Shown here piece after piece: positions 1 through 64,000 of a stretch of 64,000 nucleotides of DNA (the stretch's first letter is position 1; every line of letters begins with the position of its first letter). Source of the stretch: Henricia sp. BOLD:AAB3569 (lineage: Eukaryota > Echinodermata > Asteroidea > Spinulosida > Echinasteridae); the NCBI GenBank assembly GCA_037783545.1, contig JBBELK010000386.1:868001-932000 (forward strand), in the 5' to 3' direction. A program made the translations under genes and the position numbers. The notes beneath the pieces are model-generated. The model was not told the origin of the DNA and made no database searches. It saw only the letters and a program-made list of their open reading frames with translations.

Positions 1-3000
1 AGAAAGCGCTGGCCTATCAGATATGGATGTGGTACGTCAAGTTCTCAGTTATGAACCCTCCGTTCTATGGAAGTGGCAGACAGGTAAGTTCCTTATTTAT
101 ACAGTTTAAAAAAAAAAAATATCCTTAGTGAAAGATATAAGGAGGCAAAACATATTTTATCAGTCAGTAACTTGTTTGACCATCTCCTGTGGCAAGGCTG
201 ACTGCATCAGCCTTAAGAGCTGCCGAGGCAGAGTGCGCCATTCTGCCTGAAATGCCTCCCCGAGATTCTGTAATACTAGGGTTGCTTCGAGAGACATGCA
301 GACGCAGTATTTAACCCTGTCCCACCAGGTTTAATTAGGTCGCGAAAACCCAACAAAATTGGTTTTCTAAAAGCCCTTAACTGCAGGATTCTTCAAAAAA
401 CAGGAAATGTCACATTTTATTACTGTGGGAATCACTTTGTCACTTGGACCTGGAGGGAAATTACTGAAGCAGAACATCCTTGAAAGAGGTTCCAATGCAT
501 AGTTCCGAGATTGCCCAGTTAACCCCGCCCCTTAGATATTGTTGCTATGTGCTCACAAGCCATCGAAAAAAATGGCGAGACTACGTACAAAGCAACGGGA
601 CTCGGCATGGAAAGCACAGATTCATTGGAGAAAACTCAAAGGTATTTATGTTTTAGGGTCGACAGTTGCCGTAGCACACACTGAGCGAAAGGCTAGTAAT
701 GCAGGGATGACATATATTCATAAAAATGCGCTTTCCTACCTTTGAATAGCGAATCGCCCGACATTGAAACCAAAATTCACCCGGTCACTGGCGCATACAA
801 CATACAAACTGTATGGGCAAAAACATTGCGTGATTGTGATCGATGATTGCATCACTTTGACCTTTGTGGGCGCCGTCTGCTAGCTCTGTTGTGATTGGTC
901 GCGGGTTCGGCTTGATTGACAGGTCGGAACTATGCATTCCTCTATGTCCATTGAACTATGCAACTATTTAAAAAATCCCCTATAAACATATTTTTAGGTC
1001 TTAATCATTTTTTCTTCATTTTGTTTCTGATAATACAAGGCTCCTGTTAAACAAGGTAATTTGCAAAATCCCAAGGACCTCTTACAGTATTTTAATTTCA
1101 TCTCTTGCACAGTTCCATACTTATGCTGCATTCCTGTATGACGCGACCATCCTGTTTGCGAAAGCCTTGCATGCAGCCTTAGATGCCGGAGACAACCCCT
1201 ACGACGGACAAGCTATTGTCAGTCACATCTTGGAAACAGAATATCAAAGTAAGTCGTGTGGATGCATTAAACTTATATTGTAATGAGCAGAAAATCCATG
1301 CATAGTTGCATGGGTGTAATCTCAAAGACGTCTTTTACCTTGAGAAATTACAGGATGATTGATATACACATATGGACTGGCAATGAGGTCACTAGTGCAC
1401 GTCTATGTGCCCCTCGTGACTGTGAGTGACCACAAGAGGGTCCTATTTCCCTCGGGAAATAGGACCCTCTTGTGGTCACTCACAGTCCCTCGGAGCCCAT
1501 AGACATGCACTAGTGACCTCATTGCCAGTCCATATGTGTATATAGCACAGATAGTCGACTAGAGTCCCTCGAACGACAGATAATGTCCGTTGTTCGAGGG
1601 ACTCTAGTCGACTATAGGATTTACACTGCGGAGAGCGCATCTCACGTCTAGAATTATTTAAACTGCGACGACAAAAACTATCGTTGAGATTGCACGTGGA
1701 CAAACATTTTGGCTTAAAAAACGGTGTTGTAAGTATTTCTTTCCAATCATTTTCCAATCATGGAAATCTCAAACCATTGCAGGACACAACTAGGAGGACA
1801 TTTTTGGGTGTGATTCGAATTTCGAGGCAAAATGACAACAACCCGTAGGGAATGAATCATTCTGTCTATCCTGCGCGTTGCGGGTAAGATCTGAGAAGGG
1901 GTTAATTACTGTGCCAGACACCTATGATTTTCCTTGTTATGACATATAAATCATTAAAATGCAAAATTAAAGGCACAGGCTTGTCAGCAATGGCAATGCA
2001 CGCGCGCCAAATTCGTGCCACGAAATACGCAATACAAAATACTGATATGTTGGTGACTTACAATGTATCTCTAATCAAAATACCCTGTCAAATTAATTTT
2101 CATAGTAGTACACCATTTTTTGTATTTAAATTCATGCAGATTATTGCTCATTTACATGTTGCAGCATCATAATTAGTACTGGCATCTTGTCCCTTGGGCC
2201 TAGTTGTCCCTGGGCCTAGCTTCAAATTGGCATTGCCTATTTCTTCTAAAAATGCAATAAACCCTTTCATGGTTATCGACGCCATGTTGTTCACGGGGCA
2301 GTTCGAACACGCTTTGGTGTGTGCGTGAGCGGATCGTAGACGAATGCATTGTTAGGTCACTGTGCATTAGCTACGATCCGCGCACGCACACAGCAATGCG
2401 TGTTCTATGTGCCCCGTGAACAAGATGGCGTCGATAACCGTGAAAGGGTTTATTGATAGGTGCTGGCCAAGTTGGCCATTGGCCTCGGTGGCCTTGGTTA
2501 ATGTCAAAGGCTGGATTGGTTGCATTTCGGTCACAGTTGGTAATTTTTGTTCCTTCTGTATTCATAGATTGGAGATGGAGCCCACAGACTGGAGCTTGAT
2601 ATTACACACTACAAAAATGGACGTGTTGCCATGGATACTGAAAACACAGGAGAGGTGAGTTTTTGGCCATCTTCCAATTTCATTACAGTGGAAATTCTCT
2701 ATAATGAACACCATAAAGAACGTTCTGCTGCAATGAACATCACTCATGGCTCCTAACTACCTGCATTATAGTGCAACATGTTAATATATGCAGATTGTTG
2801 CTCATTTACATGTTACAGCATCATAATTAGTACTGACATCTTGGTGTACTATTCTTGCCTTAATCAAATTTATGCAAATCTATTTCTTATTTACATGTCA
2901 CTGCAGCATTCTAAATATACTTTTTTGCCCTTGCTCATGTTTATTCATGAATGGTGTCCCCCTGAAGCTGAGTTCCAGTTTGGTTTTTTAGAAGTCACAT

Positions 3001-3963
3001 AGTGGCCATGGTTTCATCATGATGTTACCCAGAATGCCCCAATACTTGCTCATGTTTATTCATGAATGGTGTTTCCCTGAAGCTGAGTTCCAGTTTTGTT
3101 TTTTGGAAGTCACATCATGGCCATGGTTTCATCAGGATGTTACCCAGAATGCCCCAATACACTGCTCCAAACACATTTTCTTCTTTTGCCCCTTTCTCAT
3201 GTTTATTCATGAATGGTGTTTCCCTGAAGCTGAGTTCCAGTTTTGTTTTTTGGAAGTCACATCGTGGCCATGGTTTCATCAGGATGTTACCCAGAATGCC
3301 CCAATACACTGCTCCAAACACATTTTCTTCTTTTGCCCCTTTCTCATGTTTATTCATGAATGGTGTTTCCCTGAAGCTGAGTTCCAGTTTGGTTTTTTAG
3401 AAGTCACATAGTGGCCATGGTTTCATCAGGATGCTACCCAGAATGCCCCAACACATTGAATGAAATGAGTTAATACTGACATCTGGGTGTATTATCCTTA
3501 GGCCAAAAAAAATAATAGTTCTGCTTCCGGTTTCCCGACCGACCCTATTTTTAGGCTGCGACCCTATTTTTTTTATCGGAAAAAAAATGAAAAAAATGGA
3601 AAAAAAAATGGAAAAAAACAAAAATGAAAAAAATAAATAAAAATAAAAAACCAGATGCCTCCATATGATTGTGCACAAAAACAATTGGCAAAAAAAAAAA
3701 AAATTCCCTACCTACCTACCCTATTTTGAAATGCCATGTAATCGGAAGCAGAACTATTTTTTTTTTTGGCCTTACCTTAATCAAAAACCTTGCTCATTTA
3801 CATACCTGTATTACTGCAACATGTTAATTTCCCCTCTTTTACACTTACATGTATAACGAAGAGAAAGTTAGATCCCAATCCTTTGTAAATTGTTTAATTT
3901 TTGATAATACAAGGTTTCTGTTATAACAAGGTAATCTACAAAGCCTTAACAGGGGTGGATCCA

Positions 3964-3998
<35 letters not shown>

Positions 3999-4603
3999 GC
4001 CTCCCTCTTTTAAAAAAAAACCACTTTTTGTGCACACTTTTTCTGCTTAAAGTGGTTAAATATTGCCCCAGATCGCACCACAGAGCATCTATAATCCATC
4101 TAGAAGCTGTTAGGGCTTCGCGCTATGCACTCGCTATTTCATTGTCATCAGCATTTCATGCTTAAAAATTTCACGCCGCCCCCCTTTTCAAAATCCTGGA
4201 TCCGCCCCTGCTTAAGGACCTCTTATTAACAGGGTTCAGCTGTATATTTTTGCATTTCATACATGCATCTGGTATAGAAAGATATCAAGCTCTATACTAT
4301 TTTTAATGCCCTTGAAATATTCTTTTTAAATACTGATTTTTCCATGAAAGGCAATGAATGAGCTAAGTTCTGTCGATACAACACATGATATGAACAGGTC
4401 ACAAATAATTGAGATATTGAAAACAAATTTCCAAACTTGTAAGGAGTATTAAAACTTTACATACTAATGCATTTCATTTGATTTCCTTTTAACAGGACCA
4501 GTTTGTGAAGCTCCCTTGTGTTGCTGCCCATGCTTGGCCTCACCTGGACTATTGGACTCCACGTACATGTCTCTCTCCTGTTGGAATTCATTTGTCATCA
4601 TGA
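1..4603 (+). CDS. Receptor guanylate cyclase-like ectodomain gene, left copy (3' exons)
   Basis: Visible exons are 1-83 (partial), 1,113-1,248, 2,575-2,654 and 4,496-4,603. They join in one frame and end at TGA 4,601-4,603. The peptide matches the membrane-distal to juxtamembrane part of the ANF_receptor ligand-binding domain of natriuretic peptide and sperm-peptide receptor guanylate cyclases. Features seen are a FHTYAAFLYDATILFAKAL helix, a LELDITHYKNGRVAMDT strand pair, and a terminal AWPHLDYWTPRTC segment like the WP...P.C end of such ectodomains. The stop follows ten residues later. Further exon-like blocks at 5,422-5,533 and from 5,974 look like 3' UTR. An alternative donor at 4,562 would skip the stop and join the 5,422 block in frame, so the C-terminus is not certain. 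The left copy reads AYQIWMWY where the right copy reads AYRIWMWY. No membrane, kinase-homology or cyclase domain is seen. In the family, the ectodomain binds an extracellular peptide. Here a secreted or decayed product is inferred. Confidence 0.72.
340..490 (+). repeat. Dispersed segment shared with 63,780-63,940
   Basis: This intronic segment and its right-arm mate at 29,265-29,405 resemble the reverse complement of 63,780-63,940. Shared blocks are AACCCAACAAAA, GGAAATGTC, TTGGACCTGGAGG and TTGAAGCAGAACA. It lies in an intron of the receptor gene and, at 63.8 kb, just upstream of the coiled-coil gene exons. The function is unknown; it could be an old transposon fragment. Confidence 0.55.
1362..1860. 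repeat. Fold-back element with two hairpins
   Basis: 1,362-1,544 is a long palindrome with ends ATATACACATATGGACTGGC and its complement. 1,551-1,616 is a second hairpin with stem ATAGTCGACTAGAGTCCCTC. The following 1,635-1,860 is related to the reverse complement of 58,740-58,990 (shared AACGGTGTTGTAAGTATT, GGACACAACTAGGAGGA, GAATCATTCTGTCT). The right-arm copy at 28,380-28,830 has the second half of the long palindrome shortened. This is probably one family of fold-back transposons together with 58.7-59.5 kb. Confidence 0.7.
1967..2032. mobile_element. Half copy of the AAAGGCACAGGCTCGTCAGC MITE
   Basis: One arm only of the hairpin MITE is seen in full at 30,311, 32,042 and 56,519 (TTAAAGGCACAGGCTTGTCA ... 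CGAAATACGC). The right-arm mate is 28,208-28,272. Confidence 0.6.
2255..2455. mobile_element. Hairpin MITE, 201 bp, left arm
   Basis: The terminal inverted repeats start CAATAAACCCTTTCATGG, and almost the whole element folds on itself. The same 201-bp element lies at 27,784-27,984 in the right arm, so it was present before the arms separated. No transposase is encoded. It lies in an intron of the receptor gene, just upstream of the 2,575 exon. Confidence 0.75.
2936..3445. repeat. 147-bp minisatellite, left arm
   Basis: The repeat starts CTCATGTTTATTCATGAATG at 3,048, 3,196 and 3,343, giving a 147-bp period, with degenerate edge copies at about 2,936 and 3,445. The long open frames across it are repeat translations. 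It lies in the receptor intron between the 2,575 and 4,496 exons. Confidence 0.85.
3950..4210. mobile_element. hAT-like MITE with CAGGGG(C/T)GGATCC ends and a 32-G run
   Basis: The termini are CAGGGGTGGATCCAGG and the inverse GGATCCGCCCCTG, of a type common in hAT-like non-autonomous elements of animals. Flanks share CTTAA. A run of 32 G at 3,964-3,995 follows the left end. The right-arm copy (25,921-26,142) is about 39 bp shorter and lacks the G run. Confidence 0.65.
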
Positions 4604-4659
4604 GCAGCTTTCAGGTATTGTAATATCAGCTTGTTACTACTTCTCTACATTAGGAATAG

Positions 4660-5310
4660 CTTGACCATTCCCAATATAATCTATCAGCACTTTTGCTGGG
4701 TGCTTTCCCAAGAACTGCGTCAACAATTTGTGCTTGGGTTGGGACTCGAACCCACAACCTTCTGCATTCTATAGCAGTTGCCTTAACTGCTCGACCTCTC
4801 AGTGTGCTGGTGTCATCGGGCCTGTTTGATTCTTGCAACAGTTGGTATCACAACTAATCCCTTGCTCTTTTCCGACATTTTATGAAAACGATTAAAAACA
4901 TCAAAATGTGTTTGGGTAGGACTCGAACCCATATCCTCCTACATTTTACAACAGTTGACTTGACCACTCAGTGAGCTGGTTTAAATCATGGAGCAGTTGG
5001 GACTTGAACCTCAATCATTCGATCACTCAGTGCGCTGGTGTCAAGGGGCCAGTTTGAATCATGGAGCAGTTGGTATCACAACCAATCCCCATGTCTCTTT
5101 TTTGACAAGATTTATCAACACTGTGCTCAGTGCTTTTCCAAGAACTCTGTTAAAACCTTGTGCTTAGATGGGACTTGAACCCACAGCATTCTAGAACAGT
5201 TGTCTTAACCACTCGCCCACTCAGTGTGCTGGTGTCGGAGTGTCAGTTTGAATCATTCATTAAAAACCTGTGCTTAGGTGGGACTCGAACCCACAGCCTT
5301 TTGTAAGGCA
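4660..5310 (-). repeat. Cluster of tRNA-like (Leu/Ser-type) SINE heads, left arm
   Basis: Four to five partial copies read on the minus strand as a GAG(T/A)GGT(T/C)(A)AG A-box region followed by a GGGTTCGAGTCCCA B-box (near 4,742, 4,925, 5,170 and 5,285). Spacing is irregular, and copies are separated by related unique tails. The structure suggests repeated insertion or duplication of a tRNA-derived SINE, not functional tRNAs. It lies in the receptor intron or 3' UTR region. Confidence 0.6.
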
Positions 5311-6119
5311 TATTTTTGTATTTTTTTTTCAAAAATTGTTAATTCGTATAGAAACTATTCACCTTTTAATTTCCTCTAAATTTGCAGTATTTTGTAACAT
5401 ATTTTCTTCATTTTTCACAGGTGACAAAGACTTGTGTGCGGCAAGCGATGTCGACCAGCTGAATATTTTCAAGATCTGTTTGTACTTTGGCAGACCTCAC
5501 TGCATCGTCTTCAGAGTGGCCAAGATTGACCCATGGTAAGTACCAATACACACGCATTACTGTATAAAGTATCTCGTCTCTGACAAATGACTAGCGATGC
5601 ATTGGGCCTTGAGGAGTTGCAGTTTACAGCATGGAAAAACATTTTCTGACTCGTCAAACATGGATTTCTTTCCACTACGGATGGGAATTTACGGTTAATC
5701 CAGAAACCGGTTTGCAATTCTTTCAAGTGTCGGCTAACACTAAAGATTGTTGCTGGTGTTTATAGATGCATGTGCAATGTACACAATACCCCTTGGCCCC
5801 CAAAATAATAATTGTACCTTTACATGTATCTGGTCAAAATTGAACAATGACCCCATTTAAATTTATTTCAGTTTTATGAAGTCATTACAAATAACCTTCT
5901 GAAAACTATTGTAAATTCTTTAAGTCTCATCCCTATTTTCCACAATGTTAAATTTAATATTTTTCCCCCACAGACATGTTGAAAGAATCAAGTCGACTGA
6001 ACCTTCTGCTCAACCTACCATAGTTCCTGAATCCAACAGTCAGTTCCCAAGTCTCAACAAAAACCTATCAGTTTGTAAACATTGAATCAACTCAACTGAT
6101 CCTTCCATCAGTTCCAAAG

Positions 6120-6490
6120 CATACAACTCTTCAGTGTCTAAAAAAATGACTATCAGTTTGTAAACAAACCAAAACTTGCTCCATTTATTCTTTCAAAAAA
6201 TGACTATCTGTTTGTAAACAAACCAAAACTTGCTCCATTTATTCTTTCAAAAAAATGACTGTTTGTAAACAAACCAAAACTTGCTCCATTTATTCTTTCA
6301 AAAAAATGACTATCTGTTTGTAAACAAACCAAAACTTGCTCCATTTATTCTTTCAAAAAATGACTATCTGTTTGTAAACAAACCAAAACTTGCTCCATTT
6401 ATTCTTTCAAAAAAATGACTATCTGTTTGTAAACAAACCAAAACTTGCTCCATTTATTCTTTCAAAAAATTACTGTCAGTTTGTAAACAT
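6120..6490. repeat. 54-bp tandem repeat with forkhead-like sites, left arm
   Basis: Six copies of a 54-bp unit containing TTTGTAAACAAACC and CTCCATTTATTC lie downstream of the receptor stop, probably in its 3' UTR. Each unit includes GTAAACA, the core of forkhead-factor binding sites. Further isolated TTTGTAAACA motifs occur at about 6,073, 6,478 and 6,570. The right arm has only three units. Confidence 0.8.
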
Positions 6491-6799
6491 TGACTTGTAC
6501 TAACAACCAATTGTATTTATTTCTCTTGTAGCATTGTTTAATGTACTTTAACAAATATAGTAAGTTGTTTGTAAACAATCTTATTTAAATAGTGTTATAT
6601 AGTTAAAGTAACTTCCAAAGTCAAAATAAAAGTCACTGACAACAAAAGTTTCATTTGTAAACAAGTCTCATTTTATTCTGTACTCCACTAAAGTAAACCA
6701 AGTAATATATGCAAGCAAAATGTTCATTAACTTAATTTATGCAAGGTCCTAATTGCTATTGTCTTTACAGATAGTCCAGGGTTCGGTGGTCCAAATTTA

Positions 6800-7040
6800 T
6801 AATTTGAAAATCGAACAGGGGTTGCCCCCTGTACGATTTTCTAACGTATTGAAATGGAGGTTTCCCTCCTCTACCTGTTAAAGAAAACATTAATAAAAAT
6901 GGTGTACAAAGAAATGCAATTAAACACAGAAAATCGAACCGGGGTTACCCCCTGTCCGATTTTCTAATGTATTGAAATGGAGGTTTCCCTCCTCTACCTG
7001 TTAAAGAAAACATTAATAAAAATGGTGTACAATTCAAATG
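6800..7040. repeat. 123-bp direct duplication with G/C-rich hairpin, left arm
   Basis: Two copies (starting about 6,807 and 6,930) each hold a hairpin with stem GAAAATCGNACAGGGG and a smaller GGAGG/CCTCC hairpin. They lie between the convergent 3' ends of the two genes and are kept in both arms (mate 23,290-23,525). A role in 3' end formation or insulation is only a guess. Confidence 0.7.
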
Positions 7041-7599
7041 ATTTATTAAACAAGAAAATATAGTTACAAAATAAGCGGTAACTGCAATCTCAAAACACAT
7101 CATTTGTCGAGAATCGTCTTTTCATGAGCAAACATTTTGACTTGGTGAATCAAGTCACAGATTGTCAGTAAATACATCATGACAAACTGAAAATGGACTT
7201 TCTCAAGTTTTCCATCTACATACCCGATTACGACGTACCAAGTCAAAAAGACAGTCACGAAAACATTTAAAAACTTATTCCGTCTGGAACTGGACTGCTT
7301 GCGGCCTCTGGAGATGCCGTTTCTGAAAAAGAAAAATAACAAAATATTAGTTTCAGATAAACACATTTTACAATGGCTTTCATTTCATACCAAAATTTAT
7401 TAATTTTCAGTTAATTTCTCTTTAGAACATTACTTGGTGCATTTGCCTACAACAATTTACTATTTGTACAAAACATGCATTTTAGCTGGAAATCATAGGT
7501 TTTTTATATGTGCTATCCAAATAATAAATTTGTTGACGGTAACATTTCAATATGATTTTTAGCTGAGAATTGGAATCCAATTAGTTTTACTAGTTAAAC

Positions 7600-8850
7600 T
7601 TTGAAAATGCACACAAACTTGTTCATGTTTTTAGATGATTATCAATTTATGGGTAAGAATTAAAGGCAGTATACATGATTGGTATCTCGAAAATCAGAAA
7701 TGTTCACAGATTTATGCCCAACTTACACAATATAAACATGACGACAGTAGAAAACTTCCCCTGAAATGGTTTTGTCTGAAGTGCTATAGTCTTTGAGAAA
7801 TGAGTCAAACAATTAGTTTTCACCTCATAAGACGAAAATTCAATTCGCCCCAAATTACTTCATTCATGCACTGTGATTCAGGGGAGAAATGACTGCAAAC
7901 TCTTTTTTTGACCGTTTTCTCAAAACTTAGACGGAGCTGGTTTTTGCTCAGGTTGGTTTTAATCATGAACATATTCAATCACACAGGGGGATAAAATTAT
8001 TTGTAACAGTTTACCAATTATGTATACTATCTTTAAGTTTATTTTTTCTTTTAAAATGACTTGAGCATTAGTGAGTACAAATTTAACCAAAAACCCAAAT
8101 TTAGTTTCATATTACAGCACACATTATCAACTTGCATATTGGTCATTTTTTAGAAATTTCGAAAGAGCTTCATACAATAAACGGTAGGAATTTAGCACTC
8201 GACCATCACTTTGTCCTTAAAGGCTTATTGTATCATTTGCAATGACCCAATTTTGTTTTTCATGAGTTGACAAGGAAAACCTTACTCAAAGTGTCGATAG
8301 CAATGGTAACAACAAACACCACATTTATTTCCGTCAAAAATGGTATTTCATGTTGGAAATTGACAACGAAGGTGGGTTTCTAAAAAAGTCCCGTGCACGG
8401 GACCTTTTCAAGGTTTTCGGAAGCATTGATGCATCTATGTAGCTAAAATTTCTTCAGGCTAGTTTACCAACATTCTTCCTTAGATATGTTACACTCTTCT
8501 TCTACGAATCTGCAAAAAGTTGTATCTTGCGAATGACACATAAGGCCTTTAAAAAACTTGTAACCATCAGAAATTGCACATTTGATAAGGAAACACCCCG
8601 AAAGTAAGTTAGATGTTTCACAGCCCAGGTCAAGTTTTTGCAAACTACAACTGGAAATCGGTGGCAGATCTAGGCTCACGGAAATTTCAAGTACTACCCT
8701 ATAGTGCCTGGATCCACTGCCGATTTCTAGTCATGATCACAAAAACTCAGCCCAAGCCGTCAGACACATTTTTCAAAAACAAAATTACATTTTTTGGCCA
8801 ATCCTCTGGTTTTCTGATGATTGAGTACTGAATTCTTTCCTCATAAAACC
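7600..8850. repeat. Block of dispersed repeats, left arm
   Basis: Two families are recognisable. At 7,640-7,870 is a segment beginning TTAAAGGCAGTATACATGAT (also at 22,490-22,680 and 55,940-56,140). At 8,215-8,470 is a segment with AGGCTTATTGTATCATTTGC and CAATGACCCA (also at 22,000-22,130, 31,075-31,240, 32,430-32,720, 50,870-51,090 and 56,239-56,370). The open frames here are not convincing genes. The block lies in the large intron of the small minus-strand gene. Confidence 0.6.
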
Positions 8851-10030
8851 AGGTTAATTTAGTTAAACTTTGAAAATGCACACAAACTTGTTTATGGTTT
8901 TTCAATGATTATTAATTTATTGGTAAGAATTAAGGGTTTTTTTCCCTATAAAAAAAAACAAACTAAATTTAAGAATTTGCTTAGAAACAATTTTTAGCCA
9001 TTCTCGTGTTTTGAGTACAAACTGCATGTTACACATTTCTTTTTCTACAAAAAAGAAAAGGTCAATTCATGTCACGTGGATTGCATTTGAGACAATAGAG
9101 AGGTTTTGCAAGGTGACGAATAGGAATACAGATAATGGTAACCGTTCACGTTGATGCGCTCACTGAACTGGGTTTCGCACTGTGTGACTACGTGCATACA
9201 TTCATCTGCTAAATATGCTCTGCGCTTGGCTTAATTTGTTTGCAGCAGATTTTCCTCACTTTCACGTGGGAATGATTCATTAAATTCGATCGGTATTCAT
9301 GGAAGATACATCACAAAGAAACAAAATGCATAAAACTTATTAATCCATCACGGAAAAAGCGAAAAATCTGCATAACCGGTATCCGTTTTTATGCTACGCG
9401 TATGGAGGCCGATAACCGTTGTTCACGCATATGAAAACATGTGTACTATACGGTTGCGCGTCACGAGACGCGCATAAAGTCATGACGTATCGGTATCCGT
9501 GATGGTGCGAAAACTTCCCTATTGATTAGTTCTTAACGTGGGTTCTAGATCTCCACCCAGGAGTAAATGGGTACCTATAAGGACAGTGAATGTTGATATG
9601 TTTGCTGGAATACATGTATTATAATGGCAGACAGTTCATGTTGTAACATGCAGTTTGTACTCCAATTTTAAACCACTTCAGCAAGTAAATTAATTCCTTT
9701 CGCACATATGCAATAAGTAAAGTTTGTTTAATCTACATGCCAAACATATTTGATTTTGTGCTGTACATTTACCAGCGTGTCTGAATGAAAATTGTGGCCA
9801 TGGATGCACAACATGGAACCTTCCGACTTTTGACACAGATGAGTAGGTGAAGTCTGTACGATGTATGTATTCATGTAGCCTTTTCGCAAATTCAACTTGA
9901 TGTGCACAGGTTTCAGGATGATATACGGATACAAATACGTTGCTATATTTTCTTCTTTAAAAGCATAGTGCAGGTAATTTGCAGAATGAGTTATAAGTAT
10001 CGTGGCAGTTTGGGTCATTAACTTACAAAC
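8850..10030. other. Intron sequence, no gene seen
   Basis: Poorly matched to the right arm. It includes an imperfect inverted sequence around 9,360-9,500 (CGGTATCCGTTTTTATGC region). No splice-bounded coding exon is convincing. Confidence 0.4.
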
Positions 10031-10330
10031 TTCGGGTGGAAACACCCGAAGGTTGTGGTTTTCAGACTACTTGAGGTACTTGTGCCCTTGAGCAAGGCAC
10101 TTTACCCCAATTGCTCCATCCTGTGGACATGGTGGATGGGATGTAAAGCCCTAGGTCTAGTATTGTGTAATGCATCTTAAAGATCCTAGAACATTCTTTC
10201 GGAAGAGAAGGGGAATTTTCCCAATGTCTCTGGCTTAGCCGCCACTTGCCGATCTACATGTATGTATCAATATTGAGGTGGTTCGCATTGAGATGTCAAG
10301 AGACATGAAATGCGCTATTAAAGGACACCA
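10030..10330 (+). repeat. SINE-like element with CTTGAGCAAGGCACTTTACC body, left arm
   Basis: It contains CCCTTGAGCAAGGCACTTTA, TGGATGGGATGTAAAGCC and a CTCTGGCTTAGCC end. This core is recognised from many marine invertebrate SINE-like repeats. A fuller copy with a tRNA-like head is at 52,551-52,832. The right-arm mate is 20,280-20,590. Confidence 0.6.
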
Positions 10331-11523
10331 GAAATGTATCAGTAAATTTATTTGTGTACACTGATTTTGCCACTGATTTCTCAAGCAATGAAATTGCGAA
10401 AAGGCCAATAATTTAGTTATTTTCCTAACTTAATTAGTTTTAAAATTATCAAAAACTAATGGTTTCCGGAAAATGCAGGTATTGATTTTCATCATCGCTC
10501 AAGCCAAGTTTCTTTCATGTCACTGCAGGGCCACATATTCCAATTTTGTTTTAGTTTTACTTTTTGCCACAAGATTTAAATTTGTAGGTTATAGTTCTTT
10601 CCTTCAAAATATACGTGGGGTTCATTACCATGCACGGACACCCAGGTTTTGCCTTTTTATGATAAATAAACCAAGTAAAAACACAAAATAATGTCTGGGC
10701 CAATTTTAATATGAAATTTAGATATCCAAACAGTCAGGTGTCATGTACTCGAATACCTTGGTTAATTCAAAAGGTTGTAGATGTGCCTTTGGGCAAGGCA
10801 TTTTACCATAAATTGCCTCTTCACACAGAACAATATAGGTACCTACTTTGGTGGTGAATGTATAAAACTCCAGTACTATTTATATCATTAACATCAACCT
10901 AAGAATTGCATGCCCAGATATTCATGGTAAAATTGGCTCCAAGCTCAAACAATGCATCTTTAAAGTTACAATAGAGACTATAGGCCTATGATACTTACAT
11001 TTAAACTGGACCCTTGGCTGGTGATCAAAAACCTGAGGAGAAAAGACAAAGTATTGCTGTTAATAAAATAAATAAAAGGTTCCCAAAACCCTAACCATGA
11101 TCATTCAAAATGGCCTCATTTTGTTGAATTATTGTTTTGTGGTAATTTTAATTGTTCCTATGTGGATTAAATAAGAGAATTCTAGTTAAGAGTTGAGAAG
11201 TTAATCAGAATTGTTTTCCTTTAAAATAACTTATGTCGCGCTTACGCAATGTATTTTCAATGTATAAGGGAAAAAATACCGGGAATTATTCCCAGTTGTT
11301 CGATGGGTTTAGTGCAGGAAAGCTTATATGCGATGTCCGACTTGTAAATTCTTTCCAAAATTACACTATCCACTATAAAATTCATTCTACGGTATGACTA
11401 CCGTCATACGGTAGTACACGACTCCATCCTGAAAGCGAAAACAACAATCAGATTAGAAGGATGGTTACTTGATTAAGCCCCATTATAAGCAAGGAATCAT
11501 AACAAGTTCATTTCACTCAACTC

Positions 11524-11672
11524 TAGACAAGGTTACCTCGGCTCGAAATTTTTCATGTGGTAATCTTTTAGACAAGGTTTATACCTCGGCTCGAAATTGT
11601 TCATGTGTATAGCCTAATCTTTTAGAGATTACCACATAAAAAATTCGAGCCGAGGTAACCTAAGCTTGTCTA
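11524..11672. repeat. Inverted repeat at the inner edge of the left arm
   Basis: TAGACAAGGTTACCTCGGCT is mirrored at 11,640-11,672, with a partial third copy between (GACAAGGTTTATACCTCGGC). It marks the start of the unmatched spacer. Confidence 0.65.
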
Positions 11673-12179
11673 ACCATAGAGCAAGGAACTGTTCCTTACC
11701 GACTATGGTCTAACTCAACCCACGTATTTTAAATCCCGAACCCCACATAACTACTTTTCCCTTCTTCAAGTAGGTAAAAGACCCAGAAAAAACTTTAATC
11801 TTTACCATTCCCACATATAGCATGAAAACATAGGAATAGGATAACCGTTACACTCGTAGTTAACGTACCTAAAAATCCCACTAGCTAGACGGTATATTGT
11901 CGAGGACGTCCCGTATTATCACCAGCATCTTGACCGGCCGTCGGCAGTTCGTCTGTTGCAAAATCTACCTGCTGCTTCCACGGTTCATTGCGTCCGGAAT
12001 GCGGTGCATGGTTACGTAACCGAAGAATGGAAACGCGGGCTTGGGCGACTCTGGACAGCATTTTCGTTTCCGATTCCAATCGATCGCAATTCTAGCTACC
12101 CGGAATCGATTCCATAAGTGGCACTGAGCGGTACTGAACATTCATGATATGATATCAGAACCAAGCCGGCGAGTACTCT

Positions 12180-12294
12180 TGCAAAACCCCATCTTCCTTT
12201 CGCAAGAGTCTTTGCTGCACACCGGAAACTCGGTAACTCGGTGTGCATAGCAGCGTGCAGCAAAGACCCTTGCGAAAGGAAGACGGCAAAACCC
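12180..12294. repeat. Imperfect palindrome in the spacer
   Basis: Arms contain GGAAACTCGG/CCGAGTT and CCTTTCGCAAGAGTCTTTGC with its complement GCAAAGACCCTTGCGAAAGG. No coding content. Confidence 0.65.
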
Positions 12295-12687
12295 GTGTAT
12301 TTTGGTTCCGGAATTTCTAAGAATCGGCATTCGGCAACCTATCACTGGGGATCAAATCTAGATAAAAGGAATCGATTCCTGAAAATTTGGAATAGTGACT
12401 CAGATTCTTAAAATAGAATCGATTCTACTCGACTCCAGCGTGGAATCGATTCTACTCGACTCCAGCGTGGAATCGCCCAAGCAGACGCCCACATAGCATC
12501 TGAGAGTACACCTGTTCCTATTGTTATTTAAACATCTTAGGAATGTATATGCAGCACGATGTGGCAGAGGGTATGCCATTGTTCCCCCATTGTGTCTCAA
12601 ACATCCAAGGAGTTCCTTTCAGTTTTTAGGGGAGTTGGTGCGTTAACACATGGTTAACAGAAAGGAAGGGAGTGTTAATATATTAAA

Positions 12688-12872
12688 GTAGACTTGGTTC
12701 CAAGTCCGAGATCCTGTTTTGTTTTCCGTTTCCGATTTTTGAAATGTATGGACAGGGAACTAGTCTATTTCGGTTCAGATTCTGAACCGAAATAGACTAG
12801 TTCCCTGTCCATACATTTCAAAAATCGGAAACGGAAAACAAAACAGGATCTCGGACTTGGAACCAAGTCTAC
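12688..12872. repeat. Uninterrupted 185-bp palindrome
   Basis: The arms are 92 bp each and appear perfect, around a single central T (GGTTCAGATTCTGAACC). Ends are GTAGACTTGGTTCCAAG and its complement. There is no loop. Such structures extrude as cruciforms and are normally unstable. It is either a very young fold-back element or an assembly product. Confidence 0.9.
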
Positions 12873-13207
12873 CGTTAACTTGGCCCACATGCGCCAAAAA
12901 CAAAAAAGATATGGTGCACGAAAAAAACAAAATCTGCACCCTCCCCCCAAAAAAAGACGCCTGTAGCCAATCAACTACCAGGATTTTGGCGCATGCGCAC
13001 TAAACGTTACATTTTAAATCTGCCACTTTTTGAGAGAAATTGCTGAACTAACTAACCCTGATTAATTTTGTAACTTCGGCCAAATCTTGTTATGATTCAG
13101 ACTTTCTTTAAAATTGCAGGAAATGTGGTTATAGAGTCCAGAGCTGACACTCGGGTCCCGGTTAAATTCACCACTCTTTTTCGATATCCATAAGGTATAC
13201 ATAAAAG

Positions 13208-13487
13208 TTGTTGTTGTTGTTGTATATTTTATGGCATCTTCGGCAACTAAGGCCCTTTATGCCATCAACTATACGGTTTAGCTTTAACTATACTATATTA
13301 TCAACTTGAGATGACGAAGAAGGAGTTGCAGTTTTAGAAGTGGGAGGAAAACCCCCAGAGAAATGCCCCATTGGAAAACCCACGCGGGTCTGCAAACCCA
13401 ATCCACATACACGCCCCGGATTCGAACCCGGGACCCCAGAGGTGAAAGGCGAGGAAAGAACCCGTACGCCAACCCGACCGCCCGTTA
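13208..13487 (-). mobile_element. tRNA-derived SINE with (AAC)n tail
   Basis: Read on the minus strand, it begins GGGCGGTCGGGTTGGCGTAC. A tRNA-like B-box CCCGGGTTCGAATCCGGGGC follows about 70 bases in. A unique body comes next, and an AAC microsatellite tail is at 13,208-13,223. This is the usual layout of a SINE2-type element. Confidence 0.75.
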
Positions 13488-13799
13488 TATATATACATAA
13501 AAGAAAACCTTGTACAGATAGTCTAGCCACAAATACAACGTTGTGTCTAAGGTTTGTGTGTGCAAACGTTGAGAAACGGTAAGAAACTCATGCAACCAAT
13601 CAAGTAGCTGAATTTTGGCGTACCCCCACTTAGAGTTACACTAAGATTTTGTACAGTGCAAATGAAATAGAGAATGTTGAACATTTTTTTTATTAAGTTG
13701 ATTGGTTGCATAAGTTGCTACTGCTACTGCTACTACTACTGCTGCTACTGAATTTGACCTTGACTGCTCACCTAGAAAATTATTTTGATTAAAAGTTTA

Positions 13800-15340
13800 A
13801 TTTGTTTTGCCAAAATGTCAATTTTTCATAGAAATTGGCTTCGAAAACTAGACATTTTAAAAAAAGGAAATTTTTTGGCCATTTTTCACAAAATTGTATA
13901 TGATTCAGATTTTCCTCATAATTTTAGGAAATGTTGCTTAGACCCAATAGATGTTATTTCTTGAATTTGAACTTGACTGCTCAACTAAAAAATTAAATTT
14001 CAAAAAGGCAATTTTTTGCCATTTTTGACAAAAATTGTATGATTCAGATTTTCCTCATAATTTCAGGAAATGTTGCTTAGACCCAATAGATGTTATTTCT
14101 TGAATTTGACCTTGACTGCTCACCTAGAAAATGAAATTTCAAATTTTGATAATTTCAGATTTTGATAAAATTTTTAATTTTTTTGGTCAAAATGTCAATT
14201 TCTCATAGAAATTGGCTTCGAAAACTGCCAAAATGGGCTCAACTTTCGTTAGTAGTCATTTATGAGACATTTTTAAAAAAAGGAAATTTTTGGCCATTTT
14301 TGACAAAAATTTTATATGATTCAGATTTTCCTCATAATTTCAGGAAATGTTGCTTAGACCCAATAGATGTTATTTCTTGAATTTGACCTTGACTGCTCAC
14401 CTAGAAAATGAAATTTCAAATTTTGATAATTTCAGATTTTGATAAAAATTTTCATTCTTTTTGCCAAAATGTCAATTTTTCATAGAAATTGGCTTCGAAA
14501 ACTGCCGAAATGGGCTCAACTTTCGTTAGTAGTCATTTATTAGACATTTTTAAAAAAGGAAATTTTTGGCCATTTTTGAAAATAATTGTATATGATTCAG
14601 ATTTTCCTCATAATTTCAGGAAATGTTGCTTAGACCCAATAGATGTTATTTCTTGAATTTGACCTTGACTGCTCACCTAGAAAATAAAATTTCATATTTT
14701 GATAATTTCAGATTTTGATAAAATATTTAATTGTTTTGGTCAAAATGTCAATTTTTCATAGAAATTGGCTTCGAAAACTGCCAAAATAGGCTCAACTTTC
14801 GTTAGTAGTCATTTATGAGACATTTTTTTTAAAAGGCAATTTTTGGCCATTTTTGACAATAATTGCTGCAACTGGAATAATTGCTGCAACTGGAATAATT
14901 GCTGCAACTGGAATAATTGCTGCAACTGGAATAATTGCAATTTTTGGCTGCAACTGGAATAATTGCTGCGACTGGAATAATTGCTGCGGCTGGAATAATT
15001 GCTGCAACTGGAATATTTGCTGCAACTGGAATAATTGCAGCAACTGAGACATTTTAAAATTTTCCTCATAATTTCAGGAAATGTTGCTTAGACCCAATAG
15101 ATGTTATTTCTTGAATTTGACCTTGACTGCTCACCTAGAAAATGAAATTTCAAATTTTGATAATTTCAGATTTTAATAAATTTTTTAATTTTTTTGGTCA
15201 AAATGTCAATTTTTCATAGAAATTGGCTTCGAAAACTGCCAAAATGGGCTCAACTTTCGTTAGTAGTCATTTATGAGATATTTTTTAAAAAAAGGAAATT
15301 TTTGGCCATTTTTGACAATAATTGCTGCAACTGGAATAAT
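13800..15340. repeat. About 277-bp satellite in the spacer
   Basis: Units recur with GGAAATGTTGCTTAGACCCA at about 13,927, 14,065, 14,343, 14,620 and 15,078. They also carry AAATTGGCTTCGAAAACTGC and GGGCTCAACTTTCGTTAGTA. The full unit is about 277 bp and the first is internally deleted. A diverged relative lies at 63,000-63,445 in reverse orientation, and another is at about 13,110 (GGAAATGTGGTTATAGAGTC). Confidence 0.8.
14860..15050. repeat. 18-bp minisatellite inside the 277-bp unit, first array
   Basis: About nine units of AATAATTGCTGCAACTGG sit inside one satellite unit just after TTTTTGACAATAATTG. The open frames across it are repeat translations. Confidence 0.85.
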
Positions 15341-15702
15341 TGCTGCAACTGGAATAATTGCTGCAACTGGAATAATTGCTGCAACTGGAATAATTGCAGC
15401 AACTGGAATAATTGCTGCAACTGGAGTAATTGCAGCAACTGGAATAATTGCTGCAACTAGAATAATTGCTGCAACTGGAATAATTGCTGCAACTGGAATA
15501 ATTGCTGCAACTGGAATAATTGCTGCAACTGGAATAATTGCTGCAACTGGAATAATTGCTGCAACTGGAATAATTGCTGCAACTGGAATAATTGCTGCAA
15601 CTGGAATAATTGCAGCAACTGGAATAATTGCTGCAACTGGAGTAATTGCAGCAACTGGAATAATTGCTGCAACTGGAATAATTGCTGCAACTGGAATAAT
15701 TG
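15318..15702. repeat. 18-bp minisatellite, second array
   Basis: About 21 units of AATAATTGCTGCAACTGG, with interspersed GCAGCAACTGG variants. It sits at the same internal position of the next satellite unit. A plus-strand frame would encode a (IIAATG)n repeat. There is no sign of a gene around it. Confidence 0.85.
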
Positions 15703-15799
15703 CAATTTTTGGTAAACGTAGCGTTTTATGTAAAATGGCTACGGTAACCCTATAGCTTTTTGTAAATAATTGTTGGCCAAAAAGTGTATGATTAAGATT

Positions 15800-16180
15800 T
15801 TCCTCATAATGTAAGAATGAGAAGAATGAGAAGTGAAATCAAAAAGAGTGGTGAATTTAACACCCCAGTTTTGTTTAGTGTGTTGGGTGAGCAGTCAAAA
15901 TCAAGGATAGAGTGTCAGCTCTGGGCTCTATAACCACGTTTTCTGCAATTTTGTTAAGAATGAGAAGAATGAGAAGTGAATGAAAAAGAGTGGTGAATTT
16001 AACACCCCAGTTTTGTTTAGTGTGTTGGGTGAGCAGTGAGCAGTATGTTTTCCGGTATTTAGTATGTTTTCCGGTGTTTTCCGGTGTTTTCCGGTAATTA
16101 GTATGTTTTCCGGTGTTTAGTATGTTTTCCGGTGTTTTCCGGTGTATTCCGGTGTTTTCCGGTGTTTTCCGGTATATAGT
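15800..16180. repeat. Direct repeat and TTTTCCGGTG minisatellite
   Basis: A segment with GAAGAATGAGAAGTGAA and GAGTGGTGAATTTAACACCCC occurs at about 15,815 and 15,960. Between the two, 15,840-15,945 is partly the inverse of 13,110-13,185. From 16,040 to 16,175 follows a degenerate array of TTTTCCGGTG/TTTAGTATG units. Confidence 0.7.
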
Positions 16181-16224
16181 ACTACCGGGCACGAAGTGCT
16201 CCCGACCTCCGAGTCGTCGGGACA

Positions 16225-17640
16225 ACTGGGAGACTGCGCAGTTAAGTTTAGTCTGGTACCCGGACCAAAAATTATTTGACTAGACTGAATTTAAGGTCCG
16301 GCAGCCGCCAATTCCGCCATTTTTAAACAGGAAGAATTCCTCCTTTTTCCGAAGGTTCCCGGAGTTACCCGAATGCACGTCCGGTCGTCCGGACGTTACC
16401 GTTAATCGTCGGGTACAATTCGTCATTGTTTCGAGAATTTGAATTGACGTCGCGTGCACGTACCGTGCCGCTGCGTGTGTATTTATGGTGAGGCCACGGA
16501 TTTAAAACTACGCAGTGGCTATAGTTACGGTAACCGTATGAATGGATTACGGTATTACAACAGCAGATTAAAGGAGTGTGACCAGATCACTTTTTTTTAC
16601 CCATAACTCCCCGGGACTTACCTTATGGGTCATGAGATTTTTATATTATAACATCCGTTATATTTTTCTGATTACGAAACTGAAACTCCCGCGCTTCTAG
16701 GCCGCATATTTCCGAGGATATCGTCGAAAATCCACCGATTATTTGTAAACTAATTTTCCAGTATCAACGTTTATCCACTGAAAGCCGACTCGATAGTTTT
16801 GTTCAATTTTTTTACTGGAAATTGCGAATGTTTTCGGGTTTTTGGGACATGGGAGGTGTGTATGGGAGTTACTTGATAATATTGGTAAGTTACATCGAAA
16901 ACTATTTTCCAGAAACTCTGGTCACGCTCCTTTAAAACTAATGTACTATGGAGCTCACTGGTGGGTGATGCAGACAAGGTTTGAATTTTCTTTTTGAATG
17001 ATGTGCTAGCCTACATTTAATATTTTAAGGTTTATATTAAATTTGTATTGGTCAAATATGGAATTACCCCTTTTCAAATGGTTGAACACAGCGCGCTTTG
17101 AAAATTAACGGTTATGTGCTCCTAAAAATAAATGCATGACGTAATGCTTAAGGTGCTATTTTAAACACGACAGTAGCCGGTCCTCATATTCAGTCGTTGT
17201 ATGTGGAATATGTGGAGCGGGAACCAGTCTAAGTTAAGTTGTGCGTACTCATGCATGAATCGGCAAAAATGGCTGGCGCGTCGTAGAATGATTCTGGAAA
17301 TTTCAATTTTGGGTTGATATTTTGAATGTTCAAGCTTCCACATCGAATACAAATGTTGTAAACATTTTCATGATTTATTTTCATCAGATACCTGTGATTC
17401 ATTTTGTGGAAGACTAAGCTTTTAATTATTAGCGGGAATGTAATTTTTAATGACCGTGGTGCACCATGGATCGATCTAGTCTGATCTGGTACCCGGACCA
17501 AAAATTCTTCAGTCGTTGTATGTGAAATATGTGGAGCGGGAACCAGTCTAGATTGTGTGTACGCATGTGTGTGACCCTTCCTCCATGGTGTGACGTAACG
17601 TTCCCAACGCACGCCAAGGTGCACCAGTACCAGGGACGAG
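16225..17640. other. Spacer sequence with a repeated CTGGTACCCGGACCAAAAAT motif, no gene seen
   Basis: The motif occurs at about 16,252 and 17,488, and AATATGTGGAGCGGGAACCA at about 17,206 and 17,526. They appear to be ends of MITE-like sequences related to the centre of the 59.5-60.0 kb fold-back (AACCAGTCTAGA). No supported exon. Confidence 0.45.
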
Positions 17641-17737
17641 CGCTCGAAAGCAGCCCTTGAAGGGACTTTGGACCAACTTAAAAATCAAGTAACCATCCAT
17701 GCCATCCTTCAAATCTGGTTGTTCTTTTCTCTTTCAG

Positions 17738-20700
17738 GATGGAGTCGTGTACCGTGTGACGGTGGCTTCTTAGAACAGGTAAATTGCGGATCTGTTAAAA
17801 CTCTTAATTAGGATGAATTCATAAAAGTTTTACTTTCATAGGCCTACTCTGCAATTTCAACTCGGTGCACAAGTCTTATGGACCTCGTCTACAAAAAAGT
17901 AGGTCTTTTCCCCCTACTAGAAATTATCATTATTCATGCTAAATTTTTCTGAACAAAATTTCACCTTTTGGCAGAAGATAAACTGTACTAAACAATGCAT
18001 ACACTGAGGTAAAATCTTAGAAGAATAAATTATATTTACTGGTCGCCACTATTTCCCCTCAATGACTAAATATAAATTAATACCATACACCCGCCTTCGC
18101 CACTAATTCTTTATATTGGAGGGACCTTCCTCCGATCCATGCTTTGAGGAAATCTTAAAACAGACAAAAACAAAAATCCACAAATATGGATAGCCTAACT
18201 CCTTTGCCGTGACCAAAATTCGAACCTGGGTTCTGAGACCTCATCATATTCATAAAGATATGACCAGTGCTCAAGCCATTTCGCGTTCACGTCCGCATTT
18301 TACGTTCATCATAACACCCAAGAAATTATTATGGTAACATGAAACATGAGATAAGCAGTGAGAAAATTTCAAGTTTTACTTTGAAAACACTCATAATTTT
18401 TATGTCATGCTCCATAGACTTAGTGCATTGAGTCTCAACTGGCGAGGGTGTATGGTATTTTTCCCTCTGCATGCTCGGTAAGTGTAGATTTGATTTAAAA
18501 ACCCAAATTTTTTAGTGAGAAACATTCATGATTTTGTGAGGAAATACTGAACAGATTTTCAGCCTGTCTCATATGTTTTGCACACGAGGTTTGAAGCCAT
18601 GATCAACTTCCCAATTCTTTCCAAAACCCCCAAACGGTGCACATCTCTGCGGAGTGAAAAGTGTAATTTTCCTTGAAACACGTGGACTATTTCATTAAGT
18701 TAGTAAATTTCCTACCTAATACCTCTGGTGATGGCAATGTGTAGAATTCTCTCATTTATAGTCCACATAGGAACAACTAATTTACCACAAAATGAGACCA
18801 TTTTAAACAATCATGGTAAAAGTTTCAGGAACCTTTTATTTATTTTTAACAGCAATACTTTGTCTTTTCTCCTCAGGTTTTGATCACCAGCCAAGGGTCC
18901 AGTTTAAATGTAAGTATCATATAGTCTCTATTGTAACTTTAAAGGTGTATTGTTTGTGATTGGAGCCAATTTTACCATAAAAATCCAGACAATTCTGAGT
19001 TTGTTCATAACAATAGTACTGAAGTTTTATACATTCACTACCAAAGTATTTTTCTGTGTGGAGAGAGGCAATTTATGGTAAAATGCTTTGCCCAAAGGCA
19101 CATCCCCCTTTTGAGTACATGACACTTGACTGTTTGGATATCAAAAATTCACAGTAAATTTGGCTTGGAGCACGTATATTTTGATACATAGGGCCTTTAA
19201 AAAACTTGTAACCATCAGAAATTGCACATTTGATAAGGAAAGTGAGTTAGATGTTTCACAGCCCAGGTCAAGTTTTTGCAAACTACAACTGGAAATCGGT
19301 GGCAGATCTAGGCTCACGGAAATTTCAAGTACTACCCCCAGATAGTGCTTGGATCCACTGCCGATTTCTAGTCATGATCACCAGAACCTGGCCCAGGCTC
19401 ATGGACATTTCAAGCACTACCCAGATAGTGCCTGGATCCACCGCCGATTTCTAGTCATGATCACAAAAACCTAGCCCAGGCTCATGGACATTTCAAGCAC
19501 TACCCAGATAGTGCCTGGATCCACTGCCGATTTCTAGTCATGATCACAAAAACCTAGCCCAGGCTCATGGACATTTCAAGCACTACCCAGATAGTGCCTG
19601 GATCCACTGCCGATTTCTAGTCATGATCACAAAAACTCGGCCCAAGCTCTGTGACAGATATTTTCCTTAACATTTTTAAGCCCATCTCATAAGTTTTCTA
19701 CAGGTCTAAGTGATAATCGAGTACTAAATTATTTCCTCAAACTAGTTTAATTTTGTTAAACTTTGAAAATGCACACAATCTTGTTTATGTTTTTAAGTTA
19801 TCAATTTATAGGTTAGAATTAAATGTATTTGTTCTTATAAAATGACGAGCAATAGTGAGCGCCGATTTGACCAAACAAAACCGCCCGCACTGCCCATATC
19901 GACTAAGGTTAAGTCTAGTCGCCCACCCGAACTTGCTCTATTTAGGTACCGGGGGGGGGGGGGGGGGGGGGGGTAGGTGCAAATTGAGTGAGAACATTTT
20001 ACGATTTTGTGAGGAAACACTTGAAATTTTCAGCCCGTCTCATATGTTTTGCACACAAGGTCTGAAGCCATAATCAACTTCTCAATTCTTTCCCAAAAAA
20101 ACTTGGTTTGAGAGATGAAAATCTATACATAAACTGCATTTTTTGAAAACCAATATATTTGATAATTTTAAAGCCAAGTTGGGAAAACAACTAAATTATT
20201 GGCCTTTTCGCAATTTAATTGCTTAAGAAATCGGTGGCAAAATCAGTGTACACAAATAAATTCACTGACAAATTTCTGGTGTTCTTTAATAATAGCGCAT
20301 TTCATGTGCTTTACAACTGTCAGGAACTACCTCAATATTGATACGTATAGGTCGGCGAGTTGCGACTAAGCCAGAGACACTGGGGACAAACTCCCCATCT
20401 CTTCCAAAAGAATGTAACTAGGATCTGTAAGGTGCATTACACAACACTGGACCTAGGGCTTTACATCCCATCCACAGGATGGAGCAATTGGGGTCAAGTG
20501 CCTTGCTCAAGGGCACATTAACCTCAAGTAGTCTAAAAACCACAACCTTTGGGTGTTTCAACCAGAAGTTTGTGAGTGAATGACCCAAACTGCTCAGCCA
20601 CGATACTCAACTCATTGTGCAAATTACCTACACTGTGCTAAACGAGAAAAAATGCATTGTATTTTTATATGTATATCATCAGGAAGGCAAAATCTGTGCA

Positions 20701-23056
20701 TATCAAGTTGAATTTGCAAAAGGCTACATGAATACGTACATCGTACAGACTTGACCTACTCATCTGTGTAAATAGTCCGAAGGTTCCATGTTGTGACAGG
20801 CCACAATTTTCATTCATACATGCTGGTAAATGTACAGCACAAACCCCCTTATTTTTGGCACATGCCAAGGTTAAAACAAACTTTACCAAGTGAATGAATT
20901 AAATTGCTGGAGTGGTTAAAATTGGAGGTCAGTTGAATTCCCTATTTTTAACTTGTGCTACAGACATTCCATTAATATGCTCTGTCCTTCCGTGTACAGA
21001 CTGCATGTTATAGTATGAACTTATGTAGGCCATTATTACAGCAACGTATCTTCAACATTCACTGTCCTTATACATGTAGGTACCCATTTACTCCTGGGTG
21101 GAGAGGAGCAAAGTGCATTGCTCATGGGCACATGAACCACAATCTGAACCCACATGAATTGAGCTTTTCGTTTTGTGGAAAGTGAAATGTGTAACATGCA
21201 GTTTGTGCTCTTGCATTTATAACGTGAAAAAAAACATCCTAAAATGGCTAAAAAGAAACCTTTCAAGAAAATTCTAAATTTTAACCACTCCTAAATTCGG
21301 GGTTTTTTTTGGTCAAATCTGCGCTCACTAGTGCTCGTCATTTTATAAGAACAAATACATTTAATTCTAACCTATAAATTGATAACTTAAAAACATAAAC
21401 AAGATTGTGTGCATTTTCAAAGTTTAACAAAATTAAACTAGTTTGAGGAAAGAATTTAGTACTCGATTATCACTTAGACCTGTAGAAAACTACAAAAAAA
21501 TGTTAAGGAAAATATCTGTCACAGAGCTTGGGCCGAGTTTTTGTGATCATGACTAGAAATCGGCAGTGGATCCAGGCACTATCTGGGTAGTGCTTGAAAT
21601 GTCCATGAGCCTGGGCTAGGTTTTTGTGATCATGACTAGAAATCGGCAGTGGATCCAGGCACTATCTGGGGGTAGTACTTGAAATTTCCGTGAGCCTAGA
21701 TCTGCCACCGATTTCCAGTTGTAGTTTGCAAAAACTTGACCTGGGCTGTTAAACATCTAACTTACTTTCGGGGTGTTTCCTTATCAAATGTGCAATTTCT
21801 GATGGTTACAAGTTTGTTAAAGGCCTTATGTGTCATTCGCAAGATACAACTTTTTGCAGATTTGTAGAAGAAGAGTGTAACATATCTAAGGAAGAATGTT
21901 GGTAAACTAGCCTGAAGAAATTTTAGCTACATAGATGCATCAATGCTTCTGAAAACCTTGAAAAGGTCCCGTGCACAGGACTTTTTTAGAAACCCACCTT
22001 CGTTGTCAATTTCCAACATGAAATACCATTTTTGACGGAAATAAATGTGGTGTTTGTTGTTACCATTGCTATCGAAACAAAATTGGGTCATTGCAAATGA
22101 TACAATAAGCCTTTAAGGACAAAGTGATGGTCGAGTGCTAAATTCCTACCGTTTATTGTATGAAGCTCTTTCAAAATTTATGAAAAATAACCAATATGCA
22201 AGTTGATAATGTGTGCTGTAATATGAAACTAAATTTGGGTTTTTGGTTAAATTTGTACTCACTAATGCTCAAGTCATTTTAAAAGAAAAAATAAACTTAA
22301 AGATAGTATACATAATTGGTAAACTGTTACAAATAATTTGATCCCCCTGTGTGATTGAATATATGCATGATTAAAACTAACCTGAGCAAAAACCAGCTCC
22401 GTCTAAGTTTTGAGAAAATGGTCAAAAAAAGAGTTTGCAGTCATTTCTCCCCTGAATCACAGTGCATGAATGAAGTAATTTGGGGCGAATTGAATTTGTC
22501 TTATGAGGTGAAAACTAATTGTTTGACTCATTTCTCAAAGACTATAGCACTTCAGACAAAACCATTTCAGGGGAAGTTTTCTACTGTCGTCATGTTTATA
22601 TTGTGTAAGTTGGGCATAAATCTGTGAACATTTCTGATTTTCGAGATACCAATCATGTATACTGCCTTTAATTCTTACCAATAAATTGATAATCATCTAA
22701 AAACATGAACAAGTTTGTGTGCATTTTCAAAGTTTAACTAGTAAAACTAATTGGATTCCAATTCTCAGCTAAAAATCATATTGAAATGTTCCCGTCAACA
22801 AATTTATTATTTGGATAGCACATATAAAAAACCTATGATTTCCAGCTAAAATGCATGTTTTGTACAAATAGTAAATTGTTGTAGGCAAATGCACCAAGTA
22901 ATGTTCTAAAGAGAAATTAACTGAAAATTAATAAATTTTGGTATGAAATGAAAGCCATTGTAAAATGTGTTTATCTGAAACTAATATTTTGTTATTTTTC
23001 TTTTTCAGAAACGGCATCTCCAGAGGCCGCAAGCAGTCCAGTTCCAGACGGAATAA
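17738..23056 (+). CDS. Small unrecognised spliced gene, right copy
   Basis: Three exons have good acceptors and donors: 17,738-17,778, 18,877-18,909 (followed by GTAAGT) and 23,009-23,056 plus a 3' UTR. They join in frame as a C-terminal tail of 39 residues ending VQFQTE before TAA. The tail is Gln/Arg-rich with no known domain. An AATAAA lies at about 23,284. The gene runs convergent to the receptor gene, and their 3' ends meet near 23.3-24.1 kb. The 5' exons are not identified and may lie in the satellite spacer, so the locus could be non-coding. A longer frame at 22,965-23,231 reads through the acceptor and is less likely. Confidence 0.4.
19160..19860. repeat. Inverted copy of 21,310-21,800 within the right arm
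   Basis: This block is the reverse complement of 21,310-21,800 and is absent from the corresponding place in the left arm. Inside it, an 83-bp tandem unit starting about GTCATGATCAC at 19,371, 19,454, 19,537 and 19,620 repeats four times. The 21.5 kb copy has two units and the left arm (about 8,720) has one. Confidence 0.75.
19951..19973. repeat. G run of 23
   Basis: An uninterrupted G tract in the right arm with no partner in the left arm at the mirror position. Length is likely unstable in sequencing. Confidence 0.9.
20280..20590 (-). repeat. SINE-like element, right-arm copy
   Basis: This is the mirror of 10,030-10,330, with GGGATGTAAAGCC and GAGCAAGGCACTTGACC read on the minus strand. 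Several substitutions separate the two copies, more than in the outer part of the arms. Confidence 0.6.
21310..21800. repeat. Local inverted repeat partner of 19,160-19,860
   Basis: Contains the 83-bp unit twice and the stretch TTGATAACTTAAAAACATAA mirrored at about 19,795. It corresponds to left-arm 8,600-8,950. Confidence 0.7.
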
Positions 23057-23289
23057 GTTTTTAAATGTTTTCGTGACTGTCTTTTTGACTTGGTACGTCG
23101 TAATCGGGTATGTAGATGGAAAACTTGAGAAAGTCCATTTTCAGTTTGTCATGATGTATTTACTGACAATCTGTGACTTGATTCACCAAGTCAAAATGTT
23201 TGCTCATGAAAAGACGATTCTCGACAAATGATGTGTTTTGAGATTGCAGTTACCGCTTATTTTGTAACTATATTTTCTTGTTTAATAAA

Positions 23290-23525
23290 TCGTACACCAT
23301 TTTTATTAATGTTTTCTTTAACAGGTAGAGGAGGGAAACCTCCATTTCAATACATTAGAAAATCGGACAGGGGGTAACCCCGGTTCGATTTTCTGTGTTT
23401 AATTGCATTTCTTTGTACACCATTTTTATTAATGTTTTCTTTAACAGGTAGAGGAGGGAAACCTCCATTTCAATACGTTAGAAAATCGTACAGGGGGCAA
23501 CCCCTGTTCGATTTTCAAATTATAA
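23290..23525. repeat. 123-bp direct duplication with hairpin, right arm
   Basis: This is the mirror of 6,800-7,040. It follows the AATAAA of the small plus-strand gene and precedes the 3' end of the minus-strand receptor copy. Confidence 0.7.
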
Positions 23526-23854
23526 ATTTGGACCACCGAACCCTGGACTATCTGTAAAGACAATAGCAATTAGGACCTTGCATAAATTAAGTTAATGAAC
23601 ATTTTGCTTGCATATATTACTTGGTTTACTTTAGTGGAGTACAGAATAAAATGAGACTTGTTTACAAATGAAACTTTTGTTGTCAGTGACTTTTATTTTG
23701 ACTTTGGAAGTTACTTTAACTATATAACACTATTTAAATAAGATTGTTTACAAACAACTTACTATATTTGTTAAAGTACATTAAACAATGCTACAAGAGA
23801 AATAAATACAATTGGTTGTTAGTACAAGTCAATGTTTACAAACTGACAGTAATT

Positions 23855-24030
23855 TTTTGAAAGAATAAATGGAGCAAGTTTTGGTTTGTTTACAAACAGA
23901 TAGTCATTTTTTTGAAAGAATAAATGGAGCAAGTTTTGGTTTGTTTACAAACAGATAGTCATTTTTTGAAAGAATAAATGGAGCAAGTTTTGGTTTGTTT
24001 ACAAACAGATAGTCATTTTTTTAGACACTG
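23855..24030. repeat. 54-bp tandem repeat with forkhead-like sites, right arm
   Basis: Three copies of the unit seen six times at 6,120-6,490, in mirror position in the presumed 3' UTR of the minus-strand receptor copy. Confidence 0.8.
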
Positions 24031-24854
24031 AAGAGTTGTATGCTTAGGAACTGATGGAAGGATCAGTTGAGTTGATTCAATGTTTACAAACTGATAGGTT
24101 TTTGTTGAGACTTGGGAACTGACTGTTGGATTCAGGAACTATGGTAGGTTGAGCAGAAGGTTCAGTCGACTTGATTCTTTCAACATGTCTGTGGGGGAAA
24201 AATATTAAATTTAACATTGTGGAAAATAGGGATGAGACTTAAAGAATTTACAATAGTTTTCAGAAGGTTATTTGTAATGACTTCATAAAACTGAAATAAA
24301 TTTAAATGGGGTCATTGTTCAATTTTGACCAGATACATGTAAAGGTACAATTATTATTTTGGGGGCCAAGGGGTATTGTGTACATTGCACATGCATCTAT
24401 AAACACCAGCAACAATCTTTAGTGTTAGCCGACACTTGAAAGAATTGCAAACCGGTTTCTGGATTAACCGTAAATTCCCATCCGTAGTGGAAAGAAATCC
24501 ATGTTTGACGAGTCAGAAAATGTTTTTCCATGCTGTAAACTGCAACTCCTCAAGGCCCAATGCATCGCTAGTCATTTGTCAGAGACGAGATACTTTATAC
24601 AGTAATGCGTGTGTATTGGTACTTACCATGGGTCAATCTTGGCCACTCTGAAGACGATGCAGTGAGGTCTGCCAAAGTACAAACAGATCTTGAAAATATT
24701 CAGCTGGTCGACATCGCTTGCCGCACACAAGTCTTTGTCACCTGTGAAAAATGAAGAAAATATGTTACAAAATACTGCAAATTTAGAGGAAATTAAAAGG
24801 TGAATAGTTTCTATACGAATTAACAATTTTTGAAAAAAAAAATACAAAAATATG

Positions 24855-25420
24855 CCTTACAAAAGGCTGTGGGTTCGAGTCCCACCTAAGCACAGGTTTT
24901 TAATGAATGACTGACACTCCGACACCAGCACACTGAGTGGGCGAGTGGTTAAGACAACTGTTCTAGAATGCTGTGGGTTCAAGTCCCATCCAAGCACAAG
25001 GTTTTAACAGTGTTGATAAATCTTGTCAAAAAAGAGACATGGGGATTGGTTGTGATACCAACTGCTCCATGATTCAAACTGGCCCCTTGACACCAGCGCA
25101 CTGAGTGATCGAATGATTGAGGTTCAAGTCCCAACTGCTCCATGATTTAAACCAGCTCACTGAGTGGTCAAGTCAACTGTTGTAAAATGTAGGAGGATAT
25201 GGGTTCGAGTCCTACCCAAACACATTTTGATGTTTTTAATCGTTTTCATAAAATGTCGGAAAAGAGCAAGGGATTAGTTGTGATACAAACTGTTGCAAGA
25301 ATCAAACAGGCCCGATGACACCAGCACACTGAGAGGTCGAGCAGTTAAGGCAACTGCTATAGAATGCAGAAGGTTGTGGGTTCGAGTCCCAACCCAAGCA
25401 CAAATTGTTGACGCAGTTCT
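24855..25420 (+). repeat. Cluster of tRNA-like SINE heads, right arm
   Basis: This is the mirror of 4,660-5,310, with B-box strings GGGTTCGAGTCCCA at 24,871 and 25,378 and variants at 24,974 and 25,202. Each is preceded by a GAGTGGTTAAG-like A-box. Confidence 0.6.
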
Positions 25421-25527
25421 TGGGAAAGCACCCAGCAAAAGTGCTGATAGATTATATTGGGAATGGTCAAGCTATTCCTAATGTAGAGAAGTAGTAACAA
25501 GCTGATATTACAATACCTGAAAGCTGC

Positions 25528-28500
25528 TCATGATGACAAATGAATTCCAACAGGAGAGAGACATGTACGTGGAGTCCAATAGTCCAGGTGAGGCCAAGCA
25601 TGGGCAGCAACACAAGGGAGCTTCACAAACTGGTCCTGTTAAAAGGAAATCAAATGAAATGCATTAGTATGTAAAGTTCTAATACTCCTTACAAGTTTGG
25701 AAATTTGTTTTCAATATCTCAATTATTTGTGACCTGTTCATATCATGTGTTGTATCGACAGAACTTAGCTCATTCATTGCCTTTCATGGAAAAATCAGTA
25801 TTTAAAAAGAATATTTCAAGGGCATTAAAAATAGTATAGAGCTTGATATCTTTCTATACCAGATGCATGTATGAAATGCAAAAATATACAGCTGAACCCT
25901 GTTAATAAGAGGTCCTTAAGCAGGGGCGGATCCAGGATTTTGAAAAGGGGGGCGGCGTGAAATTTTTAAGCATGAAATGCTGATGACAATGAAATAGCGA
26001 GTGCATAGCGCGAAGCCCTAACAGCTTCTAGATGGATTATAGATGCTCTGTGGTGCGATCTGGGGCAATATTTAACCACTTTAAGCAGAAAAAGTGTGCA
26101 CAAAAAGTGTTTTTTTTTTAAAAGAGGGAGGGCGCACCCCTGTTAAGGCTTTGTAGATTACCTTGTTATAACAGAAACCTTGTATTATCAAGAATTAAAC
26201 AATTTACAAAGGATTGGGATCTAACTTTCTCTTCGTTATACATGTAAGTGTAAAAGAGGGGAAATTAACATGTTGCAGTAATACAGGTATGTAAATGAGC
26301 AAGGTTTTTGATTAAGGTAAGGCCAAAAAAAAAAATAGTTCTCCTTCCGATTACATGGCATTTCAAAATAGGGTAGGTAGGTAGGGAATTTTTTTTTTTT
26401 TGCCAATTTTTTTTGTGCACAATCATATGGAGGCATCTGGTTTTTTATTTTTATTAATTTTTTTCATTTTTTTTTTTTTCCATTTTTTTTCTTCATTTGT
26501 TTCATTTTTTTTCCGATAAAAAAAATAGGGTCGCAGCCTAAAAATAGGGTCGGTCGGAAAACCGGAAGCAGAACTATTATTTTTTTTGGCCTAAGGATAA
26601 TACACCCAGATGTCAGTATTAACTCATTTCATTCAATGTGTTGGGGCATTCTGGGTAGCATCCTGATGAAACCATGGCCACTATGTGACTTCTAAAAAAC
26701 CAAACTGGAACTCAGCTTCAGGGAAACACCATTCATGAATAAACATGAGAAAGGGGCAAAAGAAGAAAATGTGTTAGGAGCAGTGTATTGGGGCATTCTG
26801 GGTAACATCCTGATGAAACCATGGCCACGATGTGACTTCCAAAAAACAAAACTGGAACTCAGCTTCAGGGAAACACCATTCATGAATAAACATGAGAAAG
26901 GGGCAAAAGAAGAAAATGTGTTTGGAGCAGTGTATTGGGGCATTCTGGGTAACATCCTGATGAAACCATGGCCATGATGTGACTTCCAAAAAACAAAACT
27001 GGAACTCAGCTTCAGGGAAACACCATTCATGAATAAACATGAGAAAGGGGCAAAAGAAGAAAATGTGTTTGGAGCAGTGTATTGGGGCATTCTGGGTAAC
27101 ATCCTGATGAAACCATGGCCATGATGTGACTTCCAAAAAACAAAACTGGAACTCAGCTTCAGGGAAACACCATTCATGAATAAACATGAGCAAGTATTGG
27201 GGCATTCTGGGTAACATCATGATGAAACCATGGCCACTATGTGACTTCTAAAAAACCAAACTGGAACTCAGCTTCAGGGGGACACCATTCATGAATAAAC
27301 ATGAGCAAGGGCAAAAAAGTATATTTAGAATGCTGCAGTGACATGTAAATAAGAAACAGATTTGCATAAATTTGATTAAGGCAAGAATAGTACACCAAGA
27401 TGTCAGTACTAATTATGATGCTGTAACATGTAAATGAGCAACAATCTGCATATATTAACATGTTGCACTATAATGCAGGTAGTTAGGAGCCATGAGTGAT
27501 GTTCATTGCAGCAGAACGTTCTTTATGGTGTTCATTATAGAGAATTTCCACTGTAATGAAATTGGAAGATGGCCAAAAACTCACCTCTCCTGTGTTTTCA
27601 GTATCCATGGCAACACGTCCATTTTTGTAGTGTGTAATATCAAGCTCCAGTCTGTGGGCTCCATCTCCAATCTATGAATACAGAAGGAACAAAAATTACC
27701 AACTGTGACCGAAATGCAACCAATCCAGCCTTTGACATTAACCAAGGCCACCGAGGCCAATGGCCAACTTGGCCAGCACCTATCAATAAACCCTTTCACG
27801 GTTATCGACGCCATCTTGTTCACGGGGCACATAGAACACGCATTGCTGTGTGCGTGCGCGGATCGTAGCTAATGCACAGTGACCTAACAATGCATTCGTC
27901 TACGATCCGCTCACGCACACACCAAAGCGTGTTCGAACTGCCCCGTGAACAACATGGCGTCGATAACCATGAAAGGGTTTATTGCATTTTTAGAAGAAAT
28001 AGGCAATGCCAATTTGAAGCTAGGCCCAGGGACAACTAGGCCCAAGGGACAAGATGCCAGTACTAATTATGATGCTGCAACATGTAAATGAGCAATAATC
28101 TGCATGAATTTAAATACAAAAAATGGTGTACTACTATGAAAATTAATTTGACAGGGTATTTTGATTAGAGATACATTGTAAGTCACCAACATATCAGTAT
28201 TTTGTATTGCGTATTTCGTGGCACGAATTTGGCGCGCGTGCATTGCCATTGCTGACAAGCCTGTGCCTTTAATTTTGCATTTTAATGATTTATATGTCAT
28301 AACAAGGAAAATCATAGGTGTCTGGCACAGTAATTAACCCCTTCTCAGATCTTACCCGCAACGCGCAGGATAGACAGAATGATTCATTCCCTACGGGTTG
28401 TTGTCATTTTGCCTCGAAATTCGAATCACACCCAAAAATGTCCTCCTAGTTGTGTCCTGCAATGGTTTGAGATTTCCATGATTGGAAAATGATTGGAAAG

Positions 28501-31500
28501 AAATACTTACAACACCGTTTTTTAAGCCAAAATGTTTGTCCACGTGCAATCTCAACGATAGTTTTTGTCGTCGCAGTTTAAATAATTCTAGACGTGAGAT
28601 GCGCTCTCCGCAGTGTAAATCCTATAGTCGACTAGAGTCCCTCGAACAACGGACATTATCTGTCGTTCGAGGGACTCTAGTCGACTATCTGTGCTATATA
28701 CACATATGGACTGGCAATGAGGTCACTAGTGCATGTCTATGGGCTCCGAGGGACTGTGAGTGACCACAAGAGGGGAGCACATAGACGTGCACTAGTGACC
28801 TCATTGCCAGTCCATATGTGTATATCAATCATCCTGTAACTTCTCAAGGTAAAAGACGTCTTTGAGATTACACCCATGCAACTATGCATGGATTTTCTGC
28901 TCATTACAATATAAGTTTAATGCATCCACACGACTTACTTTGATATTCTGTTTCCAAGATGTGACTGACAATAGCTTGTCCGTCGTAGGGGTTGTCTCCG
29001 GCATCTAAGGCTGCATGCAAGGCTTTCGCAAACAGGATGGTCGCGTCATACAGGAATGCAGCATAAGTATGGAACTGTGCAAGAGATGAAATTAAAATAC
29101 TGTAAGAGGTCCTTGGGATTTTGCAAATTACCTTGTTTAACAGGAGCCTTGTATTATCAGAAACAAAATGAAGAAAAAATGATTAAGACCTAAAAATATG
29201 TTTATAGGGGATTTTTTAAATAGTTGCATAGTTCAATGGACATAGAGGAATTGGAACCTCTTTCAAGGATGTTCTGCTTCAGTAATTTCCCTCCAGGTCC
29301 AAGTGACAAAGTGATTCCCACAGTAATAACATGTGACATTTCCTGTTTTTTGAAGAATCCTGCAGTTAAGGGCTTTTAGAAAACCAATTTTGTTGGGTTT
29401 TCGCGACCTAATTAAACCTGGTGGGACAGGGTTAAATACTGCGTCTGCATGTCTCTCGAAGCAACCCTAGTATTACAGAATCTCGGGGAGGCATTTCAGG
29501 CAGAATGGCGCACTCTGCCTCGGCAGCTCTTAAGGCTGATGCAGTCAGCCTTGCCACAGGAGATGGTCAAACAAGTTACTGACTGATAAAATATGTTTTG
29601 CCTCCTTATATCTTTCACTAAGGATATTTTTTTTTTTTAAACTGTATAAATAAGGAACTTACCTGTCTGCCACTTCCATAGAACGGAGGGTTCATAACTG
29701 AGAACTTGACGTACCACATCCATATCCGATAGGCCAGCGCTTTCTTGGGTCCTTTTGGAGTCACGATCATCACCGACTCAAACGCCTTGGATGCTTTCTC
29801 GTCTTCGTAAATTCCCCAACCAAGGTCTGGATGAGAACAATCACCATGGAAATATAATAAATATAGATTGAGACACATATATGCTCATCGGGATTCAAAC
29901 CTGAGACCTTTGACACACCAGGCAGATGCTCTACCAGCTGAGCAATGAGGCACAGTTGTATACTTCCTTTAGGTTTTCCCCTAGACTTCTGACACACTGG
30001 GCAGATGCTCTACCAGCTGAGCTATGAGGCACAGTGGTATAATCCTTCAGGTTTCCCCCCAAGACCTCCGACTCACCAGGCTGATGCTCTACCAGCTGAG
30101 CTATGAGGCACAGTGGTATACTCCCCCAGGTTTTCCCAAAGACTTCTGACACACTGAGCAGATGCTCTACCAGCTGAGCTATGAGGCAGTGGTATACTCC
30201 CTCAGGTTTCCCTCGAGACCTCTGACACACCATGCAGATGCTCTGTCAACTGACCTAAAAGGCACAGTGGTATACTGTATTGTATACTACAATTTGTAGC
30301 ATGTTGTTCCTTTAAAGGCACAGGCTCGTCAGCAATGCGCGTGGCCAAATTCGTGCTACGAAATACGTAGCTCCATGCCTTTGCTATGGAGCTGCGTATT
30401 TCATGGCACGAATAATTGGAGTGCACGCATTGCTGATGAGCCTGTGCCTTTATTAAAGTAAAAGAATTTTTAAAAAGGGCATTTTACTTACATTTATTGC
30501 TGTGCCAGTTCTGTGTGGTCCGCATTTTGTGGTCAATTGCAGTGCCAATAATCGCATAATCGCCATTATTAGGCCCTTGATCGTAAGCGGCGAGGGCGAA
30601 ACTGCGCAACTCGTACACTTCCCCGAAAAACACGTAGACTGCAGAAAAAAATAAATCAAAGAAAATCAAAACTGTTGCTAGTCTCTTTACAGTAAAAATA
30701 TGACAGTGAGGTTTAAAAGGTTTATTTTAAGGTAAAGTATCCTACTTAAGGGAATTTTATTATGGTTCATACTTCTTGTGGTTTCCCTTGTACGCTTGAT
30801 TATGCCCGGGAAAGGATTGGACGTGTTGCTGTACGGGACGAAGCCAGTTTCAAAGATCTCTTCGTGTTGCACGGTGATGTTGTTCAGTTGAAACTTCTTG
30901 GAGACAACTCGGTATACCTGCTGCCACAGTGTGTGATTTCGAAGGACTACGGTCACCTTTTGCCCAGAGGAAAGAAATATAGGAATAAGTTAAAGTAAAG
31001 CATGAGATACATTTTCACTAAGGTATTTTTTCCTAATGCTGTAATTAAATGCAGACCTAACTTGCAGCTTAAAGGCACAATGTATCATTTGCAATGACCC
31101 AAAAATGTTACTTCATGAGTCGACTTTAAAAACATTCAAAGTACCAATGGTAACAAATACCACTTTAATTTGTTTCATTTCACAATGGTACATTTTTGTA
31201 CGAAAATAACAATTGAAAGTGGTTTTTAATAAATGAATGCACACACTCACTTTTATAGCATTCATCCAACACAAAAACCATCATTACGCATGGAGTGTTG
31301 GAGCATTGCTGCTCCTAATTTCTGCAGGTTAGGTTACCAACATTCTTCTTTTAATTAGATGTTTCATGCTAATCTTACAGGATTTTATCAATATGTAACA
31401 TTTACCTGATCCCAGTTGAACATCTGCCCACGTAGCCCTGCCGCCAATAGTCGGCGATGGCATCCAACCCCACATTGGTGTTGCATTGGGAATCCGTCCA

Positions 31501-31676
31501 GTTGAACGCAAGGGTGTGGCCTAAACGAGGGAAAATGTCCGAAAAAAAAGGGTTAGGCCTTGTCCTATTTAAGCCTATAGGGGGCCTAGGCCTAGTATAA
31601 TTTTTATAAAAGAGAGCCAGGGCCACCAGGCACTAGCGGCGATCAGGACGACAACAGCCGATAAAAGACGCTTCAT
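25528..31676 (-). CDS. Receptor guanylate cyclase-like ectodomain gene, right copy
   Basis: Exons in order are 31,406-31,520, 30,773-30,956, 30,492-30,638, 29,663-29,826, 28,939-29,074, 27,585-27,664 and 25,528-25,635 (stop TGA). The last six have GT/AG borders and matching phases, giving 272 continuous residues. Family signatures are FNWTDSQCNTNVGLDAIADYW, with the conserved early cysteine and DYW, then ELRSFALAAYDQGPNNGDYAI, then YEDEKASKAFESVMIVTP, then the FHTYAAFLYDA helix. A possible signal peptide (MKRLLSAVVVLIAASA) begins at 31,676, but its junction to the next exon is weak. The step from the 31,406 exon to the 30,956 exon is out of phase, and the expected GP.C region is absent. An exon is therefore missing or the gene is decaying. 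No membrane, kinase or cyclase exon follows. Confidence 0.72.
25921..26142. mobile_element. hAT-like MITE, right-arm copy without the G run
   Basis: The ends CAGGGGCGGATCCAGG and CACCCCTG match the element at 3,950-4,210. The poly-G tract is absent, which is one of the clearest differences between the arms. Confidence 0.65.
26640..27300. repeat. 147-bp minisatellite, right arm, one extra copy
   Basis: This mirrors 2,936-3,445 with the same 147-bp unit but one additional full unit. The copy-number difference shows that the arms are not a simple sequence copy of each other. Confidence 0.85.
27784..27984. mobile_element. Hairpin MITE, 201 bp, right arm
   Basis: This is the reverse complement of the element at 2,255-2,455, at the matching intronic site beside the receptor exon 27,585-27,664. 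Confidence 0.75.
29880..30270 (-). repeat. tRNA-like tandem array (about 78-bp unit), five copies
   Basis: On the minus strand each unit carries GCTCAGCTGGTAGAGCATCT, a perfect tRNA A-box/D-arm, then TCAGAGGTCTTGGGGGAAACC. Only the unit at 29,880-29,946 retains a B-box (GGTTTGAATCCC). The array lies in a receptor-gene intron. Similar arrays are in DDO introns at 54,796 and 56,765. Probably an amplified SINE head. Confidence 0.7.
30311..30452. mobile_element. Hairpin MITE family A, copy 1
   Basis: The arms are TTTAAAGGCACAGGCTCGTC and its complement. The centre is CAGCTCCATGCC/ATGGAGCTG-like. About 142 bp and non-coding. It sits in a receptor intron. Relatives are at 32,042, 56,519 and (half) 1,967. 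Confidence 0.75.
31075..31400. repeat. Dispersed repeat in the intron where a receptor exon is expected
   Basis: TTAAAGGCACAATGTATCAT and TTTGCAATGACCCA mark the same family as 8,215 and 56,239. It fills most of the interval between the out-of-phase receptor exons at 30,956 and 31,406. No exon is visible in it. Confidence 0.55.
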
Positions 31677-31689
31677 TGTAGAAGCCGCC

Positions 31690-33030
31690 CTCTGAGCAAG
31701 CTGTCTCGCTCCACAAACTTCCAAGCAGCCCTAGTTTTGCTGGAGTTTGTGCGGTTCAAACATTCTGACCCCGGGAGTTTCTCTCTCTTTAGAGCCCACT
31801 AGAGGGGACTCTTTCGCAGCACTGCACGCACTCGACTACTCGAAGAAAAGATCTTCAAAACAAACCGCGCTCGGTTTCCAAGGCGCGTGGTGTTTTTGTT
31901 TCTCTCGTGGAACAATGGAATGCACACGCGTGCCATGGCACGTGCTATGTTGCGTCACTGAATATTTTGTAAACGCGTCTGGCAACAACGCGCACACAGA
32001 CACGCGAGTGTTTATGGATGGACCCCCACCCAAGTACATCATTAAAGACGAGGCTCGTCAATGCGCGCACGAGGAACAAATTCGTGCCACGAAATTCACA
32101 GCTCCATAGAAATTAAGGCATGGAGCGGTGAATTTCGTGGCCCGAACTTGTTCCTCGTGCGCATTGACGAGCCTACGTCTTTAACTTTTGCAGTTATCAA
32201 AAAAAGGTGTTGATTGCAATGATTAACACACCACATGATTTTTTTCCAGTGAAAATGGTACCTTTGTGGGAGAGATTGCCAACTGAATATGCTTTAAAAA
32301 ATTGTGTGCAGACAACCTTTTTCCTATTCATTCGTGCACAAAAACCATGCATGGATTTTCCAGGTTTTCTGATATGTATGTGGCTGAAATGTCTACAAGT
32401 ATATTATTCTTTAGTTATGTAATCCTGTTGTTTTACAGTGACCCCAATTTTTTTGTTTTCCACTGACGAGTTGACAAGAAAAACTTTACTAAAGGGGTTA
32501 ATAAGAATGGTACCAAACACCACATGGTTTTATTGAAGTAAAAATCGTATTCTGTGTGAGAAATTAACAACTGAAGGTTTTCTAAAAAAAAGTATTTTGC
32601 GAAAGACTTGTTTACCATTCAACTCAACACAAAAACCATGTATGGATTTTTTGAAGTTTTCAGAATTACTGCACCTATGTGGCTGAAAATTCTAAAGGGT
32701 ATAGTTTTCTCAACATTGGCTTTTAATCACGAGTGGAAATAGCGCCCCTTTTAACAGTTCACCATTACAAATGTGTTCTACCTGTCTTTAATCTGTCTTT
32801 AACAGAACCACCGGAGCTCTCGCCTACCGAAGAAAAGCGTAAATCCTCGGCGGCATATCCTTGCAAGGGCCCCCTAATTCCCCCGTTCCTCTTGGTCCCG
32901 TATACGCGTATACATTGGGGATTCCTCGTGTGTTTACACGTACGTATAGGCCTAGCCTATACGTGATGTCTGTCCTAAATGCGTGGCAATTTTAGGATTA
33001 TTAAACAAATTCAAAAACACCTATCGATTT
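31690..33030. other. Upstream region of the right receptor copy, no gene seen
   Basis: Contains MITE copy 2 at 32,042-32,184 and a dispersed repeat at 32,430-32,720 of the CAATGACCC family. Open frames are short or cross the MITE. Confidence 0.5.
32042..32184. mobile_element. Hairpin MITE family A, copy 2
   Basis: Ends are TTAAAGACGAGGCTCGTCAA and GACGAGCCTACGTCTTTAA. Internal GTGCCACGAAATTCACAGCT is mirrored. A TTAA-type target duplication is possible but cannot be separated from the ends. Confidence 0.75.
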
Positions 33031-33039
33031 CTACCCACG

Positions 33040-33880
33040 CCCATCCCCGAGCAATATCGTCACTTTTTCAAGTGACAAAAATCCCCACCCCTGGGCCAAA
33101 CTTTAGACCCCAAAAAATCCCCACCCTGGGGGAAAACTATGTAAATTTGCTTCCAGGTACGTCTAAAATTTGATTTATTTCTTTTAAATTCCCACATGGG
33201 GCGTAAAAAACGTGGCCAAAATTTCCAGCTGATGCCTGTTCTCCCCCCTAGGTGATTCCAACCCCTAACTCTAATTCTGGGATTTAAAAATAAAAATTAA
33301 ACAACAAATTAAAAACACAAAATTGCACAGGTTTTCTATACCGTATACGCCCGATGCCGCGTCGGCCACGACGCTGCATAAAGCGCTCAGTGGCTGCATC
33401 CGGCCCATTACATGCAGCAACAGGTTTTGGTACGTTGCCAACCGTGAGTTTACACCACGTCCGCAATACGGACAGGTTGTGCATGGTGCGCTCTTCCTAA
33501 TATTAATTATATTAATAATTATATTAATTTTTGTTTTTACGGCTTATCAAGATCCAATGAATTAGACAAATTCCAATGAACCTATAAATTATTTCCAGCA
33601 ACCCGCCCTAGAATATATGTTTTCACTTTTTAAGAGACAAAATCCCAACCCCTGGGGCAAACTTTAGGTGACAAAATCCTCTTTAAATGGGGCAAAACAT
33701 GTGTTTTTTGCTTCTCGGTACGCTGAAAATTTGATTTATTTGGGTACAAATCCCCACCTGGGGCATAAAAACGTAGCCAGAATCTCCAGCAGATGTCCAT
33801 GCTCTCCCCTGAGTATTTCCAACCTCTAATTCAAATTTTTAGATATGAGAAAAAATAATAAACACAAAATAAAAAACACA
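33040..33880. repeat. Direct repeat, two copies about 575 bp apart
   Basis: 33,040-33,290 and 33,610-33,880 share CCCCTGGGCCAAACTTTAG-like, AAAATTTGATTTATTT and CCACCTGGGGC(A/G)TAAAA blocks. The identity of the repeat is unknown. Confidence 0.6.
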
Positions 33881-34629
33881 AAATTGCACAGAAATCCTAC
33901 TTGAAACAGTGCCAAAAATATTCCCACGACTTGTCGTCTGCTTTTGATCGGACACAAAATGCCTACGCACGACCCGAACAATTCGTGTATCGTCTCCCAC
34001 AGTAATAAATTAGTCCGCTCACTGTGCACTTTCGACCAATCAAATTCTGGAATTGTGGGCCGGCGAGGCTGCAAGAGCGGAGGGATATAGAAAATATTGC
34101 GCTGTGCACGGACACCGGCTCGAACTGGTTTGGCCGACGCCATTTGCTTCAGAAAAATTTCGGACGGGGAACCTCGGTGCACCGAACTGTCCGATTTTCC
34201 ACAGAATTCTCCACCAAAAATGTGAAAAACTTTCGTCATTTATGGAAATTTTGTCAGCAAGTGGTTTTATATTTCGTGTCTTGGACTGTGTGCGTCAAAA
34301 AAAGTCTCCGCTTCAAAATTGTGCGTGGTTTTGTCGGCGACCCGTTGTGAAAAACTTCAGCCAGCCGGCCGGTCGCTTCTTCACGAGGTTTTTCCGAGCG
34401 GCCGCAAACGTCAAGTCACCCGGGGCATGCTCTGCGGAGTGTGTTGTGAACTGTAGGCCTAGCCTATACACAAATTGAACTTGGTACGAACACTGAACTT
34501 GAACGCAGGCGTCGCTTACATCCTCGGTGAACTGAGCATCGAACTGGAATATAATGTTCTCCGGATTAATATGTTTGCAAATGTGACTTTTTGTGAGGTA
34601 TGTCTTCAAGAATTTTTTCAAGTGCAATT

Positions 34630-35480
34630 TGTTTTGTAAACTTCATGATTGGTGAGTGGAAAAATCTTTTCTCTCTTTACCCCCTTGATGTATATTTGTC
34701 CCGAGATGGTCACAATCCAATTCTTAATAGTCCTATTATTCAAGTTTTTTCTAGATTAAAATTTTTTCTAAATAAAAAAAAAATCGTTTCTTTCGAGTAC
34801 AACATTTCTTCGAAAGATCATCCCGTTTAAGTAAAATATTTTTAATTTAATTTTCAAATTTCGCAATGAATGAATAAAAAAAAAATCGTCGTCCATGTGA
34901 CCAACTCGGGAAAAAAATAGTGTTCCCCACCCTTTTTTAACCATTGTTTAAATTTTTGGTACTGAGCTACATTGTATATTATTAACAATGATTCGACGTT
35001 CGTTTAAATAAAAACATTTCGTTTTTCGTATTTCGGGAAAAATAATTATACGAGTGCTCCTTTTTTACCATGAATTTTCTGTACTAGGTTCTGAGCTAAA
35101 ATACCAAGAACGATCGTCCCGTTTAAGTAAATTATTTTTCGTTTTCACATTTCGCAAAATTGTTGAAATAAATCGTCACCAACTCGGTAAAATATAATTT
35201 TTTTCCCGTTGTTCAAATTTTTGACTCCAGGTATTACTTTTCGTTTTTCATATTTCGCAAAAAAATAATTGTTGCCCAGTTGTGACTAATTTGGAAAAAA
35301 TATTACCGTTTCCCCACCCATTTTTTTCATTGCTTAATTTTTTTGTACAAGGTACTGAGCTATTGTTAAAACATGTACATGTACCAAGATGGGAAAAATT
35401 TGTTTGCGATAATGTTGAAATATAATAAATAAAATATTCTCGTTTTCGTATTTCCCATTTTAAAAAATCCCCTTTAATTT
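34630..35480. repeat. AT-rich degenerate repeat region, no gene seen
   Basis: Recurrent CCCGTTTAAGTAAA, TTTCGCAA and CCAACTCGG blocks at about 200-bp spacing. Strong AT bias and no exon. Confidence 0.5.
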
Positions 35481-35848
35481 TCCCACACGGTCCCCTCTTC
35501 TGGCCCCCAAATACGACTCACACAAAATGCCACTGCTAAAAAATGTAGCATATTTAATCCCATCCTATTCATTCAATAACTCTTCGCATATTTTCTCTTG
35601 CCAAACCAAGTTTTTTTCTGAATGTATTAGGGCCTACATACCTTTCTTACTTAACCTGGCACGCGCCGGCCGATGAATACAAAAAAAAGCCAGCGCGTGC
35701 TGGTGGGCGTGGCTATGAAGTGTACGATATTGACTCTGATTGGTTGAAAAGTTGAAGCCAGGTGCAATCACATTGTCAAGTTCTGGCTCGATGCCCAGGC
35801 ACGCGCACCTGGCCGGGAGTACTCGGTAACCGGCCAGGCGCATGCACA

Positions 35849-36272
35849 TGGAAACATAGCCTACATGTACATGAATGGTTTTATACAAGGAGGCCCCCAA
35901 GGTTGATTAATGTGTATGGAAATATATAGCCTACATGTACATAAATGGTTTTATACAAGGAGGCCCCCAAGGTTGATTAATGTGTATGGAAATATATAGC
36001 CTACATGTACATAAATGGTTTTATACAAGGAGGCCCCGGCCCCCAAGGTTGATTAATGTGTATGGAAATATATAGCCTACATGTACATAAATGGTTATAT
36101 ACAAGGAGGCCCCCAAGGTTGATTAATGTGTATGGAAATATATAGCCTACATGTACATAAATGGTTTTATACAAGGAGGCCCCCAAGGTTGATTAATGTG
36201 TATGGAAATATATAGCCTACATGTACATAAATGGTTTTATACAAGGAGGCCCCCAAGGTTGATTAATGTGTA
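35849..36272. repeat. 70-bp minisatellite, six copies
   Basis: The unit contains AATATATAGCCTACATGTAC and ACAAGGAGGCCCCCAAGGTT, starting at 35,921, 35,991, 36,067, 36,137 and 36,207. One copy has a 6-bp insertion. The first copy is diverged. Confidence 0.9.
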
Positions 36273-36539
36273 AAAGTAATTTATTCCATGAAATTTATCA
36301 ACTATAATTCAAAAATTGCATGAACATTTATAGCGTCAAACATTGCTGTATTTTACTGATAATGTATATGCACCAGCCTTATACCTTATTTTAATTAATA
36401 TAACGTGTATTTAAATCACATAAATAATAGCTAAATTAGTTAATTGACTAATTAAGAAATAGGCACATAAGACTTTAAATATAGTAGGACAAGGCAGTAT
36501 TCCAATGGAAAGTTGCCCCATTTTTCGGTTATTTAATTA

Positions 36540-38400
36540 AGTTTAACCAAAAAAGCTGGCACACTCACACCACGTGCTTTCGGGATTTTTTTTTCAAAAA
36601 AATAAATATCGAAAATAATGATAACAGAAATGATAACAGAAATTTAAATATTTACGAAAGCTAACGATATTAAATCACAAACCTATAATTATGGTATATA
36701 CATTTTGTCGGGGTTTGCAGCGTTCGCTTGCGTTCAGCAGCGTTTATCTGCATATAGGCTGTGCAGCATTAGAAAGCACTGTGCAGCGTGATCACGTTTG
36801 TAAATGAGTTGAGTTTGAATGAGTGATATTAAAAATAAATCAATAACACATAATCGATAAACAGCACGCGCGCTTACAATCAAATAGTCGCATTTTTTTT
36901 TTGCGATATCGTCTGCTAAAAAAAGGGAACCCAATCTAGGTCAGTTAGTGCTATTAGCCTTGCCCGGGCTTAGAATAGCTTAGGTTAGCAGTTAGGGAAG
37001 CAGTTAGTGTAGTGGGTTTCCCATTTTTTTCGCAAACGATTTTAGGCACCTGCGCTATTTTCCGGCATCCATTCCTATTGCTCAATTATTTTATATATTG
37101 GTCACCGCATTCGGTTGGAGCACTTGTAATAAGCAAGGATATAGTGAAACACAAACAACCATTCAGTACACTGGAAAACAAAAAATACAATACAGTTGAA
37201 AATGAGGTGAATATGTGAACGTGGATGCTGCTGCAAGCGTTTTATTATTATTATTATTTTTTTTTTTTTTAAGCAGCTGCAATCGGCTAAGCGAGGCTGC
37301 ATCGTGCGCAGTGCACCGCGATACTCGCTATTTCCGCAACATCACAAGATCTAATAATAATAACCCACTTAAACCTAATTTAGAGGAACGATTTGCATAT
37401 AGAATTATTCCAAAACAAATGGACACACAATAATGATAATTATGGATAACAAGACGCCCGGAAGTTACGTGGTGTGAAAAAAATTATGTAAAACCTTCCC
37501 CCAAAAATTGGGACTTCCATGGAATACTGCTTCCTTATAAGTATTCTAATCATGAAACCGAGAGGATCAAGAGGAGCATCACATGATGGATCAAGGACAA
37601 TCTTAAAGAAATACGAGGATGATTATAATATACGAATAATTATTATTCAAGAATTAAATTTATTAACATGCCAATTATTGACAGCCCAAAGCGAACAATT
37701 TCGACATTATCTCCAGCAATGCCTTGAGCATTGAGCATTGAAGAAGCAGACGTCAGCAATGCCTGGTGCGTTGCTTTATGAAGACAACTTTATTATTAAT
37801 ACCCCTATAGCACGGTAGTTACTATTCCTTATTGAGAAAACTGGGCTGTTTACAATGTTTAAATTATAAGTATGGTCTCCAGCAGTGCCTGGTGCACTGA
37901 AGCAGTCGGCCGTACGCAATGCCTTGTGCGTTGCATTTCATAATTACACAATGTATGAATATTATAATAATTGTAGAAAAACTCTTCAATTCAACAAACA
38001 GTCCCAAGCAATGCAGCATTGAAATGATAGGCTGTCGGCAATGCCTGGTGCGTTGCATTATGCAAATGAGATATACATATATATATGAATAGATTAATTA
38101 ATTTTATTAAATCCCTCCCACAAACTAGCAATGCTGCATTGAAACTGTAGGCTGACCGCAATACTTGTAGTGTCTATTGTATTTTCATTGTTTGTATGCA
38201 AGGATTCTAATTTTATTCGTATGTAATTATATATGAGGGGCCTCCACAGGGTAAATGTGATATTCTTTTTGTCTGAAAATATTTTTGTTCTTTCATTTAA
38301 AAAGAAAAGGAAATATGGTTCTTCAGGCCCCATGTAAAAATGTTCAGTCCCCATTCGATTCACTCTCCCCCCCCCCCCCCCCAACCCCGCCCCGCTCGAA
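36540..38400. repeat. Duplicated element, copy 1
   Basis: This shares an ordered set of blocks with 39,840-41,530. The blocks are a CACCACGTG(C/T)TTTCG(G/T)GATT start, a GCAGCGTTC(A)GCAGCG cluster, several GCAATGCCTGGTGCGTTGC hairpins, CTAGCAATGCTGCATTGAAA, and a C-rich end (16 C at 38,367-38,382). No protein is recognised. Confidence 0.65.
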
Positions 38401-38449
38401 AAGGTATTAAAATGTTATAATTATATTATAATCTCTACGGTGAAAAAAA

Positions 38450-39765
38450 TGCCGAACTGGGGCTGCGTGCTCGCTAAACAGAGACCTTCCCATCAAATTC
38501 AAGATTTCAAGATCAGCCCAAGCAAGACAGTTCCTTCGCAAGGCTTCTCAGCTCCTCCAAACGTCTTCATCTCTAACCTATCTCCTTCGATGCTAAACAG
38601 AGATCTCTCCTTTAAATTCAAGATTTCAAGATCAGCCTAAGCAAGACAGTTCCTTCGCAAGGCTTCTCAGCTCCTCCAAACGTCTTCATCTCTAACCCCC
38701 CTCGATGCTGAACAGAGATCTCTCCATCAAATTCAAGATTTCAAGATCAGCCTAAGCAAGACAGTTCCTTCGCAAGGCTTCTCAGCTCCTCCAAACGTCT
38801 CCATCTCTAACCTATCTCCTTCGATGCTAAACAGAGATCTCTCCATTAAATTCAAGATTTCAAGATCAGCCTAAGCAAGACGGTTCCTTCGCAAGGCTTC
38901 TCAGCTCCTCCAAACGTCTCCATCTCTAACCTATCTCCTTCGATGCTAAACAGAGATCTCTCCATCAAATTCAAGATTTCAAGATCAGCCTAAGCAAGAC
39001 CGTTCCTTCGCAAGGCTTCTCAGCTCCTCCAAACGTCTCCATCTCTAACCTATCTCCTTCGATGCTAAACAGAGATCTCTCCATCAAATTCAAGATTTCA
39101 AGATCAGCCTAAGCAAGACAGTTCCTTCGCAAGGCTTCTCAGCTCCTCCAAACGTCTTCATCTCTAACCCCCCTCGATGCTGAACGGAGATCTCTCCATC
39201 AAATTCAAGATTTCAAGATCAGCCTAAGCAAGACAGTTACTTCGCAAGGCTTCTCAGCTCCTCCAAACGTCTCCATCTCTAACCTATCTCCTTCGATGCT
39301 AAACAGAGATCTCTCCATCAAATTCAAGATTTCAAGATCAGCCTAAGCAAGACCGTTCCTTCGCAAGGCTTCTCAGCTCCTCCAAACGTCTCCATCTCTA
39401 ACCTATCTCCTTCGATGCTAAACAGAGATCTCTCCATCAAATTCAAGATTTCAAGATCAGCCTAAGCAAGACCGTTCCTTCGCAAGGCTTCTCAGCTCCT
39501 CCAAACGTCTCCATCTTTAACCCCCCCTCGATGCTGAACAGAGATCTCTCCATCAAATTCAAGATTTTAAGATCAGCCTAAGCAAGACGGTTCCTTCGCA
39601 AGGCTTCTCAGCTCCTCCAAACGTCTCCATCTGTAACCTATCTCCTTCGATGCTAAACAGAGACCTCTCCATCAAATTCAAGATCAGCCTCAGCAAGACG
39701 GTTCCTTCGCAAGGCTCCTCAGCTCCTTCAAACATCTCCATCTCTAACTCCTTAGATGCTGAAGA
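38450..39765. repeat. 119-bp satellite, about 11 copies
   Basis: The unit includes CTTCGATGCTAAACAGAGAT, AAATTCAAGATTTCAAGATC and CCTTCGCAAGGCTTCTCAGC. Shorter variant units with CCCCCTCGATGCTGAAC recur every few copies, suggesting higher-order amplification. It lies exactly between the two copies of the 1.8 kb element. Confidence 0.9.
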
Positions 39766-39839
39766 TAGAACCTAGAAATATTGTAGTTAAATCCCCTAGT
39801 TTGCATGGCAGTGTTTCAAATGTTCGATCCATTTGTCGG

Positions 39840-41530
39840 TATTTCTTTCACAAACAACCGCACCACATGTTTTCGTGATTTTGTTTTTTAAATTAAAAAT
39901 AATTTTAAAAACGCAATAATTAGTAAACGTGTTGTCTAAAAAATCAAATTATAAAATTAAATATTCTATAAAAAACAAATAATTCACTTGACAGTGTCTG
40001 GGACATTGTCCAAAAATGAAATGCACGAAATTTATGATGGGGTTCTTGCATAAATATTACAAATTAGGCTGGGGTGCTTTTCACGCTTGTCCCACATGGT
40101 TGCAGCGTTCAGCAGCGTTCGGCAGCGTTCAGTAGCGTGTATGAACGAGTGCAACGAGAGTTAAAGCGAGATCAGTATGAATGGGTAATTACAACATACA
40201 ACCAATAACTGTACACAAATCACCTACACTCGTAATCATGAAGCGCGTTATGCTGAAACACAGTTTTGCGCGCTTGCTTCTGCCGAAAATGGGAAACCTA
40301 CGTAGTTAGATTTACATGTAGTAAGGTTGTAGGGCCTACTACATGTAGCTTAGGATCAGGTTAGAATAGGTCAGGTGCCGTAGGTTTCCCGTTTTCGCAG
40401 AAGTTGTCGAGACTTTTTTTGTGTTTGGCGCAGTTCAATTACTTCGATATATAAATTTACATATACAAATAAATAAACTGGGATATGAATGTATGTGTGT
40501 ATGCAGTTGCGTGTGTTTCGCAAAGGGGCCCAAAGCAGCGAACAGCCGTCAAGCAGCTACAACAAGCAAAGCGAGGCTAGCGCATGCGCAGTGCATTGGG
40601 GAAGGGGTTAGGGTGAGGCGGTGGGCCCTTCAAATTCATTTGGGTTCAAGTCAAATAGTGAAAAATTAATTGGGGAGTAATATAAATTCCATAATCTAAG
40701 TGTTAACAATTTTAACTTTAGTGAAAACACCCGAAATGTGTGGTGCGGAAAGTGCCAGCAACACGAAAACGAAACAAAAAATGTATACGTATTTGGAACA
40801 CTGCTGCAATTAAATAAAATTATAAATATGGTCCCTAGCAGTGCCTTGTGCACTGAAACAGTAGACCGTCTGCAATGCCTGGAGCATTGCTTTACTTATG
40901 CAAGAAATATAATGAATATTATAATTGACATGAATATTATAATTGAACCTTTCAACGGAGAATCCCAAGCAATGCAACATTGAAACAATAGGCAGTCCAC
41001 AATGCCTGATGCATTGCATAATTTAAAAACAGCCCCTAGCAATGCTGCATTGGAATTGTCGTAGGCAGTCCAGTCCCTAGCAGTGCCTTGTGCACTGAAT
41101 CAGTAGGCCGTCCGCAATGCCTTGAGCGTTGCTTATGCAAAAATGTTTTGAATATATGAATATTATAACTGTATAAAAAACACGAACAACCACTAACAAT
41201 GCAGCATTGAAATGATAGGCTGTCCGCAATGCCTGGTGCGTTGCATTATGCAAATACATGAATATATGAATTAATTATATATCCTTGTACAGTACCGTAA
41301 TTGTATATAGATCCCTCCCACAAACTAGCAATGCTGCATTGAAACTGTAGGCTGACCGCAATTGAAATTATTCGTATTTTTATTGTAATGGTTAGTATTA
41401 ATTTTATTGTATGTAGATATTTACATGAAAGACCTCTGCAAAAAAAGAGGTGACTTTCAAAAAGAAAACAATTGGAAAAGAAAACAATTTCTTGAATCCC
41501 CGCCCCCGATCGCTCTCCCCCACCCCCACC
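39840..41530. repeat. Duplicated element, copy 2
   Basis: Same block order as 36,540-38,400, with GCAGCGTTC(A/G)GCAGCG at 40,105, AGCAATGC hairpins from 40,830 to 41,360, and the C-rich end at 41,510-41,530. Followed directly by a LINE fragment. Confidence 0.65.
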
Positions 41531-41589
41531 CGAAATCAAATTATTGTTTGTTTGGTGTGTTTATTTGGTGTGTGTGGTTATTTCTAAAT

Positions 41590-41990
41590 CATATTTTTTT
41601 TTGTCTCCACTGGCTCCCCATCCGGCAACGCATCACATTCAAACTCCTTCTTATTGCATATCAATCCTTGCACAACATGGCTCCAGACTACATTCAACAA
41701 CTAACAACACCTTATGTTCCAGTACGTCAGCTGCGATCTAGCGATGCAAGCCTGCTGACTGTTCCACCATCCAGACTCAAATCGTTCGGCGACAGAAGGT
41801 TTTCAGTAGCAGCTCCACAACTTTGGAATCAGCTTCCTATCTCTATCAGACAACAACTAAATATTGCCATGTTCAAATCACATCTCAAAACATACCTCTT
41901 TAATCAAGCATTTCACATGTAATCCTATATGCCATAGCGCGGCGAATAGCTATTAGCTAAATGCTTGCGCTTTACAAGATTTATTATTAT
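41590..41990 (+). mobile_element. 3' end of a CR1/L2-type LINE (reverse transcriptase C-terminus)
   Basis: The frame at 41,590-41,922 carries the typical tail of many animal non-LTR reverse transcriptases. In order these are LHWLPIRQRITFKLLLIAYQ, LHNMAPDYIQQL, LRSSDASLL, RLKSFGDRRFSVAAPQLWN, LP and FKSHLKTYLF. It is 5' truncated: the catalytic FADD region is absent. After the stop comes a short 3' UTR ending GCGCTTTACAAGATTTATTA with an ATT microsatellite, the usual tail for this group. It is not an active element. Confidence 0.85.
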
Positions 41991-41995
41991 TATTC

Positions 41996-44500
41996 GTCAC
42001 GACCCACTTCGAAAATAAGAAAAATCTCGTCGCCAAATCTCGCCTCTAAATCTCGTCGCCAAATATCTCTGGTCGTTTCGTCACGACCAAATTCGAAAAT
42101 AAGAAAAATTTCGTTGCAAAATCTCGTCGCAAAATCTCGCCTCTAAATCTCGTCGCCAAATATCTATGGTCGTTTCGTCAAGACCCAATTCTGATATAAG
42201 AACAATTTCGTCGCAAAATCTCGTTTCCAAATCTCGCCTCTAAATCTCGCCTCCAAATATATCTGGTCGTTTTGTCACGACCCACTTCGAAAATAAGAAA
42301 AATCTCGTCGCAAAATCTCGCCTCTAAATCTCGTCGCCAAATATCTCTGGTCGTTTCGTCACGACCCAATTCTGATATAAAAACAATTTCGTCGCAAAAT
42401 CTCGTTTCCAAATCTCGCCTCTAAATCTCGCCTCCAAATATATCTGGTCGTTTTGTCACGACCCACTTCGAAAATAAGAAAAATCTCGTCGCCAAATCTC
42501 GCCTCTAAATCTCGTCGCCAAATATCTCTGGTCGTTTCGTCACGACCCAATTCTGATATAAGAACAATTTCGTCGCAAAATCTCGTTTCCAAATCTCGCC
42601 TCTAAATCTCATCGCCAAATATCTCTGGTCGTTTCGTCACGTCCCACTTCGAAAATAAGAAAAATCTCGTCGCCAAATCTCGCCTCTAAATCTCGTCGCC
42701 AAATCTCTCTGGTCGTTTCGTCACGACCCACTTCAAAAATAAGAAAAATCTCGTCGCCAAATCTCGCCTCTAAATCTCGTCGCCAAATATCTCTGGTCGT
42801 TTTGTCACGACCAAATTCGAAAATAAGAAAAATCTCGCCTCTAAATATCGTCGCCAAATATCTCTGGTCGTTTCGTCACGACCCAATTCTAAAATAAGAA
42901 AAACTCCGTTGCAAAATCTCGTCGCAAAATCTCGCCTCTAAATCTCGTCGCCAAATATCTCTGGTCGTTTCGTCACGACCCAATTATAATATAAGAACAA
43001 TTTCGTCGCAAAATCTCGTTTCCAAATCTCGCCTCTAAATCTCGTCGCCAAATATCTCTGGTCGTTTCGTCACGACCCACTTAGAAAATAAAAAAATCTC
43101 GTCGCCAAATATCTCTGGTCGTTTCGTCACGACCCACTTCGAAAATAAGAAAAATCTCGTCGCCAAATCTCGCCTCTAAATCTCGTCGCCAAATATCTCT
43201 GGTCGTTTCGTCGCGACCAAATTCGAAAATAAGAAAAATTTCGTTGCAAAATCTCGTTGCAAAATCTCGTCGCAAAATCTCGCCTCTAAACCTCGTCGCC
43301 AAATATCTCTGGTCGTTTCGTCACGACCCAATTATAATATAAGAACAATTTCGTCGCAAAATCTCGTTTCCAAATCTCGCCTCTAAATCTCGTCGCCAAA
43401 TATCTCTGGTCGTTTCGTCACGACCCACTTAGAAAATAAAAAATTCTCGTCGCCAAATCTCGCCTCTAAATCTCGTCGTCAAATATCTCTGGTTGTTTCG
43501 TATGAACATGAAATGTGTTTTGCTGTGAACATCATGTGTTTTTCTATTATCAAAATGTGTTTTGCTATTGTATGTTCAAAATCTCGCCTCTAAATCTCGC
43601 CGCCAAATATCTCTGGTCTTTTCGTCACGACCCAATTCTAAAATAAGAAAAATTCCGTTGCAAAATCACGTCGCAAAATCTCGCCTCTAAATCTCGTCGC
43701 CAAATATCTCTGGTCGTTTCGTCACGACCCAATTCTGATATAAGAACAATTTCGTCGCAAAATCTCGTTTTAAAATCTCGCCTCCAAATATCTCTGGTCG
43801 TTTTGTCACGACCCACTTAGAAAATAAGAAAAATCTCGTCGCCAAATCTCGCCTCCAAATCTCGTCGCCAAATATCTCTGGTCGTTTCGTCACGACCCAA
43901 TTATAATATAAGAACAATTTCGTCGCAAAATCTCGCCTCTAAATCTCGTCGTCAAATATCTCTGGTCGTTTCGTATGAACATGAAATGTGTTTTGCTGTG
44001 AACATCATGTGTTTTTCTATTATCAAAATGTGTTTTGCTATTGTATGTTCAAAATCTCGCCTCTAAATCTCGCCGCCAAATATCTCTGGTCTTTTCGTCA
44101 CGACCCAATTCTAAAATAAGAAAAATTCCGTTGCAAAATCACGTCGCAAAATCTCGCCTCTAAATCTCGTCGCCAAATATCTCTGGTCGTTTCGTCACGA
44201 CCCAATTCTGATATAAGAACAATTTCGTCGCAAAATCTCGTTTTAAAATCTCGCCTCCAAATATCTCTGGTCGTTTTGTCACGACCCACTTAGAAAATAA
44301 GAAAAATCTCGTCGCCAAATCTCGCCTCCAAATCTCGTCGCCAAATATCTCTGGTCGTTTCGTCACGACCCAATTATAATATAAGAACAATTTCGTCGCA
44401 AAATCTCGCCTCTAAATCTCGTCGTCAAATATCTCTGGTCGTTTCGTCACAACCAAATTCAAAAATAAGAAACGTTTCGTCGCCAAATATCTCTGGTTGT
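41996..44500. repeat. Long satellite of TCTCGTCGCCAAAT units
   Basis: Units of about 85 and 112 bp are built from CGTCACGACCCA, AAAATAAGAAAAAT, CTCGTCGCCAAATCTCGCCT and ATATCTCTGGTCGTTTCGTC. A block of 473 bp (43,500-43,972 and 43,973-44,445) is duplicated almost exactly, including a GAACATGAAATGTGTTTTGC insert. All open frames here are repeat translations. Confidence 0.9.
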
Positions 44501-44579
44501 TTCGTATGAACATGAAATGTGTTTTGCTATGAACATCATGTGTTTTTCTATTATCAAAATGTGTTTTGCTATTGTATGT

Positions 44580-44860
44580 GCATCTACATGTAATGTGTTT
44601 CGCTATGAACATCTTAATGTGTTTCGCTATAAACATCAATTCGGTTGCGCTATGAACTTCATTTCGGTTGCGCTATGAACATCAATTCGATTGCGCTATG
44701 AACATCATCAATTCGGTTGCGCTATGAACATCAATTCGGTTGCGCTATGAACATCAATTCGGTTGCGCTATGAACATCAATTCGGTTGCGCTATGAACAT
44801 CAATTCGGTTGCGCTATGAACATCAATTCGGTTGCGCTATGAACATCTCATGTAAACATC
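44580..44860. repeat. 23-bp minisatellite
   Basis: About nine units of CGGTTGCGCTATGAACATCA(ATT). It grades into ATGTGTTTTGCTATGAACAT units shared with the neighbouring satellite. The same short motif thus links two arrays. Confidence 0.85.
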
Positions 44861-44944
44861 AGATGTGTTTTTCCATGAACATGTGTTTTGCTATGAATAT
44901 CAAACCCAAGTTGTCTCATAGTGGAAACGAAGTAACGTATATGA

Positions 44945-45115
44945 ATTTACGCCCCGTGCCGATGACATCTCGTTTGAAAACGCTTTCGAACGTTTGTACT
45001 TTTTATGGGCGGCAAACGTTTGAAAACGTTTGTCGAATGTTTCAAATTTGCCATTGCCGACGAGATACCGTTTGAAAACGCTTTCAAACGTTTGTACTTT
45101 TTATGGGCGATGTGT
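44945..45115. repeat. Two copies of a TTTGAAAACGCTTTC(G/A)AACG segment
   Basis: GACGAGATACCGTTTGAAAA and TTGTACTTTTTATGGGCG repeat at about 44,963 and 45,060, with an internal half-copy. Function unknown. Confidence 0.6.
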
Positions 45116-45569
45116 ATATTGTAGGTTGTTAATTCGGTTGAACTAAGTCCGTAAGTCCGATAACCAACTATCGGCAAATAGTAGTAGTAGTAATCATATC
45201 TGAAGTGGGCAGTTTGCTATGTTAAACAGCACCCTCTTGTGTCGAGGGTGAACTTGAAAAGTTGTACGTGGTGACGTGCATGTGTAAAGTTTTTGCGCTT
45301 GTAATGTGTAAAACTAAAATGCTCTTTAACTGGTAATATTTCGTCACGGTGCCCATCTGATAATTTGTTAACACCCGCGGCCCGCACCTCCCCGCCCCCA
45401 TCTCCGACCCCATTGTGTGGGCTGCCATTTGTGTTTCTAGAATCTGTTGTTTTTAAAACTGGGGCCATGTTTGTAACTTTTATAGACCTACCACATATTT
45501 CGTCGTAACTCGGCATTCGCACGTAAAAAGTCTGTAAGTCCGGCAAAGAACTTTACCGGCACTAGGAAC

Positions 45570-45795
45570 TTCGCCAACCGTCGTCTGCGCACCGCGTACC
45601 GTCGTCTGCGCACCGCGTACCGTCGTCTGCGCACCGCCTACGGTCGTCTGCTCACCGCCTACCGTCGTCTGCTCACCGCGTACCGTCGTCTGCGCACCGC
45701 GTACCGTCGTCTGCGCACCGCGTACCGTCGTCTGCGCACCGCGTACGGTCGTCTGCTCACCGCGTACCGTCGTCTGCGCACCGCGTATCGTCGCA
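45570..45795. repeat. 21-bp minisatellite
   Basis: About 11 units of ACCGTCGTCTGCGCACCGCGT with C/G and G/T variants. The minus-strand translation is a TTVRGAQ repeat, most likely meaningless. Confidence 0.9.
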
Positions 45796-45837
45796 TGTTT
45801 AGCCAAGTATAAAATGGTAAGAAATTGTCAATAGGTA

Positions 45838-45990
45838 AAGCGGGCCTCCCACTGTGCGATTTTTGCTACGAATTAGGTACGATTAGCTACGATTTGGTAC
45901 GATTGTGTATAGACTGTATACACAATCGTAACAAATCGTAGCTAATCGTACCTAATTCGTAGCAAAAATCGCACAGTGGGAGGCCCGCTT
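45838..45990. mobile_element. Near-perfect fold-back MITE, 153 bp
   Basis: Arms of about 70 bp start AAGCGGGCCTCCCACTGTGC. The centre is TGTGTATAGACTGTATACACA. No coding capacity. It lies between two unrelated tandem arrays. Confidence 0.8.
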
Positions 45991-45999
45991 AAGAGGTAG

Positions 46000-47965
46000 A
46001 AAGTTATTTGTATTAAAGATAGGTAAGAATATATCGGTAACATTGGTAAGAATGTTTAACATGGTAACAGGCTTCATCCCAACTGGCTGAGGCCAGTTAA
46101 TTACCAGTTCCATTCTTGTACACTAAGCAAGAAGGTAAGAATATATTGGTAACATTGGTAAGCATGTTTGACATGGTAACAGGCTTCGTCCAAACTGGCT
46201 GAGGCCAGTTACATTCTTGTATACTAAGTTAGAAGGTAAGAATATATTGGTAACATTGGTAAGCATGTTTGACATGGTAACAGGCTTCGTCCCAACTGGC
46301 TGAGGCCAGTTACATTCTTGTACACTAAGCAAGAAGGTAAGAATATATCGGTAACATTGGTAAGCATGTTTAACATGGTAACAGGCTTCGTCCCAACTGG
46401 CTGAGGCCAGTTAATTACCAGTTCCATTCTTGTACACTAAGCAAGAAGGTAAGAATATATTGGTAACATTGGTAAGCATGTTTGACATGGTAACAGGCTT
46501 CGTCCAAACTGGCTGAGGCCAGTTACATTCTTGTATACTAAGCAAGAAGGTAAGAATATATCGGTAACATTGGTAAGCATGTTTAACATGGTAACAGGCT
46601 TCATCCCAACTGGCTAAGGCCAGTTAATTACCAGTTCCATTCTTGTACACTAAGCAAGAAGGTAAGAATATATCGGTAACATTGGTAAGCATGTTTGACA
46701 TGGTAACAGGCTTCGTCCCAACTGGCCGAGGCCAGTTACACTCTTGTACACTAAGCAAGAAGGTAAGAATATATCGGTAACATTGGTAAGCATGTTTGAC
46801 ATGGTAACAGGCTTCGTCCCAACTGGCTGAGGCCAGTTAATTACCAGTTTCATTCTTGTACACTAAGCAAGAAGGTAAGAATATATCGGTAACATTGGTA
46901 AGAATGTTTAACATGGTAACAGGCTTCGTCCCAACTGGCTGAGGCCAGTTAAGTACCAGTTCCATTCTTGTACACTAAGCAAGAAAGTAAGAATATATTG
47001 GTAACATTGGTAAGCATGTTTGACATGGTAACAGGCTTCGTCCCAACTGGCTGAGGCCAGTTACATTCTTGTATACTAAGTTAGAAGGTAAGAATATATT
47101 GGTAACATTGGTAAGAATGTTTAACATGGTAACAGGCTTCGTCCCAACTGGCCGAGGCCAGTTACATTCTTGTATACTAAGTTAGAAGGTAAGAATATAT
47201 TGGTAACATTGGTAAGCATGTTTGACATGGTAACAGGCTTCGTCCCAACTGGCTGAGGCCAGTTAATTACCAGTTCCATTCTTGTACACTAAGCAAGAAG
47301 GTAAGAATATATTGGTAACATTGGTAAGCATGTTTGACAGGGTAACAGGCTTCGTCCCAACTGGCTGAGGCCAGTTACATTCTTGTATACTAAGTTAGAA
47401 GGTAAGAATATATTGGTAACATTGGTAAGCATGTTTGACATGGTAACAGGCTTCGTCCCAACTGGCTGAGGCCAGTTAATTACCAGTTCCATTCTTGTAC
47501 ACTAAGCAAGAAGGTAAGAATATATTGGTAACATTGGTAAGCATGTTTGACATGGTAACAGGCTTCGTCCCAACTGGCCGAGGCCAGTTACATTCTTGTA
47601 TACTAAGTTAGAAGGTAAGAATATATTGGTAACATTGGTAAGCATGTTTGACATGGTAACAGGCTTCGTCCCAACTGGCTGAGGCCAGTTACATTCTTGT
47701 ATACTAAGTTAGAAGGTAAGAATATATTGGTAACATTGGTAAGCATGTTTGACATGGTAACAGGCTTCGTCCCAACTGGCTGAGGCCAGTTACATTCTTG
47801 TATACTAAGTTAGAAGGTAAGAATATATTGGTAGTATTGGTGAGCATGTTTGACATGGTAACAGGCTTCGTCCCAACTGGCTGAGGCCAGTTACATTCTT
47901 GTATACTAAGTTAGAAGGTAAGAATATATTGGTAACATTGGTGAGCATGTTTAACAGGGTTTTAA
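46000..47965. repeat. 101/112-bp satellite, about 18 copies
   Basis: The unit contains GGTAAGAATATATTGGTAAC, TGGTAACAGGCTTCGTCCCA and the hairpin AACTGGCTGAGGCCAGTT. Short units (101 bp, ending TACTAAGTTAGAAG) and long units (about 112 bp, with AATTACCAGTTCC inserted) alternate. The last four copies are all short. Confidence 0.9.
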
Positions 47966-48345
47966 CACTAATGTTTTAAAGTTTTTGTCTGCTTTTTTCT
48001 TGCTTGTTGGTTTTTGTTTGTTTGCTTGTTGTTGTTTTTTGGGGTTGGGGGAGGGGCATTTTTTTTTCTTTTTTGGGGTGGGGGAGGGTTTTGTTTTCTC
48101 CTCTTTTTTTTCTTTTACATTAGCGCAAAGACCTTCAGCTCCTGACGTGGAAGGACCAAAAAGGAGCGCATCCAGGAAAGCAACGGGATGAATGGTGCCG
48201 GATGATGAGGGGATCCATCTCAGACCAAGATGCTGTTGGCTTGCAACTGGCGATGCAAGGAGGGAATCTGATTGGACGTCACCCAGCAACCCAAGATGGA
48301 AGCCAAATTGGATGCTGAATGGAGACTCTGATTCAAGGTTAGGTC

Positions 48346-48569
48346 CATAGAGTTATATATAGTAAACTAGAGTGTGCACTGGCTATTCAAGCCATGTGTG
48401 TACCGTGCCGATGCAGACGGCGCCATGTTTGCTTAACGCTATGAGTGCAAAGTGGGCAACACAGCTTTGCCCACCGAGCACCCATAGCGTTAAGCCAAAA
48501 TGGCGGCGTCCATATCAGCACATCATGTATTGGGAGTGCGCACTCTAGTTTACTATATATAACTCTATG
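48346..48569. mobile_element. 224-bp hAT-like MITE with intact 8-bp target duplication
   Basis: The TIR is CATAGAGTTATATATAGTAA, its inverse is at the right end, and the arms fold over most of the element. GTTAGGTC occurs immediately on both sides (48,338-48,345 and 48,570-48,577). Removing the element and one copy restores the AAGGTTAGGTCT junction seen in the neighbouring exon-like repeats. A well-supported recent insertion. Confidence 0.85.
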
Positions 48570-49239
48570 GTTAGGTCTCGGTTTATCATCTTTACACATG
48601 TATTCAAAAAGGGACTCTAGTGTTTGACCAATGTCTAATGCTTCCCGATTTCTGTTCGAAATTTTGCATTTTATTTCATGCATCCGTTCTAGCCCTTTAA
48701 TTGTCACAATGTCATGGTCACAATGTCATGTTTCTGGTGTAATCCCCATCAGTATGGTGTAATTTTAAAAAAATCTCATTTGTTTCTTTTCTCTTAGATG
48801 ATTTGATTGGACTCTGACGTCACTCTGTCTTCCAAGACGAGCATCCTTCAGTCATGCAGCAAGGATACCAATACAGAAATGCTCAGGCCTGGTTGGAGAC
48901 GCTATGATGCAAGGTTAGGTCTTGATTAATGCACTGGCATTAGGCTAGCACAATCGTCCTTATATTAAAAAATGGATTCTAACGATTGGCGGAATGTAAA
49001 CGCCTCCTCATTAATACGGCTGGTGTAATAAAAGAATCTCACTTGTTTCTTTTCTTCCAGATGATCTTATTTGATTCTGACGAAACGCTGTTGTCAATGA
49101 TGAGCACCCTTCAGTCAGTACAGAAACGTCTGTGCTTGGATGGAGACGCCCTGATGCAAGGTTAGGCCGAATCTTAACGCCTCCTTATAGGAAAAGGAAA
49201 ATTGCATTTTATTTCATGTATTTTATTTCATATTGACCC

Positions 49240-49480
49240 CTTTCGAACACGTGCGAATATGCCATTTTGGGAGTCAAATAATGCTGAGTCATTGTGGAAG
49301 CAATGTGCATGCGCGTTGTGTGTCTCTCTGGTGGGCGTAACGCGGTTTAGTTCACCAATGGGAGCCTCAGCATAGCGCGTTACGCGCGCTATGGACACAC
49401 ACAACGCGCACGCACATTGCTTTCACAACGACGCGGCATTGTTTTACTCCCAAAATGACGTCATTGGCACGAGCTCAATA
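49240..49480. repeat. Imperfect inverted repeat, MITE-like
   Basis: CCATTTTGGGAGTCAAA with TTTACTCCCAAAATG, and CAATGTGCATGCGCGTTGTG with CACAACGCGCACGCACATTG. Probably an older hairpin element. Confidence 0.6.
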
Positions 49481-49864
49481 CATGTATTTCAGTAGCCCTT
49501 TATTTGTGCAACATTGTCGCGGTCATTACCAACATTTTTATTCGTTTGTTTTCTTCTAGATAATCATACTCTGACGTCGATAACGAGCATCCGTCAGACA
49601 ACGAGGATACTAATACAGAAATCCTTGTGCCTTCCCCTTTGTGATACATCCAAGAAATGTCTTTGTGCTTCAAAGACCAAATAAGGACCCTCCTCGCATC
49701 AAGGAAGCAATATGAACATTATTGTATTCCCTTGATCTTTCAAGTCAGATCTTGCTCGTTGCCTTTTCTTGATTACATCTTTTGAAAAGAATCTTGGGAC
49801 AGAATCTTAGATCCAGACTGATCTTAGATCCATTTAAGCCCTCCTTGTGAGGTGATATACAAAC

Positions 49865-50115
49865 ACTGTAGATGAGTCTTTTACCGAGTAACTTTTCCCG
49901 AGACAATAAGTCCAATGCGGACGCAGCGAGTCGGTAAAAGCGCTATAGAAGCGTATGTCCAAGTCGTGAAGGTCTTACTGCAAAGGGACACTGCGCATGC
50001 TCTCCCACGGTCTTGGTAAAATTTTCCTGTGTCAAGCAGTACAATTTTGCCATTTTTAATTTTACCGCCGTCTTGGTAAAATCTCCCGAAAAAAAAGTCC
50101 AATGCGGACACGGCT
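49865..50115. repeat. Segment bounded by repeated AGTCCAATGCGGAC
   Basis: AGTCCAATGCGGAC occurs at about 49,909 and 50,096, with TTGGTAAAAT blocks between. Likely a transposon remnant. No gene. Confidence 0.4.
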
Positions 50116-50254
50116 TTAGTGCCATTGACATTGCAAGCTTTGGCCAGTTATTTGAGATGATTTGCAGATGGCTCTTTATAAATTTGGCTTTTTGTGATGG
50201 TCGGTTTGTGGGTGTATTACTTTTCTGTAACTTTAAATAACTGTAGATGTTTAA

Positions 50255-50352
50255 CGCAGACCCATTTTAGTAATTTTATGAAATGTACAGCGCATTTGAA
50301 CATATTTGTATGAAATTTGCGCTATAGAAATGAATAAATTATTATTATCATA
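50255..50352 (+). mobile_element. LINE/SINE tail
   Basis: TTTGCGCTATAGAAATGAAT followed by AAATTATTATTATC is the typical 3' tail of CR1/L2-type retroelements. The AATAAA inside it is therefore weak evidence for a gene end. Confidence 0.55.
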
Positions 50353-52060
50353 CTTAGTTCAATCCAAAACGCTTTTCAGCATAATAACCACTAAAGACTA
50401 ATTTCTACTTAGCCACACTTTCCTTGCGATCATTTGTGATCTTGACATCACAGGTGTCGTTACTGAGCTGCACAAGTCAGTAGCCAATTTTGTGAAGTCA
50501 ATTAACAGACAGAACAAGGCACTAAACTTGTATTGCTGACAAAAAAAGTAATAGTAATAAAATAAAAATTCAAAACGTCAAGTCACTTTTGTGGATAAGG
50601 ACGCAATAATGCTAATTTATGGAGTTGTTTAACTTGGTTGCCATCAACACATGGAGCCGGAAGGGAATTTTCCCAGCATTTTGTTTTCCTTAAAAAGGTT
50701 TTAAATGTGGGTTTTTCGCCCTTCCCGTAATTAGCATAAAAGTTGAGAGAGTTGCTTTTCTACTGCCTTTATTAGTATGTCGGATATTAAAGATAATCTA
50801 CTTGTTTGGTAATCATCCTCCAAGCTTTATACTTGTTATCAAGATGGTAATGGTAGTAATCATCCTGTGAAATAATTTTGTCTGAATTGCCCCATTCATG
50901 AGAAAAATTTGAAAAATATTTGAATTTCCAAATGAATGGAGCCATTCATTCATTGAAACCGCACTTGGATTTTTCAGGTTTTCTGAAGTATTAGTGCATC
51001 TATGTGGCTGACATTTCTACAAGGTGGTTTCCTCAACCTATGTTTTCAATTACCAGTGAAAATCGTGCCGTTTTTAACAGTTTACCAAACGATTATACTT
51101 CTTTTAAACAAAAACTAAACTATATAGACACCCATTGCATACTGGTCAGTTTATTTTACTGTATTATATATTTTAAAGAATTGTAAAATTTATTTTAAAG
51201 AATTGAGGTAATGTGAAATAAATGTCTAATAAGATCAAAAGAAATGCGAAAAAATACAATGAAAGAATATACATACATTGTAGGTGGTTCTCCGTTTTTT
51301 TACTACCCGGAAATAATTGAAGCACTCGGCTGTAGCATTAATTATAATCGTGAATACAAGTTTAGCAAAACAATTTATAATACTGAAAAAAAATAAAAAA
51401 TACCATAGCCATAATGTATATAAGTGAAGTGTGTTATGGAATATAAATTTAACCTCAATCTATCTTTAGACTTAAAGGAGATTGTTCCGGGTCATATTTT
51501 TTACCCTTCCCAAGCAAGCAAAATTTTTTCATACTGCTTAGAATCTTGTACCTCAGTCATCAAACGTGAAATATAGCCATGGTCACATTATAAAAAAATC
51601 TTCATTCAGTAAGCTTCAACGATCATTTGATTGGATTTTCTGATCTGATTGCATGCCTCTTTATAGAGGATGTGACGTGTTTACATTTGGGGCGCCCTGA
51701 TTGAGACAAAAGTCGACAGGCAAAAAGCCCACTAGTTTACATAGGCAAGTCCATGTTTTGTTTACGTAGCTTTGGTTTCAAAGCAAATACTTCTAAAATT
51801 GTCATTAACACGAGTTTACTCTTTAGCCAAATAAAGACAGCTTGTGTTTTCCAAGTCGATATAATTTATAGATTTTATGAAGTTTCACAGACCAAGCTGT
51901 ATTATTTTGCCTGCCATTAAACAACAGAGGGCGTGCTAGATAGAATTTCCTCATTCGATAAAGAATTTGCTAAATTCGACTAAGCAAAATTTGTACACAC
52001 TGCTCATGTGTGAACGGTGTAGTTAAATGCCACACAGACCACTCTGAGTCAGACGCACAT
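50352..52060. other. No gene seen; dispersed repeats
   Basis: 50,870-51,090 is a copy of the family at 8,215 (TTTTCTGAAGTATTAGTGCA, CATCTATGTGGCTGA). 51,476-51,620 begins TTAAAGGAGATTGTTCCGGG and looks like another interspersed repeat. No supported exon. Confidence 0.45.
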
Positions 52061-52068
52061 CTTTTGCA

Positions 52069-52167
52069 GTGTACAAATTTTCCATATACGTATGTAACAG
52101 TGGACAGACAAAATTGTGACATTATTGTCTGTCCGCCGTTACATACGTAAATGGAAAATTTGTACAC
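52069..52167. mobile_element. Small hairpin element
   Basis: Arms GTGTACAAATTTTCCATATA with inverse TATGTACGTA-type and GACAGACAA/TTGTCTGTC near the centre, about 99 bp. Non-coding. Confidence 0.65.
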
Positions 52168-52370
52168 AAGCTTTACAGAAATGTATGTTGCGGCAGCATT
52201 TTCTTACCTTTTTGGGCAAAAGTTATCTCCTGACAAGGGAATTTCTTCAAGTTTGAGATATACTAAAGACATCTGAAAGGAATGATTGACTTATTTTTCA
52301 AACAGGCCCATTAGCGTGGAAAGACCCAGTTATTCCTTTTTCAAACCTTATTATCTATCCCACTGAAATG

Positions 52371-53478
52371 TAGGGCCGAGTCAATTCGATTAACTTAGTA
52401 TTCGAATATTTTCATCAAGTGATCGATCGAATATCGAATAATCGTTTAGCCTGATTGATCATATTTATTTATTAATTTGTTTATTTATTTATTTATTCAC
52501 CACATCCAACAGCGGAAGGACCGCCAGTTACAGGAATGGGATCAATTAACATAGATATCAACTTCTAAGTTACATTAGAAACTGCCAGAGACACGGGGGA
52601 ATCCCTCCCCTTGCTCTTCACGAAAGAATGCTCTGGGATCTTTAGAGTGCGTTACCGAAACCTAACACACTGGACCAACGGCTTTACATCCCTTCCGAAG
52701 GACGGAACAAGTGTGATTAAGTGCCTTGCTCAAGAGCACAAGTGCCACATCCCGTCACGGCCCGGAATCGAACCCACATTCTAGTACTGACACGTACAGG
52801 AACTTGAGTTTGACGCACTAGACCGCTCAGCCTTAACACCCCACCATAGAGTAAATTTTAATGCAGTATGATCAATCTAGAAATACAAAATACATACTGC
52901 ATACATTTGGAGCACCACAAACGGGAGGCAAACAAAACGAAACGCGAAACAAAAACGTTTTTTCTCGTGATTTTAACATTTGTCTGCATTACCCCAAAAC
53001 AGAAACGTTGTTTCGCGAAACAATCCTGCTTGTTTCGCGAAAATTTTTTTCATCAAATCAAACGTTTCGGTCTACAGTCTGATGACCAATCATCGCTCGT
53101 ATTCTGGATCACGTGGTATCAATATATCATGTGACTGTACTGCTCTGTTGTCGCCCCCTGGCGGCGCTGTATCCGTTTCGGTGGCATTTTTGTTTTGTTG
53201 TGTGGCCTTTCTGCTTTCTATTTGCGGGGTGGATACACTAAAACGCGAAAAGGGGAGTAAACAAATTGGTTTCGTGTTTCATGTTGTTTGCCTCCCGTTT
53301 GCGCCGGGCTTTTTAGAAAATACCTCTCCTGTAAAAAAAACACATTTCTTTTATCTCCTAATTTACTGATCAACTTATTACTGATTAACCTTTTTGAATA
53401 TTCGAATACAAAAATCATTATTCGAATATTTGGTTATCGATCAAATATTCAAATATTCGAATAACTGGAACAGCCCTA
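52371..53478. mobile_element. hAT-like non-autonomous element, 1.1 kb
   Basis: The ends TAGGGCCGAG and CAGCCCTA are followed inward by AT-rich inverted sequence rich in ATTCGAATATT. Flanking octamers CTGAAATG and CTCAAATG match at 7 of 8, as for an aged 8-bp target duplication. Inside are a nested SINE (52,551-52,832) and an inverted pair (CAAACGGGAGGCAAACAAAA near 52,918, its complement near 53,285). No transposase frame is recognised. It lies just downstream of the DDO stop codon. Confidence 0.75.
52551..52832 (-). mobile_element. tRNA-headed SINE nested in the hAT-like element
   Basis: Read on the minus strand, the head begins GGCTGAGCGGTCTAGTGCGT (tRNA Leu/Ser-like A-box) and has B-box GTGGGTTCGATTCCGGGCC. 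The body GAGCAAGGCACTTAATC, GGGATGTAAAGCCG and end GTGTCTCTGGCAG follow. It is the most complete copy of the family at 10,030 and 20,280. Confidence 0.8.
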
Positions 53479-53545
53479 CTCAAATGTGTACCTTATGATG
53501 TCTCGTAGTCTTTCTCACAATCTCAGCCGATGCATGTTTGTCCAG

Positions 53546-56500
53546 CTACAGTTTGGCCATTGGTAGCTCTGCAATGCACTCCCGTACAAGCTCCGTGGCA
53601 TCCAATGCGCAGCCCCAATGTAGCGTAACACCAGAGCCACCATGTCCGTAATTATGAACAACCTAGGTAAACGAAAATGACAAGGGGTAAATTTTATAAG
53701 CTGTTCAGCAGAAAAATTTGCTTAATACAAAATTTAATTGCTTTGTAAAAAATGGGTTGGCAGTCAAAATCGTTTGTGATGTGTAGTACACTTGACTAGT
53801 ATCCTGCTACTCTTGCTAAGAACACAAATTGACGTATGATTTTGCCTGCTAATCCATTTTTGCAAAGCAAATAAACTTTGTATTAAGCAAATGTTTCCTG
53901 CTAAACGGCTTTATGAAATTGGCAATCTGTACCAGTATTTATATAATATTGGATGGCTTTGAGGGTGATATGAGAATATACCGCACGAGTCATGAAAATA
54001 CAGAACAAGCCAAAGGCGAGTTCAGTATTTTTATGATGAGTGCGGTATATTTTCATATCACCCGAAAAGACATCCAATATTATTATTGTTATATATAAAA
54101 TGAAGTTTTGTTTTGAAAGATTTCCGCGAGATTTTTGTCTGTTTGGTGTTATAAACTTGAGTTTTTGTTATTGTTGTACAATATTTTGTGTTACTGTACT
54201 CTTGCGCGCATAGCACACGTTCACGTACATGTTCACGCTCACGTACGCGTGTATATGGGTGCGCCCAGCGTGCACGCGCATCAGATTAGGGCTCTGTGCT
54301 GCACAGTATCAGAAACGCACGGTATCCGCAAAAGCTTCATTTTATATAATAATAAAGGACTTGTTCGGATTTTTTTAGAAAATTGATTTTGTTCTAACCT
54401 AACACTCATATAAAATACCTCCCCAAAATACTATCCATGAGAAGAAAACAGAAAATTTGCAATCTCCAATTTGAATGTGGAGACAAAAGCATTAATTAGT
54501 TTACAAATAATCGGTGGTTGAGAGCGCGAAATTTCAGAATGGTAATGAGAAAAATATGACGAATGATATGGCATCAAAATCTCAACACCCATGAGAGTCT
54601 CAAAAATGTGATCTGGACGCACCCCTTTAACATGGACAACTCACCTTTTTCTTTTTTCCCGATATGACCATGTCCTCTCGCTCGAGCCGAACGGATGAAC
54701 AGCCAGGCCGTAAACCGGCCCACGTCTCGATAATTTCAGCACTCTAGTAAAAAATAAAATATTAATTAAGTCAATACATTGTTTCATTTGTAAAACTCAC
54801 CAGCTGAGCTATGAGGCAGTGGTATACACCCTCAGGTTTTCCCCAAGACTTCTGATTCACTGGGTAGATGCTCTACCAGCTGAGCTATGAGGCACAGTGG
54901 TATACTCCCTTAGGTTTTCCCCAAGACTTCTGACTCACTGGGCAGATGCTCTACCAGCTGAGCTATAAGGCACAGTGGTATACTCCCTCAGGTTTCCCCA
55001 GGACCTCTGACACAACGGGCAGATGCTTTACCAGCTGAGCTATGAGGCACAGTCGTATACTCCCTCAGGTTTCCCCCCAAGACCTCTGACACAAAGGGCA
55101 GGTACTCTACCAGCTGAGCTATAAGGCACAGTGGTAAACTCCCTCGGGTTTACCCCAAGACCTCAGACACACCAGGCAGATGCTCTACCAGCTGAGCTAT
55201 GAGACACAGTAATATACTTCTTCAGGTTTCCCCCAAGACCTCTGACACCAGGCAGATGCTCTACCAGCTGAGCTATGACGCACAATGGTATACTCCCCCA
55301 GGACCTCTGAAACATTGGGCAGATGCTCTTCCAGCTGAGCTATGAGGCGCAGTGGTATACTCCTTAAGCCTTACCTTTAAACTCGGAACAAGCTTTGTAC
55401 ACTTCTCAATGATGCCCTTCACATCTTCAGGGTTCGATTTATCATTCCAGTTGTTCACTTGGACTGTTCCTCCGCAGTGTAGGTATTCAGTGCTAGTATG
55501 AAAATAAAAAGGACGTGTAAGACCCAGTTATAACTAGAAAAATAACTTCGTTCGATGAAGATTAGTTAATCATCGTTAGTTTATGAAGCGTGCGTTCACA
55601 TATCACTTAATGAAGATCGAACGAAGAGCGGTACCGTTCACATTAAGCGACCGCTAACGAAGATCGAATGAAGCTTCAAGCGTTTTCCAGTGGCACGTCA
55701 AAAACAACACTTGCAAGGCGCTTGACGCCCAACGCGCTTGTGCAACAAGGCCTGCCAAATCGCTTCATTGAATGAAGGGAGCGTTCACATTAGAAATTTG
55801 CTTCGTTGAATGAAGCTAAAAACCACTTTGCCCTGAACCACGGCCTACGCACGAAGTGGTTTTTAGGCGAAGTGGCATTTGGGCAAAGTGGTTGATGGGT
55901 GAAGTGAATCAGGGTGTCTAGGCTGAAGTGGCTTTGAAGCAAAATAAATTTTCATCTCATGAGACGAAAATTAATTGTTTTACTCATTTCTCAAAGACTA
56001 TAGCACTTCAGACAAAACCATTTCAGGGGAGGTTTTCTACCGTAAACATGTTTATATTGTTTAAGTTATGTGTAAATCTGTGAAGATTTTCTGATTTTCA
56101 AGACCTATACCAATAATGTATTGTACCTTTAACTTACCCGGGCAGGAGGTATGTTGCAGCTTCATCTTCGCCCAGCTCACTACAACAGTTTTTCCAAAGG
56201 GTTTTCATCTATTTGAAAAAAAGAGGAAGGCTGTTAAAGGCCCATTTTATCATTTGCAATGACCCAACATTTTACTTCATGAGTTGGCAAGAAAAGTGTT
56301 GATAGCAATGGTAACCAAGACAACATGAATTTATTCCTGTCCAAAATGGTTATTTTCTGTCTTCATCAGGGGCCAATTTCAGAGCCGCTTAAGCACAAGT
56401 AGTAACGGCGTGCTTACCGTTTGCAAACAAGTTAAGCGCTATTTGACGGTCGCGGCATGGTTAAGCATGCGCGCGCATAGAAACGGCTATTGTTGCATCA

Positions 56501-59500
56501 CTAAGTTTGGCTCTGCAGTTAAAGACACAGGCTCGTCAGCAATGGGCGCGCGCCAAAATTGTGCCACGAAATACGCAGCTCCATGCCTTTGCTATGGAGC
56601 TGCGTATTTTGTGTCACGAATTTGGCGCGTGCGCATTGCTGACGAACCTATGCCTTTAAGGCAGGTTTTCAGTTGCTCACCTTCCCGCTTACCATTAACG
56701 ATGTCTATGAAATGGCACGGCACTCGTTAAGAGAAAATATGCTGTTAAGCAGCTGTATAAAATGGGGCCAAGGATTTGAACCAGAGACCTTTGACTCAAT
56801 AGGCAGATGCTCTACCAACTGAGCTGTGAGGCACAGTGGTATACTCACTCAGGTTTTTTCCCCAAGACCTCTGACACACTAGGCAGATGCTCTACCAGCT
56901 GAGCTATGAGGCATGCAGTGGTATACCCTCAGGTTTTTCCTAAGACCTCTGACACTCCGAGCATATGCTCTACCAGCTGAGCTATGAGGCACAGTGGTAT
57001 ACTCCCAAAAAAACGAGGTTTTTTTTTAGCGTACCTCTTTTATTGAGAATGGCATTACAATCAATTTTTCAGGAATTAAACTTCCATCAAGGATGCTTGA
57101 AGAACATGTGTTTAAAATCAAACAACTTGAATACGTGAAGCATTACAAGCCCTCAATGTCTCTGAAATGTAAATCTGAATTTACGGAATTGCCCTAACTT
57201 GGGGGTCAGTTCGTGAAAACACAATGTGATGCCACTGCGTATGAAGGAATATAAATAGATTAACCTTACCGTAACTATTTCTCCTCTTATTGGGTAAACT
57301 TCTTTGTCGTTGAGTAGGTGTCGCGCGCCGATGCCGGGGCAAACGACGATGACAAGTCAGAAATCTTGAGAGAAACATTTGGGAACATAAACACATACAT
57401 TCCTTAACCCTCTGTTCGCCCAAGGTGCTTAACTGAAAGGCACTTTTTAATTTTTTTTTAATATTACAAAAACCCCAAAGTACTAATTTTGCTGAAACTA
57501 GGTGGCTGCCTTGCCAAGGCACCCAACCCTATCAGCAGTTAGATTGTAGCATTCCCCTAACAGCTCCCCAAATATCGCTTGGGTTGACGAGGCAATTGAG
57601 ATTAAGTGTCTTGCCCACAGACACAAACACGTCGGCACAAGTGGGGCTCGAACCCATAACCCATCGATCACGAGCACGGCCGTGTACCCACTGAACCACA
57701 CGTGCTCTCGTAGTCAGGAAACCAGCCTAAATATGTCGGTGGCATCACACAATTTCTTGTAAGCATGTACACAGTTTTTCATTGTTTTCTCAGAATGTAC
57801 ATTGGACACTGAGGTGACTTATGTACAGGCTGGTTATTATCACACACATCCTCTATCACACATGGAGGTAAAAAAAGCAATTTGTAAGAATTTTCCAATC
57901 TGTAATCTACCAAATTCTCCCCTTATTTTACCAAATGCCAATTCTTTCTTACCTCACTAAGAGAAGACAGCTTCTGTTTAATAACTCTGCCTCCGATGAT
58001 CTTGTATCTATGAAGGAAAATACTGAAAACTTCAAAAATTGCTAGAGCAAACAGAACAATTTTTTAATGATGGTTTGTTTTTGCCCTTACCCAACGTAAT
58101 TATTAACACTGTATACTCAGTGCTTGGGTATGAAAAACTTCATAGCGTGCTCGGGTGGGACTCGAACCCACAACCTCCTGCATACAAGGCAGATGTTTTA
58201 ACCACTCGACCACCGAACTAGTCGGTGTTGAATTGCCAGTTCAAATAATTTCGCAACGGGGATCGCAATTAATCAGTAATTGATTTAGCTTGCGCCAGGG
58301 AGAATAAATGTTAATTAGGGTTTGTTTTGCCCTTACCCAACGTAATTATTTTTGCCAAAAATTAAACAAATTTATTACAAGAAGCACCACATATTGTAAA
58401 GCTCTATAGAGTAGTTACATTTGTCATAGGCGATCACTTACTCTTCCCTGTTTGTCATCCACAAGGAGGAAGAGAACAATACAATCACCTGCTACACCTG
58501 AAACATTTATGTGGTTTCTACACATGGCTCTATTGTTCTCTCCCTTCTTCTAGAGACAAACACGGGAAGTTAGAGACCGGTAAAGAACGTAAACAAGATA
58601 AATCATACCTTTGCATAAGCCATGGCAGATACCTCTTACACATACAGAACATTGCTGAAAAGTGCCAGCCATGCCTACGGAAAAAAAACTTGGTATGGTT
58701 ATTTTAAGAAAAACTAGCAGTTTCACTATTAGACAGAATGATTCTGTCCCTACGGGATTTCCCGTAGGGACAGAAGGTACCCTTTCATACAGTGGATTGT
58801 TGTAATTTTGCCTCCAAATTAGAATCACACCCAAAAATTTCCTCCTAGTTGTGTCCTGCAGTGGTTTCAGATGTCCACGATTGGAAAATGATTGAAAGAA
58901 AATACTTACAACACCGTTTTTGAAGCAAAAATGTTCTCCCAAATGCAAACTGACCGACAGATTTCCTCGTTGACGTGTTATTAATAATTCTGGAGTTGAG
59001 AACCAGCCGGAACCTAGCACGAAATTCGGGCCGGAATTTCGGCTGGCTGGATTTTGTACATATTGTTAGTTTTACGGCTTCCGGAAATGCTCGAAAGGTC
59101 GATGGAAAGTTAGGCACAATTCTACGCACAGATGCCGCGCTTTTCAAATGATTTTGTAAAATCGTAAAAAGGAAAAATTCCACAATTTGTTTCTTCTTAT
59201 CGGTAAAGAATATCCTCAAGTTTATTTTATAAGCGCCCCGAAAGATTTGGTCATGGAAAAACTTCGAATTTTTCCTTTTTACGATTTTACAAAATCATTT
59301 GAAAAGCGCGGCATCTGGGCGTAGAATTGTGCCTAACTTTCCATCGTCCTTTCGAGCATTTCCGGAAGCCGTAAAAATAACAATATGTACAAAATCCGGC
59401 CAGCAAAATTCCGGCCCGAGTTTCGTGCTAGGTTCCGGCTGGTTCTCAGCTTCAGAATTATTAACACGTCAACGAGGAAATCTGTCGGTCAGTTTGCCAA

Positions 59501-60831
59501 ATCATTTCCTTCCTCCATCATGGCCAAATATAGCAGTGACAACTGAAATTTGTCCCATGGCTCTGATATTTGCTCAATAGGTGCACTCACCCGAGTTTGC
59601 AAATATTCCGAAGAGTACGCATCAATCCGATGTCTAGTTTCGGTAAAATCGGGGGGAAAGTTTGAGACCGTCCGTGCGATGAAATACCGACTTTTGACCA
59701 AAAATCAAATATGCGAATGCGCGAGAGCGGAGAGGTCAACACAATCTAGACTGGTTCGCTGTCCTCATATTTACTTCCCTTCATCTTACGGCGAAGGGAA
59801 GTAAATTGAGGATGTGGAACCAGTCTAGTGTTGACCTCTCCGCTCTCGCGCATTTGATTTTTGGTGAAACTAAAACTAAAGTCGGTATTTCATCGCACGG
59901 AGGGTCTCAAACTTTCCCCACGATTTCACCGAAACTAGACATCGGATCGATGCGTACTCTTCGGAATATTTGCAAACTGGGGTGAGTGCACCTATTGAGC
60001 AAATATCAGAGCCACGGGACAAATTTCATTTGCGTGAGTTTGCCACAGATTTGGAGTACATTAGACAACAGGGCTGAGGGTTTTCCGAAGCACTGCTCGC
60101 GGTTATTTACCTTTGACAAATATTACTAGTATAGGGCCTACCATCCTCTTGCAACAGTGCCCCTTTAAAGCACTCCCTATTAAACTCCTGCGTACAGTGT
60201 CACGTCGCTTTGCAGAGTAGAAATTCCCTGAGGTCTCAGGATGAGCATGGAGCTGAGGGCCTACTTGATCACAAAATTATACTTTTTAAACACATTTACT
60301 AACCTACTGCTTTTTTTTGCAAAGGTATAGTCTTGTGAGCTAACACGTATTTCAGTTTCACGATGAAAGGAGATATAAATGCTCAACTTACCAATTTCGG
60401 GTGTCGTTGAAACCCGGAGGTCGGAGGTAACCCGGAGGTAGAATTTGTTGTGACCGTGTGGTACATGCTACAAACATGGAGAAAGCACAACCTACCTCCG
60501 GCTTGTTATTTTAAAGGAACACGTTGCCTTCAGATTTCACGAAATCTCACGTTTGAGGGTGTTCCTTATACTTATTAAGAGTTGTTCTTGCAATAAAACA
60601 CATTTAATGTGTTATAATTAGTGAATGGTAATTTAAAAAAACAAACACTGACTCTTACCCCCACTACATGTCCCGCGAAATGTATACGTATTTCAAGCCG
60701 TCAATACGATCGTCCGGGTAGTGGGCAAAATGCAGCGACGAACAGGAGTTAGGCTGGCGCCGTAGCCAGTGGTCAGGTAAACCTATCAGATGAACGCAAG
60801 GTACCATACCATTCTCCGCCTCCCGAGACAT
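53546..60831 (-). CDS. DDO: D-aspartate oxidase, FAD-dependent (3' seven exons)
   Basis: Exons are 60,668-60,831 (uncertain), 58,609-58,674, 57,953-58,007, 57,270-57,364, 56,138-56,208, 55,375-55,492, 54,645-54,743 and 53,546-53,662. They carry D-amino-acid oxidase family motifs in order: GWHFSAMF...[17 protein letters not shown]...[33 protein letters not shown]...SSVRLERED; and the FAD-binding signature [19 protein letters not shown]. The enzyme oxidatively deaminates acidic D-amino acids to oxo-acid, ammonia and peroxide. The C-terminal AKL is a PTS1 peroxisome signal, and this with an overall DDO-like tail favours DDO over DAO. The 57,270 exon is 95 bp, one short of the required phase, with an apparent deletion at DL(V)IV. 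The N-terminal GxGxxG exons were not found. Confidence 0.85.
53944..54084. mobile_element. Hairpin element in DDO intron
   Basis: AATATTGGATGGCTTT...GGGTGATATGAGAATATACC with inverted GGTATATTTTCATATCACCC...ACATCCAATATT. About 140 bp, non-coding. Confidence 0.65.
54796..55360 (-). repeat. tRNA-like tandem array in DDO intron, eight copies
   Basis: Each unit of about 78 bp carries GCTCAGCTGGTAGAGCATCT on the minus strand, then TCAGAGGTCTTGGGG-like sequence and AAACCTGAGGGAGTATACCA. B-boxes are missing, so these are not tRNA genes. It abuts the DDO exon 55,375-55,492 on its downstream side. Confidence 0.75.
55545..55935. repeat. GAATGAAG/CGTTCACATTA repeat, MITE-like
   Basis: Several GTTCACAT, CGAATGAAGC and AAGTGG(C/T)TTT blocks recur in both orientations in the DDO intron. 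Probably overlapping old elements. No exon. Confidence 0.45.
55940..56370. repeat. Two dispersed repeats around a DDO exon
   Basis: 55,940-56,130 matches 22,490-22,680 (CATTTCTCAAAGACTATAGC, ACAAAACCATTTCAGGGG). 56,239-56,370 matches 22,000-22,110 (CATTTGCAATGACCCAA, GATAGCAATGGTAAC). The DDO exon 56,138-56,208 lies between them. Confidence 0.6.
56519..56659. mobile_element. Hairpin MITE family A, copy 3
   Basis: Arms TTAAAGACACAGGCTCGTCA and GACGAACCTATGCCTTTAA, with a mirrored CGCAGCTCCATGCC centre. Closely similar to copy 1 (30,311). In a DDO intron. Confidence 0.8.
56765..57005 (-). repeat. tRNA-like tandem array in DDO intron, three copies
   Basis: Same unit as 54,796-55,360. The first unit (56,765-56,835) keeps a B-box-like GGTTCAAATCC, as the edge unit at 29,880 does. 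This suggests arrays grow from a single inserted SINE head. Confidence 0.7.
57505..57703 (-). mobile_element. tRNA-derived SINE in DDO intron
   Basis: The minus-strand head begins AGCACGTGTGGTTCAGTGGG and has B-box ATGGGTTCGAGCCCCAC. A body with GTGGGCAAGACACTTAATC follows. Head and body layout is like the 52,551 SINE but with a different tRNA type. Confidence 0.7.
58070..58225 (-). repeat. tRNA-like SINE fragment
   Basis: On the minus strand, GGTGGTCGAGTGGTTAAAAC (A-box) and GGTTGTGGGTTCGAGTCCCA (B-box), then AGCACGCTATGAAG. Related to the cluster at 4,660 and 24,855. A second TTGCCCTTACCCAACGTAAT is at 58,330. Confidence 0.6.
58730..59510. repeat. Fold-back element, about 240-bp arms
   Basis: 58,930-59,206 is the reverse complement of 59,262-59,505 (GAAAAGCGCGGCATCTG, AATTGTGCCTAACTTTCCAT, GGTTCCGGCTGGTTCTCA). 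Before it, a short hairpin at 58,737-58,777 (CCCTACGGGA/TCCCGTAGGG). The outer 58,740-58,990 is related to 1,635-1,860. Lies in a DDO intron. Confidence 0.8.
59545..60035. repeat. 490-bp palindrome in DDO intron
   Basis: Arms of about 240 bp (AATTTGTCCC(A/G)TGGCTCTGA, TTTGCAAATATTCCGAAGAG and TCGCGCATTTGATTTTTGG blocks) centre on about 59,787, around GGGAAGTAAAT/ATTTACTTCCC. A few mismatches and indels exist, so this is not a simple sequencing fold-back. CTAGACTGGTTC near the centre recalls the motif at 17,206-17,540. Confidence 0.85.
60513..60655. repeat. Dispersed repeat starting AAAGGAACACGTTGCCTTCA
   Basis: This start is recalled from abundant repeats in sea star genomes. Only about 140 bp is seen here. 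Basis for the organism inference, from memory and not from a search. Confidence 0.4.
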
Positions 60832-60885
60832 GTGTGAAATGTAAACCCATACACACACACAGCAACACCGACTGGCTGTCAAAAA

Positions 60886-60949
60886 ATGGATCGTCAAGAG
60901 AACACAGCAGACGCGTCAAAAAAGAAAAACGAAAACCTCGCCAATCAGG
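60886..60949 (+). CDS. Possible first coding exon of a plus-strand gene
   Basis: ATG at 60,886 opens 21 codons (MDRQENTADASKKKNENLAN and Q), ending in a good donor (CAGG/GTAAGAA). The peptide is lysine-rich and hydrophilic, with no domain. It starts about 55 bp from the uncertain DDO-side exon on the other strand, so a shared promoter is possible. No downstream exon was identified. Confidence 0.25.
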
Positions 60950-61082
60950 GTAAGAATATTGTCATGGGACAAACCGATAGAAAGGACTTGGATGATTTAT
61001 ACCCAATGGTTATTGTAGACATGTATGGATTTTAATTGATCACTCATAAAAATTTATTTTGGAAAAGAGATAATACAAGAAT

Positions 61083-61193
61083 TAGGCTGGATCCGAATTA
61101 GTGGCGGTGGCTATGCTGTTACTGTGGGCGAACAATCACAGTCCTTAGAAACAGCACAGCAACAGCCAAAGCCACTAATTCGGATCCAGCCTA
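61083..61193. mobile_element. Hairpin MITE with TAGGCTGGATCCGAATTAGT ends
   Basis: About 111 bp. Arms are nearly perfect over about 30 bp, with mirrored GCTGTT/AACAGC further inside. Non-coding. Confidence 0.75.
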
Positions 61194-61199
61194 TTACAC

Positions 61200-61990
61200 A
61201 AGGTGTGCGGCTACAAACTAAACATATTTTTCTTAAATCGAGTATACACACCAGGCGCGGATCCAGAGGGGGGCGTTTTGGGCACCCCCCTTTTTTTAAA
61301 ATGCATTTTGTGCGTCCGCCTGTCCGCAATAAGCCGATATGACTAGCGTTTCTTTTTAAGTTTTTCCAAAATAGCTTTTATATAATATGTTATCAGACTC
61401 AGTGCTTCTGAATACCATGATAAAAAGTTGTGCATACGAGGGTTGATAGGATGTTCTGATGGGCAGCCATGATAGGGCCAGTCACATTGTCACCGTGCAG
61501 CATGTGAATTTTTTGTCACATCATACAAAATAAATTTCTGCCCCCTGTCATGGCCGCCGTTGCAAGGGGTCTATGGTATACACTTGACAAGAATATATCG
61601 TTGTTTTGACTCAGCAAATGCGAACTTAAAATACACATTTCAATGTACATGTATTTACATATAAAATAGTTACAGATTTAGGTAAAGTTATGGCACGGAT
61701 CACCATAATATAAACTTATTTTGATTTCAAATTTATACTCGAGATAATAAGAATTATCGACTACATGTATAACCATTTTGTAAGTGGTCGTCCAAAGTTG
61801 TCAACATTTTCACAGTTCTACAAAGCGTCGGACTTTACATGCACAATAAATGTTGATTAGTATTTTACTGAGAAGAAGGGGGGTCTTGAAAAATACTACA
61901 CTCTATAGAACCGTGAAAATGTTGACACCGTTGGACGGCACCTGAGCCACTTATTCAAAGAAATGCTGTTTTTTTTTCGAAATCCAAGTG
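61200..61990. other. Interval between DDO and the coiled-coil gene, no exon found
   Basis: Contains a partial CAGG(C)GCGGATCCAGAGG element at 61,252-61,310. 61,795-61,815 (AAAGTTGTCAACATTTTCAC) is partly mirrored at 61,915 (GTGAAAATGTTGACAC). The missing N-terminal DDO exons would be expected in or near here but are not recognisable. Confidence 0.4.
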
Positions 61991-61994
61991 TCGC

Positions 61995-63626
61995 TTATTT
62001 CAGGTTTTCAAAGTTTTGAACTGTTTTCAGTACAAAACCAACCTGGTCTTTGTCCTCGCCGGCTTTTTTTGGCAGTTGAGTTGGGTCGCGACCCATTTGT
62101 CTGAGAGTTTCACTAAGAGCGCTGTTGTCCTTCTTAAGGCCACTGACGATGCCTTGCAACTCGTCTACATCTCGTACTTTTCCCTCCAACTCGGTTGAAA
62201 GAGCTTCCTTGTCATTTTCAAGCCCCCGGACCATCACTTTAAGGCTCTCTACCTCTGCTACTTTGTTCTTGAAATCTTCCGAGAGAATCCGGTTTTCTTC
62301 CTCTGAGCTTAGAAGGCTATCCTCAAGCTTTGCGATCTGTTCAAGTCCCCTTTCGATGTTTTCCGAGAGAGCCACCTTGTCTTCTTCGAGTCCCACAATC
62401 TTGTTTTGCAGCGTTTCTATTTGCGCCAGCCTTAACCCAATTTCTGCCGAATGTTCGTCTTTGAGTTTCACAATTTGCGACATAAGTACGGTGATTCTCC
62501 ACTGGAGAGCGGTTGCATGGGTTTTAGCAAACCGCAGCTCCGCGTCTTGTTTTTTCTGTACGTCGTCCGCTTCTTGGTGAAGCGAGGTTAGGTGGTCTGT
62601 GAGTGTCGCGGACTCCTGCACTAAGCCGCTAGTTCGAGCTTTGACTGGTTCTAATTCTTCCACCTTGCGATGAATTCTGGACGACTTGTCGTTAGATGTG
62701 TCAAGTGTCTTAGTGAGTCTACTGAGCCTGTCTTCTACACCGTACCTAATCAGAAAATGCCACAATTTAAAGTTGAATCAAACCGAATATTGAAAAATTC
62801 TTGATAATTTCTTTAAAATAATTGATCTCTGGGAGGAGTGATTATTTCTCTGTAGGGCTTGCTGAGCTCACGTAATAGCCAACCCCAATCAGTCAGGAAC
62901 AACTGCACTACCGTGATTCGGGACCACCAATTGGCTTCATAGCTCAATTGGCATCTGCACATTAAGCAGAAGGTCCGCGGTTCGAAATTTTTAGGGAAAA
63001 AAATTGACTAATTTTTCTTGAAAATCTGAAATTTTCATAATTTCATATTTCAATTCCTGGGAGAGCAGTCAAGGTCAAATTCGAGGGATATAATTTTTTA
63101 AAATGTCTCGGAAATTACCCCGTTTCTAACCTATTTTCTACGAAAAATATAACGTTGGCCCAAAAACAAAAAAGTCAAATTTCATGCAATTTTGAAGAAA
63201 ATGTAGATGACATTTTTTGTCAAAAATAATACAAAAAACAATTTTTCTCAATTTGCCAAAAATTTACTTTTTTGAAAATGTCTCCGAAATGACTCATTAC
63301 ATACCAATTTCAGCTGTTTTTGTAGCTAATTTTTTTGGGGAAAAATTGAAAAATTTCTTTAAAATCTGAATTTTTCAAGGTCAAATTCAAGGAATATCAT
63401 CTATGGGTTCTAAGCAACATTTCCTGCAATTTTGAAGAAAGTTTTGTTCATATAATATTTTGTTAAAAAAAAATATTTTGTTAAAAAAATTATAATAATC
63501 TTACTTGAATGCCAAAATGTCGTTTCTGAGCGTCTGCAGATCACGTGGCCTCACACCCTCTGAGTTTTGCGATTCTGTGGACAGATTTGCCTGAATATAT
63601 CGAGAGTTTACCAACTTTAGAACACG
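61995..63626 (-). CDS. Coiled-coil protein, last two exons
   Basis: Exons 63,505-63,626 and 61,995-62,745 join in phase (FK/YGVEDRL), giving 290 residues to the stop. Acceptors (TTCGGCAG and TGATTAG) and donor (GTAAGA) are good. The long exon is a continuous heptad-rich coiled coil with internal repeats: LEEDKVALSENIERGL, LESSLLSSEEEN-like and LKKDNSALSETLRQMG segments. It ends in a short basic/acidic tail (GEDKDQVGFVLKTVQNFENLK). This resembles tropomyosin/myosin-tail-like structural or scaffold proteins, but no family can be named. Upstream exons lie beyond 64,000. Confidence 0.8.
62936..62996 (+). repeat. tRNA-like fragment
   Basis: GGCTTCATAGCTCAATTGGC (A-box) and GGTCCGCGGTTCGAAATTT (B-box), without a matching acceptor stem. 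It borders the satellite-like segment that follows and is probably a SINE head or tRNA pseudogene. Confidence 0.5.
63000..63445. repeat. Diverged, inverted relative of the 277-bp satellite
   Basis: In reverse complement it reads GGAAATGTTGCTTAGAACCC, then ATTCCTTGAATTTGACCTTGA, as in 13,800-15,340. It lies in an intron of the coiled-coil gene as about two degenerate units. This shows that the satellite family is dispersed. Confidence 0.7.
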
Positions 63627-63695
63627 CTGCCGAAAAGAACGAAAACAAAAACCTCCAGTTACACAAGTCCGCAAGATATAATTTTCTTAAAAATA

Positions 63696-63971
63696 TCAAT
63701 TCTTGATCAGAACAGGATTCTGTTGAACACAGTGAACTTGTGGATAACAAGGCACTGATCGACGAATCACTTTGGAATCGCTTTCAATACTGTTCTGCTT
63801 CAATGATTTCCTCCAGGTCCAAGAGGACCTGTTTGAACAAAGTGATTGCCACAGCAATGAAATGCGACATTTTCCATTTCTGGGAGAATTCAGCAGTTCT
63901 CTCAGAATTTTAATTTTTTTTGTTGGGTTATCAACTTCACTGAACCTGCGTGTGGGATGAACTGACGACAT
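63696..63971. repeat. Region related to 340-490; possible further exon not supported
   Basis: A minus-strand frame runs here, but the similarity to intronic sequence at 340-490 and 29,265-29,405 argues for a dispersed repeat. No clean donor toward 63,626 was found. Confidence 0.45.
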
Positions 63972-64000
63972 TTATGCGTCTCCCAAACAACCCCAGAAGT

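Follow-up and report, generated by a model that had tools for sequence, protein, structure and literature searches.

Organization of the inverted repeat and its receptor-like gene

The window analyzed here is a stretch of 64,000 nucleotides (C386:868001-932000) from an assembly of 740.7 Mb in 2104 contigs. All coordinates are given in window numbering, with negative values lying to the left of the window start. A preliminary description of this DNA had proposed a giant inverted repeat with arms of more than 11 kb, reaching 29745 on the right and enclosing a 6.3-kb spacer. Self-BLAST of the window bore out the repeat and, once 30 kb of left flank had been added, placed its outer ends at -969 (outside the window) and 30715, giving arms of ~12.1 kb, longer than proposed. 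The right end at 29745 was merely the mirror of the window edge, and the spacer is revised to a non-homologous middle of 7.6 kb (11137-18771), or to ~5.0 kb if measured between the ends of two repeat types at 12682 and 17660 (Table 1).

We found that the arms consist of two very different parts. Collinear inverted BLAST matches of 97.4-99.6% connect window 1-8757 with 29745-21609, and over the entire outer tract (-969..8757 versus 30715..21609) identity is ~99.5% with small repeat zones excluded. A kilobase-long match at 99% cannot be chance. Further inward, three BLAST patches at 80-84% connect 8672-11136 with 18772-21612. The drop occurs in a single step at 8757. In 500-bp bins of a multiple alignment, which is unreliable past 10500, the left and right arms of C386 are 95.1-100% identical from -1000 to 8500 and 75.6-88.1% identical from 8500 to 10500, in agreement with the earlier view of near-identical outer arms and a patchy inner part; an insertion leaves bin 500-1000 with too few sites in common. 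Kilobase-long inverted arms at ~99% or more, as expected of a palindrome, are thus found in the outer 9.7 kb but not in the inner 2.4 kb. The arms carry their content in mirror order, as had been described, but not every insertion is shared: a 441-bp insertion is confined to the C386 left arm and is absent from the other three arms considered below and from the related contigs C620 and C164. Elsewhere in the window there are smaller inverted repeats of ~150-550 bp with arms matching at 87-99.5% (12688-12872, 45838-45990, 58945-59497 and 59540-60032), as well as a 260-residue open frame on the minus strand (61995-62777) that appears coiled-coil-like by eye.

Table 1. Positions of the features described in the text, in window numbering.
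Feature	Position	Strand	Remarks
Left arm, outer tract, R-type	1..8757, extends to ~-969	+	Mirror of 21609-30715
5'-truncated receptor copy, left arm	1..2753, starting outside window	+	e3 -896..-762, e4 -99..83, e5 1095-1247, e6 2589-2753
441-bp MITE-like insertion	496..936	.	Inverted ends; AT duplication by eye
Inner joint, hybrid 83-bp minisatellite unit	8671..8757	+	Sequence inspected by eye; also in C451
Left arm, inner part: 3' part of dispersed element, C3-type	8758..12682	+	3' end at 12682
Middle with satellites	12683..17659	.	277-bp units 13998-14865; 18-bp units 15317-15703
Palindrome of 185 bp, near-perfect	12688-12872		Inside middle
Right arm, inner part, R-type	17660..21608	-	97-99% to C620; 76-88% to left inner part where alignable
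Right arm, outer tract, likely donor	21609..30715	-	
Receptor-like coding segments, right copy	27486..31676	-	e1 31676-31596, e2 30965-30774, e3 30642-30508, e4 29845-29663, e5 29092-28940, putative e6 27650-27486
Right flank	30716..55037	.	Collinear in blocks with C620 at least this far; left flank without collinear counterpart

The preliminary description had also placed two convergent genes in each arm. We recognized one, with a predicted natriuretic-receptor-like ligand-binding domain; the second was not recognized when 20 single stop-free reading frames were compared with Pfam. The ANF_receptor family was matched by one of ten frames at 18 bits, below its cut-off of 25.4, and the other hits among the 20 frames, which reached about half the curated cut-off or little more, were treated as chance. 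When the right-copy exons were joined, they matched PDB 1jdn with an E value of 0.0029 over query residues 7-222, within exons 2-5. Donor sites could be read after exons 4 and 5, and exon 6 was assigned from its position and open frame only; it is frame-shifted in the C3, C164 and C501 copies. A tblastn search for a kinase-like/cyclase continuation with an approximate human query yielded nothing with an E value of 1 or below in four of six stretches, with best E values of 0.14 and 0.24 in the other two.

Exons 1 and 2 of the right copy fall outside the inverted repeat, and the left copy lacks both: because the outer joint falls between exons 2 and 3, it comprises exons 3-6 only. Exons 3-5 gave 24 matches in all, including both arms on both haplotype contigs (see below), a C620 copy with one stop in exon 4, C164 copies near 1286 kb (exons 3-5) and 1776 kb (exons 4-5), and one weak match on C777. 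Exon 3 alone was matched at C515:485693, C386:498211 and C451:1332994. At the last two sites we also noticed a partial copy of a right-flank segment together with exon 3, in opposite orientation and ~400 kb away (C386:475267-477370 and 498211, corresponding to C451 positions 1353046 and 1332994).

The inverted repeat is present on two collinear contigs

From -29985 to 51945, C386 has a collinear counterpart on another contig, C451, which runs in reverse orientation; the C451 stretch compared ends at 51945. This collinearity comprises 22 main blocks at 92.2-99.3% identity with insertions between them, one of ~7 kb. The far right of the window is also matched on C451, and the two contigs share an additional segment at a distance of 445 kb (C386) and 455 kb (C451). 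Because the collinearity includes these distant parts, C386 and C451 are best read as haplotypes, and we denote their arms left A and right A (C386) and left B and right B (C451). C451 carries the same inverted repeat, with the same outer joint and, apart from a few bases, the same inner joint. Its left and right arms are 94.9-100% identical per 500-bp bin from -1000 to 8500, and in the bins from 8500 onward the left arms of the two contigs are 99.2-100% identical to each other.

The preliminary description had offered two readings of the arms: gene-conversion-like copying of the outer part, which holds up below, or a false palindrome, in which two haplotypes of one locus have been joined in assembly (a foldback chimera would have the same effect). 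The false palindrome draws some support from the facts that the two haplotypes seem to be kept apart in the assembly and that the arms differ no more than alleles do. It is nevertheless very improbable, because the same structure and the same left-arm joints occur on C386 and C451 and because the left and right flanks are unrelated. A reverse-complement comparison of the two C386 flanks revealed no collinear homology, only ten matches of 80-278 bp, and two left-flank queries matched C386 and C451 only, repeats of up to ~350 bp aside. The 7.6-kb non-homologous middle and the chimeric arm described below also speak against it, as does the contig itself, which is 1.85 Mb long and extends for hundreds of kilobases on either side of the inverted repeat. 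We found neither homologous flanks nor absence from the other haplotype, two signs that would mark an artefact. The inverted repeat is probably a true chromosomal structure and not an assembly mistake.

The inner left arm is part of a dispersed element

When the inner left arm was used as a query, it matched at least 38 other places, with the best piece in each at 93-97% identity (40 candidates were scored, with the arm itself and its C451 counterpart excluded, so the true number may be higher; certain pairs of places may be allelic). Of the 38 other places matching 11700-12682, 26 end exactly at 12682. One copy (C3:333000-349700) shows patchy collinearity with window 2474-12648 over ~16.6 kb, although the match is uneven: identity is 96.0% over 8672-11385, 90-97% over 11401-12648 (90-91% over 11524-12648) and 85-95% in the outer blocks. 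At their 5' ends, many copies of the element have an inverted duplication. No match to a 5' piece of the C3 copy (2319-2943 of the C3-oriented stretch) was found to the left of the outer joint. The dispersed family also includes an exon-6-like piece, which is frame-shifted in the C3 copy.

The right arm has other relatives. C620 is collinear in blocks with the window from 17660 to at least 55037, and C164 is collinear with much of 17660-44675. These two contigs could be alleles of a single locus; one far-flank piece from each was found once only, repeats aside. We found no inverted match longer than 534 bp within 60 kb of C620 or within the 30 kb of C164 examined. C164 has another copy ~490 kb away in the opposite orientation. 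Because the right arm and its flank are continuous with C620, which shows no such inverted match in 60 kb, the right side is the likely donor. Over 8760-10400, the divergence of right A is 0.29% to C620 and 1.3% to right B, and that of the left arm is 16.5% to both right A and C620.

Judged by these alignments, the inner left arm belongs to the dispersed ~16.6-kb element rather than being a right-arm copy that has decayed; the right arm itself belongs to a relative, ~16% diverged. In the earlier view, the inner part came from the same duplication as the rest and had merely been converted less; instead, it represents another repeat subfamily, and a minisatellite unit contains the point at which it joins the outer tract. 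Falling identity within the arms of a palindrome can therefore mean a switch of repeat subfamily and need not mean decay.

The joints of the chimeric left arm

The left arm is thus a chimera, and its two joints can be read to within tens of bases on two collinear contigs. At the inner joint lies one 83-bp minisatellite unit whose start, by eye, resembles the first unit of the R-type sequence and whose end resembles the last unit of the C3-type sequence, on both C386 and C451. The outer joint consists of a tRNA-like satellite (-1214..-985), then 22 bp, then R-type sequence. The 22-bp piece has no counterpart in any of the other loci fetched for comparison.

The satellite is built of a 78-80 bp tandem repeat that presumably resembles part of a tRNA; further arrays lie at 29904-30276, 54799-55363 and 56785-57004, and in the C3 copy the repeat has expanded to ~3 kb. 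The left array matches that of the C3 copy in the same orientation at up to 95%. We considered whether it could be a remnant of the original element, but this idea has little support, as the adjoining sequence does not match the C3 copy.

These joints bear on how the copy was made. The right arm could have been copied in inverted orientation by replication template switching, without classical break repair, in a process of the MMBIR/FoSTeS type. The inverted orientation of the copy, the short extra sequence at the outer joint and the tandem repeats that adjoin both joints agree with such a process. The inner joint, on the other hand, is in register within homologous minisatellite units and so points to homology-guided exchange, although this is not decisive. 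We regard template switching as rather improbable; it is a variant of the explanation favored below, and the odds of the two overlap.

Variation among the four arms

We compared left A, left B, right A and right B site by site. From -969 to 8690, 89 of 8120 gap-free sites vary. At 81 of these a single arm differs from the other three; 4 distinguish both left arms from both right arms, 3 unite left A with right B, and 1 splits the haplotypes (position 2983, which adjoins a T run and was left unused). Three of the 4 left-versus-right sites are no more than 60 bp from the outer joint. Left/right differentiation is thus nearly absent in the tract, which supports the gene-conversion-like copying of the outer part put forward in the preliminary description. 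Left and right are split at 185 of the 1184 sites of the inner part; only these splits are quoted there, as another 90 sites private to right B and 8 with more than two states are put down to misalignment after ~10.5 kb.

For distance counts in the tract, five zones were masked (495-937, 2920-3500, 3570-4000, 6090-6500 and 6770-7040). The distances are 0.17% for left/left, 0.20% for left A/right B, 0.35% for left B/right B, 0.50% for left A/right A, 0.56% for left B/right A and 0.57% for right/right, with 0.74-0.81% to C620. Arms of the tract are thus no more different than alleles (left/right 0.20-0.56%), which is not the case in the inner part. The totals fit a single copy from a right haplotype like B that would be younger than the split of the right alleles.

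A few sites suggest that this was not the only exchange. Derived states common to left A and right B occur at 2882, 8144 (where left B has a gap), 8151 and 8160, the last with polarity taken from C620 alone because C164 differs from C620 there. Such crosswise variants suggest at least one later exchange, although the sites are few, occupy two places, and could also be generated by mis-phasing or by polishing between near-identical arms. The donor is less certain at 7500-8690, since left A differs from C620 (8 of 1185 sites) about as much as it does from left B (7/1183) or right B (7/1182), and right A is closer to C620 (8/1147) than to right B (21/1144). Loci other than the two arms may therefore have taken part in the exchange.

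The near-absence of sites separating left from right and the crosswise sites could alternatively reflect an old inverted duplication in which repeated arm-to-arm gene conversion has kept the outer 9.7 kb alike, as is known from palindromes. This account overlaps with the one that we favor. However, the inner left arm belongs to a dispersed subfamily and does not represent drifted right-arm sequence, one recent copy already fits the distances, and the tract extends ~3.4 kb past the point at which homology starts in the C3 copy (2474), a limit partly offset by short matches in C158, C40 and C253 out to ~1866. We consider repeated conversion possible but unlikely.

A model for the origin of the left arm

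The explanation that we favor, with a probability of about 0.68, is that the left arm became chimeric through one recent right-to-left, homology-guided copying event, in a true structure that arose in at least two steps. First, the ~16.6-kb dispersed element would have landed in inverted orientation near a receptor locus with a diverged relative of that element. Repair of a break at or close to the element, or a template switch by a replication fork, would then have used the right locus as the model. Copying would have started at the common 83-bp minisatellite and run outward for ~9.7 kb through receptor exons 6 to 3, going past the homology seen in most element copies. It would have closed in the intron before exon 3, beside the tRNA-like satellite, with ~22 bp of unplaced sequence. 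The product would be a left arm that is R-type outside and element-type inside, in which receptor exons 3-6 are duplicated and exons 1 and 2 are not. That there was a break, that copying ran from right to left and that ends were joined are inferences. The explanation is weakened at 7500-8690, where the left arm stands no farther from C620 than from the right arm, and by the uneven match to the C3 copy, which also has a 5' piece with no match left of the outer joint.

Under this model, a dispersed repeat can be the site at which an inverted gene duplication forms, and the duplication can later resemble a palindrome that is conserved in its outer part. More tentatively, elements carrying a diverged piece of a host gene might act as landing pads, in which minisatellite homology starts one-ended copying that continues beyond the element and brings in exons of the parent gene. 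This generalization is doubtful at present, but if it is true, a mobile repeat can seed an inverted gene duplication without moving the gene itself. If other family members, in at least 38 places, show the same, repeat-anchored one-ended copying would be a testable route of gene duplication.

Comparison with known systems

The predicted ligand-binding domain is like that of the natriuretic peptide clearance receptor (PDB 1jdn), and no kinase-like or cyclase domain was found in the stretches searched here. The clearance receptor itself is not known to have kinase-like or cyclase domains.

Among titles and the opening lines of abstracts we found no published account of the arrangement described here, which is weak evidence. 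Sex chromosomes carry well-known large palindromes whose arms are more than 99% identical and are kept so by gene conversion (PMC3723533, PMC8981503, PMC7023750). Those of mammals, such as P6 of the human Y, resemble this locus in their large inverted arms more than 99% alike and in their multi-kilobase conversion tracts (PMC3723533, PMC8981503). Unlike them, this locus has a chimeric arm, identity that ends inside a minisatellite and ~9.7 kb of alike sequence, and both collinear contigs carry it. Palindromes of the willow W chromosome are similar in that their ~20-kb arms average more than 99% identity, with one spacer of 3.6 kb, evidence of gene conversion and internal transposons; they differ in belonging to a plant sex-determining region and in having four related arms, whereas here there are receptor exons and a dispersed animal repeat (PMC7023750).

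Break-induced replication and template switching offer a second parallel: one end alone finds homology, and template switches change copy number (PMC3937135, PMC2583991). Unlike in those studies, the process here is deduced from two joints rather than observed. The locus clearly illustrates a type of DNA copying that is already known. Its outer part resembles known sex-chromosome palindromes, and the chimeric arm with its minisatellite joint sets it apart from them.
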